The translations under genes were made by a program, and so were the position numbers. 64,000 nucleotides of DNA from Amphiura filiformis. Lineage: Eukaryota; Echinodermata; Ophiuroidea; Amphilepidida; Amphiuridae. Within the stretch, counting starts at the first letter, position 1; the number at the start of each line of letters is the position of its first letter. Below the pieces are notes generated by a model, which did not search any database, was not told the origin of the DNA, and worked only from the letters and a program-made list of their open reading frames with translations. The stretch is taken from NCBI RefSeq assembly GCF_039555335.1, contig NC_092631.1, positions 12,151,701 through 12,215,700 on the forward strand, written 5' to 3'. Shown piece after piece: positions 1 to 64,000 of this stretch.

Positions 1-208
1 GTAAAGTTTTTTTTTTTTAAACTTCCGTGGTCGTAAACGCAAAAGCAATAAACAATCACGCTGATTGGCTGATCAGTGCACTTGACAACAAGCCGGCTGA
101 CCCATTGGTCTTCAGCGCGGCGCCTAGTAGGCAACCTTGTCACTTCTACGCGATCGCAATTCACCAGCGCGTACCCGGACCACAGAAGTTTTAAAAAAAC
201 AACTTTAC
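1..208. mobile_element. MITE-like inverted-repeat element, left edge possibly cut
   Basis: The first ~31 bases and bases ~178-208 are near-perfect reverse complements (GTAAAGTT...CTTTAC ends, with GTGGTC against GACCAC inside). The middle is GC-richer. No ORF. Seen directly. Flanks cannot be compared because the element starts at the window edge, so no target duplication can be assigned. Confidence 0.65.
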
Positions 209-1702
209 AGTGCTGAAAGTGTGACAGTCAAATTGGACATTGGGCTCCTAAGATACCAGTATTTTTAGATATCAGTATTTTTATAGGATACAAAAGAAAA
301 GGAAATGACAGTCATCTCATTTACATAACAATGTTACATTTCACTGCTTAAAGTTTCATGCTTCTATTCAACCAAAGTATAGAGGTAGTCATTGTGACAT
401 CAACGCCGCCATCTTGTGGCCCATAATTGAAATGCGCGCAAAGCACTCAGAAATTTTGACTTTCATCGTTTGGAGGGGCGCAGAATCGATGCTGAATTGG
501 TCAATTTGGCACGTTGCACCGCCCCCTAATTACGCCACTGGGAAGCCGTAACAAATCCTTTGTGAGTTAAGGCTTTCTGGCTCTCAACCCTCGATTTGTT
601 CCATGGTTATTATTTTTATTTTTTGAAACACAAAGTTGTTTTGTTCAAAACATTCCTAGTTAGACTTTCAAAATATACTTAAGATGTTAGAACTGTGCAT
701 CAGTTGTTGGTGGGCATTATGAAAAATCTAACAATTTTGCCTTTGGAACCTCAGAATATCCCTCAGGGCTACACCTCTTGGGATATTTCTTGGTCCAAAG
801 CAAAATGTTTAGATCATACCACGGAATGTGGACATATTGCCTATGGGGGTAGATGCTAGGTAACGGGTGTGTGAATGAACTCAAAAATAATGCAAATAAT
901 ACGAGCGAACACCAAAGCAACTTCCGGTGTAAAAGTCGCCAGGTCTGAATGCTGTACTGGCATTGTATTGTGGTAGCATATTCTAATGGATGAAAATGAA
1001 ATTGTACTGTAAGAGTGGTAACTTGCTGCGGGTGTAATGTTTCATGCCTTACTGATTTTGGACTACTTCACTCATTTTTAAATTTGCAAGTTTGCGGTTT
1101 CTTACATAGACCTGTACGGAAAAGAACATTGCACATTTTTATTTTCGAGGGGAAGTGCAAAGATTAATATTTCTTGAAAATTTGCACTTATAAAGTATCA
1201 TAGTCAAATATAAACATTTGAATTGAATCTTGGAACTTGTTTAAGAAATAGAAGTGCAACGGTTTGTGTGACTTTTCTGGTTTATACATTTTCCAGTTTA
1301 TCTGTTCATGTAGTGACTAAATTTATACTGTTACTCCTTGAGGTGCACATTTCTTCTTAGGAATATACTGATGCGTATCAGAGAGATATTGGTATGATTT
1401 TGTTGAACAGAGTTTAGCATTCTGCCACAATGGTTGGTAACTGTGGCACATGCAAGACCTACATGTACATCTATTCAATTTTTAAGTTGTCTTTTTGTTC
1501 TGGATGAAATTTTTTGACTCTTGGAAAACAAAGACAAGTAATGCAAGTAATATTATGAATATTCTGTAACGTTTTATTTATTTTGTAATCCAACCCATGG
1601 ATTTGAAGAACAAAAACAGATTTGAAGAAAACATACATTAATTGAGAAGTTAATAGATATTACCATTTATGAGACATTTTTAACACATAAAAATATTTCT
1701 GT
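209..1702. other. Non-coding, AT-rich, no gene recognised
   Basis: No convincing coding region. Positions ~683-800 resemble ~50622-50725 (shared stretches such as CTGTGCATCAG and TTTTGCCTTTGGA), so this is an old dispersed repeat. Positions 460-535 resemble 36410-36470 (a GCGCAGAATCGA / TTGGTCAATTTGG block), another dispersed family. Confidence 0.5.
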
Positions 1703-1708
1703 CATTTG

Positions 1709-1872
1709 CAGGCATGAGAATTTTCAGTTTAAAAACTGAATTCAGTTTTTTTTATAGTCAAAATTTCCGCAACTTTATTTAATTTCAGCCTGTTTTTGGT
1801 ACTTTTTGCCCAATTTCACGCGCATTTTCAGTTTTTTCAGTTTTTTTTTAGGAAAGTGCAGTCTCATGCCTG
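1709..1872. mobile_element. 164-bp MITE with 6-bp target duplication
   Basis: The terminal inverted repeats are CAGGCATGAGA and TCTCATGCCTG, flanked on both sides by CATTTG (1703-1708 and 1873-1878). The interior is rich in TTTTCAGTTTTT. A 6-bp duplication and this terminus fit non-autonomous DNA transposons, but the superfamily is not assigned. Confidence 0.75.
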
Positions 1873-2372
1873 CATTTGATAGGCAATTTTTAATATTTCC
1901 CCGATATTTCACGGCTGGGAAAAGGGTCCCATGAAAAAGAACTATTAACCGGCAATGACATCATCTCCAGTCAACAGTACTTTTGTATGGAAATTTTTTC
2001 CCTGTATTGCAAAATATCGGCATCTTACATCGGCATTATCATACCGCATGTCGATTCAAGCCAGCATGTCTTCAATATAGTAACTTGTCTGTAATTTATA
2101 CTTGAAGGAGGTCGCAATTCGCAATTTTAGTTATGAAATTAGTCCAGGAAAGCCTTCAGAGATTCAGTTGAGTCAATACTTCTTTTTTACTGAGCTCTGT
2201 AACAACATGGGCCAGGGCTATAAGCCGTAAGCTTAGCTATAAGCTTATTAAATTGTAATCCTACATGTAGGTTTGTATGAATTATGACAGGATATATGAC
2301 AGGAATTATTTTTTTTGTTACTTTAGTATATAAAACAAATATCAATATATTTATGAAATGGTGCAATATACT

Positions 2373-3181
2373 ACAGTCTGTCCACATAGAAGTACAAAGT
2401 AAACAGCTCGGAAACTGGAGGTTTGGGAATAATTGAATACCTGAGTGGAAGAAGGGACCAACTCCAATTTTTTACAAAATTGAGTTAGACCCAGCATTTT
2501 ATTGCCAGCAGACTGTTCTTCCTTGTGTGTGTGAAAGATAAGCCAAAATCCACTTTCTAAATAGTCTTCCAAGTACACTTAATCCTGATTTTCATGGAAG
2601 AAAGGCCCAACTCCATGGAGTTGAGCCCTTCTTCCACAAATATTGGGTTAAAGAGGAATTTTGTTCATCCATGAAATCTGCTCTTCACTACAATAAACTT
2701 TCTTGCTATTCATATTACATATTTCTACTTGTGCAATTAATGGACAATTTCCAAATTTCTGTTCCTATTTATAACACATCTGCTTACGGAACTGGCACTT
2801 GAAGTATTATTAGTGGAAGAAGGGCCCAACTCCAGCTCGCATTAAGACCTGTACTGTTGCCATGGAAACATATATGATTTCGAATGTATGTAATACTGTA
2901 TGTTCATTTATTAAAGGTCCCCTGAAGATGAAAACATTCTGTCTATAAAACTTTTTCAAATATTACGGGGTTTTTTTAGTATCTCAAAAACAGTTTTGAT
3001 GGAGTTGGGCCCTTCTTCCACTCAGGTATTCAATTATTTCAGTGCAATGCGTGCGTGAATGCTTTTTTGGCGTGCCAACTGCTGCGTGATTTGTACTTGC
3101 CGGGCGCCCCACGCTCTTTACGTGCGTGCGACCCCTGATGCCACAGATTTGGTTTGTACAAGTTTCTATGTGGACAGACTG
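2373..3181. mobile_element. Foldback/MITE element of about 0.8 kb
   Basis: The ends are inverted copies: CAGTCTGTCCACATAGAA at the left and its complement at the right. A second inverted pair lies inside (2431-2465 against 3000-3038, containing GAATACCTGAGTGGAAGAAG). The block GGAGTTGGGCCCTTCTTCCAC recurs in both orientations at ~2450, ~2610, ~2815 and ~3003. No clear target duplication and no recognisable protein. Confidence 0.6.
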
Positions 3182-4358
3182 CAAGCTTCATTGACTGGGG
3201 AATGTGGACCTACTTTTTCCTTTGAGATAAGCTCGAGGAAAATAGTAGGCCCTCGTGTAGGTATTTTGCACCATTTCCCTCATGAGCAGTCACTGATTGT
3301 AGCTTGAAGGTATCGGGTCCTGGAAATGCTCATCTATTAAAATGATGAACCAGATACTGTCATGTAACAATGTACATTACATAGTTAAGTATTGGTTGAT
3401 GTTGAATCTGTCATGTGTTTAATGAAATAAACCTACTTTTTGTTAACTAATTATGTGTATTGCTGTTTGATTTTTAAGGTGTGTGCTTCATTGGTACATG
3501 CAGGTGTGGTACATTTATGATGTTACTCCTATGTCAGCATTAGGCGGGTGAAGCCTAGCCTAGTGGTGGTTGCACTAAAATTGAGACCAATAAAGCAGAC
3601 TTATAAGAATGTTATTATTGGTTCAATAAATGAGATCCCAGGGCGTTATTTCATCTCCACGATTTTTACAGGGAGAAAATTCCTGTAATATTATTGGCCT
3701 TAACTCAAGAGCTATGGAAATATCAAGCTATTCCACTTGCCTTATAAGTGAATCGCTCCACATCAACAACGCCCTCAATTTTGCTTGAATTTCTTCTTTC
3801 GGCATGATTCCAATGGTGTACTAAAATATCACATGAAAGACCAAGCCTGTATTTGAGTTTTTACATTAACTTCGGAGATCTCATATTTTATTCTGAGTTC
3901 ACCGATCAAGTGCTGGTGAAACACATACGTGCATCATTGAAGCAGTGCTATATAAACTGTGCATATCGCTATTCGTCTTATGTCTTGACGCATTGTAGGC
4001 ACTGGAATGAATTGGCAATTTTCTTTGTTTTACCTCATTTGTTTGGCTCGAAATTAAAAGGGGGCATGTGATCAGTGAAAACTAACATAGGAATCTATTC
4101 TTTATGAAAATTCTATTGCTTTAATGGCCACTCCAAATATCTAGAAAAAACATTTACCGGTACCGGTACAATGAACAAGAATATATTAATGAAGTATATA
4201 ATTTCTACTATCTACGACTTAAGGCTACGGAGATATAAGACAAAACATGTCAAAGGTCAATCAGACGGCCAAATAGTTAAGATACTGGTACTCCCAATTC
4301 ATTTAAAAATATGGTGAAATTGTTCACCAGGCCAAAAGGATTTTTAAAAGTATAGTTT
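3182..4358. other. Non-coding, no gene recognised
   Basis: Short ORFs only, none resembling a known family. An AATAAA at ~3427 could be chance. Confidence 0.4.
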
Positions 4359-4366
4359 GCACTGCC

Positions 4367-4461
4367 CAGGGCCGGATTTACCATTGGGCCAGATGGGCCC
4401 AGGGCCCCAAAATCCCCCCTTAGCACTGCTACTGACCCCCAGAAAGGTAAATCTGGCCCTG
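4367..4461. mobile_element. 95-bp hAT-like MITE
   Basis: The ends CAGGGCCGGATTTACC and GGTAAATCTGGCCCTG are inverted. The flanks are an 8-bp direct repeat with one mismatch, GCACTGCC (4359-4366) and GTACTGCC (4462-4469). An 8-bp duplication with CAGGG-type ends is the hAT signature. Non-autonomous. Confidence 0.8.
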
Positions 4462-4469
4462 GTACTGCC

Positions 4470-6291
4470 TACATTTTGTACCACAGAGTTAAATTATGCT
4501 GTGTACATTTAAAATTGTATATGAAATGAAGTTTTAAATATCAATTATCATCAGATCATTATAGTATACTTTTGTATATGCTTGGCGGGATTTTCACTAG
4601 TTTTTAAACATGCAAAATAACAACCCCAAACAGCATTTAAATTATCCCACAGCAAAATCATACACATCAAATACTTCACACTACACTCTTGAGTCGGAAA
4701 ACTCATTGGTAATATTCAAATTTCATCACACAATTCACTTCCTGTAACCACACAGGTATAAACCCAGCTTCAGCTATAAGCCCACCCCCTATTTTTCAAA
4801 ACATTCTGGAAACAAAGGTGCATTTCAGTAAGCCCAGTAGTAACCCAACATTTTCTGGCAAACTTTGTGCACCTTTTACAAAAATGTGTTTGCTGTGGTT
4901 ACAAGTATCACCAGGGATCAAGTAAATGTGGAGTGCAAAATTTGCACATATATTTTTAATGGTCTACAAACAGTTGTGTGTGGAGCAGGCACTTCCCAAA
5001 CTTCTTTTCCCATGACCTAAATGTCATAATAAAAATTTGGCGAGACCTACAGCATAATACAAACGATGTTACTTTCCAAACTTTATCAGTATTGTACAGG
5101 GCAAAATTTCCAAGTCGGGCACAATTTCCAAGTCATCCCATAAACCGGCTGCCAGAATAACTTCACCAGGACAAATGTGCTCAAAAATGTGTAATTGTAA
5201 TTGCTAAAATGGGTCAAAATGGGATAACATGACCAATACAATGGTACCCTGTACTTAAATGCATGGATTGGATTTTTTATTTTCCTGAAGTCTCACACCC
5301 CTTTTGGAAAAGGCTGCGACTCCCAAAAGGGAAGTTTGAGAACTGCTGGTGTAGCGAATGTGGTCATTTTCACAGTAAGGGGTGTAAGTTTGGAATTTAA
5401 ACATTTTGATCCGTAGTGGTCTAAGAAAACTAAAGAATTCCAAGATTTTGGGCCATAAGTCATATAGTTAACAGTTTTAATGTAAACTGGCCACGTCAGG
5501 GCCTTGTAAAATGTCCTTCGGGTATCAAGCAGCTGGTTTTTGGGGCGCCCGCTACGGCGGCCCCCTTATATTTGGCATGACTTTTCGGTCTTGCTAGATT
5601 TACTTCGCAACTGTTTTGCTTAAAAGTATGCCCAGCTTAGAAATAAGAACACAACTTGCTTGGTTTTGATTTTGATTTTATTACTGTTTATGCACTGAAT
5701 GCAAGTAAAGTAGTTCTATATATACAGCGGAATTAATGCTTGAAATAAGAAATTAATAGAAATGTCTTTATGTCTTTTAAAAACGTTTTGAAGAGATGGC
5801 GCTATTACGATCGCAGAGTAGGCCTTATGATCCAGGTGACATGATTTGATTTGATGCGGCATTGATCCAAAAAGCTGCTTTGTTGATTAAGGAACCAGGA
5901 ACTTCATCGATAAATATGGTTTCTTATTTTTAAAAAAATCCCTGGAAAATCTAGGGCGGTAGTTGCAATTGACATTTGTAAGTGTTATTTAAAACATTTA
6001 CCTTTACAAAAATCCTTAAAATCCTGTGCGTATAGGCTTGCCATCTTTGTTTGAAATACAAAATTGTCCACAAAACAAGTTTGAATGCTCTTAAAATTTC
6101 CGCGGCGACTTTCTGTTTTAATCAATAACCAGGCATGCAATATTATCATGTATTACAACCGACAGTTATATCATAATATGGAAAACAATCCTCAATAAGC
6201 AAACCTATATATATTCTAAACAAAATAATTCTGCTCCAACAACCCTCCACAACATGATTTCCTAACAATAGTAACCGAAATGGTAAGATCT
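4470..6291. other. Non-coding, old repeats
   Basis: Positions 4745-4850 share a block with the MITE at 42545-42858 (TATAAGCCCA, CCCCCTATTTTTCAAAACAT), so this is a decayed relative. The rest is AT-rich with no supported gene. Confidence 0.45.
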
Positions 6292-6293
6292 TT

Positions 6294-6467
6294 ATTCCTT
6301 TTTATTTGAAACCAACCCTCTTCCATCCCATGCAGTACGATTTTACACCTCTCTCACTGCAATATACTTCTATTTTACTTATTCCTTTTTATTTGAAACC
6401 AACCCTCTTCCATCCCATGCAGTACGATTTTACACCTCTCTCACTGCAATATACTTCTATTTTACTT
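6294..6467. repeat. Tandem duplication, 2 x 87 bp
   Basis: Two essentially identical 87-bp units (6294-6380 and 6381-6467), each containing CCCATGCAGTACGATTTTAC. The open frame across it is simply the duplication translated. Confidence 0.95.
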
Positions 6468-7139
6468 GTACTACATATGTACCAAGTCTCAGCTAGATAG
6501 TCCTTATAGTTACTAAGCAAATTAACTTTGCATAATTGGGAGCATGTAATTAAAATCCAGTGGCCTCGCTTTCAGTTTTCTGCTCCGCTAAATTAGAGTT
6601 AGCTGAGCCAAACGCCGCCAACGGCGACGAAGTGGTCAATTATGAAAATTGTCTATAGGACCTCATCTATGGATGGGCTAATGCCCAATTTGTTTTCCAA
6701 TAACTTTGAACTTCATACCAATTCCTACAAGATGGAGCAAACAAGGAAATTGGTTTACATTTAAGGAAGATAAGCCAAATTTCCTGCAGATTTCCTTATC
6801 TCTGAGGAAACAGTCCCTCCAAAAGCTAAATTTCATGAGAGGTACTTGAAATGCTGAATTCCACATTTTTTTAGTGGTCTGGTCTGTTCCTGGACAAATT
6901 AAAAATACTTTGTCCAGGAAATTACCAGAGTCAAGAGAAAATATGGAATCCATGAAGCTCATTCCAGGCAAATTTTGGTATTTGGAGGAAAATTTTGGAA
7001 TTGGAAGGTATTTTTGCTTCTCCATGTCAGAAAAACATGAAAGTTATGGGAAATTTGATATCTTGGCTCATCTCTCCAGAAATGAACATTGTTTCCAGTC
7101 TAATTAATTAACATTTATTTTGTTGAATTATTGATGAGT
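6468..7139. other. Region 3' of AIMP2, no gene recognised
   Basis: No conserved protein recognised on either strand. On the minus strand an AATAAA (complement at 7114-7119) lies ~20 bases after the AIMP2 stop and may be its poly(A) signal, giving a very short 3' UTR; a more distal site cannot be excluded. Confidence 0.35.
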
Positions 7140-7537
7140 TCACAGAATATCAAGTGCACATTTGAATGCACTTTGTGCTTCACAAGCTTTGAGCCATTTT
7201 TGCACATTGCTAGGTGTTCCACTGGTCATCTGTACCTGATGAAGCGTACTCCATACTACCGCATCTGCAATTGACATCTCCCCTGAGGGTGCTAACCATG
7301 TATTCTTGCCAAGCAATGAATTAAGACTACGTAAGGCTGCTGCTCGCTCTTTTGATGAACCACCTAAAATGGTGAAGCTGGCCAGGTCAAGGAGGTCATC
7401 AACTGCACATACATGTTGGATGGTTCCAGCGTCGTATCTCGGAGTGATGAGGCGTGCTAAGTACCGGGCAACATTGGCCTCACCCTGAATTGGGGTCTGT
7501 GAATGAGCACTCACTTTGAGCTCAGGACCATGTAACA
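7140..7537 (-). CDS. AIMP2: AIMP2 coding exon 4 (terminal)
   Basis: 398 bases including TGA, acceptor CCACAG. Contains IQGEANVARYLARL, the GGSSKERAAALRSLNS motif and a C-terminal helix ending in CALDIL. It forms the helical half of the GST-like domain, which in the family contacts other complex members. Confidence 0.95.
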
Positions 7538-10500
7538 CTGTGGAAAAATTAAATTGACATAAATGTGAGGCCCTATGCATGTAATGTCAACAGATCTATA
7601 AAAGTAAAGGTTTACTTATAATCATTGAGGTGAAATGTTAAAAATAACTAAGGCCAAAAAACGATTGTTTGCTTGTCCTCCACAACTTTTTCACAATTGG
7701 GTCGGTTTGTCAGGATTTTTTTTAAATATTTTTTGTGTAGAAACTGTTAAAAATACTTTTCAGGATGTCAAAAATGTTGAAAGAAAAAAAAACCTTTTTC
7801 TGGAATTTCCAAATTTAGGGTCGGTATTCATTTGTACAGGTAAAACAAAAAAACAAACTTTTTTCCATATTTTCCAGATTAGGGTTGGTCGGTGGAGGAC
7901 AAGTAACAATTTTTTTTTGCCTAATGAGTGATTATTTTATAATTCAGTTGATTCACAATACAATGCGCCTTCCAGTGGTTGCTAGGGAGAGGCCACAATA
8001 CGCAGTGCATCATGGGAAAAAGTTGCCATCTATAAAGTCCACATAATACGAATACAACACAGGAACGTCATGCCATTGTTTGTTTAAATCTTTAATGTCA
8101 ATGTATATTTTAAATAATTTTAGATGTACATGGCAGCCATTTGAAACCAATTCAAGCATTTATCTGTTATATAATTAAAATGCACATTCAGATGAATTTC
8201 ACACCTGCCTAACACAAGTCACCCAATACCAAAATCTGGATGTTGATTGTACCATCTTTCCAATATGTCAGTGCTCAAATCAGACACAATGGATGAATCA
8301 AAGCTTCAGTCCATTGGGTGATTGTATATCGTGTTTGTGTCCAATGTACAGTCGCGGCACCAGGAATTTTTTCGGGGATGGGTAATTTCAGGGGAGCAAA
8401 AGCGACCAATTTTGTGCAAAATTTCCGCAAAATGTGAAAATTTATGTTATTTTGGGGGTTTTGCCTCAAAAGTGGGGGCGGGGGGCAAACTGGGGGCAAT
8501 TTGCCAATTTTGCCCCCCCCCTGAAATTCACTTTGCCCCCCCCCAAAAAAAAATTCCTGGCACCGCCACTGCCGCTGTATGTATTTACAGTCAATATAAG
8601 TATGTTACAAGGTTAACTATTGCACCTACCATCTTTCCATATAAGGGTAATTCCAATTTGTGCTTCACCTCTGCCAACCTCCACCCCATTGGCAAGGCTC
8701 TGTAGCAGTTTTTCAGGCACATTTTTAACAGATGAGTGGATGTGAACTGCAGTCCTGCAGCGATACTGGCTACTTAATGTGTGGTAGAGTACAAAGAGTG
8801 ATAGTGGTGGAGAGTTGGGATTAGCGTAGATTACTATGTCATGAATCACATTGCCCTGAAATGAAAATTGCACAATAAACATTATAAAAATGATCTAACA
8901 CACATCTAGTATTATTTGCATTCTTATCATTCAACTCTACTTCGAATTTAATTTTTATTATACTATTACGATCATTTTTATTTTTATTCAATTTCATCCT
9001 CCGAAATTGGGGAAAAATAAACAGCTTGACATTTTGAGTCTTAAATACTGGTATTACCAATTGACCTCAAATGACATTTGACCTCAGTATATAACATTAC
9101 CACAAATAGATGAAGGTTCCCATAGTGAAGCTATGACTCAAGCTTGGTTGCAATAGGATTTGAACTGTTCACATTTGACCTCAAATATCCTTTGACCTCA
9201 GTATATGACCTTGAATACCATACCACCCAAAAGAAGTAGCCAGTCAGTTTCTGACCATGGCCTGAAAATCTGAAGTCAATCCATTCCCGAGACACTGCAT
9301 CCCAAAGGTACGTACAGACGGAAGGACAGACAGACAGCAGACAGTGCGAAAACAGTATGCCACGCGGTGGAGGCATAAAAATCAGATTACTGAAGCAATG
9401 AGTCAACGAAAGTTTCTACCTATGCATATCTACTTACTAATTCTGCTATTGGTACAGACTTGGATGTTGCTAATTTTGCGCCACCTTTTTTATGACCGGA
9501 TTGAGTCTTTGTAGATGACTGCAGTGTCTTATGCGTAACAGGAACACCATCGTCCTGTAACTTTAATTTGACTGCTAACGTTGTAACCTCACTCTCCAGT
9601 ACTTTCAGTTCTTGTAGGATGCTTTCTTGGCGACATTCTAAGGCAGCAAGTTCTGCATCTTCCTATAAATTTGGACAGAAAGCCAACAAAACTTAAGTCA
9701 TTCATTCATATAATTAATATGTTTAATGTTATTTACAAACTACCGATTTCTGACACATTTGTTTGGTAAAATAGTAAAGAACTTCCCTATAATAAAATGT
9801 CCTGCTTCTTTCAGCCAATTTCCAAAAATCAAAATTATTTGATATCAAAAGGACATTCCTCGCGTTCAGAATACAATTCGATTTTGTCTGATGTGCTCTC
9901 ATATGCCACAAAAATACTGTGCAAACATTGTTACCAGAGCCCTTAATTGATTTTGAAGAATTTACTACTGCAAATAATTGTTTCCTGGATAAAACATGAT
10001 AAGCCATGACAAAAGCTTAAAATGATCCTTCACATAGGTAAACAATGCAATTTCTGCATTTCTGTATTTGAAACTAGGTCTCCCAACAGTCTATTTATAG
10101 AACTAGGTGTGGCTGTTTGTACACTGCAGCACGGTACGCTACATCTCTTTTCATGTGAACTTTTAAACGATTTTGTGGCCTACTTTACTGGCAAAGGGCC
10201 TCATAAAACTGACTCCACTACAAAAGATTGCAAAATATTGCAGCTAAATTTGGTACCATCACAAAGATTAATCTTTTCTGCAGGTGACTGTATAAGTTTT
10301 AAGGCGGAAATCAACGGGAATCTAAACTTTCGGGATCAAATTTTGATAAAACATCATTTTTCCTTAGTTTTGGGGACGTTTAAGCAAAAATATTTAATTG
10401 CCTGACGGTTTTCATATTCTTCATATCCCAGTGTTATGTTCTACAAATAGTTTCTCAGATATCTGTGAAAGCACATATCATCAAAATTGTCAAAAAACAG

Positions 10501-13227
10501 TTTTGATGTTTCTAACAAGAAGGAGATTGTGGCGATTTTTCATGTTTATTATAAAAAATATCACCTTTAAGAATAAACCAAGGGTGAAATATTTTCAGAA
10601 AATATTCTTATGTTCATCCTCTTTCCAAATTGCATAAAAAAATTAGAACTTTGATAGTCACCAAACTAGGCCCACTGTGCAGGGGTGACTGTATATTCCC
10701 GGGTGTATATTCTTCTTTTTGAATATGGTTTGCCCAGCTCAATTTATTGTTTATTTCTACTCCTAAGTAGAGTGATTTGTCACTGTTTCTAAGATGGTAT
10801 CACCCATCTTAAACTTGTCTGGATCAAATTTTTCTTATGGGTGATGTTCATAGTGTAGCATTTGGACTTGTTAAACTTCATCTGCCAACGCTTTTCCCAT
10901 TTACACAAGCGATCAATATCTTTTTGAAGGTCAAGGCTGTCTTGGATGTTTTCAATTTGCCTGTACAAGATGCAGTCATACTGCTAACAGACGGACTTCT
11001 GACGTAAGATCATCTGATATGTCATTCAGGTACATCAAAAATATCAGCGGGCCTAGGACAGTGCCCTGTGGCACTCCGGAGGCTATGTGAATGGAGGTTG
11101 AAACTGCGCCTTCCAAAATAACTTGCTGGGGTCTTTGAGACTTTGAGTGAGAAATGTCCTAATCCAAGGGTAGCGCTAGGCTGCATTTGGAGTCCCGGAC
11201 TCACCAAAATACAGTTGGGACCCGCTATTTTTAAATTTGCTGCAAGTTCAGGGGTTCCTGCAGACCCCAGTTTTTCAATCTAGCGAACATACTATTTATG
11301 CTGCATTTGTGCAACTCTGACTCACCAACTTGTACTACGGACCCCCTACTTTTTTATTTTCTGCAAGTCCCTGCGGACTCTGGAATGTTTTGGCCTAGCG
11401 CTACCACTGTCCTAATCCAGGTATGGAGCGAGCCATGTATTCCTGCATGACTAAGCTTTGCAAGGAGTCTTTTGTGAGGGACAGCAGCATCAAATGCTAA
11501 CAGTAAACAGTAAATGGGAAACCGTTCTAGTTAGTACAGGGATCTATACGGTGATTTCTTTATCTTGGGTGGATCACCGCATAGGCATTTTACATTGAAA
11601 ATACATGTCACCCATGCACCACGCAATTGAATAGGTTCGCTTGTTACCAGTTGCTCTCCTCTATGTAATCGGCAATCGCGGAGCCTATAAAACGTGGCGC
11701 ACATATCATGACATCGGGAATTGACGCAAATTTTAAGGTAAAAAAAGCAGTCATACCTAGAAAGGATAAAATTCAAATTGAGAAAATATTCTAGGTATGA
11801 CTTAATTGTTGTACCGTACTACATGTACGTTCTAGTAGCAAATGTATTGACAGCTCGGTGGTCGAGTGGACATCCCTACTGCCTACAAACATGCAAATTA
11901 CAATACATGACATAAACATAAATCATCCTGATCAAATGGATCTTCAACAACTCTTCCTATACCTTTGTACAGGAGCCAAGCGTTGTTAATCCATGATGAA
12001 TCCACACTTTTCCAGTAGCGTATACATACGCGAACGCACTCAACGCAGGGTTACGTGTACGGCACGCGTTACCCGTGAGCGCGTAAAATTCGTCATGACT
12101 GGAACTTATGCGTAAATACTTTCTTAATGTTATTATTGGGGTACTACACCCCTGGCCAATTTTGTGCCTATTTTTGCATTTTTCTCAAAAATTATAGCTC
12201 ATTGGTGACAAGTAAGATATGTATAAATATAGGGGCAAGGACTACACCTACTGTACTGAAAATTAAGCAAGTCAAAGCAAGTAGTTATTGATTTATTGAT
12301 CAAATATTGGTTTTCCCTCATTTTTGACTGTAACTCCACAACTGTTGTCTGTGCTGAAATAAAATTTCCATTGCAGTAGTTGTAGTCCTTGCCATATACA
12401 TATCTTGGGCAGGGGTGTAGTACCCCCTTATTAGTAACAGCTAAACATTCTTTTGTTTTATTGCTGATAGGCCATCAACATAGAACTCACCGGCGATGAT
12501 GTTATGGTCGAGTGGCAATAAACTTTATAACAAACGGATATTCCGAATGGAGGCATCATCAGAATAAGACGGTATTTAGCTTGTTTTCGTTGTTGAAAGG
12601 GATTCATTAGAGAATAAATGATAGGATTTTGTCTTTTGCCTATCCAATATTGTGTCATAATGGATGGGCTGGCCAATATTTTGAGTAGTGGATGCCAGCG
12701 CGGCCGGTATCCGTATCCACTACGATACCGTATTATCGCTATGCGCGTGGGTAGCGCGCCTGACTAATATCACTATCAGCTATTGTGAGATATTGTACAC
12801 TAGAAAACCAATCAAATTATGTGAATTCTTTACAAGACGCACCCATTGAATAAGAATCATGTTTCACCGTTGTTCATCACCGATTAACAACTCGCGTCCG
12901 GCGCGTCTACGTGGTTTACTTCGGTCTTCGAAGTAAACCACGCAGCGCGCAGATGACGCGGCCGCATCGTTGTTAATCGGTGATGAACAACGGTGAAACA
13001 TGGTTGAATCCCTAATTGTATGTAGCATTGGATTGCATGATTGAACGAGAATCCATGCTGGCAGGTGATCTATTAAAAAACACAACAAAATTTACCTCTT
13101 CAATGACATTATTTGAGCATGAGTTGTCATGTACATTCTTCATTTTAAACATACACGTAGGAAGCTCAATCTGAGCTTTAGAATAATCGTAGTAAGGCTT
13201 TACTTTGAACATTCCAGGACCATTCAT
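7140..13227 (-). CDS. AIMP2: AIMP2 (p38/JTV-1), multi-tRNA-synthetase complex scaffold, complete
   Basis: Four exons on the minus strand (13096-13227, 9438-9662, 8630-8855, 7140-7537) join in phase (0, 0, 1) to 326 codons; the human protein has 320. Known role: the central cytosolic scaffold of the multi-aminoacyl-tRNA synthetase complex, with an N-terminal segment that holds lysyl-tRNA synthetase, a leucine-zipper segment and a C-terminal GST-like domain. Visible here: an N-terminal lysyl-synthetase-binding-like peptide (residues ~6-35, with VKPYYD and ELPTCMFKM), a heptad-rich helix from exon 2 (~45-85), and a thioredoxin/GST-like fold (~120-326, with IYANPNSPPLSL, GITLIWKD, NVARYLARL and DAVVWSTLHQ). 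Either the first Met or the Met six residues in could start it; the latter gives 321 residues, closer to the family. All splice sites are GT-AG. Introns carry many MITEs, yet the frame is intact. Confidence 0.95.
7651..7922. mobile_element. MITE in AIMP2 intron 3
   Basis: Inverted ends: AGGCCAAAAAACGATTGTTT and GCTTGTCCTCCAC at the left, with the complement GTGGAGGACAAGTAACAA...GCCT at the right. About 270 bp, no protein. Target duplication unclear. Confidence 0.65.
8349..8571. mobile_element. hAT-like MITE in AIMP2 intron 3
   Basis: The ends CAGTCGCGGCACCAGGAATT and AATTCCTGGCACCGCCACTG are inverted repeats. The flanks CCAATGTA and CCGCTGTA agree at 6 of 8 positions, compatible with a decayed 8-bp duplication. 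The interior is C/G-run rich. Confidence 0.65.
8630..8855 (-). CDS. AIMP2: AIMP2 coding exon 3
   Basis: 226 bases, acceptor TTTCAG and donor GTAGGT (ends phase 1). Contains the conserved DIVIYANPNSPPLSL, HIHSSVKNVPE and GITLIWKD blocks: the first half of the GST-like module. Confidence 0.95.
9060..9412 (-). repeat. Dispersed repeat of the GCCTCCACCGCG family in AIMP2 intron 2
   Basis: The terminus (complement TATGCCTCCACCGCGTGGCA at ~9355-9375) and body (TTGACTTCAGATTTTCAGG, GGTCAGAAACTGGCTAC on the minus strand) match 41626-41830 in the opposite orientation. Upstream are GACCTCA-rich repeats. The end carries a small palindrome. Class not determined; non-coding. Confidence 0.65.
9438..9662 (-). 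CDS. AIMP2: AIMP2 coding exon 2
   Basis: 75 codons, acceptor TATAG and donor GTAAG. Starts EDAELAALECRQESILQEL: a charged, leucine-spaced helix matching the family's coiled-coil segment (compare the ALESRQDDIL motif of vertebrate AIMP2), followed by a low-complexity Ser/Thr/Lys linker. Confidence 0.9.
9826..9946. mobile_element. Solo half of a TTAA-flanked palindromic MITE
   Basis: Matches one arm of the complete element at 52225-52884 (ATTATTTGATATC, TTCAGAATACAATTCGAT, TGATGTGCTCTCAT) and ends CCC-TTAA at 9943-9946. The opposite arm was not found beside it. Confidence 0.6.
9947..10679. other. AIMP2 intron 1, nothing recognised
   Basis: An open frame at 10022-10405 (+) shows no motif I recognise and no neighbouring exon logic; treated as chance. 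Confidence 0.35.
10680..11500 (-). pseudogene. Non-LTR retrotransposon (LINE) reverse-transcriptase fragment
   Basis: Read on the minus strand, successive frames give RT motifs in the right order: AFDAAVPHKRLLAKL and GIHGS.HTWIR (fingers/palm), SGVPQGTVLGPLIFLMYLND (the QG box), a damaged ADD-box region, then KWEKRWQMKFN and LGVEINNKLSWANHIQK (thumb side). This order is typical of CR1/Jockey-type LINEs. Stop codons and frameshifts show it is dead, and a MITE at 11167-11407 splits it. It lies in AIMP2 intron 1 in the same orientation as the gene. Confidence 0.8.
11167..11407. mobile_element. 241-bp MITE inserted in the LINE fragment, 12-bp duplication
   Basis: Inverted ends GGTAGCGCTAGG and CCTAGCGCTACC. 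The flanks are TGTCCTAATCCA on both sides (11155-11166 and 11408-11419). Removing the element and one copy restores continuity of the RT fragment, so the insertion is later than the LINE. The duplication is unusually long for a TIR element. Confidence 0.75.
11750..11801. repeat. Short perfect hairpin
   Basis: GTCATACCTAG (11750-11760) and CTAGGTATGAC (11791-11801) are perfect complements around a 30-base loop. Function unknown; in AIMP2 intron 1. Confidence 0.5.
12136..12427. mobile_element. MITE with GGTACTACACCCCTG ends in AIMP2 intron 1
   Basis: Inverted ends GGTACTACACCCCTGGCC and GGGCAGGGGTGTAGTACC. TTATTA flanks both sides (12130-12135 and 12428-12433), giving a TTA or TTATTA target duplication. 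About 292 bp, no ORF. Confidence 0.7.
12858..13002. mobile_element. 145-bp MITE next to AIMP2 exon 1
   Basis: Ends CATGTTTCACCGTTGTTCAT and its complement form a long inverted repeat (~34 bp each). The centre is a second GC-rich hairpin (CGTGGTTTACTTCG against CGAAGTAAACCACG). It lies ~95 bases inside intron 1. Confidence 0.85.
13096..13227 (-). CDS. AIMP2: AIMP2 coding exon 1
   Basis: 44 codons from ATG at 13227, ending VIEE before a GTAAAT donor (phase 0). Holds the conserved LysRS-binding-like N-terminus. The 5' UTR boundary is not determined. Confidence 0.9.
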
Positions 13228-13930
13228 CGCGACTGACCAGGCTTTAAAATTAAATTACATAGAGTTTACACAGTGGTGTACATTCCATTGAAACACATAC
13301 ACATACACAGATATACACCGGGCCATGTGGCTAGTCTCTTTTACCGGCTCAGAGGAAGTACTCAATAATATTGCATTGTTGCATTCAATTCAGCTGCGTA
13401 TTCAGCGCGCTGCATCTGCTATAGAGATTAATCTTGTGGCCCTATCGGCGTTTCTAGACTTTGTCCGCTCTGACTTGGCGAAACTCAGCCTGGCGAAACT
13501 TTATGGCTGGCCATTGTGGTCAAAATGGTTGAAATGGTCTGACAAAAAATGAAAGAGAAAATCAGGAGTTTGTAAACCACTGCTTACAAACAAAACCAAT
13601 AATTATCTCTTTTTTGTGATATTAGCGTTCCCTTCTTCACCTTGAAGTTGAAAAAAGAAATTGTTTTTTAAGGGTGCCCTAGGGGTTAAAAATAGCCTGA
13701 CCAAAGTTACCCCACATTTGGGGCAACTTTGGACAGAGTATTACATTCCACAAAGAAAAAAAAATTCAAAAATTGAACTTCGCTGTATATGGGCAAGTTG
13801 TTGTTTTTTGTGACATTTGACCCCTTGCAAAATTAATCAAGCACACGTCCTTGCTCACATATATCGATTTTTATTTTTTCTGAAAAAGGTGTAGGCCTAA
13901 AAATATGCTAATTTTTGGCCAAAAATCCTG
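13228..13930. other. Upstream flank of AIMP2
   Basis: Presumably contains the AIMP2 promoter and 5' UTR for minus-strand transcription, but no TATA box or CpG-rich block stands out. No gene recognised. Confidence 0.35.
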
Positions 13931-13936
13931 ATTTTT

Positions 13937-14085
13937 TCGTAAATTTCGAGGAAATTGAACATGAGTGAGTATTAGGCCTATTTCTTCCAAATATATTTCT
14001 TAACAAATTGATTTGTTCGTAAATTTCGAGGAAATTGAACATGAGTGAGTATTATTTCTTCCAAATATATTTCTTAACAAATTGA
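13937..14085. repeat. Direct duplication of ~72 bp, one copy with an extra GGCCTA
   Basis: The block TTCGTAAATTTCGAGGAAAT ... TTCTTAACAAATTGA occurs twice (13937-14011 and 14014-14085). The copies agree except that the first contains TAGGCCTA (13973-13980) where the second has TA alone. Confidence 0.9.
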
Positions 14086-14130
14086 CACCAAATAGGGGCC
14101 TATGCCTATCAAAAACAATATTGCTGTACG

Positions 14131-14671
14131 AATATATGACCCCCGGGGGAGGCACTCCCTATCTGAAATGGCAGGGATGTGCCTCGGCCATGTTAAAAGT
14201 AGGGGGCATTCAGGTCAAATGTACAATTACAAAAATATGGGGTCATTCAGTACACAACCTGAATAAAAATGGGGTCATTCGGTATGAAACTTTGAAAAAA
14301 GGATGGTCATTGGGGTAACAAAAAGTAAAATGGGAGTTATTGAGTACAGGATTTCCAAAAGAGTAAATAAGTGCCAAACTGCGTAAAAACAACTTGGCCA
14401 TCTTGGAAATGTGAAAAATCTCATTATTTCTGGAGGAGAACACAAATACCACCTAAATTTGGGAATTAAAAGGGGGGTCATTGGGTATAGCAAGAAATAG
14501 AAAAAGGGGGTCATTGAGTACATGAAATTTTTTTAAAGGGGGTCATTGGGTATTAGGTAGGACCATAACACAAAAAGGGGGTCATTGGGTACAAGCCGGT
14601 TTGAAAAAGGGGTCTATCCGGAGGCACATGATGCATATCTGTCATGGAAGTGCCCCCCCAGGATATGACCA
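14131..14671. mobile_element. Inverted-repeat element with GGGGTCATTNGGTA array
   Basis: The ends ATATGACCCCCGGGGGAGGC and its approximate complement (CCCCCCAGGATATGACC) are inverted. Between them GGGGTCATT(C/G)(A/G)GTA recurs about eight times at ~25-70 bp spacing in one orientation. No conserved protein. Confidence 0.6.
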
Positions 14672-15042
14672 TTTAAAAAGATACAAAGGTTCCCACGTGA
14701 CATCGTGAAATATTATTAGTTTTATGAAAGTTATTATAGTTAGGGTCGTTTTATCTTTTCAGTTTCGGTTCCTGTTTCAGTTTTCGGTTTCGGATCTCAT
14801 TGTTATTGAAGTGTTAGCAACATGCGCGTATTTTTCTTTGGGGGGGGCTAAATTTGGGGGCGCCAGCCCCTCGGGGTCAAAGTAGGGGGCGGCAAAAACG
14901 AAGGGGCGGCGGAAGAAGAAGGGGCGGCAAAAAGAAGGGCGACAAAAAGAAGAAACACGGCAGTTGTCGGAAACCCACATTTAAAGTAGGTATGTCACAG
15001 TGGCTGCACAATAATTCTGCTACACTGTGCATGCAAGCATAA
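14672..15042. other. Non-coding, G/C-run stretch
   Basis: Positions 14840-14955 are low-complexity GGGGCGGC / AAGAAG sequence. No gene. Confidence 0.4.
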
Positions 15043-15044
15043 CA

Positions 15045-16877
15045 CACTGCAAAAAAAAAGTGTTCTGAATTAGAACACTAAAAATTGTAACACTTATTGA
15101 ACATATAAAAGTGTACTGATTGTGAACACCAAGTGTTCCAGACTTTAACACAACAGTATAATTTGTGAACACGTGTGTTCACCTTTTGAACACTTGATGT
15201 TAACATATTGTCGTCATTTTGTGAACATGGTGTGTTCATGTTTTGAACACCTAATGTTAAAACTTTGAACACAAAGTGTTCCAAATCCTAACACATTTAC
15301 ATGTTCAATGCCATGTAACACTTTAAGAACACATTTACATGTTCAAAATCAAATGTGTTCAGCTTTAGAACACTTGTGTTCTAATCATTTAGAACACTTG
15401 TGTTCTAATCTTTGAACACTGAGTTGTGTTCACAAATGTCATACACTTAGTGTTCAAGTCTGGAACATATGACACTTAGGCCTACATATGTTCAATAAGT
15501 GTTACAAAAGGGATGCAATACGCCTACACAAAGCAAAGTACAATGGGTCAATGTATAAATGTACACCTTTGTCCGAAATTTAATTGTAACAACAGACTCA
15601 GTAGTAAATTACAGCAAACCTAGGGCTAGGCCTATGCATGTTTGACTAGTGCAACATCGCAATTACATCTATTCCATCAGGCATGCCATAGCATGAAATC
15701 GACCCGCATACTGACCAGTTGTAAGACACACTCGTCAGAGGTTTAGGCCTACAGTATAATTCACATTAGGCCTATATCAAATTGCAGATTTGCACACTGT
15801 CTGACCATGTGACTATTGCATGGTCATGATTGATAAGCTTACTGCGCATTCATTAAAATGCACTAAAACCACGCAATACAAAAACGATGAATTTACATTT
15901 TTAGTCTCGTTGTTCTATGATATGTGGAGAACACGTTCGATATATTTGTTTTTAAATAAAATGGTATTTTGTGGGTAAAATCTCACCTCCAAATCCCCGT
16001 CCAAATCGCGGTTTCTCACTCCGATGACATCGTCTGTTCTATTATACGGTGCAACGACGCATGCGTGGCCCAGCACGTGGTAAATATAGCCTACATACAT
16101 ACAGTGTTCAAAACGAACACATTACATGTTCATTCAGTGTAAAAGTTGTGAACACCTTTATGGGCGTGCACCCAGAGTTATTTGGAGTATAGTATAGGCC
16201 TAAATTTCAATATTCGACGTAAGCCTACCCCTATACATGTAATAGGCCTATTTTCAGGTATTTTCTATAAACCGCAAAATGTTCAATGTTCTTTCATTCC
16301 GTGCAAGCTGCAGGCCTGTGTAAAATAAAATGAGAACAACTGATGATCTCCATAATAGTAACCAATTATAAAAATGGTTTTACAATCAGGCGAGCATTTT
16401 ATGCTATATGCCTATATTAATAGTGTTGTGAAAATTGTAGATTAAACATACAGTGTTCATTTTATGAACATTTAGTGAATGATCAAACACTATGTGTTTA
16501 AAAGTTTCCTCTGACGTTATGTTACGAACACTAAGCATTACAAAATTGAATGCAGTATGTCAAATAGGCCTATATGTCGAATTTGAACAGGTGGTGTTCT
16601 AATGCTGAACATTTCAAACACTATGTGTTAAAAGTTTCCTCTGACATTATGTTACGAACACTAAGCATTCTGAAATTGAATACAGTATGTCAACATTTGA
16701 ACAGGTGGTGTTCTAATGCTGAACACTTCAAACACTATGTGTTTAAAAGTTTCCTCTGACGTTATGTTACGAACACTAAGCATTATGGTTACGAACACCA
16801 AGCATTATGAAATTGAATACAGTGTGTCAAATTTTGCACAGGTGGTGTTCTAATGTTGAACACTTTTTTTTGCAGTG
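15045..16877. mobile_element. CACTA-like non-autonomous element, 1,833 bp, GTGTTC subterminal repeats
   Basis: The ends CACTGCAAAAAAAAAGTGTTC and their complement are perfect inverted repeats. The dinucleotide CA flanks both sides (15043-15044 and 16878-16879), compatible with a 2-bp duplication. GTGTTC/GAACAC motifs, often paired as palindromes, fill the first ~430 and the last ~430 bases. A direct repeat of ~135 bp (GAACAGGTGGTGTTCTAATG block) lies at 16580-16860. CACTG ends, short duplication and dense subterminal repeats fit the CACTA/CMC superfamily by analogy. No transposase. Confidence 0.7.
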
Positions 16878-16879
16878 CA

Positions 16880-18389
16880 GTGAATTGAAAAGGGCGCGCT
16901 TCAAATTTGGCCAATTTTAAAAAACATCCATGTCGATAAATGAATTTCCTCATATGCTTCATTTATCCAAATTGTTTAAATTTTTAATATATGGTGTGTG
17001 AAGCCTTTCCGAGGCTAACAGCGGGTCCTCAAAAATTAAAAATTGTTTTGTTTAAGAGCTACTGCCTGTTTTTATGGATTTTTGAAGATCGCTGTAATCA
17101 GTAAATATAGGCCTATTGAAGTAAAGGGACCTACCACCATTTAGCTGAAATACTAATCTTTCTTAGCATGTAAATTATTTCCGTCGACAACAAATGAAGC
17201 ACTTCCCTAAAACTAGTTGAAGCAAAACATTAATCAATGATATTTTGGGGGAGTAATTTTCCAAACCACAATAGCTCTAAGCCATTGTGTGTGTCCAAGG
17301 ACATACTATTTTTGTATACGCGGTGCAGTAGAATGGGTGTTCCTTTTACCGATTTTCCTCCCTTGTTAATCCAGATGACAAAATGTTAATTTAAAGTCTC
17401 ATTGCAACTGAATTTTTATTTTTACTTTTCGGACTTGGCTTTGAGTAATGGTGACACATACCATGTTTACAGTAAAAATGAAAATTATATTCCAGACACC
17501 GTCAAAATGTCAAACTTTTTATATTTTTGCATTGTTTTTAAATAATTAACTGCAGTTCATTTATTCAACCTCATAACAGGATCATACTTAAAATTTATGA
17601 TGAATGAACAGACGTTCATTAAATATTGAAAAAAACCCAAAATTACTCATGCCTAATTTGCATAATAATATCATAAATACATAATTAGCTGTAATTACCT
17701 AATTTGCATAATTAATTACTTTTTGTGTATTTTTTGTTATCAATTGAAAGAACTTTGTAGAACTTTGTGCAAAAAAAACCCCGCACCTTTATCATGTACG
17801 GTTTTCTATTGGCATAAATTTTGCATATTAATTAGCTGAACTTAGTCATTTTTTGAGATTTAATTTGTCTGCAGATTGGCCGAAATTGCTAAAATAGTAT
17901 ATTTGGTTAATTTATTATAATTATTCAATGATACATTTTTAAATTTTGTTTTCTGTAACGAAGTCAGGAAAGATAGGCATTTAACATGTGATATTTAAAT
18001 TAACGCTGCTTTTTCATTTGTGGCAGGATTTCATTCCATCTACGAGCATCTTTAAATTGACACTACATCACAATGCATTGACCGATTTCAATTCTGTTTT
18101 TGATTTTTGATGCTTTAATAAAGCTTAATAATGTAGGAACATTAAATAACGTGTTTCTGCTGCGATTATTTTTGAGGTGATATGCCTATTTAAAGATAAT
18201 AAAGAAAATGTGCCCCGAAAAATAAAGAAAATAATAAGAAATTTGAACTGTATTTGTGACATAAAAATCGCCATTTTACATGCGATATTAATGGAAGAGG
18301 TGTCATTTTAAAGCTTTAAAACAGTCCTCAGCGTTTAGCATACCAGAGATGGTGCATGTCCAAGCATAATAGTCTTTACCCATAATGAG
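16880..18389. other. AT-rich intergenic, no gene
   Basis: Low-complexity AT-rich DNA with CCTAATTTGCATAATTAATTA-like stretches at 17650-17850. Nothing coding supported. Confidence 0.45.
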
Positions 18390-18640
18390 TACCCAAATAA
18401 ACATGACCAGAATTTTCTAGTCAAAATGACTATGACTATTTTACTTGGAAATCTAGTCAAATTGACCAGATTCTAGTCAAAAATGACTAGTTCTTTGTTG
18501 ACCAGATTATCTTGTCACTTCTGGTGACTAGATTATTTTGGTCAAAACTACTAGATTCTAGTAAGGTCTTATTTCACACCGGAATCTAGTTAAATTTCAG
18601 TTTCTTGTCAAAAATGACAAGGTATTTTTAAGAGTGTATG
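18390..18640. mobile_element. Short element built of TAGTCAAAATGACTA motifs
   Basis: CTAGTCA/TGACTAG and GACCAGA motifs recur about ten times in both orientations over 250 bp. The right end reads TATTTTTAAGAGTGTA. Same design as its two neighbours (poly-A/T-bordered ends plus short palindromic arrays), but the left end is not clearly inverted. Confidence 0.5.
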
Positions 18641-18730
18641 TATGTGCACTGGCTGCTCTGGGGAAAGATATTTGTTCATCCTATCAACCCAGAGAACTGA
18701 GGTAAAATAACTTTCATACCTAGCATGCCT

Positions 18731-19632
18731 ACACAGCAAAAACACTGTTTAAAATGTCGCTGTTTAAAACGATGTTGTTCAAACTTTGAACAACATTGTT
18801 TAAAAGACAGACCTTGAATTTTAAACAGTGTGTGTTTAATTGATGAATAATACCAAAAAAGGAACTTTTAAACAACGTTGTTTAAAAAAGATCGAATTTT
18901 GCAAAAGAGGGGTTTCCTTCCTTGAAATCAGGGTCAGATGCATCATCATGGCGGATGACTATGTGATTGACTTGCTCCAAAAGTGGGAAATTACAGACCT
19001 AATTGATATATTCAGAGGTAAGTGTTTGGTTTAATTATTGTTTGATGTGATAGAGTATTATATGAATACACAGTTGTGTGTTGTACATGCTAAATGATGC
19101 AAGCTGTGCAGTAGTATGCAGCCGTGACAAGTACAGTATGAGTGTAAGCTTAACCACATCAAACAATATTTAAACCAAACACTTAACTTACCTCTGAATG
19201 TATCACATTCATACTGTTCATGCACATGTGCATGTTTTACAGTCAGTTCTTCTTGCCCATTCTCCCAAGTAAATTGATTTCAACAAACAAAAATGTTTAA
19301 AACTTTTAAACAACAAGTTTAAACAACTATGTATGTTTAAACAATTGTTTTAAACAACAGCCATAAACAGCTTTAAACAACTGTTTGTTTTAAACATTTG
19401 TTGTTTAAAATACTTTAAACAACTGTGTACATTTAAACAACTAAAGTTAAACAACCCATATGTTTAAAAACTGTTGTTTAAAATATTGTTTAAAATTTTA
19501 AACAATTGGATGTTTAAAGTTTAAACAACCCAAGGTTGTTTAAACTTTGAACAGGAGTTGTTAGAGTGACCGGCATAAACAGTGTTGTTTAAAAATTTTA
19601 AACAGTTGTTTAAAATATTTTTTACTGTGTGT
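18731..19632. mobile_element. Element with TTTAAACAAC palindromic arrays, ~0.9 kb
   Basis: The ends CACAGCAAAAAC and TTTTTTACTGTG are approximate inverted repeats. GTTTAAA/TTTAAAC-type motifs (GTTGTTTAAA, TTTAAACAACTG) fill 18745-18890 and 19290-19620. The interior holds a small inverted pair around 19010-19200 (AAGTGTTTGGTTTAA). No transposase. Same architecture as 15045-16877. Confidence 0.65.
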
Positions 19633-19699
19633 GACTTTTGTGTATGCAACTTACCGGCTCACTACAAATATTACTGTATCCAAATGCTTGTTAAACAAG

Positions 19700-20435
19700 A
19701 TACCAAATCTCGCGCCAATCGACTCTTTAGGATTCCACGACTCTTTAGGATATTTGGTTAAAAAGATACAGGGTTATGTGCACTAAGTACAAAAAGTGAA
19801 TATCTCATTAACCAAACCTACAGATATGCGGCCACTGACCTTTTTGTTCCTTACGACCCACCGGAGGAAAAGTTTTTTTTTGTTCCTTATGACCAGACGA
19901 AAAGTTTGACATATAGCACGACTCTCTAGGATATTTGGTTAAAAAGATACAGAGTTAAGTGCACAAAGTACAATAAGTGACTATATCTCATTAACCAATG
20001 ATCGTGCAGATACGCGACCACTGACTTTTTTGTTCCTTATGACCAGAAGAAAAGTTTGACATATGACACGACTCTCTAGGATATTTGGTTAAGAAGATAG
20101 AGGGTTAAGTGCACAAAGACCAAAAAGTCATTAACCAATGATCGTACAGATACACGACCACTGACTTTTTTGTTCCTTATGACCAGACGAAAAGTTGACA
20201 TATAGCACGACTCTCTAGGATATTTGGTTAAAAAGATACAGAGTTAAGTGCACAAAGTAGGCCCTACAATAAGTGACTATATCTCATTAACCAATGATCG
20301 TGCAGATACGCGACCACTGACTTTTTTGTTCCTTATGACCAGAAGAAAAGTTTGACATATGGCACGACTCTCTAGGATACTAGTATTTGGTTAAGAAGAT
20401 AGAGGGTTAAGTGCACAAAGACCAAAAAGTGACTA
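19700..20435. repeat. Satellite array (~150 bp monomer), left block
   Basis: About five monomers marked by CTCTAGGATATTTGGTTAA at 19747, 19928, 20078, 20217 and 20374 (spacing 139-181 bp through small indels). Other marks: GACCAGACGAAAAGTTTGAC and ATCTCATTAACCAATGATCG. The array is cut at TA (20434-20435) by the large inverted-repeat element and continues at 35157. Confidence 0.95.
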
Positions 20436-21004
20436 GGGGAGAGCGGGGAGTGTTCGCCCTAGGGGCAGGTTCGCCCACCCCTTGTTTCTCAGCACTCTGG
20501 CTATCGGGGAATTTGGTGATGGCAAAATTAGATGACATAGGTCATTATAAACTTCTCATATTAGCTACGCGACATATATGGACGTGTTCATCGAACTACA
20601 ACCAAAAAAAAAAAAAAATTACACCAAAACGTATTTTGTTCTTGCATTCATCATGTTGTATTATCATTGATACATAAATACAGATGGTTTTAATGGAAAT
20701 CTGTATTGGGAACATATGGGATTTGTCAAAGATTTAATGCAGTTATAAACTCCTTATTCGATTTTTATTTTGCATACCCTGAAGAAAATACAAAAATGTG
20801 CACAAGGGGCACGTTCGCCCTTTTGATGATGGGGCATGTTCGCCCTATATCTTCCCCGGGCGGACTTACCCCAAACTGGAGGGCGGACCTGCCCCATCAG
20901 CGTATTATGCAAAATATTGATAATTATACCATTAAACAAGGTAAAACTACTGAAAAGCATGTTTTTTAAAGTCATGAGGTATTAGTATTACTCATACCAC
21001 CGTT

Positions 21005-21330
21005 TATGTATGGCACGCCAGAGTGGACAAAACCTTTAAAAAAAACCATCGAGAAAAAAACCACATTGAGAAATAAAAAACTCCATCGAGAAAAAAAATC
21101 ACATCGAGAAAAAAAAAAAAATCCCACCGAGAAAAAAAAATCACATTGAGAAAGAAAAAAATCCATCGAGAAAAAAAAACACATTGAGAAAGAAAAAACT
21201 CGACCGAGAAAAAAAAACTCACTGAGCAAAAAAAAACTCCAACGAAAAAAAACTAATCGAGAATAAAAAAAGTCATGGAGAAGTAAAAAAACCGCATCGA
21301 GAAGTAGTCTCCTCCGCAGTCAGTTTATTC
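21005..21330. repeat. Arm segment: CATCGAGAAAAAAA low-complexity array (left)
   Basis: About 14 units of a ~20-bp A-rich motif follow GGCACGCCAGAGTGGACAAA. The same block is inverted at 34376-34735. Open frames across it encode only Phe/Ser/Lys runs and are artefacts. Confidence 0.85.
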
Positions 21331-21609
21331 GAGTTGAGTCAAGTTTCACAGGGAAAATATGCCACATAGTGCCAGGTTGGCACTTGCCAACTGATGCCAA
21401 TGTGGCATTTGCCAGGTTCGGCCAAGAAGAATGTGCAAGGGGTACGCACAACCAGGCATTTGCAGTCACGGGCCAAATTGGCATTTGCCATCAATATCCA
21501 GAGTGTCAGAAATCATTGGCATCTGCCAATTGTACCAGGTTGGCAAGTGTCAATCTGGCAGGGGTTGGCATTATCATTTTTTGGTGATTTATAGATTTGT
21601 ATTATTTTT

Positions 21610-22290
21610 GAACAAAAATGAGATTTTTAGATGGTTTCCAGCGGTGGTTCCCAGTGTTTTAGGGTCCATATTGTTTTGAACATACAAAACATTGCATGAT
21701 CTTTTGTTTTCATTGGTTTTTGTAATTTGAATAAATCAAAACAATGATTTTGTATAAAAATGAGCTATTTCTGATGATTGAATTTCTTTTTCATGTGTTT
21801 TTAATTTTATTATTCTAATTTATTTTGGAACAAAAATGCAATTTTTGGATGGTTTCCTGTGGTGGTTCCCGGGGTTAGGCTCCAGGTCATTTTGATAATA
21901 ATTATGAATTTGCAGGTTTGTACTTTGATGTGTGTTTTTGTTATTTTGCAAGATTTAAATTATAATGGAACAAAAACAAAAATGCATTTTTGGATGGTTT
22001 CTTATGGTTGTTCGCGATGTTTTCGGTTCCGTGTTGTTTTGATAGTAATTGTGCATTGGTTGATTTGTGCTTTCATATGTTTTTGTTACTTTGCAAGATT
22101 TAAATTATTTTGGAACATTGAATGCATTTTTGGATGGTTTCCTGTGGTGGTTCCCGGTGTTTCGGCTCCGTGTTGTTTTGATAGTAGGCCTACTGGTGCA
22201 TTGGTAGTTTGGGCTCTCATTTGCAAGAATTAGGCCTAAATTATTTTGGAACAACAATGTATTGTTAGATGATTTCCTGTCCTGGTTCAC
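21610..22290. repeat. Arm segment: ~140-bp tandem repeat (left)
   Basis: Five units marked by TTTTTGGATGGTTTCC and GGTGGTTCCC (near 21625, 21842, 21986, 22129 and 22260). The inverted counterpart lies at 33150-33860. The long frame through it is repeat translation, not a protein. Confidence 0.85.
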
Positions 22291-22899
22291 GGTGTTTTCG
22301 GCTCCATTTATGCATTTTTAGATTTGTGTTCAGTCGTGAGCTCCCTCAAATGCTGTTGTATGTGAAAGAGCTCTAATGACAAATTATCATACCAAACCAG
22401 TAAATGTGCACGTCGCAAAAAAAAAAAAGTAGATTTAAGATTATTCAGATGAAAAATTAGTGTGTGTTTCAGTCAAAAGTAAGAAGAAACGCCATTAATA
22501 AACTTAATTTTTTGTTTGCAATTTAAATAACACAATCTTAAAAATCACAATGAAAGATAAAACGGTTTTGTACACAATACCATGGAAATGGTGTACATAT
22601 TGGCGTAAATCAACCGGGAGATTGACAAGTATTGGCGAAGATTAAATTAAATGAGATTTGAAATTTTCAGTCTTTTTTAAAATTTTGTTTACTTTTTTAT
22701 GGCTTGAAGAACTGAATCGCGTATTACGCAGCCCACCACTCGCATGGCGCAGAGCGCCACGCAAAGTTCATTGCGCGTACCGGCGCGTAATTTTAGCGCA
22801 ATCGCGGATAAGCCAAGTTGATTGATCGGTGACGCAAAATCACGCACGAGAAATGCATTATTTACGATCTGCATCATTTTCTAGCTCGGAAGGCGCGCG

Positions 22900-24420
22900 C
22901 GCAAATGGCTATCTTCTGAAGATAGCATTGCGGGCCTAATAAAGCAACAGAAAACATTTCACACATTTGAAAAACATCTGTTGTTAGGAAAGTTTGTTTT
23001 TGATGTGTTTTGTTTGTTTGTTTTTCCACTATCTACTCAAGATAGCGGTTTTTTTTATAATAAAATAGGCCTAAGAAAGTAAGAAAGGTTGACAATATTT
23101 TGTTATCTACCATTTGAAACCGTATGAACTAATTTTTAAAAAAAATCAAAGAAGTCGGAAATTTCATTTGGTATATTTTTTGTACTACATGTTTGTTGTT
23201 TGTTTGCTTGTTTGTTTGTTATCTACTCAAGGTAGAATTTACGGTGTGATTTGCAAATCATTATAGGCCCTTTGCGACATCACGAACCATGCATATGCTG
23301 TCAAAAAACGCGCTCAAATCCTACTTACGGCCTGCATCATTTTGTCGGCACTCGCAAACGGCTTTACGGGCTTAATAAAACAACGCAGAAAATATTTCAC
23401 AAATTTAGAAAACGTCTGTTAGGAAAGTTTGTTTTGATGTTTTTTGTTTGTTTATTATTATTTGCCTGCTTGTTAGTTTTTCCGCTATCTACTCAAGTAA
23501 AATACAAAGAAATTGAGAAAGGTTGAATATATTTTGTCAGGCCTATCTACTGATGATAGCATTATAAAACCTAATGAAATAATACAAAAAGAAGGAAATT
23601 ATAAGACTTAGCATGAGACGAGTCAAAAAGATAATTTGATATGTTTTTGTATATTTCATGTTTGTTTGTCTGTTTTTTGTTTTTTGTTGTTTTTTATCTA
23701 CTCAATATAGGCCTACCATTTACAGTGCGATTTGCAAATCACCCGTTGCGACATGCATCTGTGAACACGCACGAGCCCACTTACGGCCTGCATCATTTAC
23801 GATCTGCATCATTTTCTCGGAACGCGCAAACGGCTATCTTCTGAAGATAACATTGCGGGCCTAATAAAGCAACAGAAAATATTTCACACATTTAGAAAAC
23901 ATCTGTTAGGAAAGGTTGTTTTTGAGGTTTTTTTGTTTGTTTGTTTGTTTATTCCGCTATCTACTAAAGATATTTTTTTGTGGATAAATTACAAAGAAAG
24001 TAAGTAACAAAGGTTGACAATATTTTGCTATCTACTGATGATACCATTTGGAACCGTATGAACCAATTTCTTGTTTGTTTGTTATCTACTCAAGGTAGAA
24101 TTTACGGTGTGATTTGCAAATCATTATAGGCCCTTTGCGACACCAAGCATCATCTGCTGTCGAAAAAACGCGCTCAAAGCCTATTTACGGCCAGAAAATA
24201 TTTCACACATTTGAAAAACATCTGTTGTTAGGAAAGTTTGTTTTTGATGTGTTTTGTTTGTTTGTTTTTCCGCTATCTACTCAAGATAGTAGTTTTAAAA
24301 TAAAATAGGCCTAAGGTCTAAGAAAGTAAGAAAGGTTGACAATATTTTGTTATCTACTGATGATACCATTTGAAAGCGTATGAACTAATATTTTAAAAAA
24401 ATCATAGAAGAAAATATTTC
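22900..24420. repeat. Arm segment: TATCTACTCAAGATAG tandem units (left)
   Basis: About four units of ~400-450 bp, each with TTTGTTTGTT runs, TATCTACTCAAG, a GCAAATCA...GCGACAT block and AAATATTTCACA. The inverted counterpart is 28010-29221, continued at 31420-31483 and 32345-32580. Confidence 0.85.
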
Positions 24421-26547
24421 ACAAATTTAGAAAACGTATATAGCCCCAGACAAGCAACGTGTATAAGTAGGCGTAAAACTAATTTTGGTGGGTTTAATTA
24501 AAATGATCTTCGGTTTATATATCAGGTAAAAAATGTACCAGTGTATATTTGAAGAATTAATACTTTCCAGCTAAATCATGAAACGTTTCATAATATTTTA
24601 AAAAGGCCTACTAACGGTGCCTTAAATTAAATATTGTTGTATACGTTTTTCTAACATTTTCACAAATCATATCGGCTTACTGTCAATATCAATACGGCGT
24701 ATTTTTATTCATAAACAAAACATTGATTATAATAAAAGTATTTTGTCAAAATCGGTAATAAATTAATTTAGGTTTTCTATTAAATATGTAAAACAAATGT
24801 TAAAAAATGTTTTTAATAATTTGTGTTTGCTGGGTTCGTGCAAGATCTCGACAGACAAAATTCGTTGTATTTTATTAAGTGGCATTATTTATTATAAAAG
24901 CATTATTTATTATAAGGGCATTAAGGGCGTGTATAGGCTATAATCTTAAAATACAGGGTGATTTAAAATGAACTGTACCCAACTTCAAAAATTAAAATAA
25001 AATACTTACCGACATTTAAATAATTTGTGTTTGTAGGCTGTAACAGGATAGTATGTTTTCTATTATTGGTGAAAAAATCATGTCTTTACCTCTAATGGTT
25101 TGGACGAAAAATACATTCTTAGAAAACACACCAAAAACGATGTTGCACACATGAGTATTTTAATCAAATATTCTGTTCTACAACGGTTTGATCACTCAAC
25201 TGCCCTCAGACGCTTTTAGTTCAAAATAAATTGCGCATGTTTAGTTAAAAATGAAAATAAGATGAATTGATAAATGAATAAAATTAAAATTAAATACTTA
25301 CCGACATTTAAATAATTTTATGTAGCAAGCTGTAATTATGTTTCCTATTATTTGTGAAAAATTCTGTTCTCAATTACGAGTGGTATTGCACCAGCACCAT
25401 TTCTATTTGCATTTAAATTTCCCTCTACAATTTCAAGTCAACGAGTCCTTTGTTCTACATGTATTATTTACATGTAATCTTTGGAAACCTGACATTGTCA
25501 TAACCATCATAATATATTCAATTTAGTGATACAAAAGTTCAGCAGTTTAAAAATTGTAAAATGTATACGACATCGTTTTGTGTCAATTTTTATTTATTTC
25601 GTTTGTACATAAATTAACACGGAATAAAGCTAAATTAACTTTGAAATCTGATTTTCTCAAAATCAACTGATTTTACAAAAATGATGTACGACAAACAAAA
25701 AATGATTATGTCGAATAACACCAATAATGAAACTGCTGTTGAAATATTAACCATCAAACGGTAGGTCTGCTCGACTCATCTTACTCATGGTTGTAAAAGA
25801 AATAGGCCTATGTAGCCCCCCCCCTCAACACAAAGGTTGACAACCACGAGAGTAACCAAATCTTTCAAAGATCCCTTTGCAATGATTTTTCATCAAATTT
25901 ACCCCCTTTTTCATGCAAATTCGAGGTCAACAAATTAAATAGACCCTACACCATATTTTGCCAATTTCACGATCCTTGCTTAGACTGGATCCTTCAGTCT
26001 TTCAACAACTACGCACGGTCATCAGGTTAAGGCAATGTGAAGGATTGTGGGTAAATAAAAGGCGCCGCCATTAGAGGCCAGAAGGATTCAGGCTAGTCCT
26101 TGCTGCTGGTAAAAAAATAACCCCTTTTCCGCGCAATTTCAATTTGGTAACTCTCATGGTTGTCAACTTTTGTGTTGACTAGGGTGCCTGGGTAGGCCTA
26201 AGGCCTATGTATAGTCATTTTCAAATAACCGCAATCTACAGCTGCTAGTATAAGTTCTGAAGAAAGTTTTATATTTTTTGCTGACATTTACCCGAACATT
26301 TATTTTAACCTACGTCATGTATATTCCTGAAAACAGTCACCAGCATGAACTTTTCAAATAATTTAGCTATTCTATTTTGATAATTTCATAATAGTTGAAA
26401 TTGTAACAAACTGACATAAGAACACCCCAATTATGTTTTACCTTTTCATTCCTATCGTGCTTTTAAACCTTTAGATCATTGAGCTGCTGAAATATGCTTA
26501 TCATACGAGTACGAGTTTAGCGAAAATAGTGAATCATACAAGTATTA
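24421..26547. other. Central spacer of the giant element, no gene
   Basis: AT-rich. ACTTACCGACATTTAAATAA is duplicated at ~25003 and ~25298 within a ~290-bp direct duplication. A MITE lies at 25826-26177. No transposase-like protein found. Confidence 0.5.
25826..26177. mobile_element. MITE in the spacer
   Basis: Inverted ends of ~34 bp: CAACACAAAGGTTGACAACC and GGTTGTCAACTTTTGTGTTG with ACTCTC/GAGAGT beyond. About 352 bp, no ORF. Confidence 0.75.
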
Positions 26548-26551
26548 TTAA

Positions 26552-27990
26552 CGTGGCTGTGTACTCTACTCCCCATTCCAGAAAAATACAGAACTATTTT
26601 TTTTGAATAAAAAAAACATTATCCTAGTAATAAAAGTCAAATTTTGATATCTAGCCACTTTTTGAAAATAAGGGCCAAAAACATGCGTTTTTAGGGTGTT
26701 TTCCGTATGTTGTGATAATCAAGCCCAAAGACTTGAACTAAGAATAATAACATTTTATGCCTTCTAATTTTGGAAAAGACATGTTTCATTCTTATATAAA
26801 GCAACCATTTATTAAAGTAACACAAAAAAGTGAAAATTAGATCAAAATTTCGGCATATACTGAAGATTTTAAATGCTTAGATTTGTTCCAAGTTTGTGAT
26901 TTTCGTGACTCGGTTGTCAGAAAACATGCCGAAAATGCAGGTTTTTGGCTCTTTTTCAAGATATTAGTGAAATAGTGAACTTTTTCTTTTATCTCCAGTT
27001 AGGACTAACTAAAGGATTAGGATTTAGCTATGTTTCATTTGCCAAAACAGGATAATATTTTTTAATCGCAAAAAAATTAGTTCTGTATTTTTCTGGAATG
27101 GGGGTAGACACTGTTTCTTTCATGAAATTGAGTTTTTGAAATGTATTTACTTTGTTATGTTTTTCATAAATACAAGAAAAAATAATCCAGATTTGTTAAC
27201 TCTAACTGTTCTATTTTATGGATTTTATTTCACTATTTCACTTGTTTCCGCAATTTAGAAGGAAAGGAAATCTTTTGTTGTACCATCGGGGTATTACGCG
27301 AGGAACAAAACATCGCGTTTTGTAGTCGCGCAATTTGTTAACGCACGGATACGCTACGCATACGCAACGATTATCTGCATGCGCGGCGCATCTTATGGAA
27401 GCACCACGGAAGCACTGATTTCAAAAAAACCTTGCGGTCAAAGGGCTCCGTTTTAGCTACTGTGATTTTTTTTTTTTTTTTTTTCTTTCCCCCGATTTTA
27501 ACATCAAGATGTGAAAAGATTTCGCCCAAACTTCTCAAGGGGCTGTGGATTTACTCGATGTTCACGTAATGTAAGGAAGAAAGACGAGAAATGCCACATT
27601 CTCCTGTGATCTTTGATCAAAGTGCAAAATGTGACCACTTTAAACTTCAACTGCCTTTATTTCAATGTTCATTTTCTCGGTAAAATGACGATTTAGGTAC
27701 ACGATAACTCAATGAATACAGCATTTATTAAGCAATTGTGCTCATCATAAAACGCATGATCGACTTAAGAAACGTTTTTCTCATTTTCTTATATTTTAGT
27801 CTATTTCCAATTTTAGGCATCATTTTGTGCAAATAGGCGTTTGTGAATTTTAAAAAGTACATTTTGATGCTTTATAGGCCTATGGTCAATATCTCAAAAA
27901 ATAAGGCTAATATCAAAAACTAAAAAATTTTGGAAAGAGTGTTTTTTTGTTATGATGTACAGAACAAAAATTGTCAAAAATTCATTTTTG
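26552..27990. mobile_element. TTAA-flanked element, copy 1, 3'-truncated and interrupted
   Basis: Starts after TTAA (26548-26551) with CGTGGCTGTGTACTCT. The body matches 29548-30652 and 48274-49379 (ATTGAGTTTTT, ACTTCTCAAGGGGCTGTGGAT, GGTACACGATAACTCAATGA) but ends near 27990 without the 3' terminus. A 536-bp MITE splits it at 26569-27104. Confidence 0.75.
26569..27104. mobile_element. 536-bp MITE with TA duplication
   Basis: The ends CCCCATTCCAGAAAAATACA and TGTATTTTTCTGGAATGGGG are inverted. TA flanks both sides (26567-26568 and 27105-27106); the sister copy at 48274 has an uninterrupted TA here. Confidence 0.85.
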
Positions 27991-28009
27991 TAGGTAAAAA
28001 TCAAACAAA

Positions 28010-29221
28010 TAAAAACAGACAAACAAACATGGAAAATACAATAATATACCAAATTATCTTTTTTGTATTATTTCATTAGGTTTAAAAATGCTATCACCAG
28101 TAGATAGGCCTAACGAACAACCTTTCTCAATTTTTTTGTATTTTACTTGCGAAAAACTAACAAGCAAACAAATAAATAAATAAACAAACAAAAAACATCA
28201 AAACAAACTTTCCTAATAGACGTTTTCTAAATTTGGGAAATATTTTCTGGCCGTAAATAGGCTTTGAGCGGGTTTTTTTGAGCAGATGATGCTTGGTGCC
28301 GCAAATCACACCGTAAATTCTACCTTGAGTAGATAACAAACAAACAAGAAATTGGTTCATACAATTCCAAATGGTATCATCAGTAGATAACACAATATTG
28401 TCAACCTTTCTTACTTAGGCCTACTTTCTTTGTAATTTATCAAAAAAAAAAAATCTTTAGTAGATAGCGGAATAAACAAACAAACAAACAAAAAACCCTC
28501 AAAAACAACCTTTCCTAACAGATGTTTTCTAACTGTGTGAAATATTTTCTGTTGCTTTATTAGGCTCGCAATGTTATCTTCAGAAGATAGCCATTTGCGC
28601 GAGCGCCTTCCGAGAAAATGATGCAGATCGTAAATGATGCAGGCCGTAAGTGGGCTCGCGCGTGTTCACAGATGCATGTCGCAACGGGTGATTTGCAAAT
28701 CGCACTGTAAATGGTATCTTGAGTAGATAAAAAACAAAAAACAGACAAACAAACATGAAATATACAAAACATATCAAATTATCTTTCTGACTCGTCTCAT
28801 GCTAAGTCTTATAATTTCCTTCTTTTGTATTATTTCATTAGGTTTTATAATGCTATCATCAGTAGATAGGCCTGACAAAATATATTCAACCTTTCTCAAT
28901 TTCTTTGTATTTTACTTGAGTAGATAGCGGAAAAACTAACAAGCAGACAAATAATAATAAACAAACAAAAACATCAAAACAAACTTTCCTAACAGACGTT
29001 TTCTAAATTTGTGAAATATTTTCTGCGTTGTTTTATTAAGCCCGTAAAGCCGTTTGCGAGTGCCGACAAAATGATGCAGGCCGTAAGTAGGATTTGAGCG
29101 CGTTTTTTGACAGCATATGCATGATTCGTGATGTCGCAAAGGGCCTATAATGATTTGCAAATCACACCGTAAATTCTACCTTGAGTAGATAACAAACAAA
29201 CAAGCAAACAAACAACAAACA
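28010..29221. repeat. Arm segment: TATCTACTCAAGATAG units (right, inverted)
   Basis: Reverse complement of ~23180-24300, high similarity. Small differences include TAGGCCTA at 28416-28423 (absent at the matching left-arm site) and its absence near 28715 (present at 23708). Confidence 0.85.
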
Positions 29222-29547
29222 TGTACAGTCGGAGGGCCATCATGCGCGTTTTCCGTTAAAGGTCAAATTATTAACGGACGCGACCTTGGCAAAAATGACC
29301 GTCGCACTCTTGGGTATGCTTTTTACTTTTCCCGCGAAAATTTCGATTTGAAATGTATCGTATTATGTGTAGCCAATCATCTTGGGCAATTAACAAATAA
29401 GTTTTATTAGAAAATATCTTCACAATTCTCTACTTGATTTCCATTTTGTCTACTTTTGTCGTTAGAATTCGTGATTTTTGCGTTTGCTTTACCTTCAAAA
29501 TTATTTTCGTTGCTAAGGACTTCTAACCCGGATATTTTCTGTCTTAA

Positions 29548-30652
29548 CGCGGCTGTGTACTCTAGCCATTGTTTCTTTCTCAAAATTGAGTTTTTTTGAT
29601 ATGTTTGTACCTTGTTATGTTTTTTATTATTACAAGGAATGAAAATCCAGATTTGTAAACTCCAACTGCAATATTTTAAGGATTTTATTTCACTATTCCA
29701 CTCGTGTTTGAAATTGAAAAGGAAAGAAAATCTTTGTTGTACCAGCAAGGTACACTCGCGCAACAACTCATCGCGTTGCGTATCGCGCAATTTGTTAACG
29801 CACAAATACGCGACGCATACGCGACGCTTATCTGCATGCGCGGCGCATCTTATGGAAACACCACGGAAGCACTGATTTCACAAAAACCTAGTGGTCAAAT
29901 GGCTCCGTTTTAGCTGATAAAATGTGGGTTTTTCAAGTTCTTTCCCCGATTTAAATATCAAGTTATGAATGGATTTCACTCAAACTTCTCAAGGGGCTGT
30001 GGATTTACCCGATGTTCACGTAATATAAGTTACAAAAACGAAAACTGTCGCATTCTCCTGTGAGATTCGATGAAAGTGCAAAATGTGACCACTTTAAACT
30101 TCAACGGCCATTATTTCAATGTTCATTTTCTCGGTAAAATGACGATTTAGGTACACGATAACTCAATAAATACAGCATCTATAGGTAAGCAAATATGATC
30201 ATCGTAAAAAGCATGATCGACTCAAGAAACGGTTTTCTCATTTTTTATATTTTGGTCTATTTCCGATTTTGGGCATCATTTTGTGCAAATAGGCGTTTTT
30301 GAATTTTAAAAAGTTCATTTTGATGCCTTATGTGGTCAATATCTCAAAAAATAAGGCCAATATCAAAAAAATAAAAAAAACGTTTTTGGAATGAAGCCTC
30401 AAGATTGAGCTAAAAACAAAATAAAATATTTTGGAAAGAGTGTTTTTTGTTATGATGTACCTAACAAATATTGCCAAAAACTCACTTTTTGTGATTTTCT
30501 TCAAAATTGTTGTTTTTACCCCAAATCTGTATTTATATTAAGATTTATTGATGTCTTGCCTTCATAAAATGTATACTTTTATATGTTTTGCGCGAATAAT
30601 TACAAAGTTATTGCACTTTTACTACATGCATGTCTGAGAGTACACAGCCACC
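29548..30652. mobile_element. TTAA-flanked element, copy 2 (complete, 1,105 bp)
   Basis: Flanked by TTAA on both sides (29544-29547 and 30653-30656). Inverted ends CGCGGCTGTGTACTCT and AGAGTACACAGCCACC. Nearly the same length and sequence as 48274-49379. TTAA targets are used by the piggyBac and Kolobok groups; which one applies is not decided. No intact protein. Confidence 0.85.
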
Positions 30653-30656
30653 TTAA

Positions 30657-31415
30657 CGCTTTAATCATTCTAATTTTTAGCCAGACAAGTAATTTCAACC
30701 TTTATCTATCGATTAGTCTTTGTCCCAAATTTTGAACTTAAAATTCTAAATTGTTATAGTTTAAATTGGTTACCCAGATTAGGCCCATCGACGAAAATTA
30801 AGTAAACAACTTCATAACAATACCGCGTGACTTGACACCATGAACGAGTACACGCGCGTGACTTTGTTGCGCCCAAGCGCGCCATTCATCTGCGTTCAGT
30901 GAAATACGCGCGCGCAGTTTAACACTGCTCGCATGAACCTTCTCAATCCTGTTGTCGCATGGCCTACTGTTTACTGGTATTTTTCCGTCTTGTAAAATAC
31001 CCTTTTCATCCCGGCAGGTTTTTGTCTTAACCAACCAAAAATCTAGATTTTTTAATATGAGGATAATAAGCCATGTTTCTAATCATATGCAAATTCCTGA
31101 TTTATGAACTCGCACCATTTTTAAAATAACGCAGTTTTTCTTACTCTTTTATCTCAATTCATGACAAAAATTTGTGTTTATGTGCCCATATCATATTCCT
31201 TGCAAAGTTACGGTATTTTTTGTGAACATATATGGAATGTTGAAAGCCTTTCTTGTAGTTATATATAAAATATATAGCTATTAGGAGTTGTAGAGAGAAA
31301 TTTGGAAGCTTTTAAAACTGCAACCCAAATCAAGCAAATTTAAATTTTCGTTGTGTGCGTATTCATAGCGTACAGTTTAATAATAGCGCGTCAAAGTTGA
31401 ATGGCCCTCCAACTG
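30657..31415. other. Remainder of the CAGTCGG element, non-coding
   Basis: GC-richer patch at 30820-30960 with GCGCG tracts, then AT-rich. No protein recognised. Confidence 0.4.
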
Positions 31416-31718
31416 TGTAGTACAAAAAATATACCAAATGAAATTTCCGACTTCTTTGATTTTTTTTAAAAATTAGTTCATACATACTCGCTATATAACA
31501 GCATGCGTGATTGGTCGATAGGCGGGCATAAACAACGTTTATGCCCGGCGTTCCGGTCATAAACAAGCCGCGCGAGAACTGATGGACGCTCGCGAGTAGG
31601 ATATTACGCGTCTATGTTCGCGACCTATTTACGCAAAGCGCGAGTGATGTACGCGATGTTCGCGCGCGTCCAAGCACGATGGACTGAGCAAGAAACGTTT
31701 TCTTACAATTAGCGATGG

Positions 31719-32141
31719 AGGGAGAGCGTGGCGCAATGGTTAGGGTACTTGCCTTTAGTGCATGAGGTCCCGGGTTCGATTCCCGGCGGTGGCGATTTGC
31801 TGGGATATTGACTTGGAAAAAAAAGTCTGAAATTAATTGGCAACTTCTGTAGATTAAATTCAGACTTCCGCTCTCCCCATGGTTCATTTAGAATTGGGTA
31901 AATGAATCATGAAAGTACTCAGTCCTTCGGAGGGGACGTTAAGCCGTCGGTCCCGTGTACAGAGAGCCATACCTGTACATGTATCTCGCAGCCAGTTTCG
32001 AAAAGAGTAGGGTGTTAACCCCTGACTGTTCCCAACCCGTCCCGGTGTTCAAATGGACCCCAATGGAAATAAGCTTCAATAGAGGCTTTCTTGGGTTATC
32101 CAGGGTTGTCAAAACCCGAACAAATAAAAAAAAAACTGTTA
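31719..32141 (+). mobile_element. tRNA-derived SINE with V-domain-like body
   Basis: RNA polymerase III promoter boxes are clear: A box TGGCGCAATGG (31729-31739) and B box GGTTCGATTCC (31773-31783), 33 bases apart, within a tRNA-like head. The body contains GGACGTTAAGCCGTCGGTCCC and TTTCGAAAAGAGTAGGGTGT...AACCCC, which resembles the conserved central domain of V-SINEs (from memory of that family). The tail ends in an A-rich run (~32125-32135). It is a retroposon, not a working tRNA gene: the anticodon arm does not fold cleanly. Confidence 0.8.
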
Positions 32142-32245
32142 AAAAGTGATAAGGAACTGGTAGTTTTAGTTTAAAATGATGGTATTTTTAGTTTTGGAGG
32201 GAAATAACAGCAAGCAGAATGTTGCGTATGTATGAACAGGGTTCA

Positions 32246-32340
32246 TTCATATATTTTCATGACTAAACGTTGTTTATGCCCTCGGGCTAAAGCCTCAGGC
32301 ATAAACAATCGTTTAGTCATAATAATATATGAATGAACCC
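32246..32340. repeat. Long hairpin
   Basis: GTTCATTCATATAT and ATATATGAATGAAC bracket inner arms ACTAAACG..TTTATGCC / GGCATAAA..CGTTTAGT around a GC loop. Near-perfect stem of ~40 bp. Confidence 0.75.
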
Positions 32341-33136
32341 CTAATTCATACGGTTTCAAATGGTAGATAACAAAATATTGTCAACCTTTCTTACTTTCTT
32401 AGGCCTATTTTATTATATAAAAAAACCGCTATCTTGAGTAGATAGTGGAAAAACAAACAAACAAAACACATCAAAAACAAACTTTCCTAACAAGAGATGT
32501 TTTTCAAATGCGTGAAATGTTTTCTGTTGCTTTATTAGGCCCGCAATGCTATCTCGATATCCGTTTGCGCGCGAGCCTTCCGAGCTAGAAAATGATGCAG
32601 ATCGTAAATAATGCATTTCTCGTGCGTGATTTTGCGTCACCGATCAATCAACTTGGCTTATCCGCGCTTTCGCTCAAATTACGCGCCGGTACGCGCAATG
32701 AACTTTGCGTGGCGCTCTGCGCCATGTGAGTGGTGGGCAGCGTAATACGCGATTCAGTTCTTCAAGCCATAAAAAAGTAAACAAAATTTTAAAAGAATGA
32801 AATTTCAAAACTCATTTAATCTTCGCCAATACTTGTCAACCTCCCGGTTGATTTACGCCAATATGTACACTATTTCCGTGGTATTGTGTACAAAACCGTT
32901 TTATCTTTCATTGTGATTTTTAAGATTGTGTTATTTAAATTGCAAACAAAACATGAAGTTCAATAATGGTGTTTCTTCTTACTTTTGACTGAAACACACA
33001 CAAATTTTTCATCTGAATAATCTTAAATCTACTTTTTTTTTGCGACGTGCACATTTACTGGTTTGGTATGATAATTTGTCATTAGAGCTCTTTCACATAC
33101 AACAGCATTTGAGGGAGCTCACGACTGAACACAAAT

Positions 33137-34110
33137 CTAAAAATGCATAAATGGAGCCGAAAACACCGTGAACCAGGACAGGAAATAATCTAACAATACA
33201 TTGTTGTTCCAAAATAATTTAGGCCTAATTCTTGCAAATGAGAGAGCCCAAACTACCAATGCACCAGTAGGCCTACTATCAAAACAACACGGAGCCGAAA
33301 CACCGGGAACCACCACAGGAAACCATCCAAAAATGCATTCAATGTTCCAAAATAATTTAAATCTTGCAAAGTAACAAAAACATATGAAAGCACAAATCAA
33401 CCAATGCTCAATTACTATCAAAACAACACGGAACCGAAAACATCGGGAACCACCATAGGAAACCATCCAAAAATGCATTTTTGTTTTTGTTCCATTATAA
33501 TTTAAATCTTGCAAAATAACAAAAACACACATCAAAGTACAAACCTGCAAATTCATAATTATTATCAAAACGACCTGGAGCCTAACCCCGGGAACCACCA
33601 CAGGAAACCATCCAAAAATTGCATTTTTTTCAAAATAAATTAGAATAATAAAATTAAAAACACATGAAAAAGAAATTCAATCATCAGAAATAGCTCATTT
33701 TTATACAAAATCATTGTTTTGATTTATTCAAATTACAAAAACCAATGAAAACAAAGATCATGCAATGTTTTGTATGTTCAAAACAATATGGAGCCTAAAA
33801 ACACTGGGAACCACCGCTGGAAACCATCTAAAAATCTCATTTTTGTTCAAAAATAATACAAATCTATAAATCACCAAAAATGATAATGCCAACCCCTGCC
33901 AGATTGACACTTGCCAACCTGGTACAATTGGCAGATGCCAATGATTTCTGACACTCTGGATATTGATGGCAAATGCCAATTTGGCCCGTGACTGCAAATG
34001 CCTGGTTGTGCGTACCCCTTGCACATTCTTCTTGGCCGAACCTGGCAAATGCCACATTGGCATCAGGTGGCAAGTGCCAACCTGGCACTATGTGGCATAT
34101 TTTCCCTGTG
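33137..34110. repeat. Arm segments: ~140-bp tandem repeat and TTGGCA-rich block (right, inverted)
   Basis: Reverse complement of 21357-22320. Includes the GCCAACCTGGCAC / TGCCAATTTGGC block (33890-34110), matched at 21365-21575. Apparent long frames are repeat translations. Confidence 0.85.
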
Positions 34111-34228
34111 TTGGCCTCCTTCACAGTTTGTATTATGGAAGGAGCGACTAGAGACTGTGACCAAGGCATTGATGGAGGTTCATTTATTATTATTATTGTT
34201 ATTATTTATGTAGTCGTATTATTAAATT

Positions 34229-34290
34229 CACTCATTCATTCATTCATTCATTCATTCATTCATTCATTCATTCAATCATTCAATCATTCA
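34229..34290. repeat. CATT microsatellite
   Basis: About 15 CATT units. Present in the right arm only, part of a ~300-bp segment missing from the left arm. Confidence 0.95.
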
Positions 34291-34375
34291 TGTATCTCGA
34301 TGTAGTTTTTTTTTTTCTCAATGGGTTTTTTTCTCCCTCGATGTAGTTTTTTTTTTTTTTTTGGTTTTTATTTTT

Positions 34376-34735
34376 AGGTTTTGTCCACTATGGCACGCCA
34401 AAGAGGACAAAATCCTACTTATTCTCGATGAGGTTTTTTTATTTTGCGATGATATTTTTTTTTTCTTGAAGAGTTTTCTGTTTTTTTCTCAGTGCGAGTT
34501 TTTTTCTTTCTCAATGTCTTTTTTTTTTTTCTCGATGGAGTTTTTTTCTTTCTCAGTGTTCTTTTTTTTTCTCGGTGTGTTTTTTTTCGTTCTCGATGTG
34601 ATTTTTTTTTTCTCGGTGGTGTTTTTTCTTTCTCGGTGTGATTTTTTTTCTCGATGGAGATTTTTATTTCTCAATGTGTTTTTTTTTTCTCGATGGTTTT
34701 TTTAAAGGTTTTGTCCACTCTGGCGTGCCATATTT
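34376..34735. repeat. Arm segment: TTTTTTTCTCGATG array (right, inverted)
   Basis: Counterpart of 21005-21330, bounded by GTTTTGTCCACTCTGGCGTGCC. Confidence 0.85.
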
Positions 34736-35156
34736 ATGTCCTATCCATAATCTCCCCGAAGTTGTAAACATGATACGTTTAAGCTCACTTTGGACCCCTA
34801 CATTTTACCCTGACCCGACCCCTGCAACAGAAGAGAATGAATGTCCTGTATATTCTTGCTAAATGTTTGCATTGAATATGTTATTGTTATGCAATGTTTA
34901 AACCTTTTTTTGTGATTAATAGGGTGAACTTACCCCACCATATGGGCGAACCTGCCCCAATATGGGGCAAGTTCGCCACTTTGCAAAACTTTTTTGTTTG
35001 CTCTATCCTGTAATTGTAAGGCCTATAGTTCTGAGATGTGGCCGGATATAGCTAAGACATAGGGCTTTCACATGGGCTAATCAGGTCATCCCTAACCTTA
35101 ACATTGACATCGCTACTGGTCAGAAAAAAATAGGGCGAACACTCCCCGCTCTCCCC

Positions 35157-35500
35157 TATATCTCATTAACCAATGATCCTACAGATACGCGACCCCTGAC
35201 CTTTTTGTTCCTTATGACCAGACGAAAAGTTTGACATATAGCACGACTCTCTAGGATATTTGGTTAAAAAGATACAGTTAAGTGCACAAAGTACAATAAG
35301 TGACTACTAGTATATCTCATTAACCAATGATCGTGCAGATACGCGACCACTGACTTTTTTGTGCCTTATGACCAGAAGAAAAGTTTGACATATGGCACGA
35401 GTCTTTAGGATATTTGGTTAAGAAGATAGAGGGTAAAGTGCACAAAAGTACAAAAAGTGTCCATATCTCTTTAAGAGCCAGTCTCCCTTATTATGTACCC
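35157..35500. repeat. Satellite array, right block
   Basis: About two more monomers of the 19700-20435 satellite (CTAGGATATTTGGTTAA at 35251; a TTTAGGATATTTGGTTAAG variant at 35405). Contains one CTAGTA insertion (TACTAGTA at 35305-35312). Confidence 0.9.
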
Positions 35501-36780
35501 AAATCAGGGGGGTTGTGAAAAAAAAAAAAAAATAGAATTTTCTCTAAAAATTAATTTTGGTACATATTAGCACCAACAACTCACATGTAAAATATGAGCG
35601 TGCACAGCGCCCTCGTTCAGCTTGAAAAAATTCTTGAAATTTCAGCCTCTCTGAGCCTTACTTGCAAATGGTAAACTTTGGAGGTGCATAACATTGTGCG
35701 CCATCATCATCCCAACCTGCATTTTGCATTTTTTTAAAGTACCAAATGGTTACATTACAAAAACCAAGAAAAAAAATTGGGATCTTGATGGCGCACAAAA
35801 TCAGCAAATCAATGATTTGATGAAAAGCGCCCTCGTGCAAACTTCAAAGCATCATAACGGGCTGCGCCATCAAGATCCCAAGTCCGAACAAGTTTGAAAT
35901 TAAAGACCTCCATGGCAAGTTTCATTTTTCAGCAAAAATTTTTGGGATTTCGTTGGCGCACAGAGTTAACAGAGGTCAAAGGTCAAAATTTCCTATTTTC
36001 ACACATTTTTGCACGCCTGTATTATTGCGCGCCAACGTCACCTGACTCTCCGAATAGGATTTCATCAAAGAAGAGGTAATTCTCCTGCAAGAACTAAAAA
36101 AATTAGCTTGGGATCTCTTGATCTTCATATTTTTCTGATTTTTTGAAAATGGACTTTTTTGGAAAAGTGAGGTGATGTTTTGTTTGTTTTTGTTAAATTA
36201 ATGACATTGGTTTCCAGTGGCCTATACTAGGATTGGTACGGTAGCGCCCGCGGCAAAAAACAAAATTGGAGCCTCTACCCCCCCCACGGCCGCGAAAGGC
36301 GCGAATATCTTTATATAGACGCGGGCAATGGCGTATAGCTATAGGTGTTGTGGCGCCCAGGGCTAAGGATTAATACGGTAATTCCCCCCCGCGAAAATTT
36401 TGCGCTTGGACGCAGAATCGACGGAACTTGGTCAATTTGGCGCCCCCTAAGGGTAGCGCCCGGGGCACGTTGCACGTTTTAGTTCAGGTTCCCCAAAATC
36501 TTAGTGTGTAGGGCCTAAAGCAAGACTCCAGTCCATGATGAGGAATCCAAGACTCCCTCGGTGTGCAAAAACAGGAGAACAAGACACAGAGCCTCTGGCA
36601 GGGATAGCCAAGAGTAACAAAAGTCACTTTCAAAGTGACTCTGCAAAAACAACACAGCAAAACAGATCACACCGAAGGAGCTGAGACAGGATTTTTCCCC
36701 ATGAACTAGAGTGGGGTAAATGAATAAACTAAACATACATAAGAAACACTCTATAAAAATCAATTCCAGCTGAGATTTTT
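35501..36780. other. Intergenic, dispersed repeats, no gene
   Basis: Short repeated phrases (GCGCCCTCGT, GGCGCACA, GATCTTGATGGCGC) at 35600-36060 suggest an old repeat in both orientations. 36240-36480 is GC-rich with GGCGCCC / TAGCGCCCG blocks partly matching 460-535. No gene supported. Confidence 0.4.
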
Positions 36781-37215
36781 GAAGTGCTCTTTGGAATTTG
36801 TTAAAAACCCATTTAAACTGAAAAGAAGTTGATTACGGAGATCTTGAGGAAGTTGCGGATCAAAAAAAGCAGGAAATCTGTTGAAAACAGCTAGTGAATT
36901 TAAAACCATCTGTGCGAGCATAGGTGTGACTAAATTTTAAATTCTCGTTGTGGCGGGGATTCACTGAGATAAACTTAAAGGGATTGATATCATACCTCCC
37001 ATACAAACATTTTGAAACAAAAGACAAAGCAAGGTAAATATATCTGTTACGCATAGAAGATAAACCAAGCATTTCTAATCTGAAATTGTAACTAAGCTCC
37101 CCCCGGGAGCAGGAACACAAACTCGAGCCAGAAGTTTTTTGGTTTTTTCAAGTGATTTTAAATGACCAATTTGGTAAGGGAGCCATCCTGATATTCCGTA
37201 TTCCATAATCAAATA
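36781..37215 (-). pseudogene. LINE C-terminal (post-RT) fragment
   Basis: The minus-strand frames read LGLSSMRNRYIYLALSFVSK followed by CLYGRYDIN and, in another frame, LPQDLRNQLLF: the pattern seen after the thumb of non-LTR retrotransposon RTs (Leu/Arg-rich helix, then W/F-x-LP-x-x-hydrophobic). Broken by frame changes. Weaker call than 10680-11500. Confidence 0.5.
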
Positions 37216-37390
37216 TTGGTCATACACATTATAGGCCTAGGTCTATAAGAAGTTAACCACTCACTCCACAGAGATGGTAGGCCCACTTAATTGTAAATGA
37301 ATACCGGTATAGGCCTACATATAACTAGGCCTATAGCCTATAGGCCTATAGTATAGGGCCTACTGATGGAACTACTGATATAAGTTTACA

Positions 37391-37646
37391 CCCAGGGTGC
37401 CGTTTTGCCCCCATAGGGGTGTTCCGTTTTGCCCCGATAGTGGGGCAAAACGGATTTATTTTTTTGAAAATAGTTCTTCATTTTTATAAAAATTTGTAAG
37501 ATTCAAGTTATATTGGTTAATGGTATATTAAAGGTAAATACAAACTTCAACTGAACATATACTTTTTACAGTCATATTACTTATGGTGACGTCACAGAGC
37601 ATCCTCGAAGTTAAGTGTTCCGTTATGCCCCACCTTCCCCTAGGCC
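37391..37646. mobile_element. MITE with GGGGCAAAACGG motifs
   Basis: GTTCCGTTTTGCCCC and GGGGCAAAACGG recur in both orientations at 37398-37455, and CCGTTATGCCCCACC closes it at ~37618-37636. General style (G-run end, repeated subterminal GCCCC motif) resembles the ends of the 14.7-kb element, but the sequences are not homologous enough to group. Confidence 0.5.
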
Positions 37647-39150
37647 TATGTAGGCCCAAATTCACTGAGGAAATTGTTGGTCGCCGCCCCGGAGCCCCGT
37701 TGTAAATGCCAAAAAAGGCAATTTTTCGGCAATTTTCCTACGGGATTGTCTAAATTCTGCCATTGATTGGGGCCACGTGCCCCCCCAGTGCCCCTATGAC
37801 GCAACGCCACTTTACCATAAATCCCATATATCCGCCCTCCCAGGCGAGACGGTACTATATCCGTGCCCAAAATTGCTTGCCCCCCCCCTCCCCCCTTCGA
37901 CCTGCCAAAATATCACTTGACCCCCCCCCCCCCTATAATTCACCACCCCGGGGTAGGCCTAGGCCTACACATTGCACCACCCCTAAATATCATGAAATCG
38001 CACACCACCACACAGTGTCTTCGACCCTATATCTTCATGGCAGGAATCGCCATGGTAGGTTAAATCCACAGCCACGATTAGCCATTTGGTTCAAACCTTT
38101 AAAGCTCTTTTAAACTAATAATTAGTCGAGGGACATAACTAAGGCTACTCACAATAGCCGGGTAATCGATCTTGGTTGTGCGTGATTAAGCTTGTATACC
38201 CCATTGAGGTCAATGGTCATCGACTTTTATACTGCCTACAGTGAGTGCAGCTGTACTACACGCTGCACGCTGTAGTCCATAACAGGACCAACGCAATATA
38301 AAATGGTCAAATTTTGAGTTCAAAGCGCACGGCCAATTTTCAAAGCGCATTCTAGCGACTATCATATCTGTTCAACACGTATTTCCAAGTTTATGAGACC
38401 AAATCTGGTTTCTTGAGAAAAAAATCATGACGGGAGATATTCATCATTTTCTAACCCGGTATCAGAAGATTTTCGTCTGATATCAAAATCGTGCATAGCA
38501 ATTCACGTGTATCGATCCCGTGTATTCATTTTAGTGTCCCTTCTGCACCAAATAATTATTAGCCAGGCGGTGTCGGTGTGCACCATGCATAAATGAGGCT
38601 CAGACAGACTCAACCATCACGCGTATCGCCATTTCAGACGTCCTAAATTTAGGCTTATAATTATATTTTCTTAAAGTAGCAACAGGTCGAGAAAACGTCG
38701 ATTGATCGCAAATTACGCGAAGCGCAGTGTGTGAGCGTTTCAAACAACCATGATATGAACGACGATCTGTGATTGGTTGTAGTGAAAAAGGCATACACCT
38801 TGGTAACATCTTTTACAGCTTTCCGTGACAAAAAGAAAAGTTTATATATTAATGATTTACATGTTTTAAATAATTGCAAACCATTTATAGACAGTCTTGC
38901 TTAAAATGCTTCGATTTTGATGATACAATCAACGTTTAGCTACTTAGTTAAACAACCAATCACAGTGGATGATAATTGTATGTAGGCTGATTTCGTCTTT
39001 GATCATATTTTGCGGCTTTTCCGAACATGACCCGGGCTCCAGATAGAGCTGTCACAATACCTGTATGAGCAGTATCACAGTCATGAGGGGAAACCCCAAC
39101 AATCTAGATGTTTTCTAGGCGAAATCGAGCAAAAATAGGATTCCGACAAG
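37647..39150. other. Intergenic upstream of BPTF
   Basis: 37880-37935 are C-runs. The rest has no recognised gene. 38570-38800 is GC-richer but shows no conserved frame. Confidence 0.4.
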
Positions 39151-39152
39151 GT

Positions 39153-39216
39153 CACGTGGTCATTTGATTCGGAAAATGGCGGACAGCTGCTGTATTCAGC
39201 GTGTAGTTTATAAATA
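39153..39216 (+). promoter_or_regulatory. Candidate BPTF core promoter
   Basis: Within 170 bases of the start codon: an E-box CACGTG (39153-39158), a YY1-like AAAATGGCGGA (39173-39183) and a TATA-like TTTATAAATA (39207-39216). The motif cluster and position fit a promoter; transcription start not known. Confidence 0.45.
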
Positions 39217-39323
39217 GAAGACCAAAATACAACGTACTCGCTCTACATCCCGTCACGGAATCCCGTTCACAATAACATTAGGACCAGTCTCTCTCTATTG
39301 ATGTGAAAGAGATCGGGTAAAAC

Positions 39324-40701
39324 ATGAAAAGAGGAAGGGGAAGACCTCGCGGATCTGCCAATGCTTCTCGTGAGTCTACTCCATCAACTTCAAGTGAAAC
39401 AAAACGCAAGAAGGTCGGCCGCGGCCGTGGCGGTCGAGCTGCACCGAGCGATGCCAGCAACAGCCGGGAAGCATCGGCGGCACCAAGTCCATCCAGTTCT
39501 CGGTCAAGCACTCCAGTATCCGTGAGTAGATCTTCGACACCGTCATTAACTCCTGCTGCACGCCGGAGTACACGGGCAGCAGCCCAAAAGAGCAAGCAGC
39601 TCATTCAAGAAGTTATTTCTGCCCAAAAATCACTATCAGTATCAGCAACAACAACATCAACACCAAAACAACCAAAGAAACCAGTCAAAAAATATAAACC
39701 AGCAGACAGTTCTGATGAAAGTGAACCAGATGAATATTATGAGGAAAGTGATGTGGAAGAAGACGAGGAGAGTTCGTCACATTCTTCAGCCTCAGAAGCG
39801 GAAGCTGAAAGTGATGTATCAGAGGAAAGTGAAGCCAGCGTTGAAAGTGGTGCAAGCAGCACACCAGGTCGGAAGCGTGTCCCGCCAAGAACTTTCAGAC
39901 CACCAACGCCAGTTTGGTTAGAAAAAGAAGATGTCCCCCCGTTAGATCTGCCAAAATCTTCAAATGATCTTCTTATTGAGAACAAGGACCTTCTGGATGC
40001 AATTGCTGTGTATGAAGTTCTCAGACATTTCCATCAGCAGTTGAGATTATCCCCTTGCCGATTTGAAGATTTTTGTGCAGCGCTTGTCAGTGAAGAGCAA
40101 TGCAACATGCTAGCAGAAATACATATTTCACTAATGAGAGCATTATTACGTGAGGAAGATGGTAACAGTACAACCTTCGGGCCTCATGATTGCCGAGACA
40201 GCATCAACATTCAGCTATTCCTTCTTGATGGTATGACTTGGCCAGAAGTTGTTAGATCATATATCGAATGTGACAAAGAATACCATGAATATCTCCCCTA
40301 TGTTGAAGCAGAAAATTATCCATTTTTAACCGTAACTGACAAGGTCAAAGTTCTTTTATTTTTGACTGACCAATTTCTCGCTTCCAACAAAGTACGAGAA
40401 GAAATCTTAGGCGAGGGTGCAATTCACGTATGATGATCATTGTCCATAACTGTCACAGACTGGGAGACTTGTTGTGTTGTGAGACATGTTCAGCAGTGTA
40501 CCATTTAGAGTGTGTAGATCCCCCTTTGTATGAAGTTCCAGAAGATGATTGGTTATGTGCAGTTTGTTTGGAACATCAGGTTCCAGGAGTTGTGGATTGC
40601 ATCTCAGAAGTTGAAAAAAGTGGAATGTTGATTCGGCACGAGCCACTTGGTTATGACCGCCATGGGAGGAAATACTATCATGTCAGCAGACGGATTGTTG
40701 T
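39324..40701 (+). CDS. BPTF: BPTF exon 1: basic N-terminus, DDT, WHIM1, PHD finger (two indels)
   Basis: Begins MKRGRGRPRGS at the first Met. Reads open through the DDT domain (AIAVYEVLRHF, RFEDFCAALVSEEQC) and DGMTWPEVVRSY / KVKVLLFLTDQFL to GEGAIH, where an extra base (~40428) breaks the frame. YDDHC then reads in the next frame, and seven bases instead of six separate the first two PHD cysteines (40444-40450). After that the PHD finger (LGDLLCCETCSAVYHLECV, EDDWLCAVC) is clean to donor GTAAGT at 40702. Both indels lie within ~25 bases. Confidence 0.9.
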
Positions 40702-43700
40702 GTAAGTGCCAATTTTAAAATTGACTGTGATTGTAATTCATCTCATGTTTGTCAGAAACCTACAATTTTTATATCATCATAAGTCTGAAAGTGTAAGGAA
40801 GACAATTTTATAGGGTATAAAATATACAATATATACAGGGTGCCACAAATAGGGTGGAAAATTTATATTTTGGTTCAAAAAGTATAAAATTTTGTTCCTC
40901 TCTTACTAACATAAACACCGGTTCTGGCAGTGCTAAAACTTAAATGTGCTATTGTAGGCTCTCAAAAAGCAAACTTGTAAGGATGAGTTATGTTGCCTAA
41001 GGTAGGTATGTTCATAAAATTTTGAAGTTCAATATTTTTAGCTGAAAGTTCTTTCATTTGAAAGAGAATCAAATTACCTAAACAATAAGGGGTCAATCAT
41101 GTTTCTAGTGCATATACTTTTGAAGTTACAGACAAAAATAGTGTCACCAAATTGACCAAAATTTTGTGTGTGAAATTGTGACAGGCACATACAATGTACA
41201 CTACTGTATGTGACCCCAGATGACCTCCTATTCTTTACTGTAAGAAAGCTGTTTTGGATGGTCTTGATTTACACACAAATTGCTTTTGAGCTAAATCGAG
41301 TGTCAACTTGGTGGAACATGGATTGCACTATGTGATAGACATTTTGGATTTTTTGCTTTTCGAAACCAAGTGAAATTTAACTCACTACAATATTTCGTCC
41401 TATGCGTCGAAGGACTTCATCAGGTATGACTGATTTTGGTCATCTGATCCACTTTCCCGGCAAACAAGTTTGAGTGGGTTCCGGTATTCCTAGTCTCTTT
41501 TGCAGACTTCAGAAGTGGATCGTAGACATGACTCAAGAGGTAGGTGCCCTCCTCCCTGTTTAGGGTGTTGGTGCCCCGTCTTCTAATCTCCATTGCTTCT
41601 CTGACATGTAAATTGTTCAATTTTTATGCCTCCACCGCGAGGCATACTGTTTTTGCAATGTCCGTGCTTCCGTCCGGATGCTATATCTCGGGCACGGATG
41701 GACGGATTGACTTCAGATTTTCAGGATAGGTGGGTCATGGTCAGAAACTCTGGCTACTTTTTTTTTGGGTGAGGTTCAAGGTCATATACTAAAAGCTCAT
41801 ACAGGGAAATTGAGCATCAAAAGTATCCAAAATGTTCACCAAAATTAAATTATGACACTATTTCATAGATGTATAGATATTAAAAATACTTCACAATAAC
41901 CACCTGCAAATGCCTTTAAAAGGCCAAGTTTGAGCTAATTCTGTCTCAAATTCGTATTTTTTTCTGGTGCTGCAGCGGCCATCTTTATAGTGCGCCCTCA
42001 AAATTTTTTGTCAATATAATATTAAATTAAGACACATGAGGGCGCACTAACTGAGAGTAACTAAATACTTCCAGACGGTGATTGATGACTAAAACCAGGT
42101 AAAAAATTAGCGCCAACCCAAAATGACTTTGTTAAGCGCCCTGGGCACTTATTGGAATGAATACGGTACATGTTGGTACTTCACATGACCTCATCAAAAA
42201 TGAATTTTTTAATCACTCCATTTATATCCTATGTACATGTATAATGTATTTAACATAACCGCATCCACCTGCACCGCATCCGTGTGCACTGCCACCCCTG
42301 GGATTTTCCATTCTAAGTGATGCCATCTTTTTAAAGAATACTGTGTGAGTTAATGCTTCTCTACACTGAATCTATAAAATTAGGCTTAAAATGAGGTATC
42401 AACCACTGCTGTGGGACAAGGGGTTGTGAAGTTGCAATCAAATTCGTAGCACAGTTTTCGAAAAAGTGTTATTCCGCCACCCTTTTGGGGAGCCCAACTC
42501 ACGACATGCCACCAATAATATTTATTTGAATTACCAAAATATAAATACCGTATGAACCACCCGGGTATAAGCCCACCTTCGGCTATAAGCTCACCCCCTA
42601 TTTTTCAAAACATTCTGGGAACATGGGGTGCACTCAGGTATAAGCCCAGTACCGGTACTAAATTTTGGCCAAGTTCTTTTTTTATCAATGCTTTGCTCTC
42701 ATATTTAAGAACAAATATAAAAAAATATCAATTGACACAGATGATCGAAATTACTGGTACATTGGGCATACAAATGGGGGATGATTGTTTTTGTTTAAAA
42801 GCCCACCCCCATTTTTGAAGTGAAATCTGCCATCGGGGGGCTTATACCGAGTGGTTCTGGTAATAATATAATTCAATAGTACAAATAAATGGTAATTCAG
42901 GTGTTACATAACATAATTCATAAAAGAAATCACAAAAATATTACATTAGAATATTTTATAGTTTGATAACTGAGCTGCAATGAATTGTTGAAAGTGCGTG
43001 TACAGGGGATACTCAACAAAATCAAATGTGAGCAACTAACAAGCAAAATAAAGCAAAAAGTTCAAAAGCAAAACTATTATACCTTTTTGGAAAGCTTGTT
43101 CCAAAATGTGAATCATATGTGATGTATTTGAAATGTAGAATAATCAAGCTATATCGGCCACCCATTTATCAAAAAAATAATACCGTATAAATGAATTTAA
43201 TGAAAACAATATTTTTTCACAAAGATAATAAAAATTCATGGTTAAGGGGCTAAAAGGTGCTAACAAAAGATGCAACTTGCAGAAAGAAACCAATGTCATA
43301 AAAATAAAATAAAATCCAATGTATCAAAAAGTGGCCCGAATAGCCCTGGTTTAAATGTTAATTCAGGAAGTTTTTCCTGTCCATTTTAAACCAAAATAAT
43401 GAGGTAAAATGAAAGAAAGCCTGTAGATTAAAACATGTTTTATCTTAGCTGCATATTAAACTGTGCTCATTTTTCCTCTCCATTCATTTCCAAGTGAGAG
43501 TGATGATAATGATGTGCGGTACTACAGCAGCAGGCGGCAGTTTGAGGAGCTGCTACATACATTGGACCCAATCCACTGGGAGCGAGATCTATTCAGGCTT
43601 TGCTAGAATCCAAGACTGAGATTCTAGCGCATATGGATAAAACAGAAGAGCTTACAAACAGTACCAGAGGCAATCAGAAGTCGGCACTTCAAAGGAGCAA

Positions 43701-46700
43701 TGGTAAGATGTGCCAATTTAGATTTTCATTGTATCTTTGTGTTTTTATCAATAATCAATAAAGTTTTAAATGAGCTAAAATGACAGAAAAGGCTCATCAA
43801 TATGTAATTTTTGCGAATATTGTGCTAAAAATCCGTGCATAAATTTTATGTTCAGGGTACTTTTATTTTGCGCACTTTTGCCTTGAATATATTTGAATAA
43901 TTAATTAGCATTTAAATACAAATTAGCTCATTCATTAATTATGGAGAGGGTGGGTAGACAATATAATACATTGTACATTAGAACATATTAGAAATAGGGT
44001 CAGTCCATAATAATATTTATTTGAATTACTTGCAAAATACAAAGTAACAAAATAACAGTACATTTATACACACTTTACATTTCTTATACATGACTAAAGC
44101 AAGTAATTCAGGATGAGTGAATGGGCTAAAAGCCCAAACACAGAAGTGCCCACTCATCATGTCAAATCAACCAATTTTCGGAAAAGTTCCCAACTGACCC
44201 TCTCAAATTTTGATGAAATTCCATCAGAATATAATAATCTTTTGTGGCCACAATGAAACCATATAAAAATTTGGCCTCATACATGTAAGCCATGTCGTTT
44301 GTGAGAAATGAAGTTTGGCCCGGACCCCCCCTTTTTTTTTGGCACTTGTGATCATTAGTGTCATTGGTGATTTTTACCAACTTTGGTCGCTCATAACTTT
44401 TTGTTCTAAACAGATAAGCTGCAATGTTGCATTCTAGCTAATCTTATGTTAAATTTTCAGAATCTGGCTCTAAATTTCAGATATCTGCTTTCCTTTTAAA
44501 GTTATGAGCTCCCAAAGTTGGTCATTTATTCAACCGCAAGTGTGATTTTGTCATTTTGGGGCCTGTGGGTCCCCTGGTGCCAAAAATATGACTCAAATGT
44601 CATACATTGTCTATGGGTACATTTATTTTTACATAAATTTCAATAATAGTTTAATACGGTACCCGTGTGTCGTCTATGGAAAACTTACATTACTAAGGGA
44701 AACATATGTTACCATTAGATTGAAGGAGTACTGCAAGCTCTTTAGTTAACAATTAAAAAACCAATTGTTTTGGCATAAAACAAATGCAAAAAATGTCGCC
44801 TTTTAGTTCAAAAAGAAACTTTTGGAAAAGGGGAATTGATTCCCTCAAAAAAGAATGGAAAATTTAGATGAAACTTAACAATACTTTTCATTGAGGTTAT
44901 TTTCTGTAATTTTCTTTCCTAAGTACTTATAAATAGTGACGAACTGGATCGATATTGGCCCGATATTGGCCAGATCGGATGTGGATCGGGATCGGTAATA
45001 ATCCCCTCAATTACCGATCCTGTGAACCGATCCAACATTGTTTGATAAAAGATATATTCCGACCTGAACGATGTTAAAAACAATGAAATAATAATAAATA
45101 CTGAAGTACATGACGTGTTCCCACAATAGTTACAAAGTTCAAGAAACAATAAACCTTACGTTATATCACATAATTAACCCTATAATGCCTCGTACATGAC
45201 TGTATATACTTCCGCATTTTACGCTGCAGCGCTGTATGTGTGAGCTTGTTGTTATCGTAAACATGCTACTGCGCACCATGTCTGCGCAAGTTCACGAGTT
45301 CATGGTACACGGGTTAACGAACTTTGAGAAGCAAGCCAGAATTTACCAGATTAGTACTTGGTACACATGTTTGTTTACAACAACGCAAGTTGTCATAAAA
45401 GAGTTATTTTGTGGGAAATCAAGTAATTCTTTCAAGATAAAATACTCAATATATGTACTGTACTACTGAGAGCTACTGAGCATACATATGGCAGTGTTAA
45501 AATGTGTCACAGTCGTCATTCATTCTGAGTCAGAACATAGCCCTAACGTGGATCAGATCTGGATCGGGATCGGCCGATCTGAAATTTTTTGGATCGGGGA
45601 TCGGCAATTTCCGATCTAGGGTGGATTGGTTCATCACTACTTATAAATGCATGGTAGCGTTATCTCATCTTCTCTGGTTATAAGAAAACAATACACAGGT
45701 ACATGTAATCGGGCACAGTTTTAGTACTTACATTTTAATAGGGTTTTAAAATTAATGGTAACATATATGTTTCTGTCACGTAGGTTAGCTTCAGGCCTGA
45801 CAAGTATGTTGGAAATGTGTTAATGAAATAATGTTAATAAAGTTAAAATAAATCAAGTGCACCTGCGGCTATAATTTGCTCAACAGTTTATAGTCACTTT
45901 ATGGTAACATACGTTTCATTTCTTAAAAATACAGTCTGAATTTTTGAATTTCCTAGGAGTTCTTTCTCAAATACATTATATACGGTACATACAATGTAAA
46001 TCATGTGGACTTGAAAACATTACTATCAATCATATAGCTTGCACGATAAACAGTATATTTAAGCAGCATGGATACTGATATTGGACTCTCATTCTTGACA
46101 TTTGCTTAAAAAGTTACCTTTTTCAGAGTCTTGGTTAGCAGCGACGTAGCTTGCGACACCATCACGGCGTCTTCATTCAGCGTAGTGTTTACAATTAATC
46201 CTCCGGTCACGTTAAAACTGCACTCAAGGCAAACAGCTATAAGTCCTGGATGTTCAAAACCCTGAAACCAAAGAAAAAGAAAGATCGCAAGGAAACAACT
46301 GGACAGTATGAGCGTAAAATCAACGTCCCCTTGCCATACATCAAAGGACTTTCTGAAAAGTTATCCTACATTTTCTGTGACCACGGGGTCAATGCTTATC
46401 ACAAACCGGTCAATACCATCAGATCCTTTTTAGTACACCCAAAGGACAAGACCCCCAACACCAACAAATGTGGTGTTATTTACAGAATCAGCTGCCCCGA
46501 ATGTGAGAACACTTATGTTGGCGAGACAAGTAGAAATCTTGGCACCCGGTTCAAAGAACATACTAGAACCACCACCACCCGAACAGCTGGTGACATCCCG
46601 CTATCTCTATAAGGACCGCTATCTCTAAGGTTCGCTATCTCTAAGGTTCGCTATCACTAACGTGTAAAGTCTATGGAGATCAGAATCCCGCTATCTCTAA

Positions 46701-49700
46701 TAGAGAAAATGGTTCGCTATACCTAAAAAAAGGTCCGCTACTTCTAAGGTTCGATATCACTAATTTAGAATAAGGTTCACTAGTTCTAAGGTTCGATATC
46801 ACTAATTTGATATAAGGTTCGCTATCACTAATTTAAAATAAGGTTCGCTATCACTAATTTTGAATAAGGTCCGCTATCACTAATTTATTGAAGGTTCGCT
46901 ATCTCTAAGGTTCGTTATCACTAATTGCAATAAAGGTCCGCTATACCTAAGGTTCGCTATCACTAATTTTGTTTAGTGTTCGCTATCCCTAATTAATTAA
47001 GGTTCGCTATCTCTAAGGTTCGCTATCACTAATTTTGATTAGGGTGCGCTATACCTAAGGTTCGTTATCACTAATCTTAAATAAGGTCCACTATCTCTAA
47101 TTTTAAATAAGGGCCACTATCTCTAATTTTAAAAAAGGTCCGCTATCTCTAATTTTAAAAAAGGTCCGCTATCTCTAATTTCAAATAAGGTCCGCTATCT
47201 ATACCTTATTTAAAATTAGAGATAGCGAACTCGTGATTTAAAAATAGCTAACCTTATTTAAAATTAGAGATAGCTAACCTTATTATAAATTAGAGATAAT
47301 AACCTGTTTGAAATTAGAGATAGCGAACCTTATTTGAAATTAGTGATAGCGAACCTTAGAGATAGCGAACCTTAGAGATAGCGAACCTTAGAGATAGCGG
47401 ACCTTATTTGAAATTAGAGGTAGCGAACCTTAGGGATACCGGGATTGTTAAAATTAGAGATAGCGGACCTTATTTTAAATTACTGATAGCGAACCTTAGA
47501 GATAGCGAACCTTCAATAAATTAGTGATAGCGGACCTTATTTAAAATTAGAGATAGCGAACCTTATTTAAAATTAGTGATATCGAACCTTAGGAATACCG
47601 AACCTTTTTCAAAATTAGTGATATCGAACCTTAGGTATAGTGGACCTTTTTCGTAATTAGTGATAACGAACCTTAGGGATAGCGAACCTTAGAGATAGCG
47701 GTCCTTAGAGATAGCGAACCGTAACCGAACAGCTGTCGGTGACCACAAAGCTGATCACAAACACGACATCAGCATGGACGATGTGGAAGTCATCGGCAGG
47801 GAGGATCGTTTCTGGAACAGAAAGATCAGGGAAGCCATAGAGATAAAGACACTAAAACCTACACTCAACAGGGACGCCGGATACGACCTGCCCGCCATCT
47901 ACAATGATCTGCTGACACTTGACCACCCATCAGGTGGTCATGTGACCGGAGGATTGTAAACACTACGCTGAATGAAGACGCTGTGATGGTGTCGCAAGCT
48001 ACGTCGCTGCTAACCAAGACTCTGAAAAAGGTAACTTTTTAAGCAAAAGTATATTTAAGGTTATGAACTATTTTAAACTGTTGCGATTTGGTCGTTCACA
48101 GTATATTGCGAATGGTAGTGAGCTTTGGCAAAAACTGCATTGCTCAATTCAAAGCGAATGTGTAGAAGAATTCAAATATCACAGATATATTTGTTAGGTC
48201 CAATGGTTCTTGAGTTATGTTGTAAAGAGGGCTGAAACAACAACACTTTTGTAAAACGTACATAACTCATTAACGCGGCTGTGTACTATAGACATTGTTT
48301 CTTTCACGAAATTGAGTTTTTTTGATATTTTTGTACTTTGATATGTATTTTATAAATACAAAGAATGAAAATCCAGATTTGTAAACTCCAGCTGCAATAT
48401 TTTAAGGATTTTATTTCACTATTCCACTCGTGTTTGAAATTGAAAAGGAAACAAAATCTTTGTTGTACCAGCCAGGGTACACGCGCGCAACAACGCATCG
48501 CGTTGCGTATCACGCAATTTGTTAACGCACAAATCGCTACGATACGCGACGCTTATCTGCATGCATGCGGCGCATCTTATGGAAACAACACGAAGCGCTA
48601 ATTTCACAAAAACCTAGTGGTCAAATGGCTCCGTTTTAGCTGATAAAATGTGGGTTTTTCAAGTTCTTTCCCCGATTTAAATATCAAGTTATGAATGGAT
48701 TTCGCTCAAACTTCTCAAGGGGCCGTGGATTTACCCGATGTTTATGTAATGTAAGGTAGAAAAATAAAAACTGCCGCATTCTCCTGCGAGATTCGATGAA
48801 AGTGCAAAATGTGACCACTTTAAACTTCAACGGCCATTATTTCAATGTTCATTTTCTCGGTAAAAAGACGATTTAGGTACACGATAACTCAATAAATACA
48901 GCATCTATAGGTAAGCAAATATGATCATCGTAAAAAGCATGATCGACTCAAGAAACAGTTTTCTCTTTTTTTTATATTTTGGTCTATTTCCGATTTTAGG
49001 CATCATTTTGTGCACATAGGCGTTTGTGAATTTTAAAAGTTCAATTTGATGCCTTATATGGTCAATATCTCAAAAAATAAGGCCAATATCAAAAAAAATA
49101 AAAAAACGTTTTTGGAGCGGAGCCTCAAGATTGAGCTAAAAACAAAATAAAATATTTTGGAAAGAGTGTTTTTTGTTATGATGTACCTAACAAATATTGC
49201 CAAAAACTCACTTTTTGTGATTTTCTTCATAATTGTTGTTTTTACCCCAAATATGAATTTATATTAAGATTTATTGATGTCTTGCCTTCATAAAAATGTA
49301 TACTTTTATATGTCTTGCATGAATAATTACAAAGTTATTGCACTTTTACTACATGCATGTCTGAGAGTACACAGCCACCTTAACAACAAAACATTAAACA
49401 AGTTTTCAAGGTATAGGATTCGTAGAATGAACTTTTGAAAAACATCAATGTGTTATTTTTCAATAATATATGGATCTAGATAATGAACATTGATTTTTTG
49501 GTTGCTTCGACCAACAATACCTCGTCTACCCTTAAGGACACTTTGGTTCAATTTCAGTGTTTGCAACGACTAAGGTACAATGTATGTGTTTTAAACATAT
49601 CGGGGTAACCTTGCGACAAAATTCAATGTGTGCAACACAATTTTTAAAGTACTACCGATTTATCGGTTTTGACCCACTAGGGGCAATAAGTAATTTTTTA

Positions 49701-52700
49701 ATTACTTACCACTTACTTACTTTCTATTTTAGTATTAAAATACTTGCTATTTTAGTATTAAATACTTGGATGTGATAAATACCAACATATTGATTGTTCT
49801 GAAGTGGGTGTCTCATCAACATGTTTAGATAATTGCTTCATTTATTAATATTTGTTTAATAATATTATAATTTCTTCAACTCCTATACAGATGAGCTGCT
49901 TGCTATCATAAAAGAGCGTGAAGAAGCAGAGGCTGAGAAGAGACAAAAGGAAGAAGACGAAGCTAAAAAGAAACAGGATGAAGAGGAGGCAAGGAAGGCC
50001 ATGGAAGAAGGCAAAACAACTGGAGAAGAGATAAAAACAGACTCTCAGGAATCAAATGGTGATAAAAAGACTGATAATGAGTCTAGTAAAGCTGATGATG
50101 GAACCAATGTGGAAGTTGACCAATCTGGGGAAGAAATTACCAAAAATAAGGAGGAGGATGCATCAAAAGGCAGTGAACCAGTAGGAGAAGCCACTGCTAG
50201 TGTTAGTAGTGCACCATCAACATCAGAAAACAAAATGGACACTGAGACTAAAATGGATGCTGATAAAGGTGATGCTAGTATAGATCATTCTAGTGAGGAT
50301 AAGACAACAGACAAGGTTACCAATGGTGAGGGAGAAAGTAGTAATAAGGAGTGTGTTAAAGATGATGATGCTAAGGCTGATGATATGGAGAAGAATGCAG
50401 ATGCCATGGAGACAAAAACAGAAGGTAATTGTATTCTGTAGGTTTCCATTATAGGCTGGTAGAAATGTACAAGTTCATTGACCTTATTCTGCAATAATGA
50501 AAATTTGGGAACAGGCTGTTTGTTTGAAACATCATTAGTCTGATGAGTGCTATAAGTTAGGGTTTACGTAATTACAAATTTACATTATTTGCACCGAAAA
50601 TGGGTTTCTTTGTTTAGAGGTTAATAATAACTGTGCATCAGATATTTGGAGGGCACTGAGAAAAATCATTTTGCCTTTGGAGCTGAGGAATATCCTGATG
50701 CCCCAAGGGATACACTTATCTATAAACTTAAGCACTAGAGTACTACTGCTTGTGATTTCCACATGACAGGAATTTTCCACATGGCTGTGTTTATACCAAA
50801 ATTGATGCCAACTTCTTTTTGAGATGGTCAGAACAGAGCTGCAGCTAGCAACAGTGTTACTGATTGCTGTATTTTCGGAGATGTACAATTAGATCTAAAA
50901 AGGGATTGGCTGATCTGTCAATTTTGTGAAGAGATCTGCAGTGCAGATCTTGGGCTGGATCTGCCTGCACTAGAGAGCCCCTGATTGGTTAATTATAATC
51001 AAAATAGAGCTTAATCTCTTAGCAATTTTAAGCTTAATCCCTTTCAGCTGTACCGACTATTACCATATCTGATGGAACAATATGATATACCCCTTTTTGT
51101 AACCAATCAGAGTAGTTTATTTTTAGAAGCTGGTAATGTGACTGTTACTGCCCATCAGGTTGTAGGCCTATACATGTATAGTATGTAACTGAATAAATTA
51201 AATGTGTGTGCTTCTGAATATCAAATTTTGCAGAAAATAAAGACGAGGGAGAATCTCATGGTGTGATGACACGTTCTCGCAATCCCAACTACAAGCCTCC
51301 TCCACCTAAGAGCTCTCCATTTGTGAACTACTCCACCTCAACTCCTGTTAGGAAGGCTGTGGATTCGGATGATTCTGTCTTGGTTATCAATGCGAAGGGG
51401 GAGATCAAGAGAGTTGAGAGTAAGTTTGTATGTGTTTTTTAAATTAATAACCCCCATCGTCCCACAAACCTGACAAATTTTGCGATGATCCGGGTTCAAA
51501 ATTCGGCAACCTACATGACGGCACAACAGTCTGCGGGAATACCATGAAAGCGATACGAACTGGCAATGAACAGACATGAGATTTTTCCTAAAATATGACC
51601 GTAAAGTTGCCGTACAATTTTGATTGGCATTTCGCAACCCCTTGTCTTAGTACTGGACTGGTTGATGCCTCATTTTAAGCCTAATTGTATGATTCTCTAA
51701 GTGTGCTAAAACTTAAAACAATGCAGTTTTCAATATAAAAACCACATTAATGTAAGAGAAAAATGTCAGGGGTGGAGGAACAGGCGGATGCGGTAATGGT
51801 GGTTTTTGGCAAAGTTTTTAAGCGTATCTTCATAACTATATGGCATTGGGCTGGTTAATGTATAATATTGTCAATATTATGTACCTGGGTATAATTAGGG
51901 AACAAAAAACAATTTACAACATGGTATGGTCATGTCTTTTGGCATCGGGTGTACACTTTTTCTTATTTATCTTATTTTATTTTGAGCTAAAGTTACAATA
52001 TAAAACATTAAATAATGACCCAACCACAAGAAAAGTATTTTTCACACATGTTCTGAAAGGAAATTGCATGAGGAATCTGAATATTCCATTAAAAAAATTG
52101 TTGGAGATAAAAAGAAAAAATTTATAGCCAAAAGTTGCCAAAAATTATTTTTGAATTAACTTATTTTTTGTGCACCTTGTATTATCACATGTTTACTAAT
52201 GTACAATTTATTCAAGTTGCTTAAGGGCTGGGGTATGAACGTTTGGACAGTATTTATTTTGGGACATTAGAGCACATCAGACATATCGAATTGCATTCTG
52301 AATACGAAGAATGTCATTCTGATATCAAATAATTTTGATTTTTTGAAATTCGCAATTTAATACACATTTTATGGCAAATCATTAAAATTGATATTTTTGA
52401 TATTTAACAGTACTTGAAGTAAACTTTATAAATCTGATGATTTATACTTAAAGTGTATGTAGGTGGGATGAAAAGCCGAAGATCAATAGAAAAATTTGAC
52501 CTTTTGTATTGAAGATATGGATTTTTTCCCAAAACACCAAAAAAAAAAAATTAGGTCTTTTTGGGAAAAAATCCATATCTTCAATATGAAAGGTCAAAAT
52601 TTTCAATTGACCGTCGGCTTTTCCTCCTGCTACATACACTTTAAGAATATATCATTAGATTTATATAATTTACCGAGGACTGTTATATATCAAAAATTTG

Positions 52701-55700
52701 AAAAATATCAAATTTTTATAATTTGTCATAAAATTTGTATTATATTGTGATTTAAAAAAATTAAAATTATTTGATATCAGAAAGACATGCTTCAGTATTC
52801 AGAATGCAATTCGATAGGTCTGAGGTGCTCTCATGTCCCAGAAAAAATACTGTCGAAACGCAATAAACGCTCATTTTGGATCCCTTAAGTGAAGCAAAAT
52901 TAAACTGAAAACATATCCTCCAAATTTTATACATAAGGTGCAAACAATAAAAAAAATTACAAAATACAAATCTATGGCAACCTGTCAAAAAGTAAACAAA
53001 AGAGCAAATATAAAATAAGGGAAATTTTGAAAAGCCACAGGCCTAACAAAAAGGATGAACCACAGTCAGTACCATCACCTAACTGGCATTAGTCAAATTA
53101 TTCAAGTTGAATTTTGTCTTCATACAGGTAGAAAGGCAGAAAACCAATCCCTGGGATTGACAAACATCTCTATCAATGTTGGTGACTCTGACTTCCGTCT
53201 TGGAATGGAAGGTAACTACAAACTGTACAAGAATCAGTACAGCTGCAGTAGACTTGGTCTCAACAAACCACAGCATGCTGAGCTACGCGACAAAACCAGA
53301 TACCTCTCACACAAATTTAGTCTCACTCAGCTGTCCGAATTCAAGTGGAATGGAACGGTTTATGGCAATAAGATTCTCACAATATCTACGTTGCGCCTGA
53401 GCATCACACAATTGGAGACAAATATCACCAAGCCATTTATGCATACCAACTGGGCTGTACATAGAAATAACTGGATCAAAGCTGTACATATGTGTAACAA
53501 GCCACATGTAAGTAGAATTTGTACCATCATGGTTTGAGTTCTGAAAATACAAGGCGTGCTACAAATCGCACTCCTTGAAATGTTAAGGCGAGCTGTCAGG
53601 TGTGCTATAATTTGCACTTGTGGAAAAGCTAAGCTCTGGACGATTTGTAAAGTGAACTATAAAACGCCCCGGGTGGGCAATTTTAAGGTGTGCCCTGCGG
53701 GAGCGTTGCACTCACTCAACTCAAAACCTGTACCATAATAATTAAATGAAAAGGATCTACAAGCTAGTGAAAATACTCAACATTAATTAGGATGTATTAT
53801 CCCATGTATTTTCTCCTACCGATCATGGTCCCTAGGGGCACAAAATGTAAGTGTCATTATGGTGCTTCTCAGCATCTAAAGCAGCAATAGGCCTAGGACC
53901 AACAGGACCAGAACTTGGTATACTGATATCACTTGGTCCTCATACATGTATATTCTCAGGGACGAGGGGTCAAAATAAATTTGTTATGAGGGGGGTATTT
54001 CCTTTTTTAGCCAAAAAAGCCCTCTAGTATTTTGTTTAGGGGCGATTTTTAGGTTCCAAGGGGCTACTTTGGTTTTACTTTGGAATATGAATTATAAGTT
54101 TGTCAAGTAATTTAGCTTATTTTGAAACTATTTGTAGTATTTTAATTACATGTACATTGTACCCGCAAAAGTAGATGAGAACCCATGATTTTCATACAGG
54201 TCTCCAGGGCCTAACATTGAGCTAACATTGTGTTGTTAAAGCTTCCAAATACGGTATCCTCTGATCTCAGAGGTCTCATTGAGGAAACTTGGTGAAGGAG
54301 GTGATTGTGAATGTGAAGCTAATTGTAGTGCTTTAACAGAGCTGCATCCATGATTAATGCTAATGGTTTGTGGAGTAAGAGTTGTAAAACAAACTTGATC
54401 GCTTCAGCCGAAAAAGTAAATGAGGAGGAAAGGAAAAAAACCCGTGAAAAAACCAGGCACTCGCTAACAAGAGATCCGGTTGGTCCGAGCAGCCTGGCAA
54501 AGTTGTAAGGCAGCCAATCAAGAATGCTGAGGGGAAACAAGCCCTGCCGCAGTTACTACCTCACAAGGGTGACATTACTGATATGGCTGGAGCTGAGGTA
54601 ATTAATAGTAACCGCCTTACTCCCCCGAACATCAAGAAAAAAAACCAGCCAAACCTAAACCAAACAGGGAGACCCCATGAGACCCAAGTTATTAAAAACC
54701 GCACTTAATATAGGTTCAAGGTTAACCCAGCACTATAATCATTCTGTTTTTATATTTGCACTATATAGGAGTTTGCCCTAGCATTGTCTATCTTGGAATG
54801 TGCAATCAAGCCAGTCATCTTCAACCCTGTATGGTCAGAGACCCTTGGTCACACCACCTTGATGAGAACCACCGCCATGGAGAGGGAAGAGAAAAAAAAA
54901 GCAGACAGGAAGAGGAAAGATTATGATCCATATGATGATATTTATGCAGACAGAAGCACATGGGTCAAATGTAGCTTCCCTCTTAAACATTCGGTAAGGA
55001 AGCCAAACTAGTTTACTGTGGGAGGGGGTTTGTTTGGCTTTATAATTGGTGAAAAAATGAGTCTCTGAACATCATGTATTGATATAGAAAGACATGCATG
55101 CAGTTGGGCCAGCATTTTACACTAATTGCGTGTTGCATAATGCGTACCTTTGGACTTTATTGATGTACGAAGTAACGAAATCCGAATAATGTTCGCCAAT
55201 TATAAGCCAAACTACTGCATTTTAGAGATTGTGATGTTTTCTGCATACACTGTACACCAGTTCATTGATTTACCTTGAGTATGTGTAGAAGTATATGGAG
55301 CCAATATATGCGATAAGTATCCAAGCCTAACAACTAAACACCTAACAAAAAAACAGATAAATGCAACCAAAACAAAAAGCAACGTATACAATGATGAATA
55401 GCTTATGTACAAGAAGGTTTTTGTGTCGCCTGAATAATTCAGGAAGACACTAAAGTTTGTTCGGCTTATAATAGTGTATTGATATAGAATGGCATGCACG
55501 CAGTTAGGCAATGTGCTTGCGCTAGTTGCGTGTTGCGTAATGAGTGACTAGCGCACGCTTATGTGATTTTGGTTTAAAATGGCCTCACATGAAAAGTTCA
55601 AATCCAATTGCAACTAAACTTTAAGTCATAGCTGCAATATCGGAACTGAAATGTAATGGTGGAATTCAGGGTCTCATACTAAAAAAAGGTCACATTTTTG

Positions 55701-58700
55701 ACCAAGAAATGAATAAAATGGTCTTGCATGAAAAATTCCAACCCAGTTGCAAGCTGACTTCAATCATAGCTGCACTATGGCAACTTTGATGTAGTGGTGG
55801 TTTCATGATCACATAGTGAGCTCAAGGTCATTTGAAGACAACTTGTAAAATAGGCTGAAAATGGCTTCACATTAATGTAGTTCAAGGTCACATGTTGAGG
55901 TCAAAGGGCATTTGAAGTCAACCTGTAGGGTTATCGTAAAAGCAGGCGACACTTGTGGTTTGAGAATCCCCTTGTTCTGTAAATTTTTTGGTATGGCATT
56001 CTATATTTTTAGTACGATCTGAAAACTCTTTACTGGTCTCTTCTGCAAGAGATCTTTTGTATGTATTCTGCATTATTGCCATAACAAATCGCAATTGAGC
56101 CATTCTTCTGGAACGTTTATGACCAAAAAGCGATAAAATTTGAACTTATTTCGCTCTAGTTTTTTACATACTGTACTAACCTGGGGTTTATTGATCGATG
56201 TAACATTAGTTTAGTTTTGGAGCAGTGGTCAAACAAAGATTGGTAATGTTGTGACATTGTAATATGGAATATAGTTTGCAGGATAGATGCTTTGAAGCTC
56301 CTGTATTTTGTTTTGTTACCTCTGGTAACTTGTATGACATTTTGTATTTGCTTGTATGCTAATTTATGTGTGAAAAGTGAGGCTTGTGAAAGTGTTTCTG
56401 TAGTTACTAATAATGCTATGAATGTTCTTGTGAACGGCCACTTAAAAAGTTTTTCCAGGAACTGTTTGCAGCGACTCAAGTGGCCCAATTGCATTTGTTG
56501 TGACAGTTTTGTGCTTGCTTGCTGTTTGGTATCATTTCCCATTCATGTATGTGTTAATCCTGATGAGGTCCAATGGTAGCAGGTGCAACATAATATTTGA
56601 TTTTCAATATTTGACAAAACTTCTGAAAATCATATTTTAACTACTGGGTTAGTAAATCTACATTACATAGATGTTCATATCACCATGCTTGATTATCAAA
56701 TGTATTCAACATAATTGTCCGATGCCAGTGGTAATGGATGAAATTTAGTTAAGTGGATGCAAATCCTTACGTTATGTATTCATATAAAAATCTCAAAAAA
56801 AGTAACTAACCCCCCTTAAATAATGGCCATTATTCTAAAACGGGCGATTGTATTTTTAAGGCAGTGATTCAAGCTGTTCAATAGAAGTAAAAGTATTTAA
56901 AATGTATATTTAAAAGCTTTGAATAAAAACCTCACAACTTTTAGGGTTTTTTTAAATAGCAGTTTTTCTCTGGTCCAACCTTGAATAACAAGAAAGTAAA
57001 GTTAGGATCTAAAACTTTAAAAAAAAAAATTTGTTAATTACAATATTACAAATAATTTTTTTTAATGTTTGATACAGGTATCGGGTTACCCGTCCGAAAT
57101 TCTATTGATTTGTATTCAGTATAATGGAAGGAAATATGTGTAATGATATCTGAGTGTTTTTGTTCAGTATTGTTGCAAGTGCAACTTTCAAATCTGGACC
57201 TCACTACATTAAGTTGACCGGTGTTTTATTGTTTTCTAGGCTATTGTAACAAATAAGGTGTCAAAATGTGCAGAAATATATTCTGCTTACAACACATTTT
57301 ACAGATCTGTAATACAATAGCCTGTTTTTGAATATTGGCCATTATTTAAAAGTGAATAGTTAGTTTTTTTGAGATGTTTACTTCAATTCTTAGTGGATTC
57401 TGTAATGAAAGCATCCAAACATGCTATTTGTTTTTGTTGTTGTAGATTTGGAAATGGAAAGGAGAAGAGTACCGTATCACAAGTGGTGATGGCTGGATGT
57501 GGATTAGTAAAACAAGGAGACGGCGACAGTTGCCTGCACCTAGTCCAGCTAAATTGTGTGTGGATGCAAGCACTAAGAAAGCTATTGAAGGTATGAGAAG
57601 GAGTGCCATGTTTGGAAAGCTTGTTTTGGTTGTAACTAGTTTGATTGCTGCTGTGATGTGGCTGACTAACCTTGTACCAAACTGTGTTGAAACCGGCTTA
57701 TCTATATTGTATTTTAGAAAGGATATTATACAGTGTAGGGTATATTATCATGTGTGAGGCAAGAAAGATGGGTGTTATGCATAGTGCACCAACAGCTCCT
57801 GTGAAGAATATCGCATATTCATGAGGGCTGATCTGAGGGTATATACATCTGTGGAATTATGTTCACAGTGTTGCGTGCCTACCATAGTTTCTTCTTTATA
57901 AAGGTATGTTTATAGTTCTATGATGCCTATAAATGCTTTTATGAGAAAGATGTCAAAGACTGTGCTTTGAAAAATATGCCACAAAGGTGCAGAGTGGACT
58001 TGCATAGCATTTTATGCATACACTTGATGGAATGATTGACCCTCGTAAGCAGATGATGCCGTCCAAACTTTGCCATGTGGTGAATCGTCTGTTAGACTAT
58101 GGTTGTGTATACTCATTTGTCTTACACACCTTTTTATTGTGGTCATTGATTTGCCAAATACAAGCTATACTGCTTGTATTTGTAGTACCTTCCTTGGGTA
58201 AAGCTTGCCTTACAATCATGAGCATTCCCTCACTGACCTACACATTCAGATACTCTCTTTCCTGTACTTCTACATGATAATATGCCAAGATGTTGCTTAT
58301 ATGTTTATTCTATGCCATTGCTTAAAACATGTTTTCTTATGCACTTGTTTCCACCAAATTTATAACAATCAATTCCTTAAAATGGTTTTGTTGAGTGTAA
58401 CTGTCCATATTGATCATTGATGATACTTGCAACTTAACTTCCACCTTAATGGAGACCTTTGTTTTAGGTCAAAATGATCTGAAAGGGATGTTTTTCAATC
58501 AAAAACTATTACTGTACATACTCTAATACCATACAGATTCAATTATATAGTTTGGAAATTTGTCTTCATTTTTTCGAAAAAAATTGTCAAACAATAAAGC
58601 ACATGAAAAAGGCAATTTTGTTTCGCTATCCAGTAACGAATTGCACATAATGGTGTATTTTTGTTTAAAAAATATGTATTGAAAATATGAGAGAAAACCT

Positions 58701-59659
58701 CCCCTAGATATTGATAAGCTCTAAATGATAGTGCAATGAGAGAAAACCTCCCCTAGATATTGATAAGCTCTAAATGATAGTGCAAAATGTTTACCATTTG
58801 CTTGCATATTTTTCAAGTTATCTTGTCACAAAAATTGTGCAATGTTGTCAAAAACAAACTGTCAAAATTATGCACAAAATGCACTTATATTTTAAAATGG
58901 TAATTTATTATTATTTATTTATTTTAATTTATATTTTCTGCAATTTTTTAAAGAATTCTTAATTCTAGCAAGTTACTGGGCATAGGGCTAAACTAGGTCA
59001 GTATGGTATTAGTAATGGTTTCAAGTCCATGTTCGATCCTAATTGATTGGATTAAATTTGTCTTTGCACTCGACAAGAATGATTAATTTTGTGAGATAAA
59101 ATAATTATGAATATATATGAAACACAGTGAAAGATAATTGGTGCAACAATATTGTTTCACTCTGTTACGGTAAAAAAATACAAACCCAAAGAATTTTACC
59201 AGGAGACCATGAAAGAAAACTTGTTGCTAAATGCATATATATCGGCTGCTTTTGTGGGGATTTTTGATATAAAATTGGATCGATTGAGCCCATATTTATT
59301 GGTCGAGCTATGAGTTTTAAAATATTGGACGAGACGTAGTCAAGTCCAATATTTTAAAACTCATAGCGAGACCAATAAACATCGGGCGTAAAGCATCCAA
59401 TTTTATCATTATCATTATTATGTGTTGGATCCAATATTATCACAACTTGGATCCATCAAAACATAATAATGTGGCAAAAGGGATGTAATTGTATGCAATG
59501 TGCATGTTTAGTAGACTAAACAGTGTGACCCAGCTTACTTGTGTCTTGATGTGCTGTTTGTTATTGCTAATGTGCATGTGAGTTGATATTTGTAATCTCT
59601 TTCAGCTGGTTACAACCTTGTGTTGAATGGTATTGCTGTGCCAAAGCATGTCTTACGTG
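39324..59659 (+). CDS. BPTF: BPTF/NURF301, N-terminal part (eight exons, continues past window)
   Basis: Known role: the largest NURF subunit, a nuclear scaffold that binds the ISWI ATPase and reads modified histones. Exons: 39324-40701, 43495-43702, 49891-50424, 51234-51419, 53128-53507, 54769-54993, 57446-57590, 59606-59659, all GT-AG, with phases consistent once three indels are allowed for. About 1,036 residues are present. Order: basic Arg/Gly/Ser start (AT-hook-like RGRGRPRGS), acidic stretch, DDT domain (~205-265), WHIM1-like segment, first PHD finger with its Cys/His pattern, WHIM2-like GYDRHGRKYY, a highly charged spacer (exon 3), then the conserved FRLGMEGNYKLY, HKFSLTQLSEFKWNG, WIKAVHMC and GDGWMWISKT blocks. 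The C-terminal PHD finger and bromodomain must lie to the right. Odd points: a +1 at ~40428, a +1 at 40444-40450 and a -1 at 43599-43601. Confidence 0.95.
40702..41379. other. BPTF intron 1, first part
   Basis: No feature recognised apart from AT-rich sequence; intron 1 continues with a Penelope fragment at 41380. Confidence 0.4.
41380..41432 (-). ncRNA. Hammerhead ribozyme motif of a Penelope-like element
   Basis: On the minus strand: core CTGATGAAG (41415-41423), stem II GTCC...GGAC (41412-41415 with 41397-41400), core GAAA (41393-41396), a minimal stem III, and stem I from AGTCATAC (41424-41431) against GTAGTGAG (41381-41388) with one bulge. Penelope-like elements are known to carry such motifs in their terminal repeats, and this one abuts the endonuclease frame, whose stop codon lies within the CTGATGA core. 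Confidence 0.7.
41420..41622 (-). pseudogene. Penelope-like element, C-terminal GIY-YIG endonuclease fragment
   Basis: Minus-strand frame EAMEIRRRGTNTLNREEGTY followed by LLSHVYDPLL matches the end of the GIY-YIG endonuclease domain of Penelope-like retroelements (E-A-I-E-I-R, L-N-R-D/E-x-G, L-x-H-x-Y/W-D). The N-terminal reverse transcriptase is absent: the element is truncated at ~41625, where another repeat starts. Confidence 0.75.
41626..41830 (+). repeat. Dispersed repeat of the GCCTCCACCGCG family
   Basis: Begins TTATGCCTCCACCGCGAGGC, then CGTCCGGATG...GACTTCAGATTTTCAGG and GGTCATGGTCAGAAACT. Matches 9060-9412 inverted. Abuts the Penelope fragment. Confidence 0.65.
41831..42544. other. 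BPTF intron 1, no feature recognised
   Basis: AT-rich; GCGCCCT phrases near 41990-42140. Nothing coding. Confidence 0.35.
42545..42865. mobile_element. MITE with CCGTATGAACCACCCGGGTA ends
   Basis: Left end GAACCACCCGGGTATAAGCCC and right end GGGCTTATACCGAGTGGTTC are inverted repeats of ~20 bp. Interior shares blocks with 4745-4850. Confidence 0.65.
42866..43494. other. BPTF intron 1, last part
   Basis: No element recognised. The phrase AATAATATTTATTTGAATTAC at ~42517 recurs at ~44013 in intron 2. Confidence 0.35.
43495..43702 (+). CDS. BPTF: BPTF exon 2 (one missing base)
   Basis: Reads ESDDNDVRYYSSRRQFEELL...HWERDLFRL, then needs one more base at the T-run 43599-43601 to continue LLESKTEILAHMDKTEELTN. 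The donor is GTAAGA. A one-base loss in a homopolymer is a common sequencing-consensus error. Confidence 0.85.
43703..44925. other. BPTF intron 2, first part
   Basis: No gene or delimited element recognised. Confidence 0.35.
44934..45639. mobile_element. 706-bp hAT-like element
   Basis: Ends TAGTGACGAACTGGATC and (complement) TAGTGATGAACCAATCC. CTTATAAA, 8 bp, flanks both sides (44926-44933 and 45640-45647). GGATCGG/CCGATC motifs repeat near both ends. 8-bp duplication and TAGTGATG ends fit hAT. No transposase: non-autonomous. Confidence 0.85.
45648..46100. other. BPTF intron 2, no feature recognised
   Basis: AT-rich, nothing supported. Confidence 0.35.
46250..47959 (+). pseudogene. GIY-YIG endonuclease of Penelope-like element, interrupted
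   Basis: First part (46250-46589) reads KKKKDRKETTG...NTNKCGVIYRISCPECENTYV with GETSRNLGTRFKEH: the C-x2-C and Y-V-G-E-T-x-R-x-L signature of the Penelope GIY-YIG domain. Second part (47736-47959) reads DHKHDISMDDVEVIGREDRF, then KIREAIEIKTLKPTLNRDAG. The 1,135-bp insert plus one 11-bp duplicate totals 1,146 bases, a multiple of three, so both parts share one frame. The reverse transcriptase half is missing. Confidence 0.8.
46590..47724. mobile_element. Foldback array of CGCTATCTCTAAGGTT units, 11-bp duplication
   Basis: First ~610 bases repeat GGTTCGCTATC(T/A)CTAA in one orientation; the last ~515 repeat the complement. CCGAACAGCTG flanks both sides (46579-46589 and 47725-47735). No protein. 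It is inserted in the Penelope endonuclease frame. Confidence 0.85.
47961..48010 (+). ncRNA. Degenerate hammerhead-like motif
   Basis: CTGAATGAAG (47968-47977), stem GACGC...GTGTC (47977-47993), then GCAAG where GAAA is expected. The same motif is inverted at ~46140-46190. Core deviates at two places, so catalysis is doubtful; position right after the endonuclease stop fits a Penelope terminal repeat. Confidence 0.4.
48274..49379. mobile_element. TTAA-flanked element, copy 3 (complete, 1,106 bp)
   Basis: TTAA on both sides (48270-48273 and 49380-49383). Ends CGCGGCTGTGTACT and AGAGTACACAGCCACC. Nearly identical to 29548-30652. In BPTF intron 2. Confidence 0.85.
49384..49890. other. BPTF intron 2, end
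   Basis: A small duplication of CTTGCTATTTTAGTATTAAA-type sequence at ~49720-49765. Otherwise nothing. Confidence 0.35.
49891..50424 (+). CDS. BPTF: BPTF exon 3: charged spacer
   Basis: 534 bases, open. A Lys/Glu helix (KEREEAEAEKRQKEEDEAKK) then Asp/Glu/Ser/Thr-rich low-complexity sequence, as in the matching part of other BPTFs. Acceptor TACAG, donor GTAATT. Confidence 0.9.
50425..51233. other. BPTF intron 3
   Basis: Contains the decayed dispersed repeat at ~50622-50725, also found at ~683-800. No gene. Confidence 0.45.
51234..51419 (+). CDS. BPTF: BPTF exon 4
   Basis: Contains MTRSRNPNYKPP (compare the T-R-x-R-N-P-D motif of orthologues) and DSVLVINAKGEIKRVE. Acceptor TTGCAG, donor GTAAGT. 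Confidence 0.9.
51420..52220. other. BPTF intron 4, first part
   Basis: No recognised feature. Short open frames here lack any family match. Confidence 0.35.
52225..52884. mobile_element. 660-bp palindromic MITE with TTAA duplication
   Basis: TTAA on both sides (52221-52224 and 52885-52888), ends GGG...CCC. Outer arms match in inverted order (AGAGCACATCAGACATATCG against the right arm; AATTGCATTCTGAATAC). The centre is a second hairpin, GAAGATATGGATTTTTTCCC against its complement (~52500-52600). Half of a relative lies in AIMP2 intron 1 (9826-9946). Confidence 0.8.
53128..53507 (+). CDS. BPTF: BPTF exon 5: conserved block
   Basis: Encodes DFRLGMEGNYKLYKNQYS, LGLNKPQHAELRDK, FKWNGTVYGNKILTISTLRL and WAVHRNNWIKAVHMCNKPH, closely matching vertebrate BPTF. 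Acceptor TACAG, donor GTAAGT. Confidence 0.95.
53508..54768. other. BPTF intron 5
   Basis: No element boundaries or gene recognised. Confidence 0.35.
54769..54993 (+). CDS. BPTF: BPTF exon 6
   Basis: EFALALSILECAIKPVIF...SETLGHTTLMRTTAMEREEK then a Lys-rich stretch and STWVKCSFPLKHS. In phase 0 at both ends. Confidence 0.95.
55073..55545. repeat. Direct duplicate blocks
   Basis: TGTATTGATATAGAA..GGCATGCA..CAGTT and TTGCGTGTTGC occur at 55073-55145 and again at 55472-55545. In BPTF intron 6. Confidence 0.6.
55421..55975. repeat. GTCTCGCCTG-type element, short copy
   Basis: Left end GTGTCGCCTGAATAATTCAG, right end AAAAGCAGGCGACACTTGTGG followed by TTTGAGAATCCCCTTGT. Same ends as 59838-62095. 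Interior has AAGGTCA phrases. Confidence 0.65.
55976..57445. other. BPTF intron 6, remainder
   Basis: Two overlapping open frames on opposite strands (56156-56542 minus, 56292-56579 plus) have no recognised motif. Otherwise AT-rich. Confidence 0.35.
57446..57590 (+). CDS. BPTF: BPTF exon 7
   Basis: IWKWKGEEYRITSGDGWMWI then SKTRRRRQLPAPSP and STKKAIEG. Matches the vertebrate VWKQKGEEYRVTGYGGWSWI block. Donor GTATGA. Confidence 0.95.
58687..58784. repeat. Tandem duplication, 2 x 49 bp
   Basis: ATGAGAGAAAACCTCCCCTA...GATAGTGCA occurs twice back to back, identical. Confidence 0.95.
59268..59411. repeat. Large palindrome
   Basis: Outer arms AAAATTGGAT / ATCCAATTTT, inner arms GAGTTTTAAAATATTGGAC / GTCCAATATTTTAAAACTC around GAGACGTAGTCAA. 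A MITE is likely, but no target duplication was found. Confidence 0.7.
59606..59659 (+). CDS. BPTF: BPTF exon 8 (last exon seen)
   Basis: 54 bases: GYNLVLNGIAVPKHVLR between TTTCAG and GTGAGC, phases 1 to 1, matching exon 7. No following exon was recognised by 64000; the AG at ~63704 is followed by stops in the required frame. Confidence 0.75.
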
Positions 59660-59837
59660 GTGAGCTCTCTCTTTCTCTCTCTTTCCTCTGTGTATTCTTT
59701 GTGTACTTGTAATTTATGCATTTATTTCTGTCTACCCTTGCAAACACATGGGTCTTGTAGGGCATACATTGGTGCCATTCTGTTGGCTTGTCAGCGTGGT
59801 GTCACTCACATTAGCTTGCTTTATCATATTGGCCATT

Positions 59838-62096
59838 TTTGTCTCGCCTGAATGTTCAGGGAGAGACTTAGTAATCACTATGGTGTGTGTGTGTGTGTGT
59901 GGGGGAAGTGCGTAAAAGCGTTCGGAAAAAGCTTGTGAACGCGTTATCTTGAGAACCGTAAGTGCTATGATGATGAAACTTTATAGGGGTAGCATGACCA
60001 GAGGGTGTCGACCTGATTAGATTTTGAGCGCAAAATATGGTAATTAAGTACCTAATTTGCATAATTTATGCGTAATAAGCAAAATACCTTGTGAACAGAT
60101 TATCTGGAGATCCGTATGGGGTACAGTGACATAACTTGGTGGGGAGTAGCGTGGCCAGATGTTCTCGACCTGATTAGATTTTCAGCGCAAAATATGCTAA
60201 TTAAGTACCTAATTTGCATAATTTATGCGTATTTGATGCGTATCAAGCAAAAAAAAACCTTGTGAACAGCTTATCTGGAGATCCGTATGGGGTACAGTGA
60301 CGTAACTTGGTGGGGAGTAGCAGGGCCAGATGTTCTCGACCTGATTAGATTTTCAGTGCAAAATATGCTAATTAAGTACCTAATTTGCATAATTTATGCG
60401 TATTTGATGCGTATCAAGCAAAAAACCCTTGTGAACAGCTTATCTGGAGATCCGTATGGGGTACAGTGACATAACTTGGTGAGGAGTAGCGGGGCCAGAG
60501 GTTCTCGACCTGATTAGATTTTGAGCGTAAAATATGGTAATTAAGTACCTAATTTGCATAATATATGCGTAATAAGCAAAATACCTTGTGAACAGATTAT
60601 CTGGAGATCCGTATGGGGTACAGTGACGTAACTTGGTGGGGAGTTGCGTGGCCAGAGGTACTCGACCTGATTAGATTTTCATGAGGTCAAAGGTCACATA
60701 CAAGGTCAAAGGTCAACTGAGGTCACCAAATCTTTTAATAATTAATTTTCAACTGTGCATCACATATCCCAATAACAGCTTGATCGGTCATGTAATTAAG
60801 GAAATATGACGACTTTAAGATAGTCGCTTTCTTTGTAAAGTATAGCAAAGTAGCACTTTCAATGAGTGATAACTCGTAAAGGAAGCATCTTTCTGTTTTG
60901 ATTTATTTGATGAAATAGTTCTTTGGTATTGCCAAATTTGATTTTTCAGCGCAACATACTTTTTCCAATTTCGTGAGGTCAAAGGTCACATACAAGGTCA
61001 AAGGTCAACTGAGGTCATCAAATCTTTTAACAATTAATTTTCAACTGTGCATCACATATCCCAATAACAGCTTGATCGGTCATGTAATTAAGGAAATATG
61101 ACGACTTTAAGATAGTCGCTTTCCATGTAAAGTATAGCAAAGTAGCACTTTCAATGAGTGATAACTCGTAAAGGAAGCATCTTTCTGTTTTGATTTATTA
61201 CTTTGATGAAATAGTTCTTTGATTTTGCCAAATTTTTGGAAGGTCATTACGGGGTCATCCGAGGTCACTCAGGGGTCATCTGAGGTCAAGTTATTAAAAA
61301 CTCGTATGGGCATGAAACTTGGTGGGTACAGTCATCATTTAAAGCCAAATTTTGGAAGGTCATTTTGGGGTCACCAGGGGTCATCTGAGGTCAAATTAGT
61401 AAAACTGTCGTATGGACATGAAACTTGGTGGGTACAGTCAACATTTAAAGCCAAATTTTTGGAAGGTCATTTTGGGGTCACCAGGGGTCATCTGAGGTCA
61501 AATTAGTAAAACTGTCGATGGACATGAAACTTGGTGGGTACAGTCAACATTTCAAGCCAAATTTTTGGAAGGTCATTTGGGGTCATCTGAGGTCAAATTA
61601 GTAAAAACTGTTGGATGGACATGGAACTTGGTGGGTACAGTCAACATTTAAAGCCAAATATTTGGAAGGTAATTTCGAGTCACCAGGGGTCATCTGAGGA
61701 CAAATTAGTAAAAACTCAGTATGGGCATGAAACTTGATGGGTACAGTCAACATTTAAAGCCAAATTTTTGGAAGGTCATTTCGAGAGGCCACCAGGGGTC
61801 ATCTGAGGTCAAATTAGTAAAACTGTCGTATGGGCATGAAACTTAGCACGAGGGGTACAGTCAACATTTAGAGCCAAAATTTTAGAAGGTCATTTCAGGC
61901 CACCAGGGTCATCTGAGGTCATATTAGTAAAAACTGTTGCATGGGCATGAAACTTGGTGGGTACAGTTACCATCGGCCAGATAATCGTGCCCAGCCGATA
62001 ACCGCCAAATTCATTTACCTCTCTACCAACAGTTATCGCAAAAGCAGGCGGTCACAAAAGCAGGCGAGACTCGTGGTTCGAGAACCGCCTTGTAGC
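59838..62096 (+). repeat. GTCTCGCCTG element with three internal tandem arrays
   Basis: Begins TTTTGTCTCGCCTGAATG and ends AAGCAGGCGAGACTCGTGG, then TTCGAGAACCGCCTTGT: the ends are inverted (GTCTCGCCTG / CAGGCGAGAC). Inside: ~157-171-bp units (CTTGTGAACAG...ATCTGGAGATCCGTATG) at 59929-60680; a 292-bp duplication starting at 60683 and 60975 (GAGGTCAAAGGTCACATAC); seven ~106-bp units (CATGAAACTTGGTGGGTACA) at 61311-61990. No protein. Confidence 0.75.
59882..59904. repeat. TG microsatellite
   Basis: About nine TG units. Confidence 0.9.
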
Positions 62097-64000
62097 TGTT
62101 CCATGTCACACCCTCTGAAATAAAGGGATGTTTACTATTGCACTCCATGTGGGAAATCACAAAACATGCCATAACATAAATGACACAATTCCAAATGTTT
62201 TAACAGGTTTTTTTATCAGGGGACTCCACTCCCTAAAGAATGCAAATTATTAGTTTCTATGCTGAGATAATTGACTGGAACTGAACCAGGCCCTGTACAA
62301 AACCAGTAGGGATTTTGAAACATGACATAGGTGTGTAATGAGTAAGTGTGATAGATGGAACAACCCTGACCAAGAGAATATTACATGTGTTTGCTTGTGA
62401 ACCTGAAAGATAGAATGTTCTTGAACAAGGCAAAATGTACAAATAACACTGAACATGTTTTTAACACCTATCTAGCTAACATAGTATGTGCATCTGTGTC
62501 AGTTTTGAAGTAGAAACATTTTTGTGCTTTTTTCAAAGAAACCAATGAAAGAAGAAATTTGGCTTTGGAATCAAATCAAATGAGAGATTTGATTTTACAT
62601 TTGGCAGAAATTTGCTTTTTGAATAAATTGCTAATAAATAATAAACCAAATTTTATAGCAAATACATGTATTCCAAATTTATTTTTTACAAGACTTTATC
62701 ATATGTGCCTCATGCTATTCTTCTACAAACTAGAGAGAGTTTTTAAGAACCAACATATGCACCATATTTTATTTACATGTACATGTTCCATAAATTAAAC
62801 TTGTAACAATTACTTAAAGCTTTAAATGAAATTTCAATACCAAACATAATTTAAAGTCAGAAATAAAATATCGTATATGCATAACCCATGTGCCAGAACA
62901 TCTTATGTGCATAATGCTCTTGCATTTACAAACTCTACTTCCAGTGTGATCAGTTTGAATCAGTTTACTTATTTACAAAATAATTAATCGGCTCCGATTT
63001 CAAATAAAGCTCGAAATGTGCACAATGATTAGCTTTGTAACTATCTGTAAAAGTTGTTTTTGGCAGAAATGTCACAGACTGATTTGCACTCACGCAATGA
63101 TATGATGTCCTTGCCCAATGTAAGTCTACATTGTATGTCAGCAGGGGTGGTACCCTAAACTTTGTGGCCACTATCCAGTCAGGAAGCCAACTCATAAAAG
63201 TTAACAGCACATGAGACATTTTACCTGCCAAGTATTTACCTACAGCCAGAGCCACACTCAATATTAAAGAATCACAATTTGCAAACAATCCTGTTGGGTT
63301 GTGTGTGCATGATTTATTGATGGACAAAGAAGATACTCTTTCACTTTCAACGTTTTGTTTTGAGCATTGTCCGGGTTGTAGAACCCCTCTAAACACTGCA
63401 ATATTTGTCTGTATTTTGTATTAAATATATCACTACGAAGATGGCTCTTTACCAGTGTAAATCCACGATACAATGTCACATGAACCTGTAATGTACTATT
63501 TAAGTACTACCCTCATTCCTTTCTGCATGATTTTGGGGTATGGTAATTGCTGGTCTATGACATCAATCTCATAGAGCGGTGTTGGTATTGCGTTTCTACC
63601 ACACACTCAGAGGCTTATTATGTTGCACATTTAAAGTATTAGGCTGATGTTATGGAACTTTGCATGTGGAAACTTGAGTCATTATATTGATTTCTGGATA
63701 TAGGAGGACACATTCTGAAGTTCCTCACCTGAGGGCTGCAAAACGAGTTTTTCAGTTTCATCCACTTTTTGAAAATTTACCTGCCCAACATCAAAGTTAC
63801 ATGCCACTGGCATTTGGGCGGGTGTTAAAGTAGATCCCTGAATGTCAAGTGATACAACAGTTCACTATCATGCATGTACAGAAGGTGTCTCACACACACA
63901 AGTTTGTTATATCTGCCTTATTTGTTTAAGAACACAAACAATTTCCTTCTTTACTCTAAACTAACATTTTGCAATGCTGTACATGCATCAATTTCAAAAT
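62097..64000. other. BPTF intron 8 (to window edge), no exon recognised
   Basis: A 143-residue minus-strand frame at 62965-63396 shows no family motif I know. No further BPTF exon found. Confidence 0.35.

Follow-up and report, generated by a model that had tools for sequence, protein, structure and literature searches.

TA-flanked GGCC palindromes as probable excision scars of a GG-ended DNA transposon

The palindrome TAGGCCTA is found 32 times in the window, that is, the whole 64-kb stretch of DNA analysed here, where about 0.6 copies are expected. As the sequence-only reading had proposed, differences between paralogous repeats support its origin by insertion of GGCCTA at TA, with TA duplication and two-sided symmetry. 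We consider it probable that these sites are excision scars of a TA-inserting, GG...CC-ended cut-and-paste DNA transposon, with two bases of each end kept. Once a cut-and-paste element has left a site, its excision is normally difficult to detect. A uniform and dense palindromic scar would make it possible to count and date excisions with nothing but an assembled genome, would reveal families without surviving copies and would report on germ-line joining of short unpaired overhangs. A scar origin would also account for the over-representation of a palindrome that motif-finding programs might take for a regulatory site. Judged by title and abstract start, none of the literature matches listed treats TAGGCCTA as a transposon scar or palindromic TA scars as over-represented words.

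Abundance and distribution of the palindrome

Copies of TAGGCCTA extend from position 13892 to 53888 (Table 1), and their excess is the largest among all 8-mers seen at least four times in the window. One hundred dinucleotide shuffles of the window gave a mean of 0.59 copies and a maximum of 2, and 300 order-2 Markov simulations a mean of 0.5 and a maximum of 4. At least 25 copies had previously been counted by eye, with roughly one expected, which the full count bears out; the accompanying statement that no copy lies in a recognised coding exon agrees with the finding that none of the 32 falls within the five exon-like frames checked. Enrichment of the GGCC core depends on flanking TA, because the palindrome occurs 32 times with TA flanks (0.6 expected) and 0-3 times with each of the fifteen other flanking dinucleotides. 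TA palindromes with a 2-base core (16 observed, 16.2 expected) or a 6-base core (5 observed, 3.6 expected) are not enriched, and relatives one base off TAGGCCTA show a modest excess (23 versus 13.0 expected).

Sites 22185/33268, 22231/33220 and 23066/32400/24306 are mutual copies and each copy group was therefore counted once, leaving 28 independent TAGGCCTA; together with three 5-base variants, and leaving out the variant at 14093, these make up 31 independent sites. Twenty-nine of them fall within one 24.1-kb stretch, compared with a mean of 16 and a maximum of 24 in 5000 random draws of TA sites, a clustering that a genome-wide process would not be expected to produce unless there were regional bias or local hopping. 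Close pairs, at most 60 bp apart, are enriched as well (7 versus 2.1 expected, P 0.002). Such pairs, and the 4 of the 32 sites that duplicate another as its arm or repeat copy, would suit local multiplication, in which sites were copied inside larger duplicated blocks and the excess reflects repeats, not many insertions. This is very improbable in our view: a window paralogue exists for only 11 of the 31 independent sites, flanks look unrelated, and 28 sites are left versus about 0.6 expected. Immediate flanking by TA was observed at 13 of 62 sides, versus 7.9 percent for plain TA, which is only suggestive of a TA-flank preference at target sites. The pattern of three close TAGGCCTA matched 11 viral and 27 prokaryote stretches, many of them short tandem arrays; no animal DNA was recognised among these 38, and one stretch (L007) has an irregular look.

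Table 1 Palindromic TA sites and related features, in window positions
Feature	Position	Strand	Observation
TACCGGTACCGGTA, overlapping copies of another enriched TA palindrome	4155..4168	.	
TAGGCCTA	13892..13899	.	no window paralogue
TAGGCCTA	13973..13980	.	sister 14009-14085 plain TA
TAGGGGCCTA, 4+2 variant	14093..14102	.	outside 31-site count
TAGGCCTA	15477..15484	.	poor paralogue alignment
TAGGCCTA	15627..15634	.	
TAGGCCTA	15744..15751	.	
TAGGCCTA	15767..15774	.	
TAGGCCTA	16195..16202	.	
TAGGCCTA	16243..16250	.	
TAGGCCTA	16565..16572	.	within 16-bp difference, TATGTCRAA duplicated; unclean case
TAGGCCTA	17108..17115	.	
TAGGCCCTA, 2+3 variant, satellite monomer	20258..20266	.	three sister monomers plain TA
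TACTAGTA, CT..AG core	20378..20385	.	six sister alignments plain TA
Left TA of 14.7-kb element's target duplication	20434..20435	.	
14,721-bp element, 26-bp perfect terminal inverted repeats GGGGAGAGCGGGGAGTGTTCGCCCTA	20436..35156	.	at TA of satellite monomer
TAGGCCTA	22185..22192	.	sister tandem units plain TA; one event with 33268
TAGGCCTA	22231..22238	.	sister units 33370, 33515 plain TA; one event with 33220
TAGGCCTA	23066..23073	.	common to 32400 and 24306; ancestral state unclear
TAGGCCTA, left arm	23708..23715	.	right arm 28670-28755 plain TA
TAGGCCTA	24306..24313	.	repeat copy of 23066
TAGGCCTA	25803..25810	.	
TAGGCCTA	26193..26200	.	
TAGGCCTA	27875..27882	.	absent from other two repeat copies: 49013-49103 plain TA, 30286-30378 TG
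TAGGCCTA	28105..28112	.	decayed TAGGCCTGA in 23494-23590, 28823-28918; sister AGATAACAAAATATT; insertion read by eye
TAGGCCTA, right arm	28416..28423	.	left arm 23956-24047 plain TA
TAGGCCTA	32400..32407	.	arm copy of 23066
TAGGCCTA	33220..33227	.	arm copy of 22231
TAGGCCTA	33268..33275	.	arm copy of 22185
Right TA of 14.7-kb element's target duplication	35157..35158	.	
TACTAGTA	35305..35312	.	two sister monomers plain TA; two more differ otherwise
TAGGGCCTA, 3+2 variant	36509..36517	.	
TAGGCCTA	37232..37239	.	
Three clustered TAGGCCTA (37310, 37326, 37341)	37310..37348	.	
TAGGGCCTA, 3+2 variant	37354..37362	.	
TAGGCCTA	37641..37648	.	adjoins second GGGG-type end (...CTTCCCC up to 37640)
TAGGCCTAGGCCTA, two overlapping copies (37954, 37960)	37954..37967	.	
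TAGGCCTA	51163..51170	.	between exon-like frames
TAGGCCTA	53888..53895	.	between exon-like frames

Insertion at TA in paralogous repeats

Twenty of the 31 independent sites have no paralogue in the window. At 8 of the 11 that do, putative terminal bases lie between two TA and the sister shows plain TA (28105 was read by eye); the other three (15477, 16565 and 23066) are unclear. Where the motif is present in one paralogue and absent from another, the state changes between TA and TAGGCCTA. Eight of the nine clean 6-bp indels between window paralogues are changes from TA to TA-palindrome-TA (six GGCC and two CTAG, representing 7 independent events); no TA duplications were found among 56 paralogue indels of 2-4 bp or among 18 of 8 or 10-15 bp. 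The observed difference is an exact 4-base palindrome plus TA, and in two-copy pairs loss of six bases between two TA may be an alternative to gain. Pairs pointed out from the sequence alone at 13973, 22185, 23708 and 28416 were recovered with plain TA in the sister, as was that at 22231, which is cleanest in the other arm's copy, and 27875 and 28105 can now be added to them. The variant TAGGCCCTA at 20258, described as missing from sister monomers, is plain TA in three of these, and both reported TAGGGCCTA (36509 and 37354) are present. The same reading expected such sites to be either plain TA or occupied by an element; the first part holds at the eight sites, but no element-occupied copy of any scar site was found among the aligned window paralogues, which counts against excision.

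These comparisons also bear on the idea that an 8-bp motif is bound or selected, or that palindromes were perfected by mutation (template switching), without transposition. The low excess of decayed forms could mean conservation of such a motif, but paralogues are distinguished by a single six-base change at TA and not by point changes, the GGCC core lacks enrichment with other flanks, and several of the sites are located within satellites and repeat arms. Already contradicted at the sites with clean paralogues, this explanation is hardly credible.

Proposed excision and the candidate source element

In the excision reading that we favour, transposon insertion would duplicate TA, and on excision the transposase would cut at each 3' end and, on the 5' side, two bases into the element, leaving a GG overhang on each flank. 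Because GG and GG cannot pair, end joining would keep both overhangs and fill across them, yielding TA-GG-CC-TA. Cuts three or four bases in would result in the rare TAGGCCCTA, TAGGGCCTA and TAGGGGCCTA, and ends with other dinucleotides (CT, perhaps CA, CC and AG) would likewise give TACTAGTA, TACATGTA, TACCGGTA and TAAGCTTA. The bases between the two TA would thus derive from an element, and we infer that the sites were once occupied, that the cuts were staggered by two bases, that repair was by fill-in and that the source belongs to the family of the 14.7-kb element described below.

The dominant shape is 2+2, with 32 observed and 0.57 expected, followed by 2+3 (1 and 0.13), 3+2 (2 and 0.13) and 4+2 (1 and 0.03), and exact 2+2 accounts for 32 of the 36 scars that retain GG and CC or more. 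In the four longer variants only the G or C run is lengthened (GGCCC, GGGCC twice and GGGGCC). One of these, TAGGGGCCTA at 14093, is an addition to the variants noted earlier, and a single weak paralogue (57227-57282, 72 percent) covers its motif. The one-sided forms TAGGTA and TACCTA show no excess (15 versus 13.5 and 14 versus 15.3 expected), and the shorter GG scars TAGGCTA and TAGCCTA match expectation in the window. Two copies of TAGGGCTA are present (0.52 expected), one overlapping a TAGGCCTA, and TAGGGCCCTA has zero copies in the window. Unpaired GG/GG overhangs would not be expected to give so uniform a filled product without unusually faithful repair in this animal. If the source transposon instead ended in a GGCC palindrome, 4-base self-complementary overhangs would anneal and be ligated to TAGGCCTA, with CTAG, CATG, CCGG and AGCT arising alike, and this would account for the uniformity without a polymerase step and for enriched TA cores being 4-base palindromes. 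However, no GGCC-starting element with TA duplication was recognised in the window scan, GGCC-starting pairs being large inverted repeat arms or matching mainly via GGCCTA, and the lengthened variants fit GGGG ends, not GGCC ends; we consider this alternative unlikely.

A GGGG-ended TA element is found in the same stretch. It spans 20436-35156 (14,721 bp) with TA on both sides and 26-bp perfect terminal inverted repeats starting GGGG, in agreement with the GGGG...CCCC ends and TA duplication first read from the sequence, and sister monomers give its empty site, GTGAC-TA-TATCTC. Terminal inverted repeats and a TA target-site duplication are features of Tc1/mariner elements. ISL2EU membership was rejected (the duplication is TA, not AT in A|AT|T), as was PIF/Harbinger membership (flanks CTA...TAT share TA only, with no TWA). 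Twenty frames of 77-179 aa, in the element or over its edge, gave no Pfam match above cut-off that would indicate a transposase, the only reported match being CBM39 (E 0.033), which counts against the excision reading, although the element may be non-autonomous. A search of viral_contigs with the first 24 bases of its end gave no exact match, and the main text of a pogo-like survey (PMC7325037) contains no word starting GGGG.

Nine of the 31 independent sites lie inside this element, and those scars would therefore have come from other copies. Scanning the window for further complete TA-GG...CC-TA elements (16 bases, at most 4 mismatches) recognised only the 14.7-kb element; other pairs were ascribed to large inverted repeat arms, to GGCCTA itself, to oppositely oriented copies of dispersed repeats (such as 42383/51681, with one mismatch) or to weak pairs arising by chance. 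One complete element versus 28 independent TAGGCCTA speaks against excision scars and, like the lack of an occupied site among aligned paralogues, would suit a TA-cutting enzyme, either an abortive transposase or an enzyme of the host, adding four bases at a site that never held a full element. The sites also look young, because one-base-off relatives are only modestly in excess. Yet many scars per element are inherent to cut-and-paste hopping, the G-run variants suggest a GGGG terminus, and we know of no enzyme that micro-inserts four bases at TA, which makes such micro-insertion quite unlikely.

Animal Tc1/mariner elements share with the TAGGCCTA sites a TA target, TA duplication and few terminal bases in between. 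For Sleeping Beauty, Frog Prince, Mos1, Himar1 and ZB, the passages cited describe few terminal bases remaining after end joining (PMC3878927, PMC7827188). Footprints reported there retain at most three bases, such as C(A/T)GTA, with zero to three for ZB (PMC7913693), and the measured range likewise extends up to 3 bases (PMC9632168). In contrast, four bases, two per side, dominate here, one-sided forms are not enriched, and the animal footprints in the cited passages are shorter or more variable than 2+2. The Tc1/mariner footprint formula put forward in the sequence-only reading is a good fit to the sequence but differs from what is usually measured in animals.

Two-sided end remnants of 1-4 bases between TA are described in cited sections on Stowaway, Osmar5 and Ppmar2 in plants and yeast (PMC9632168). 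The TACTAGTA insertions at 20378 and 35305 resemble in shape the TACT...AGTA form reported for Stowaway (PMC1925063). Plant footprints, as described there, vary in length at one site, whereas one form dominates here and the host is an animal. According to the cited portion of PMC2170065, 5' cuts in Tc1/mariner generally lie two to three bases inside, and the ISY100 transposase (IS630/Tc1/mariner) makes its 3' cuts exactly at the element ends and its 5' cuts two bases inside them, the same stagger as implied by a 2+2 scar; rejoining in the test described there led to a predicted TATATA junction, not a filled palindrome. PIF/Harbinger and ISL2EU (PHIS) elements resemble the 14.7-kb element in their G-rich ends, Harbinger ends being listed as GG(G/C)CC in a rice table (PMC4423477); however, their duplications are given as TWA and AT (PMC4482050), not TA as here.

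Other TA palindromes and a neighbouring frame

TACATGTA, TACCGGTA and TAAGCTTA also exceed expectation in the window, where no paralogues cover them, and several families may therefore leave scars shaped like TAGGCCTA. One-mismatch relatives of these three and of TACTAGTA are near expectation. It is conceivable, though rather doubtful, that all TA-inserting families here leave a TA-xy-YX-TA scar, with xy the terminal dinucleotide, because host end joining would keep and fill both 2-base overhangs. TAGGCCTA, TACATGTA, TACCGGTA, TAAGCTTA and TACTAGTA would then be scars of five families, and TA palindrome counts would provide a census of past excisions, family by family, including families of which every copy has been lost. 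Speaking against this generalization, the only palindromes seen as insertions between paralogues are GGCC and CTAG. TACGGTA/TACCGTA is in excess (13 versus 3.7 expected), and a CC-ended family would therefore deviate from strict 2+2.

Separately, the frame at 39321 matches BPTF proteins, with a best match of 70 percent. In a quick tree built from 23 of the 120 proteins listed, it groups with six others, apart from arthropod, mollusc, annelid, coral and gecko sequences.

Abundance and specificity of the palindrome

The 64-kb window contains 32 instances of the main palindrome, TAGGCCTA, in which a GGCC core lies between two TA dinucleotides. The expected count was 0.59 in 100 dinucleotide-preserving shuffles (maximum 2) and 0.5 in 300 order-2 Markov simulations (maximum 4), both models being derived from the window itself, in which the sites are spatially non-independent. 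Both the abundance claimed in the sequence-only reading (at least 25 against about one expected) and its variants, TAGGGCCTA (36509, 37354) and TAGGCCCTA (20258), were recovered. Among 8-mers with at least four occurrences in the window, TAGGCCTA has the top excess over order-2 expectation. Four of the 32 are copies within repeat arms or units (33268, 33220, 32400, 24306), leaving 28 independent sites which, with the three variant sites, form a set of 31.

Around a GGCC core, TA flanks are found 32 times (0.6 expected) and each of the fifteen other flanking dinucleotides 0-3 times. TA-flanked CATG (15 vs 2.4), CCGG (4 vs 0.5), AGCT (5 vs 0.8) and TGCA (5 vs 2.0) cores were also counted. Small counts also give high values in some cells whose flanks are not TA, such as AG-AGCT-CT (3 vs 0.4) and GC-GCGC-GC (3 vs 0.2); single cells should therefore not be over-read. 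Among TA palindromes containing C or G, four-base cores number 66 against 10.3 expected and, with TAGGCCTA removed, 34 against a simulated 10.0 (maximum 23 in 300 simulations). The window holds no excess of two-base (16 vs 16.2) or six-base cores (5 vs 3.6); eight-base (4 vs 1.2) and ten-base cores (3 vs 0.4) are few and include overlapping copies.

Palindrome against plain TA in related copies

The indel survey drew on self-alignments of at least 72 percent identity (76 of 104) and took in differences of 2-15 bp bordered on either side by six or more matches in eight columns. Eight of nine distinct 6-bp indels set TA against TA-palindrome-TA, the GGCC indels at 22185 and 33268 being one event. 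The CTAG insertions among them show that the insertion process is not limited to GGCC. The CTAG-core palindrome TACTAGTA, twice seen inserted, shows no significant excess in the window (n = 2, matched in 58 of 300 simulations). By length, TA duplications account for 0 of 56 indels in the 2-4-bp class, 1 of 11 at 5 bp (TAAATTA), 2 of 6 at 7 bp (TAGGCCCTA and TAAGGTCTA), 2 of 3 at 9 bp (both TACTGATGATA) and 0 of 18 in the 8- and 10-15-bp classes. The 7-bp TA-duplicating difference TAAGGTCTA, at 24311, adjoins a TAGGCCTA.

Each of the 31 sites was set against related DNA within the window. A paralogue covers the motif at 11 sites (20 have none in the window), and eight of these have a plain-TA sister, including every site at which presence against absence had been claimed, namely all those tabulated except 27875 and 28105. 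At 20258, gain of the insert would be the simpler reading, since several sisters are without it; in two-copy pairs, loss of the bases between two TA is a possible alternative to such gain. The remaining three sites are not clean: the paralogue of 15477 aligns poorly, 23066 has no well-aligning sister without the motif, and 16565 differs from its sisters by 16 bp including a duplicated neighbour, its TAGGCCTA being flanked by two TATGTCRAA where sisters have one. The latter might represent a scar carrying templated filler. No aligned paralogue in the window carries an element at a scar position.

Presumed scar forms, indels and paralogous sites
Feature	Position	Observed vs expected	Basis
6-bp indel, GGCC	13973, 22185, 23708, 27875, 28416, 33268		self-alignments
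6-bp indel, CTAG	20378, 35305		self-alignments
Plain-TA sister	13973, 22185, 22231, 23708, 27875, 28416		window paralogues
Plain-TA sister	20258		three monomers
Plain-TA sister	28105		alignment judged by eye
Scar 2+2		32 vs 0.57	
Scar 2+3		1 vs 0.13	
Scar 3+2		2 vs 0.13	
Scar 4+2, TAGGGGCCTA	14093	1 vs 0.03	
Scar 3+1		2 vs 0.52	
TACGGTA	31209, 36237, 36374, 42162, 44655, 45981, 54250, 59166	8 vs 2.0	
TACCGTA	11812, 12726, 42546, 43181, 57470	5 vs 1.7	

Shape of the presumed scars and a proposed Tc1/mariner-type origin

Each presumed excision scar was described by i, the bases of a GGGG... end retained on its left, and j, those retained on its right. One-sided forms are not in excess in the window (TAGGTA 14 vs 15.3, TACCTA 15 vs 13.5). 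Cleavage by Tc1/mariner transposases falls at the 3' ends and 2-3 bases inside the 5' ends (PMC2170065), giving 3' overhangs of 2 or 3 bases (PMC3878927, PMC7827188), in line with the two bases per side here. An element with GG ends would leave two GG overhangs that do not pair; TAGGCCTA would arise if both were kept and filled across, a repair step that we infer. The predominantly 2+2 scar is a known sort of trace in variant form. In the four longer scars the added bases extend either the G run (left) or the C run (right), the outcome expected from GGGG...CCCC ends, though slippage within a G run could also produce them. The strict 2+2 shape is not general to all cores, since TACGGTA and TACCGTA are in excess alongside TACCGGTA; together they number 13 against 3.7 expected, are dispersed and possibly form a second, 3-base scar class. 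Overlapping TACCGGTACCGGTA at 4155 and 4161 are arranged like TAGGCCTAGGCCTA at 37954.

Clustering, age and neighbouring repeats

Twenty-nine of the 31 sites fall within one 24.1-kb stretch, a clustering reached in none of 5000 draws. Positions 13892-37967 hold 30 of 32 TAGGCCTA against 4 of 15 TACATGTA (Fisher P 5e-6), the latter motif being spread out. Such clustering would fit local hopping by one family. Sequences one mismatch away from TAGGCCTA are found 23 times (13.0 expected); if the ten in excess are decayed scars, the scars look young, with a mean age of about 4 percent substitutions per site (our own arithmetic, 10/32 divided by 8). Conservation of TAGGCCTA instead of youth would look the same in its low decay.

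The scar-rich stretch lies upstream of a BPTF/NURF301-type gene with exon-like frames at 39321-57754 (+). Its first exon matches proteins named BPTF with a DDT domain; the later frames to 57754 we take to belong to the same type of protein. Tandem-repeat fields in the gene region (46600-47720, TTAGAGATAGCGAACC type; 59900-62000, GGTCATCTGAGGTCA and related types) contain no TAGGCCTA.

The proposed 14.7-kb TA-inserted element with GGGG ends is confirmed at 20436-35156 (14,721 bp), with perfect 26-bp terminal inverted repeats beginning GGGGAGAGCGGGG; it sits in the TA of a satellite monomer, and sister monomers show the empty site. Twenty of its reading frames were compared with Pfam, and none gave a match above cut-off. 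Nine of the 31 sites lie inside it, and other copies must therefore have taken part. The element contains a large inverted repeat (21347-24390 and 28066-34110), 97 percent identical in the outer and 89 percent in the inner arms; three scars are common to both outer arms, and those of the inner arms differ. A second end, GGGGAAGGTGGGG, stops at 37640 and adjoins the TAGGCCTA at 37641. Its likeness to the element end (10 of the first 13 bases) seems weak, because a plain G run at another end scores equally. Positions 37396-37640 hold three GGGGCAAAACGG, in both orientations, and one GGGGCATAACGG, end in CCCC-TA beside the scar, and look like fragments of nested elements with G-rich ends.

A 1.1-kb repeat is present in three copies (29544-30657, 48270-49384, 27084-27938). 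The two longer ones start with TTAA, finish with TTAAC and have inverted GGCTGTGTACT-like ends, presumably resembling a TTAA-duplicating non-autonomous element (possibly piggyBac- or Kolobok-type). In a viral-collection contig (L007:4561-4793), seven TAGGCCTA lie within about 230 bases that form no simple tandem array.
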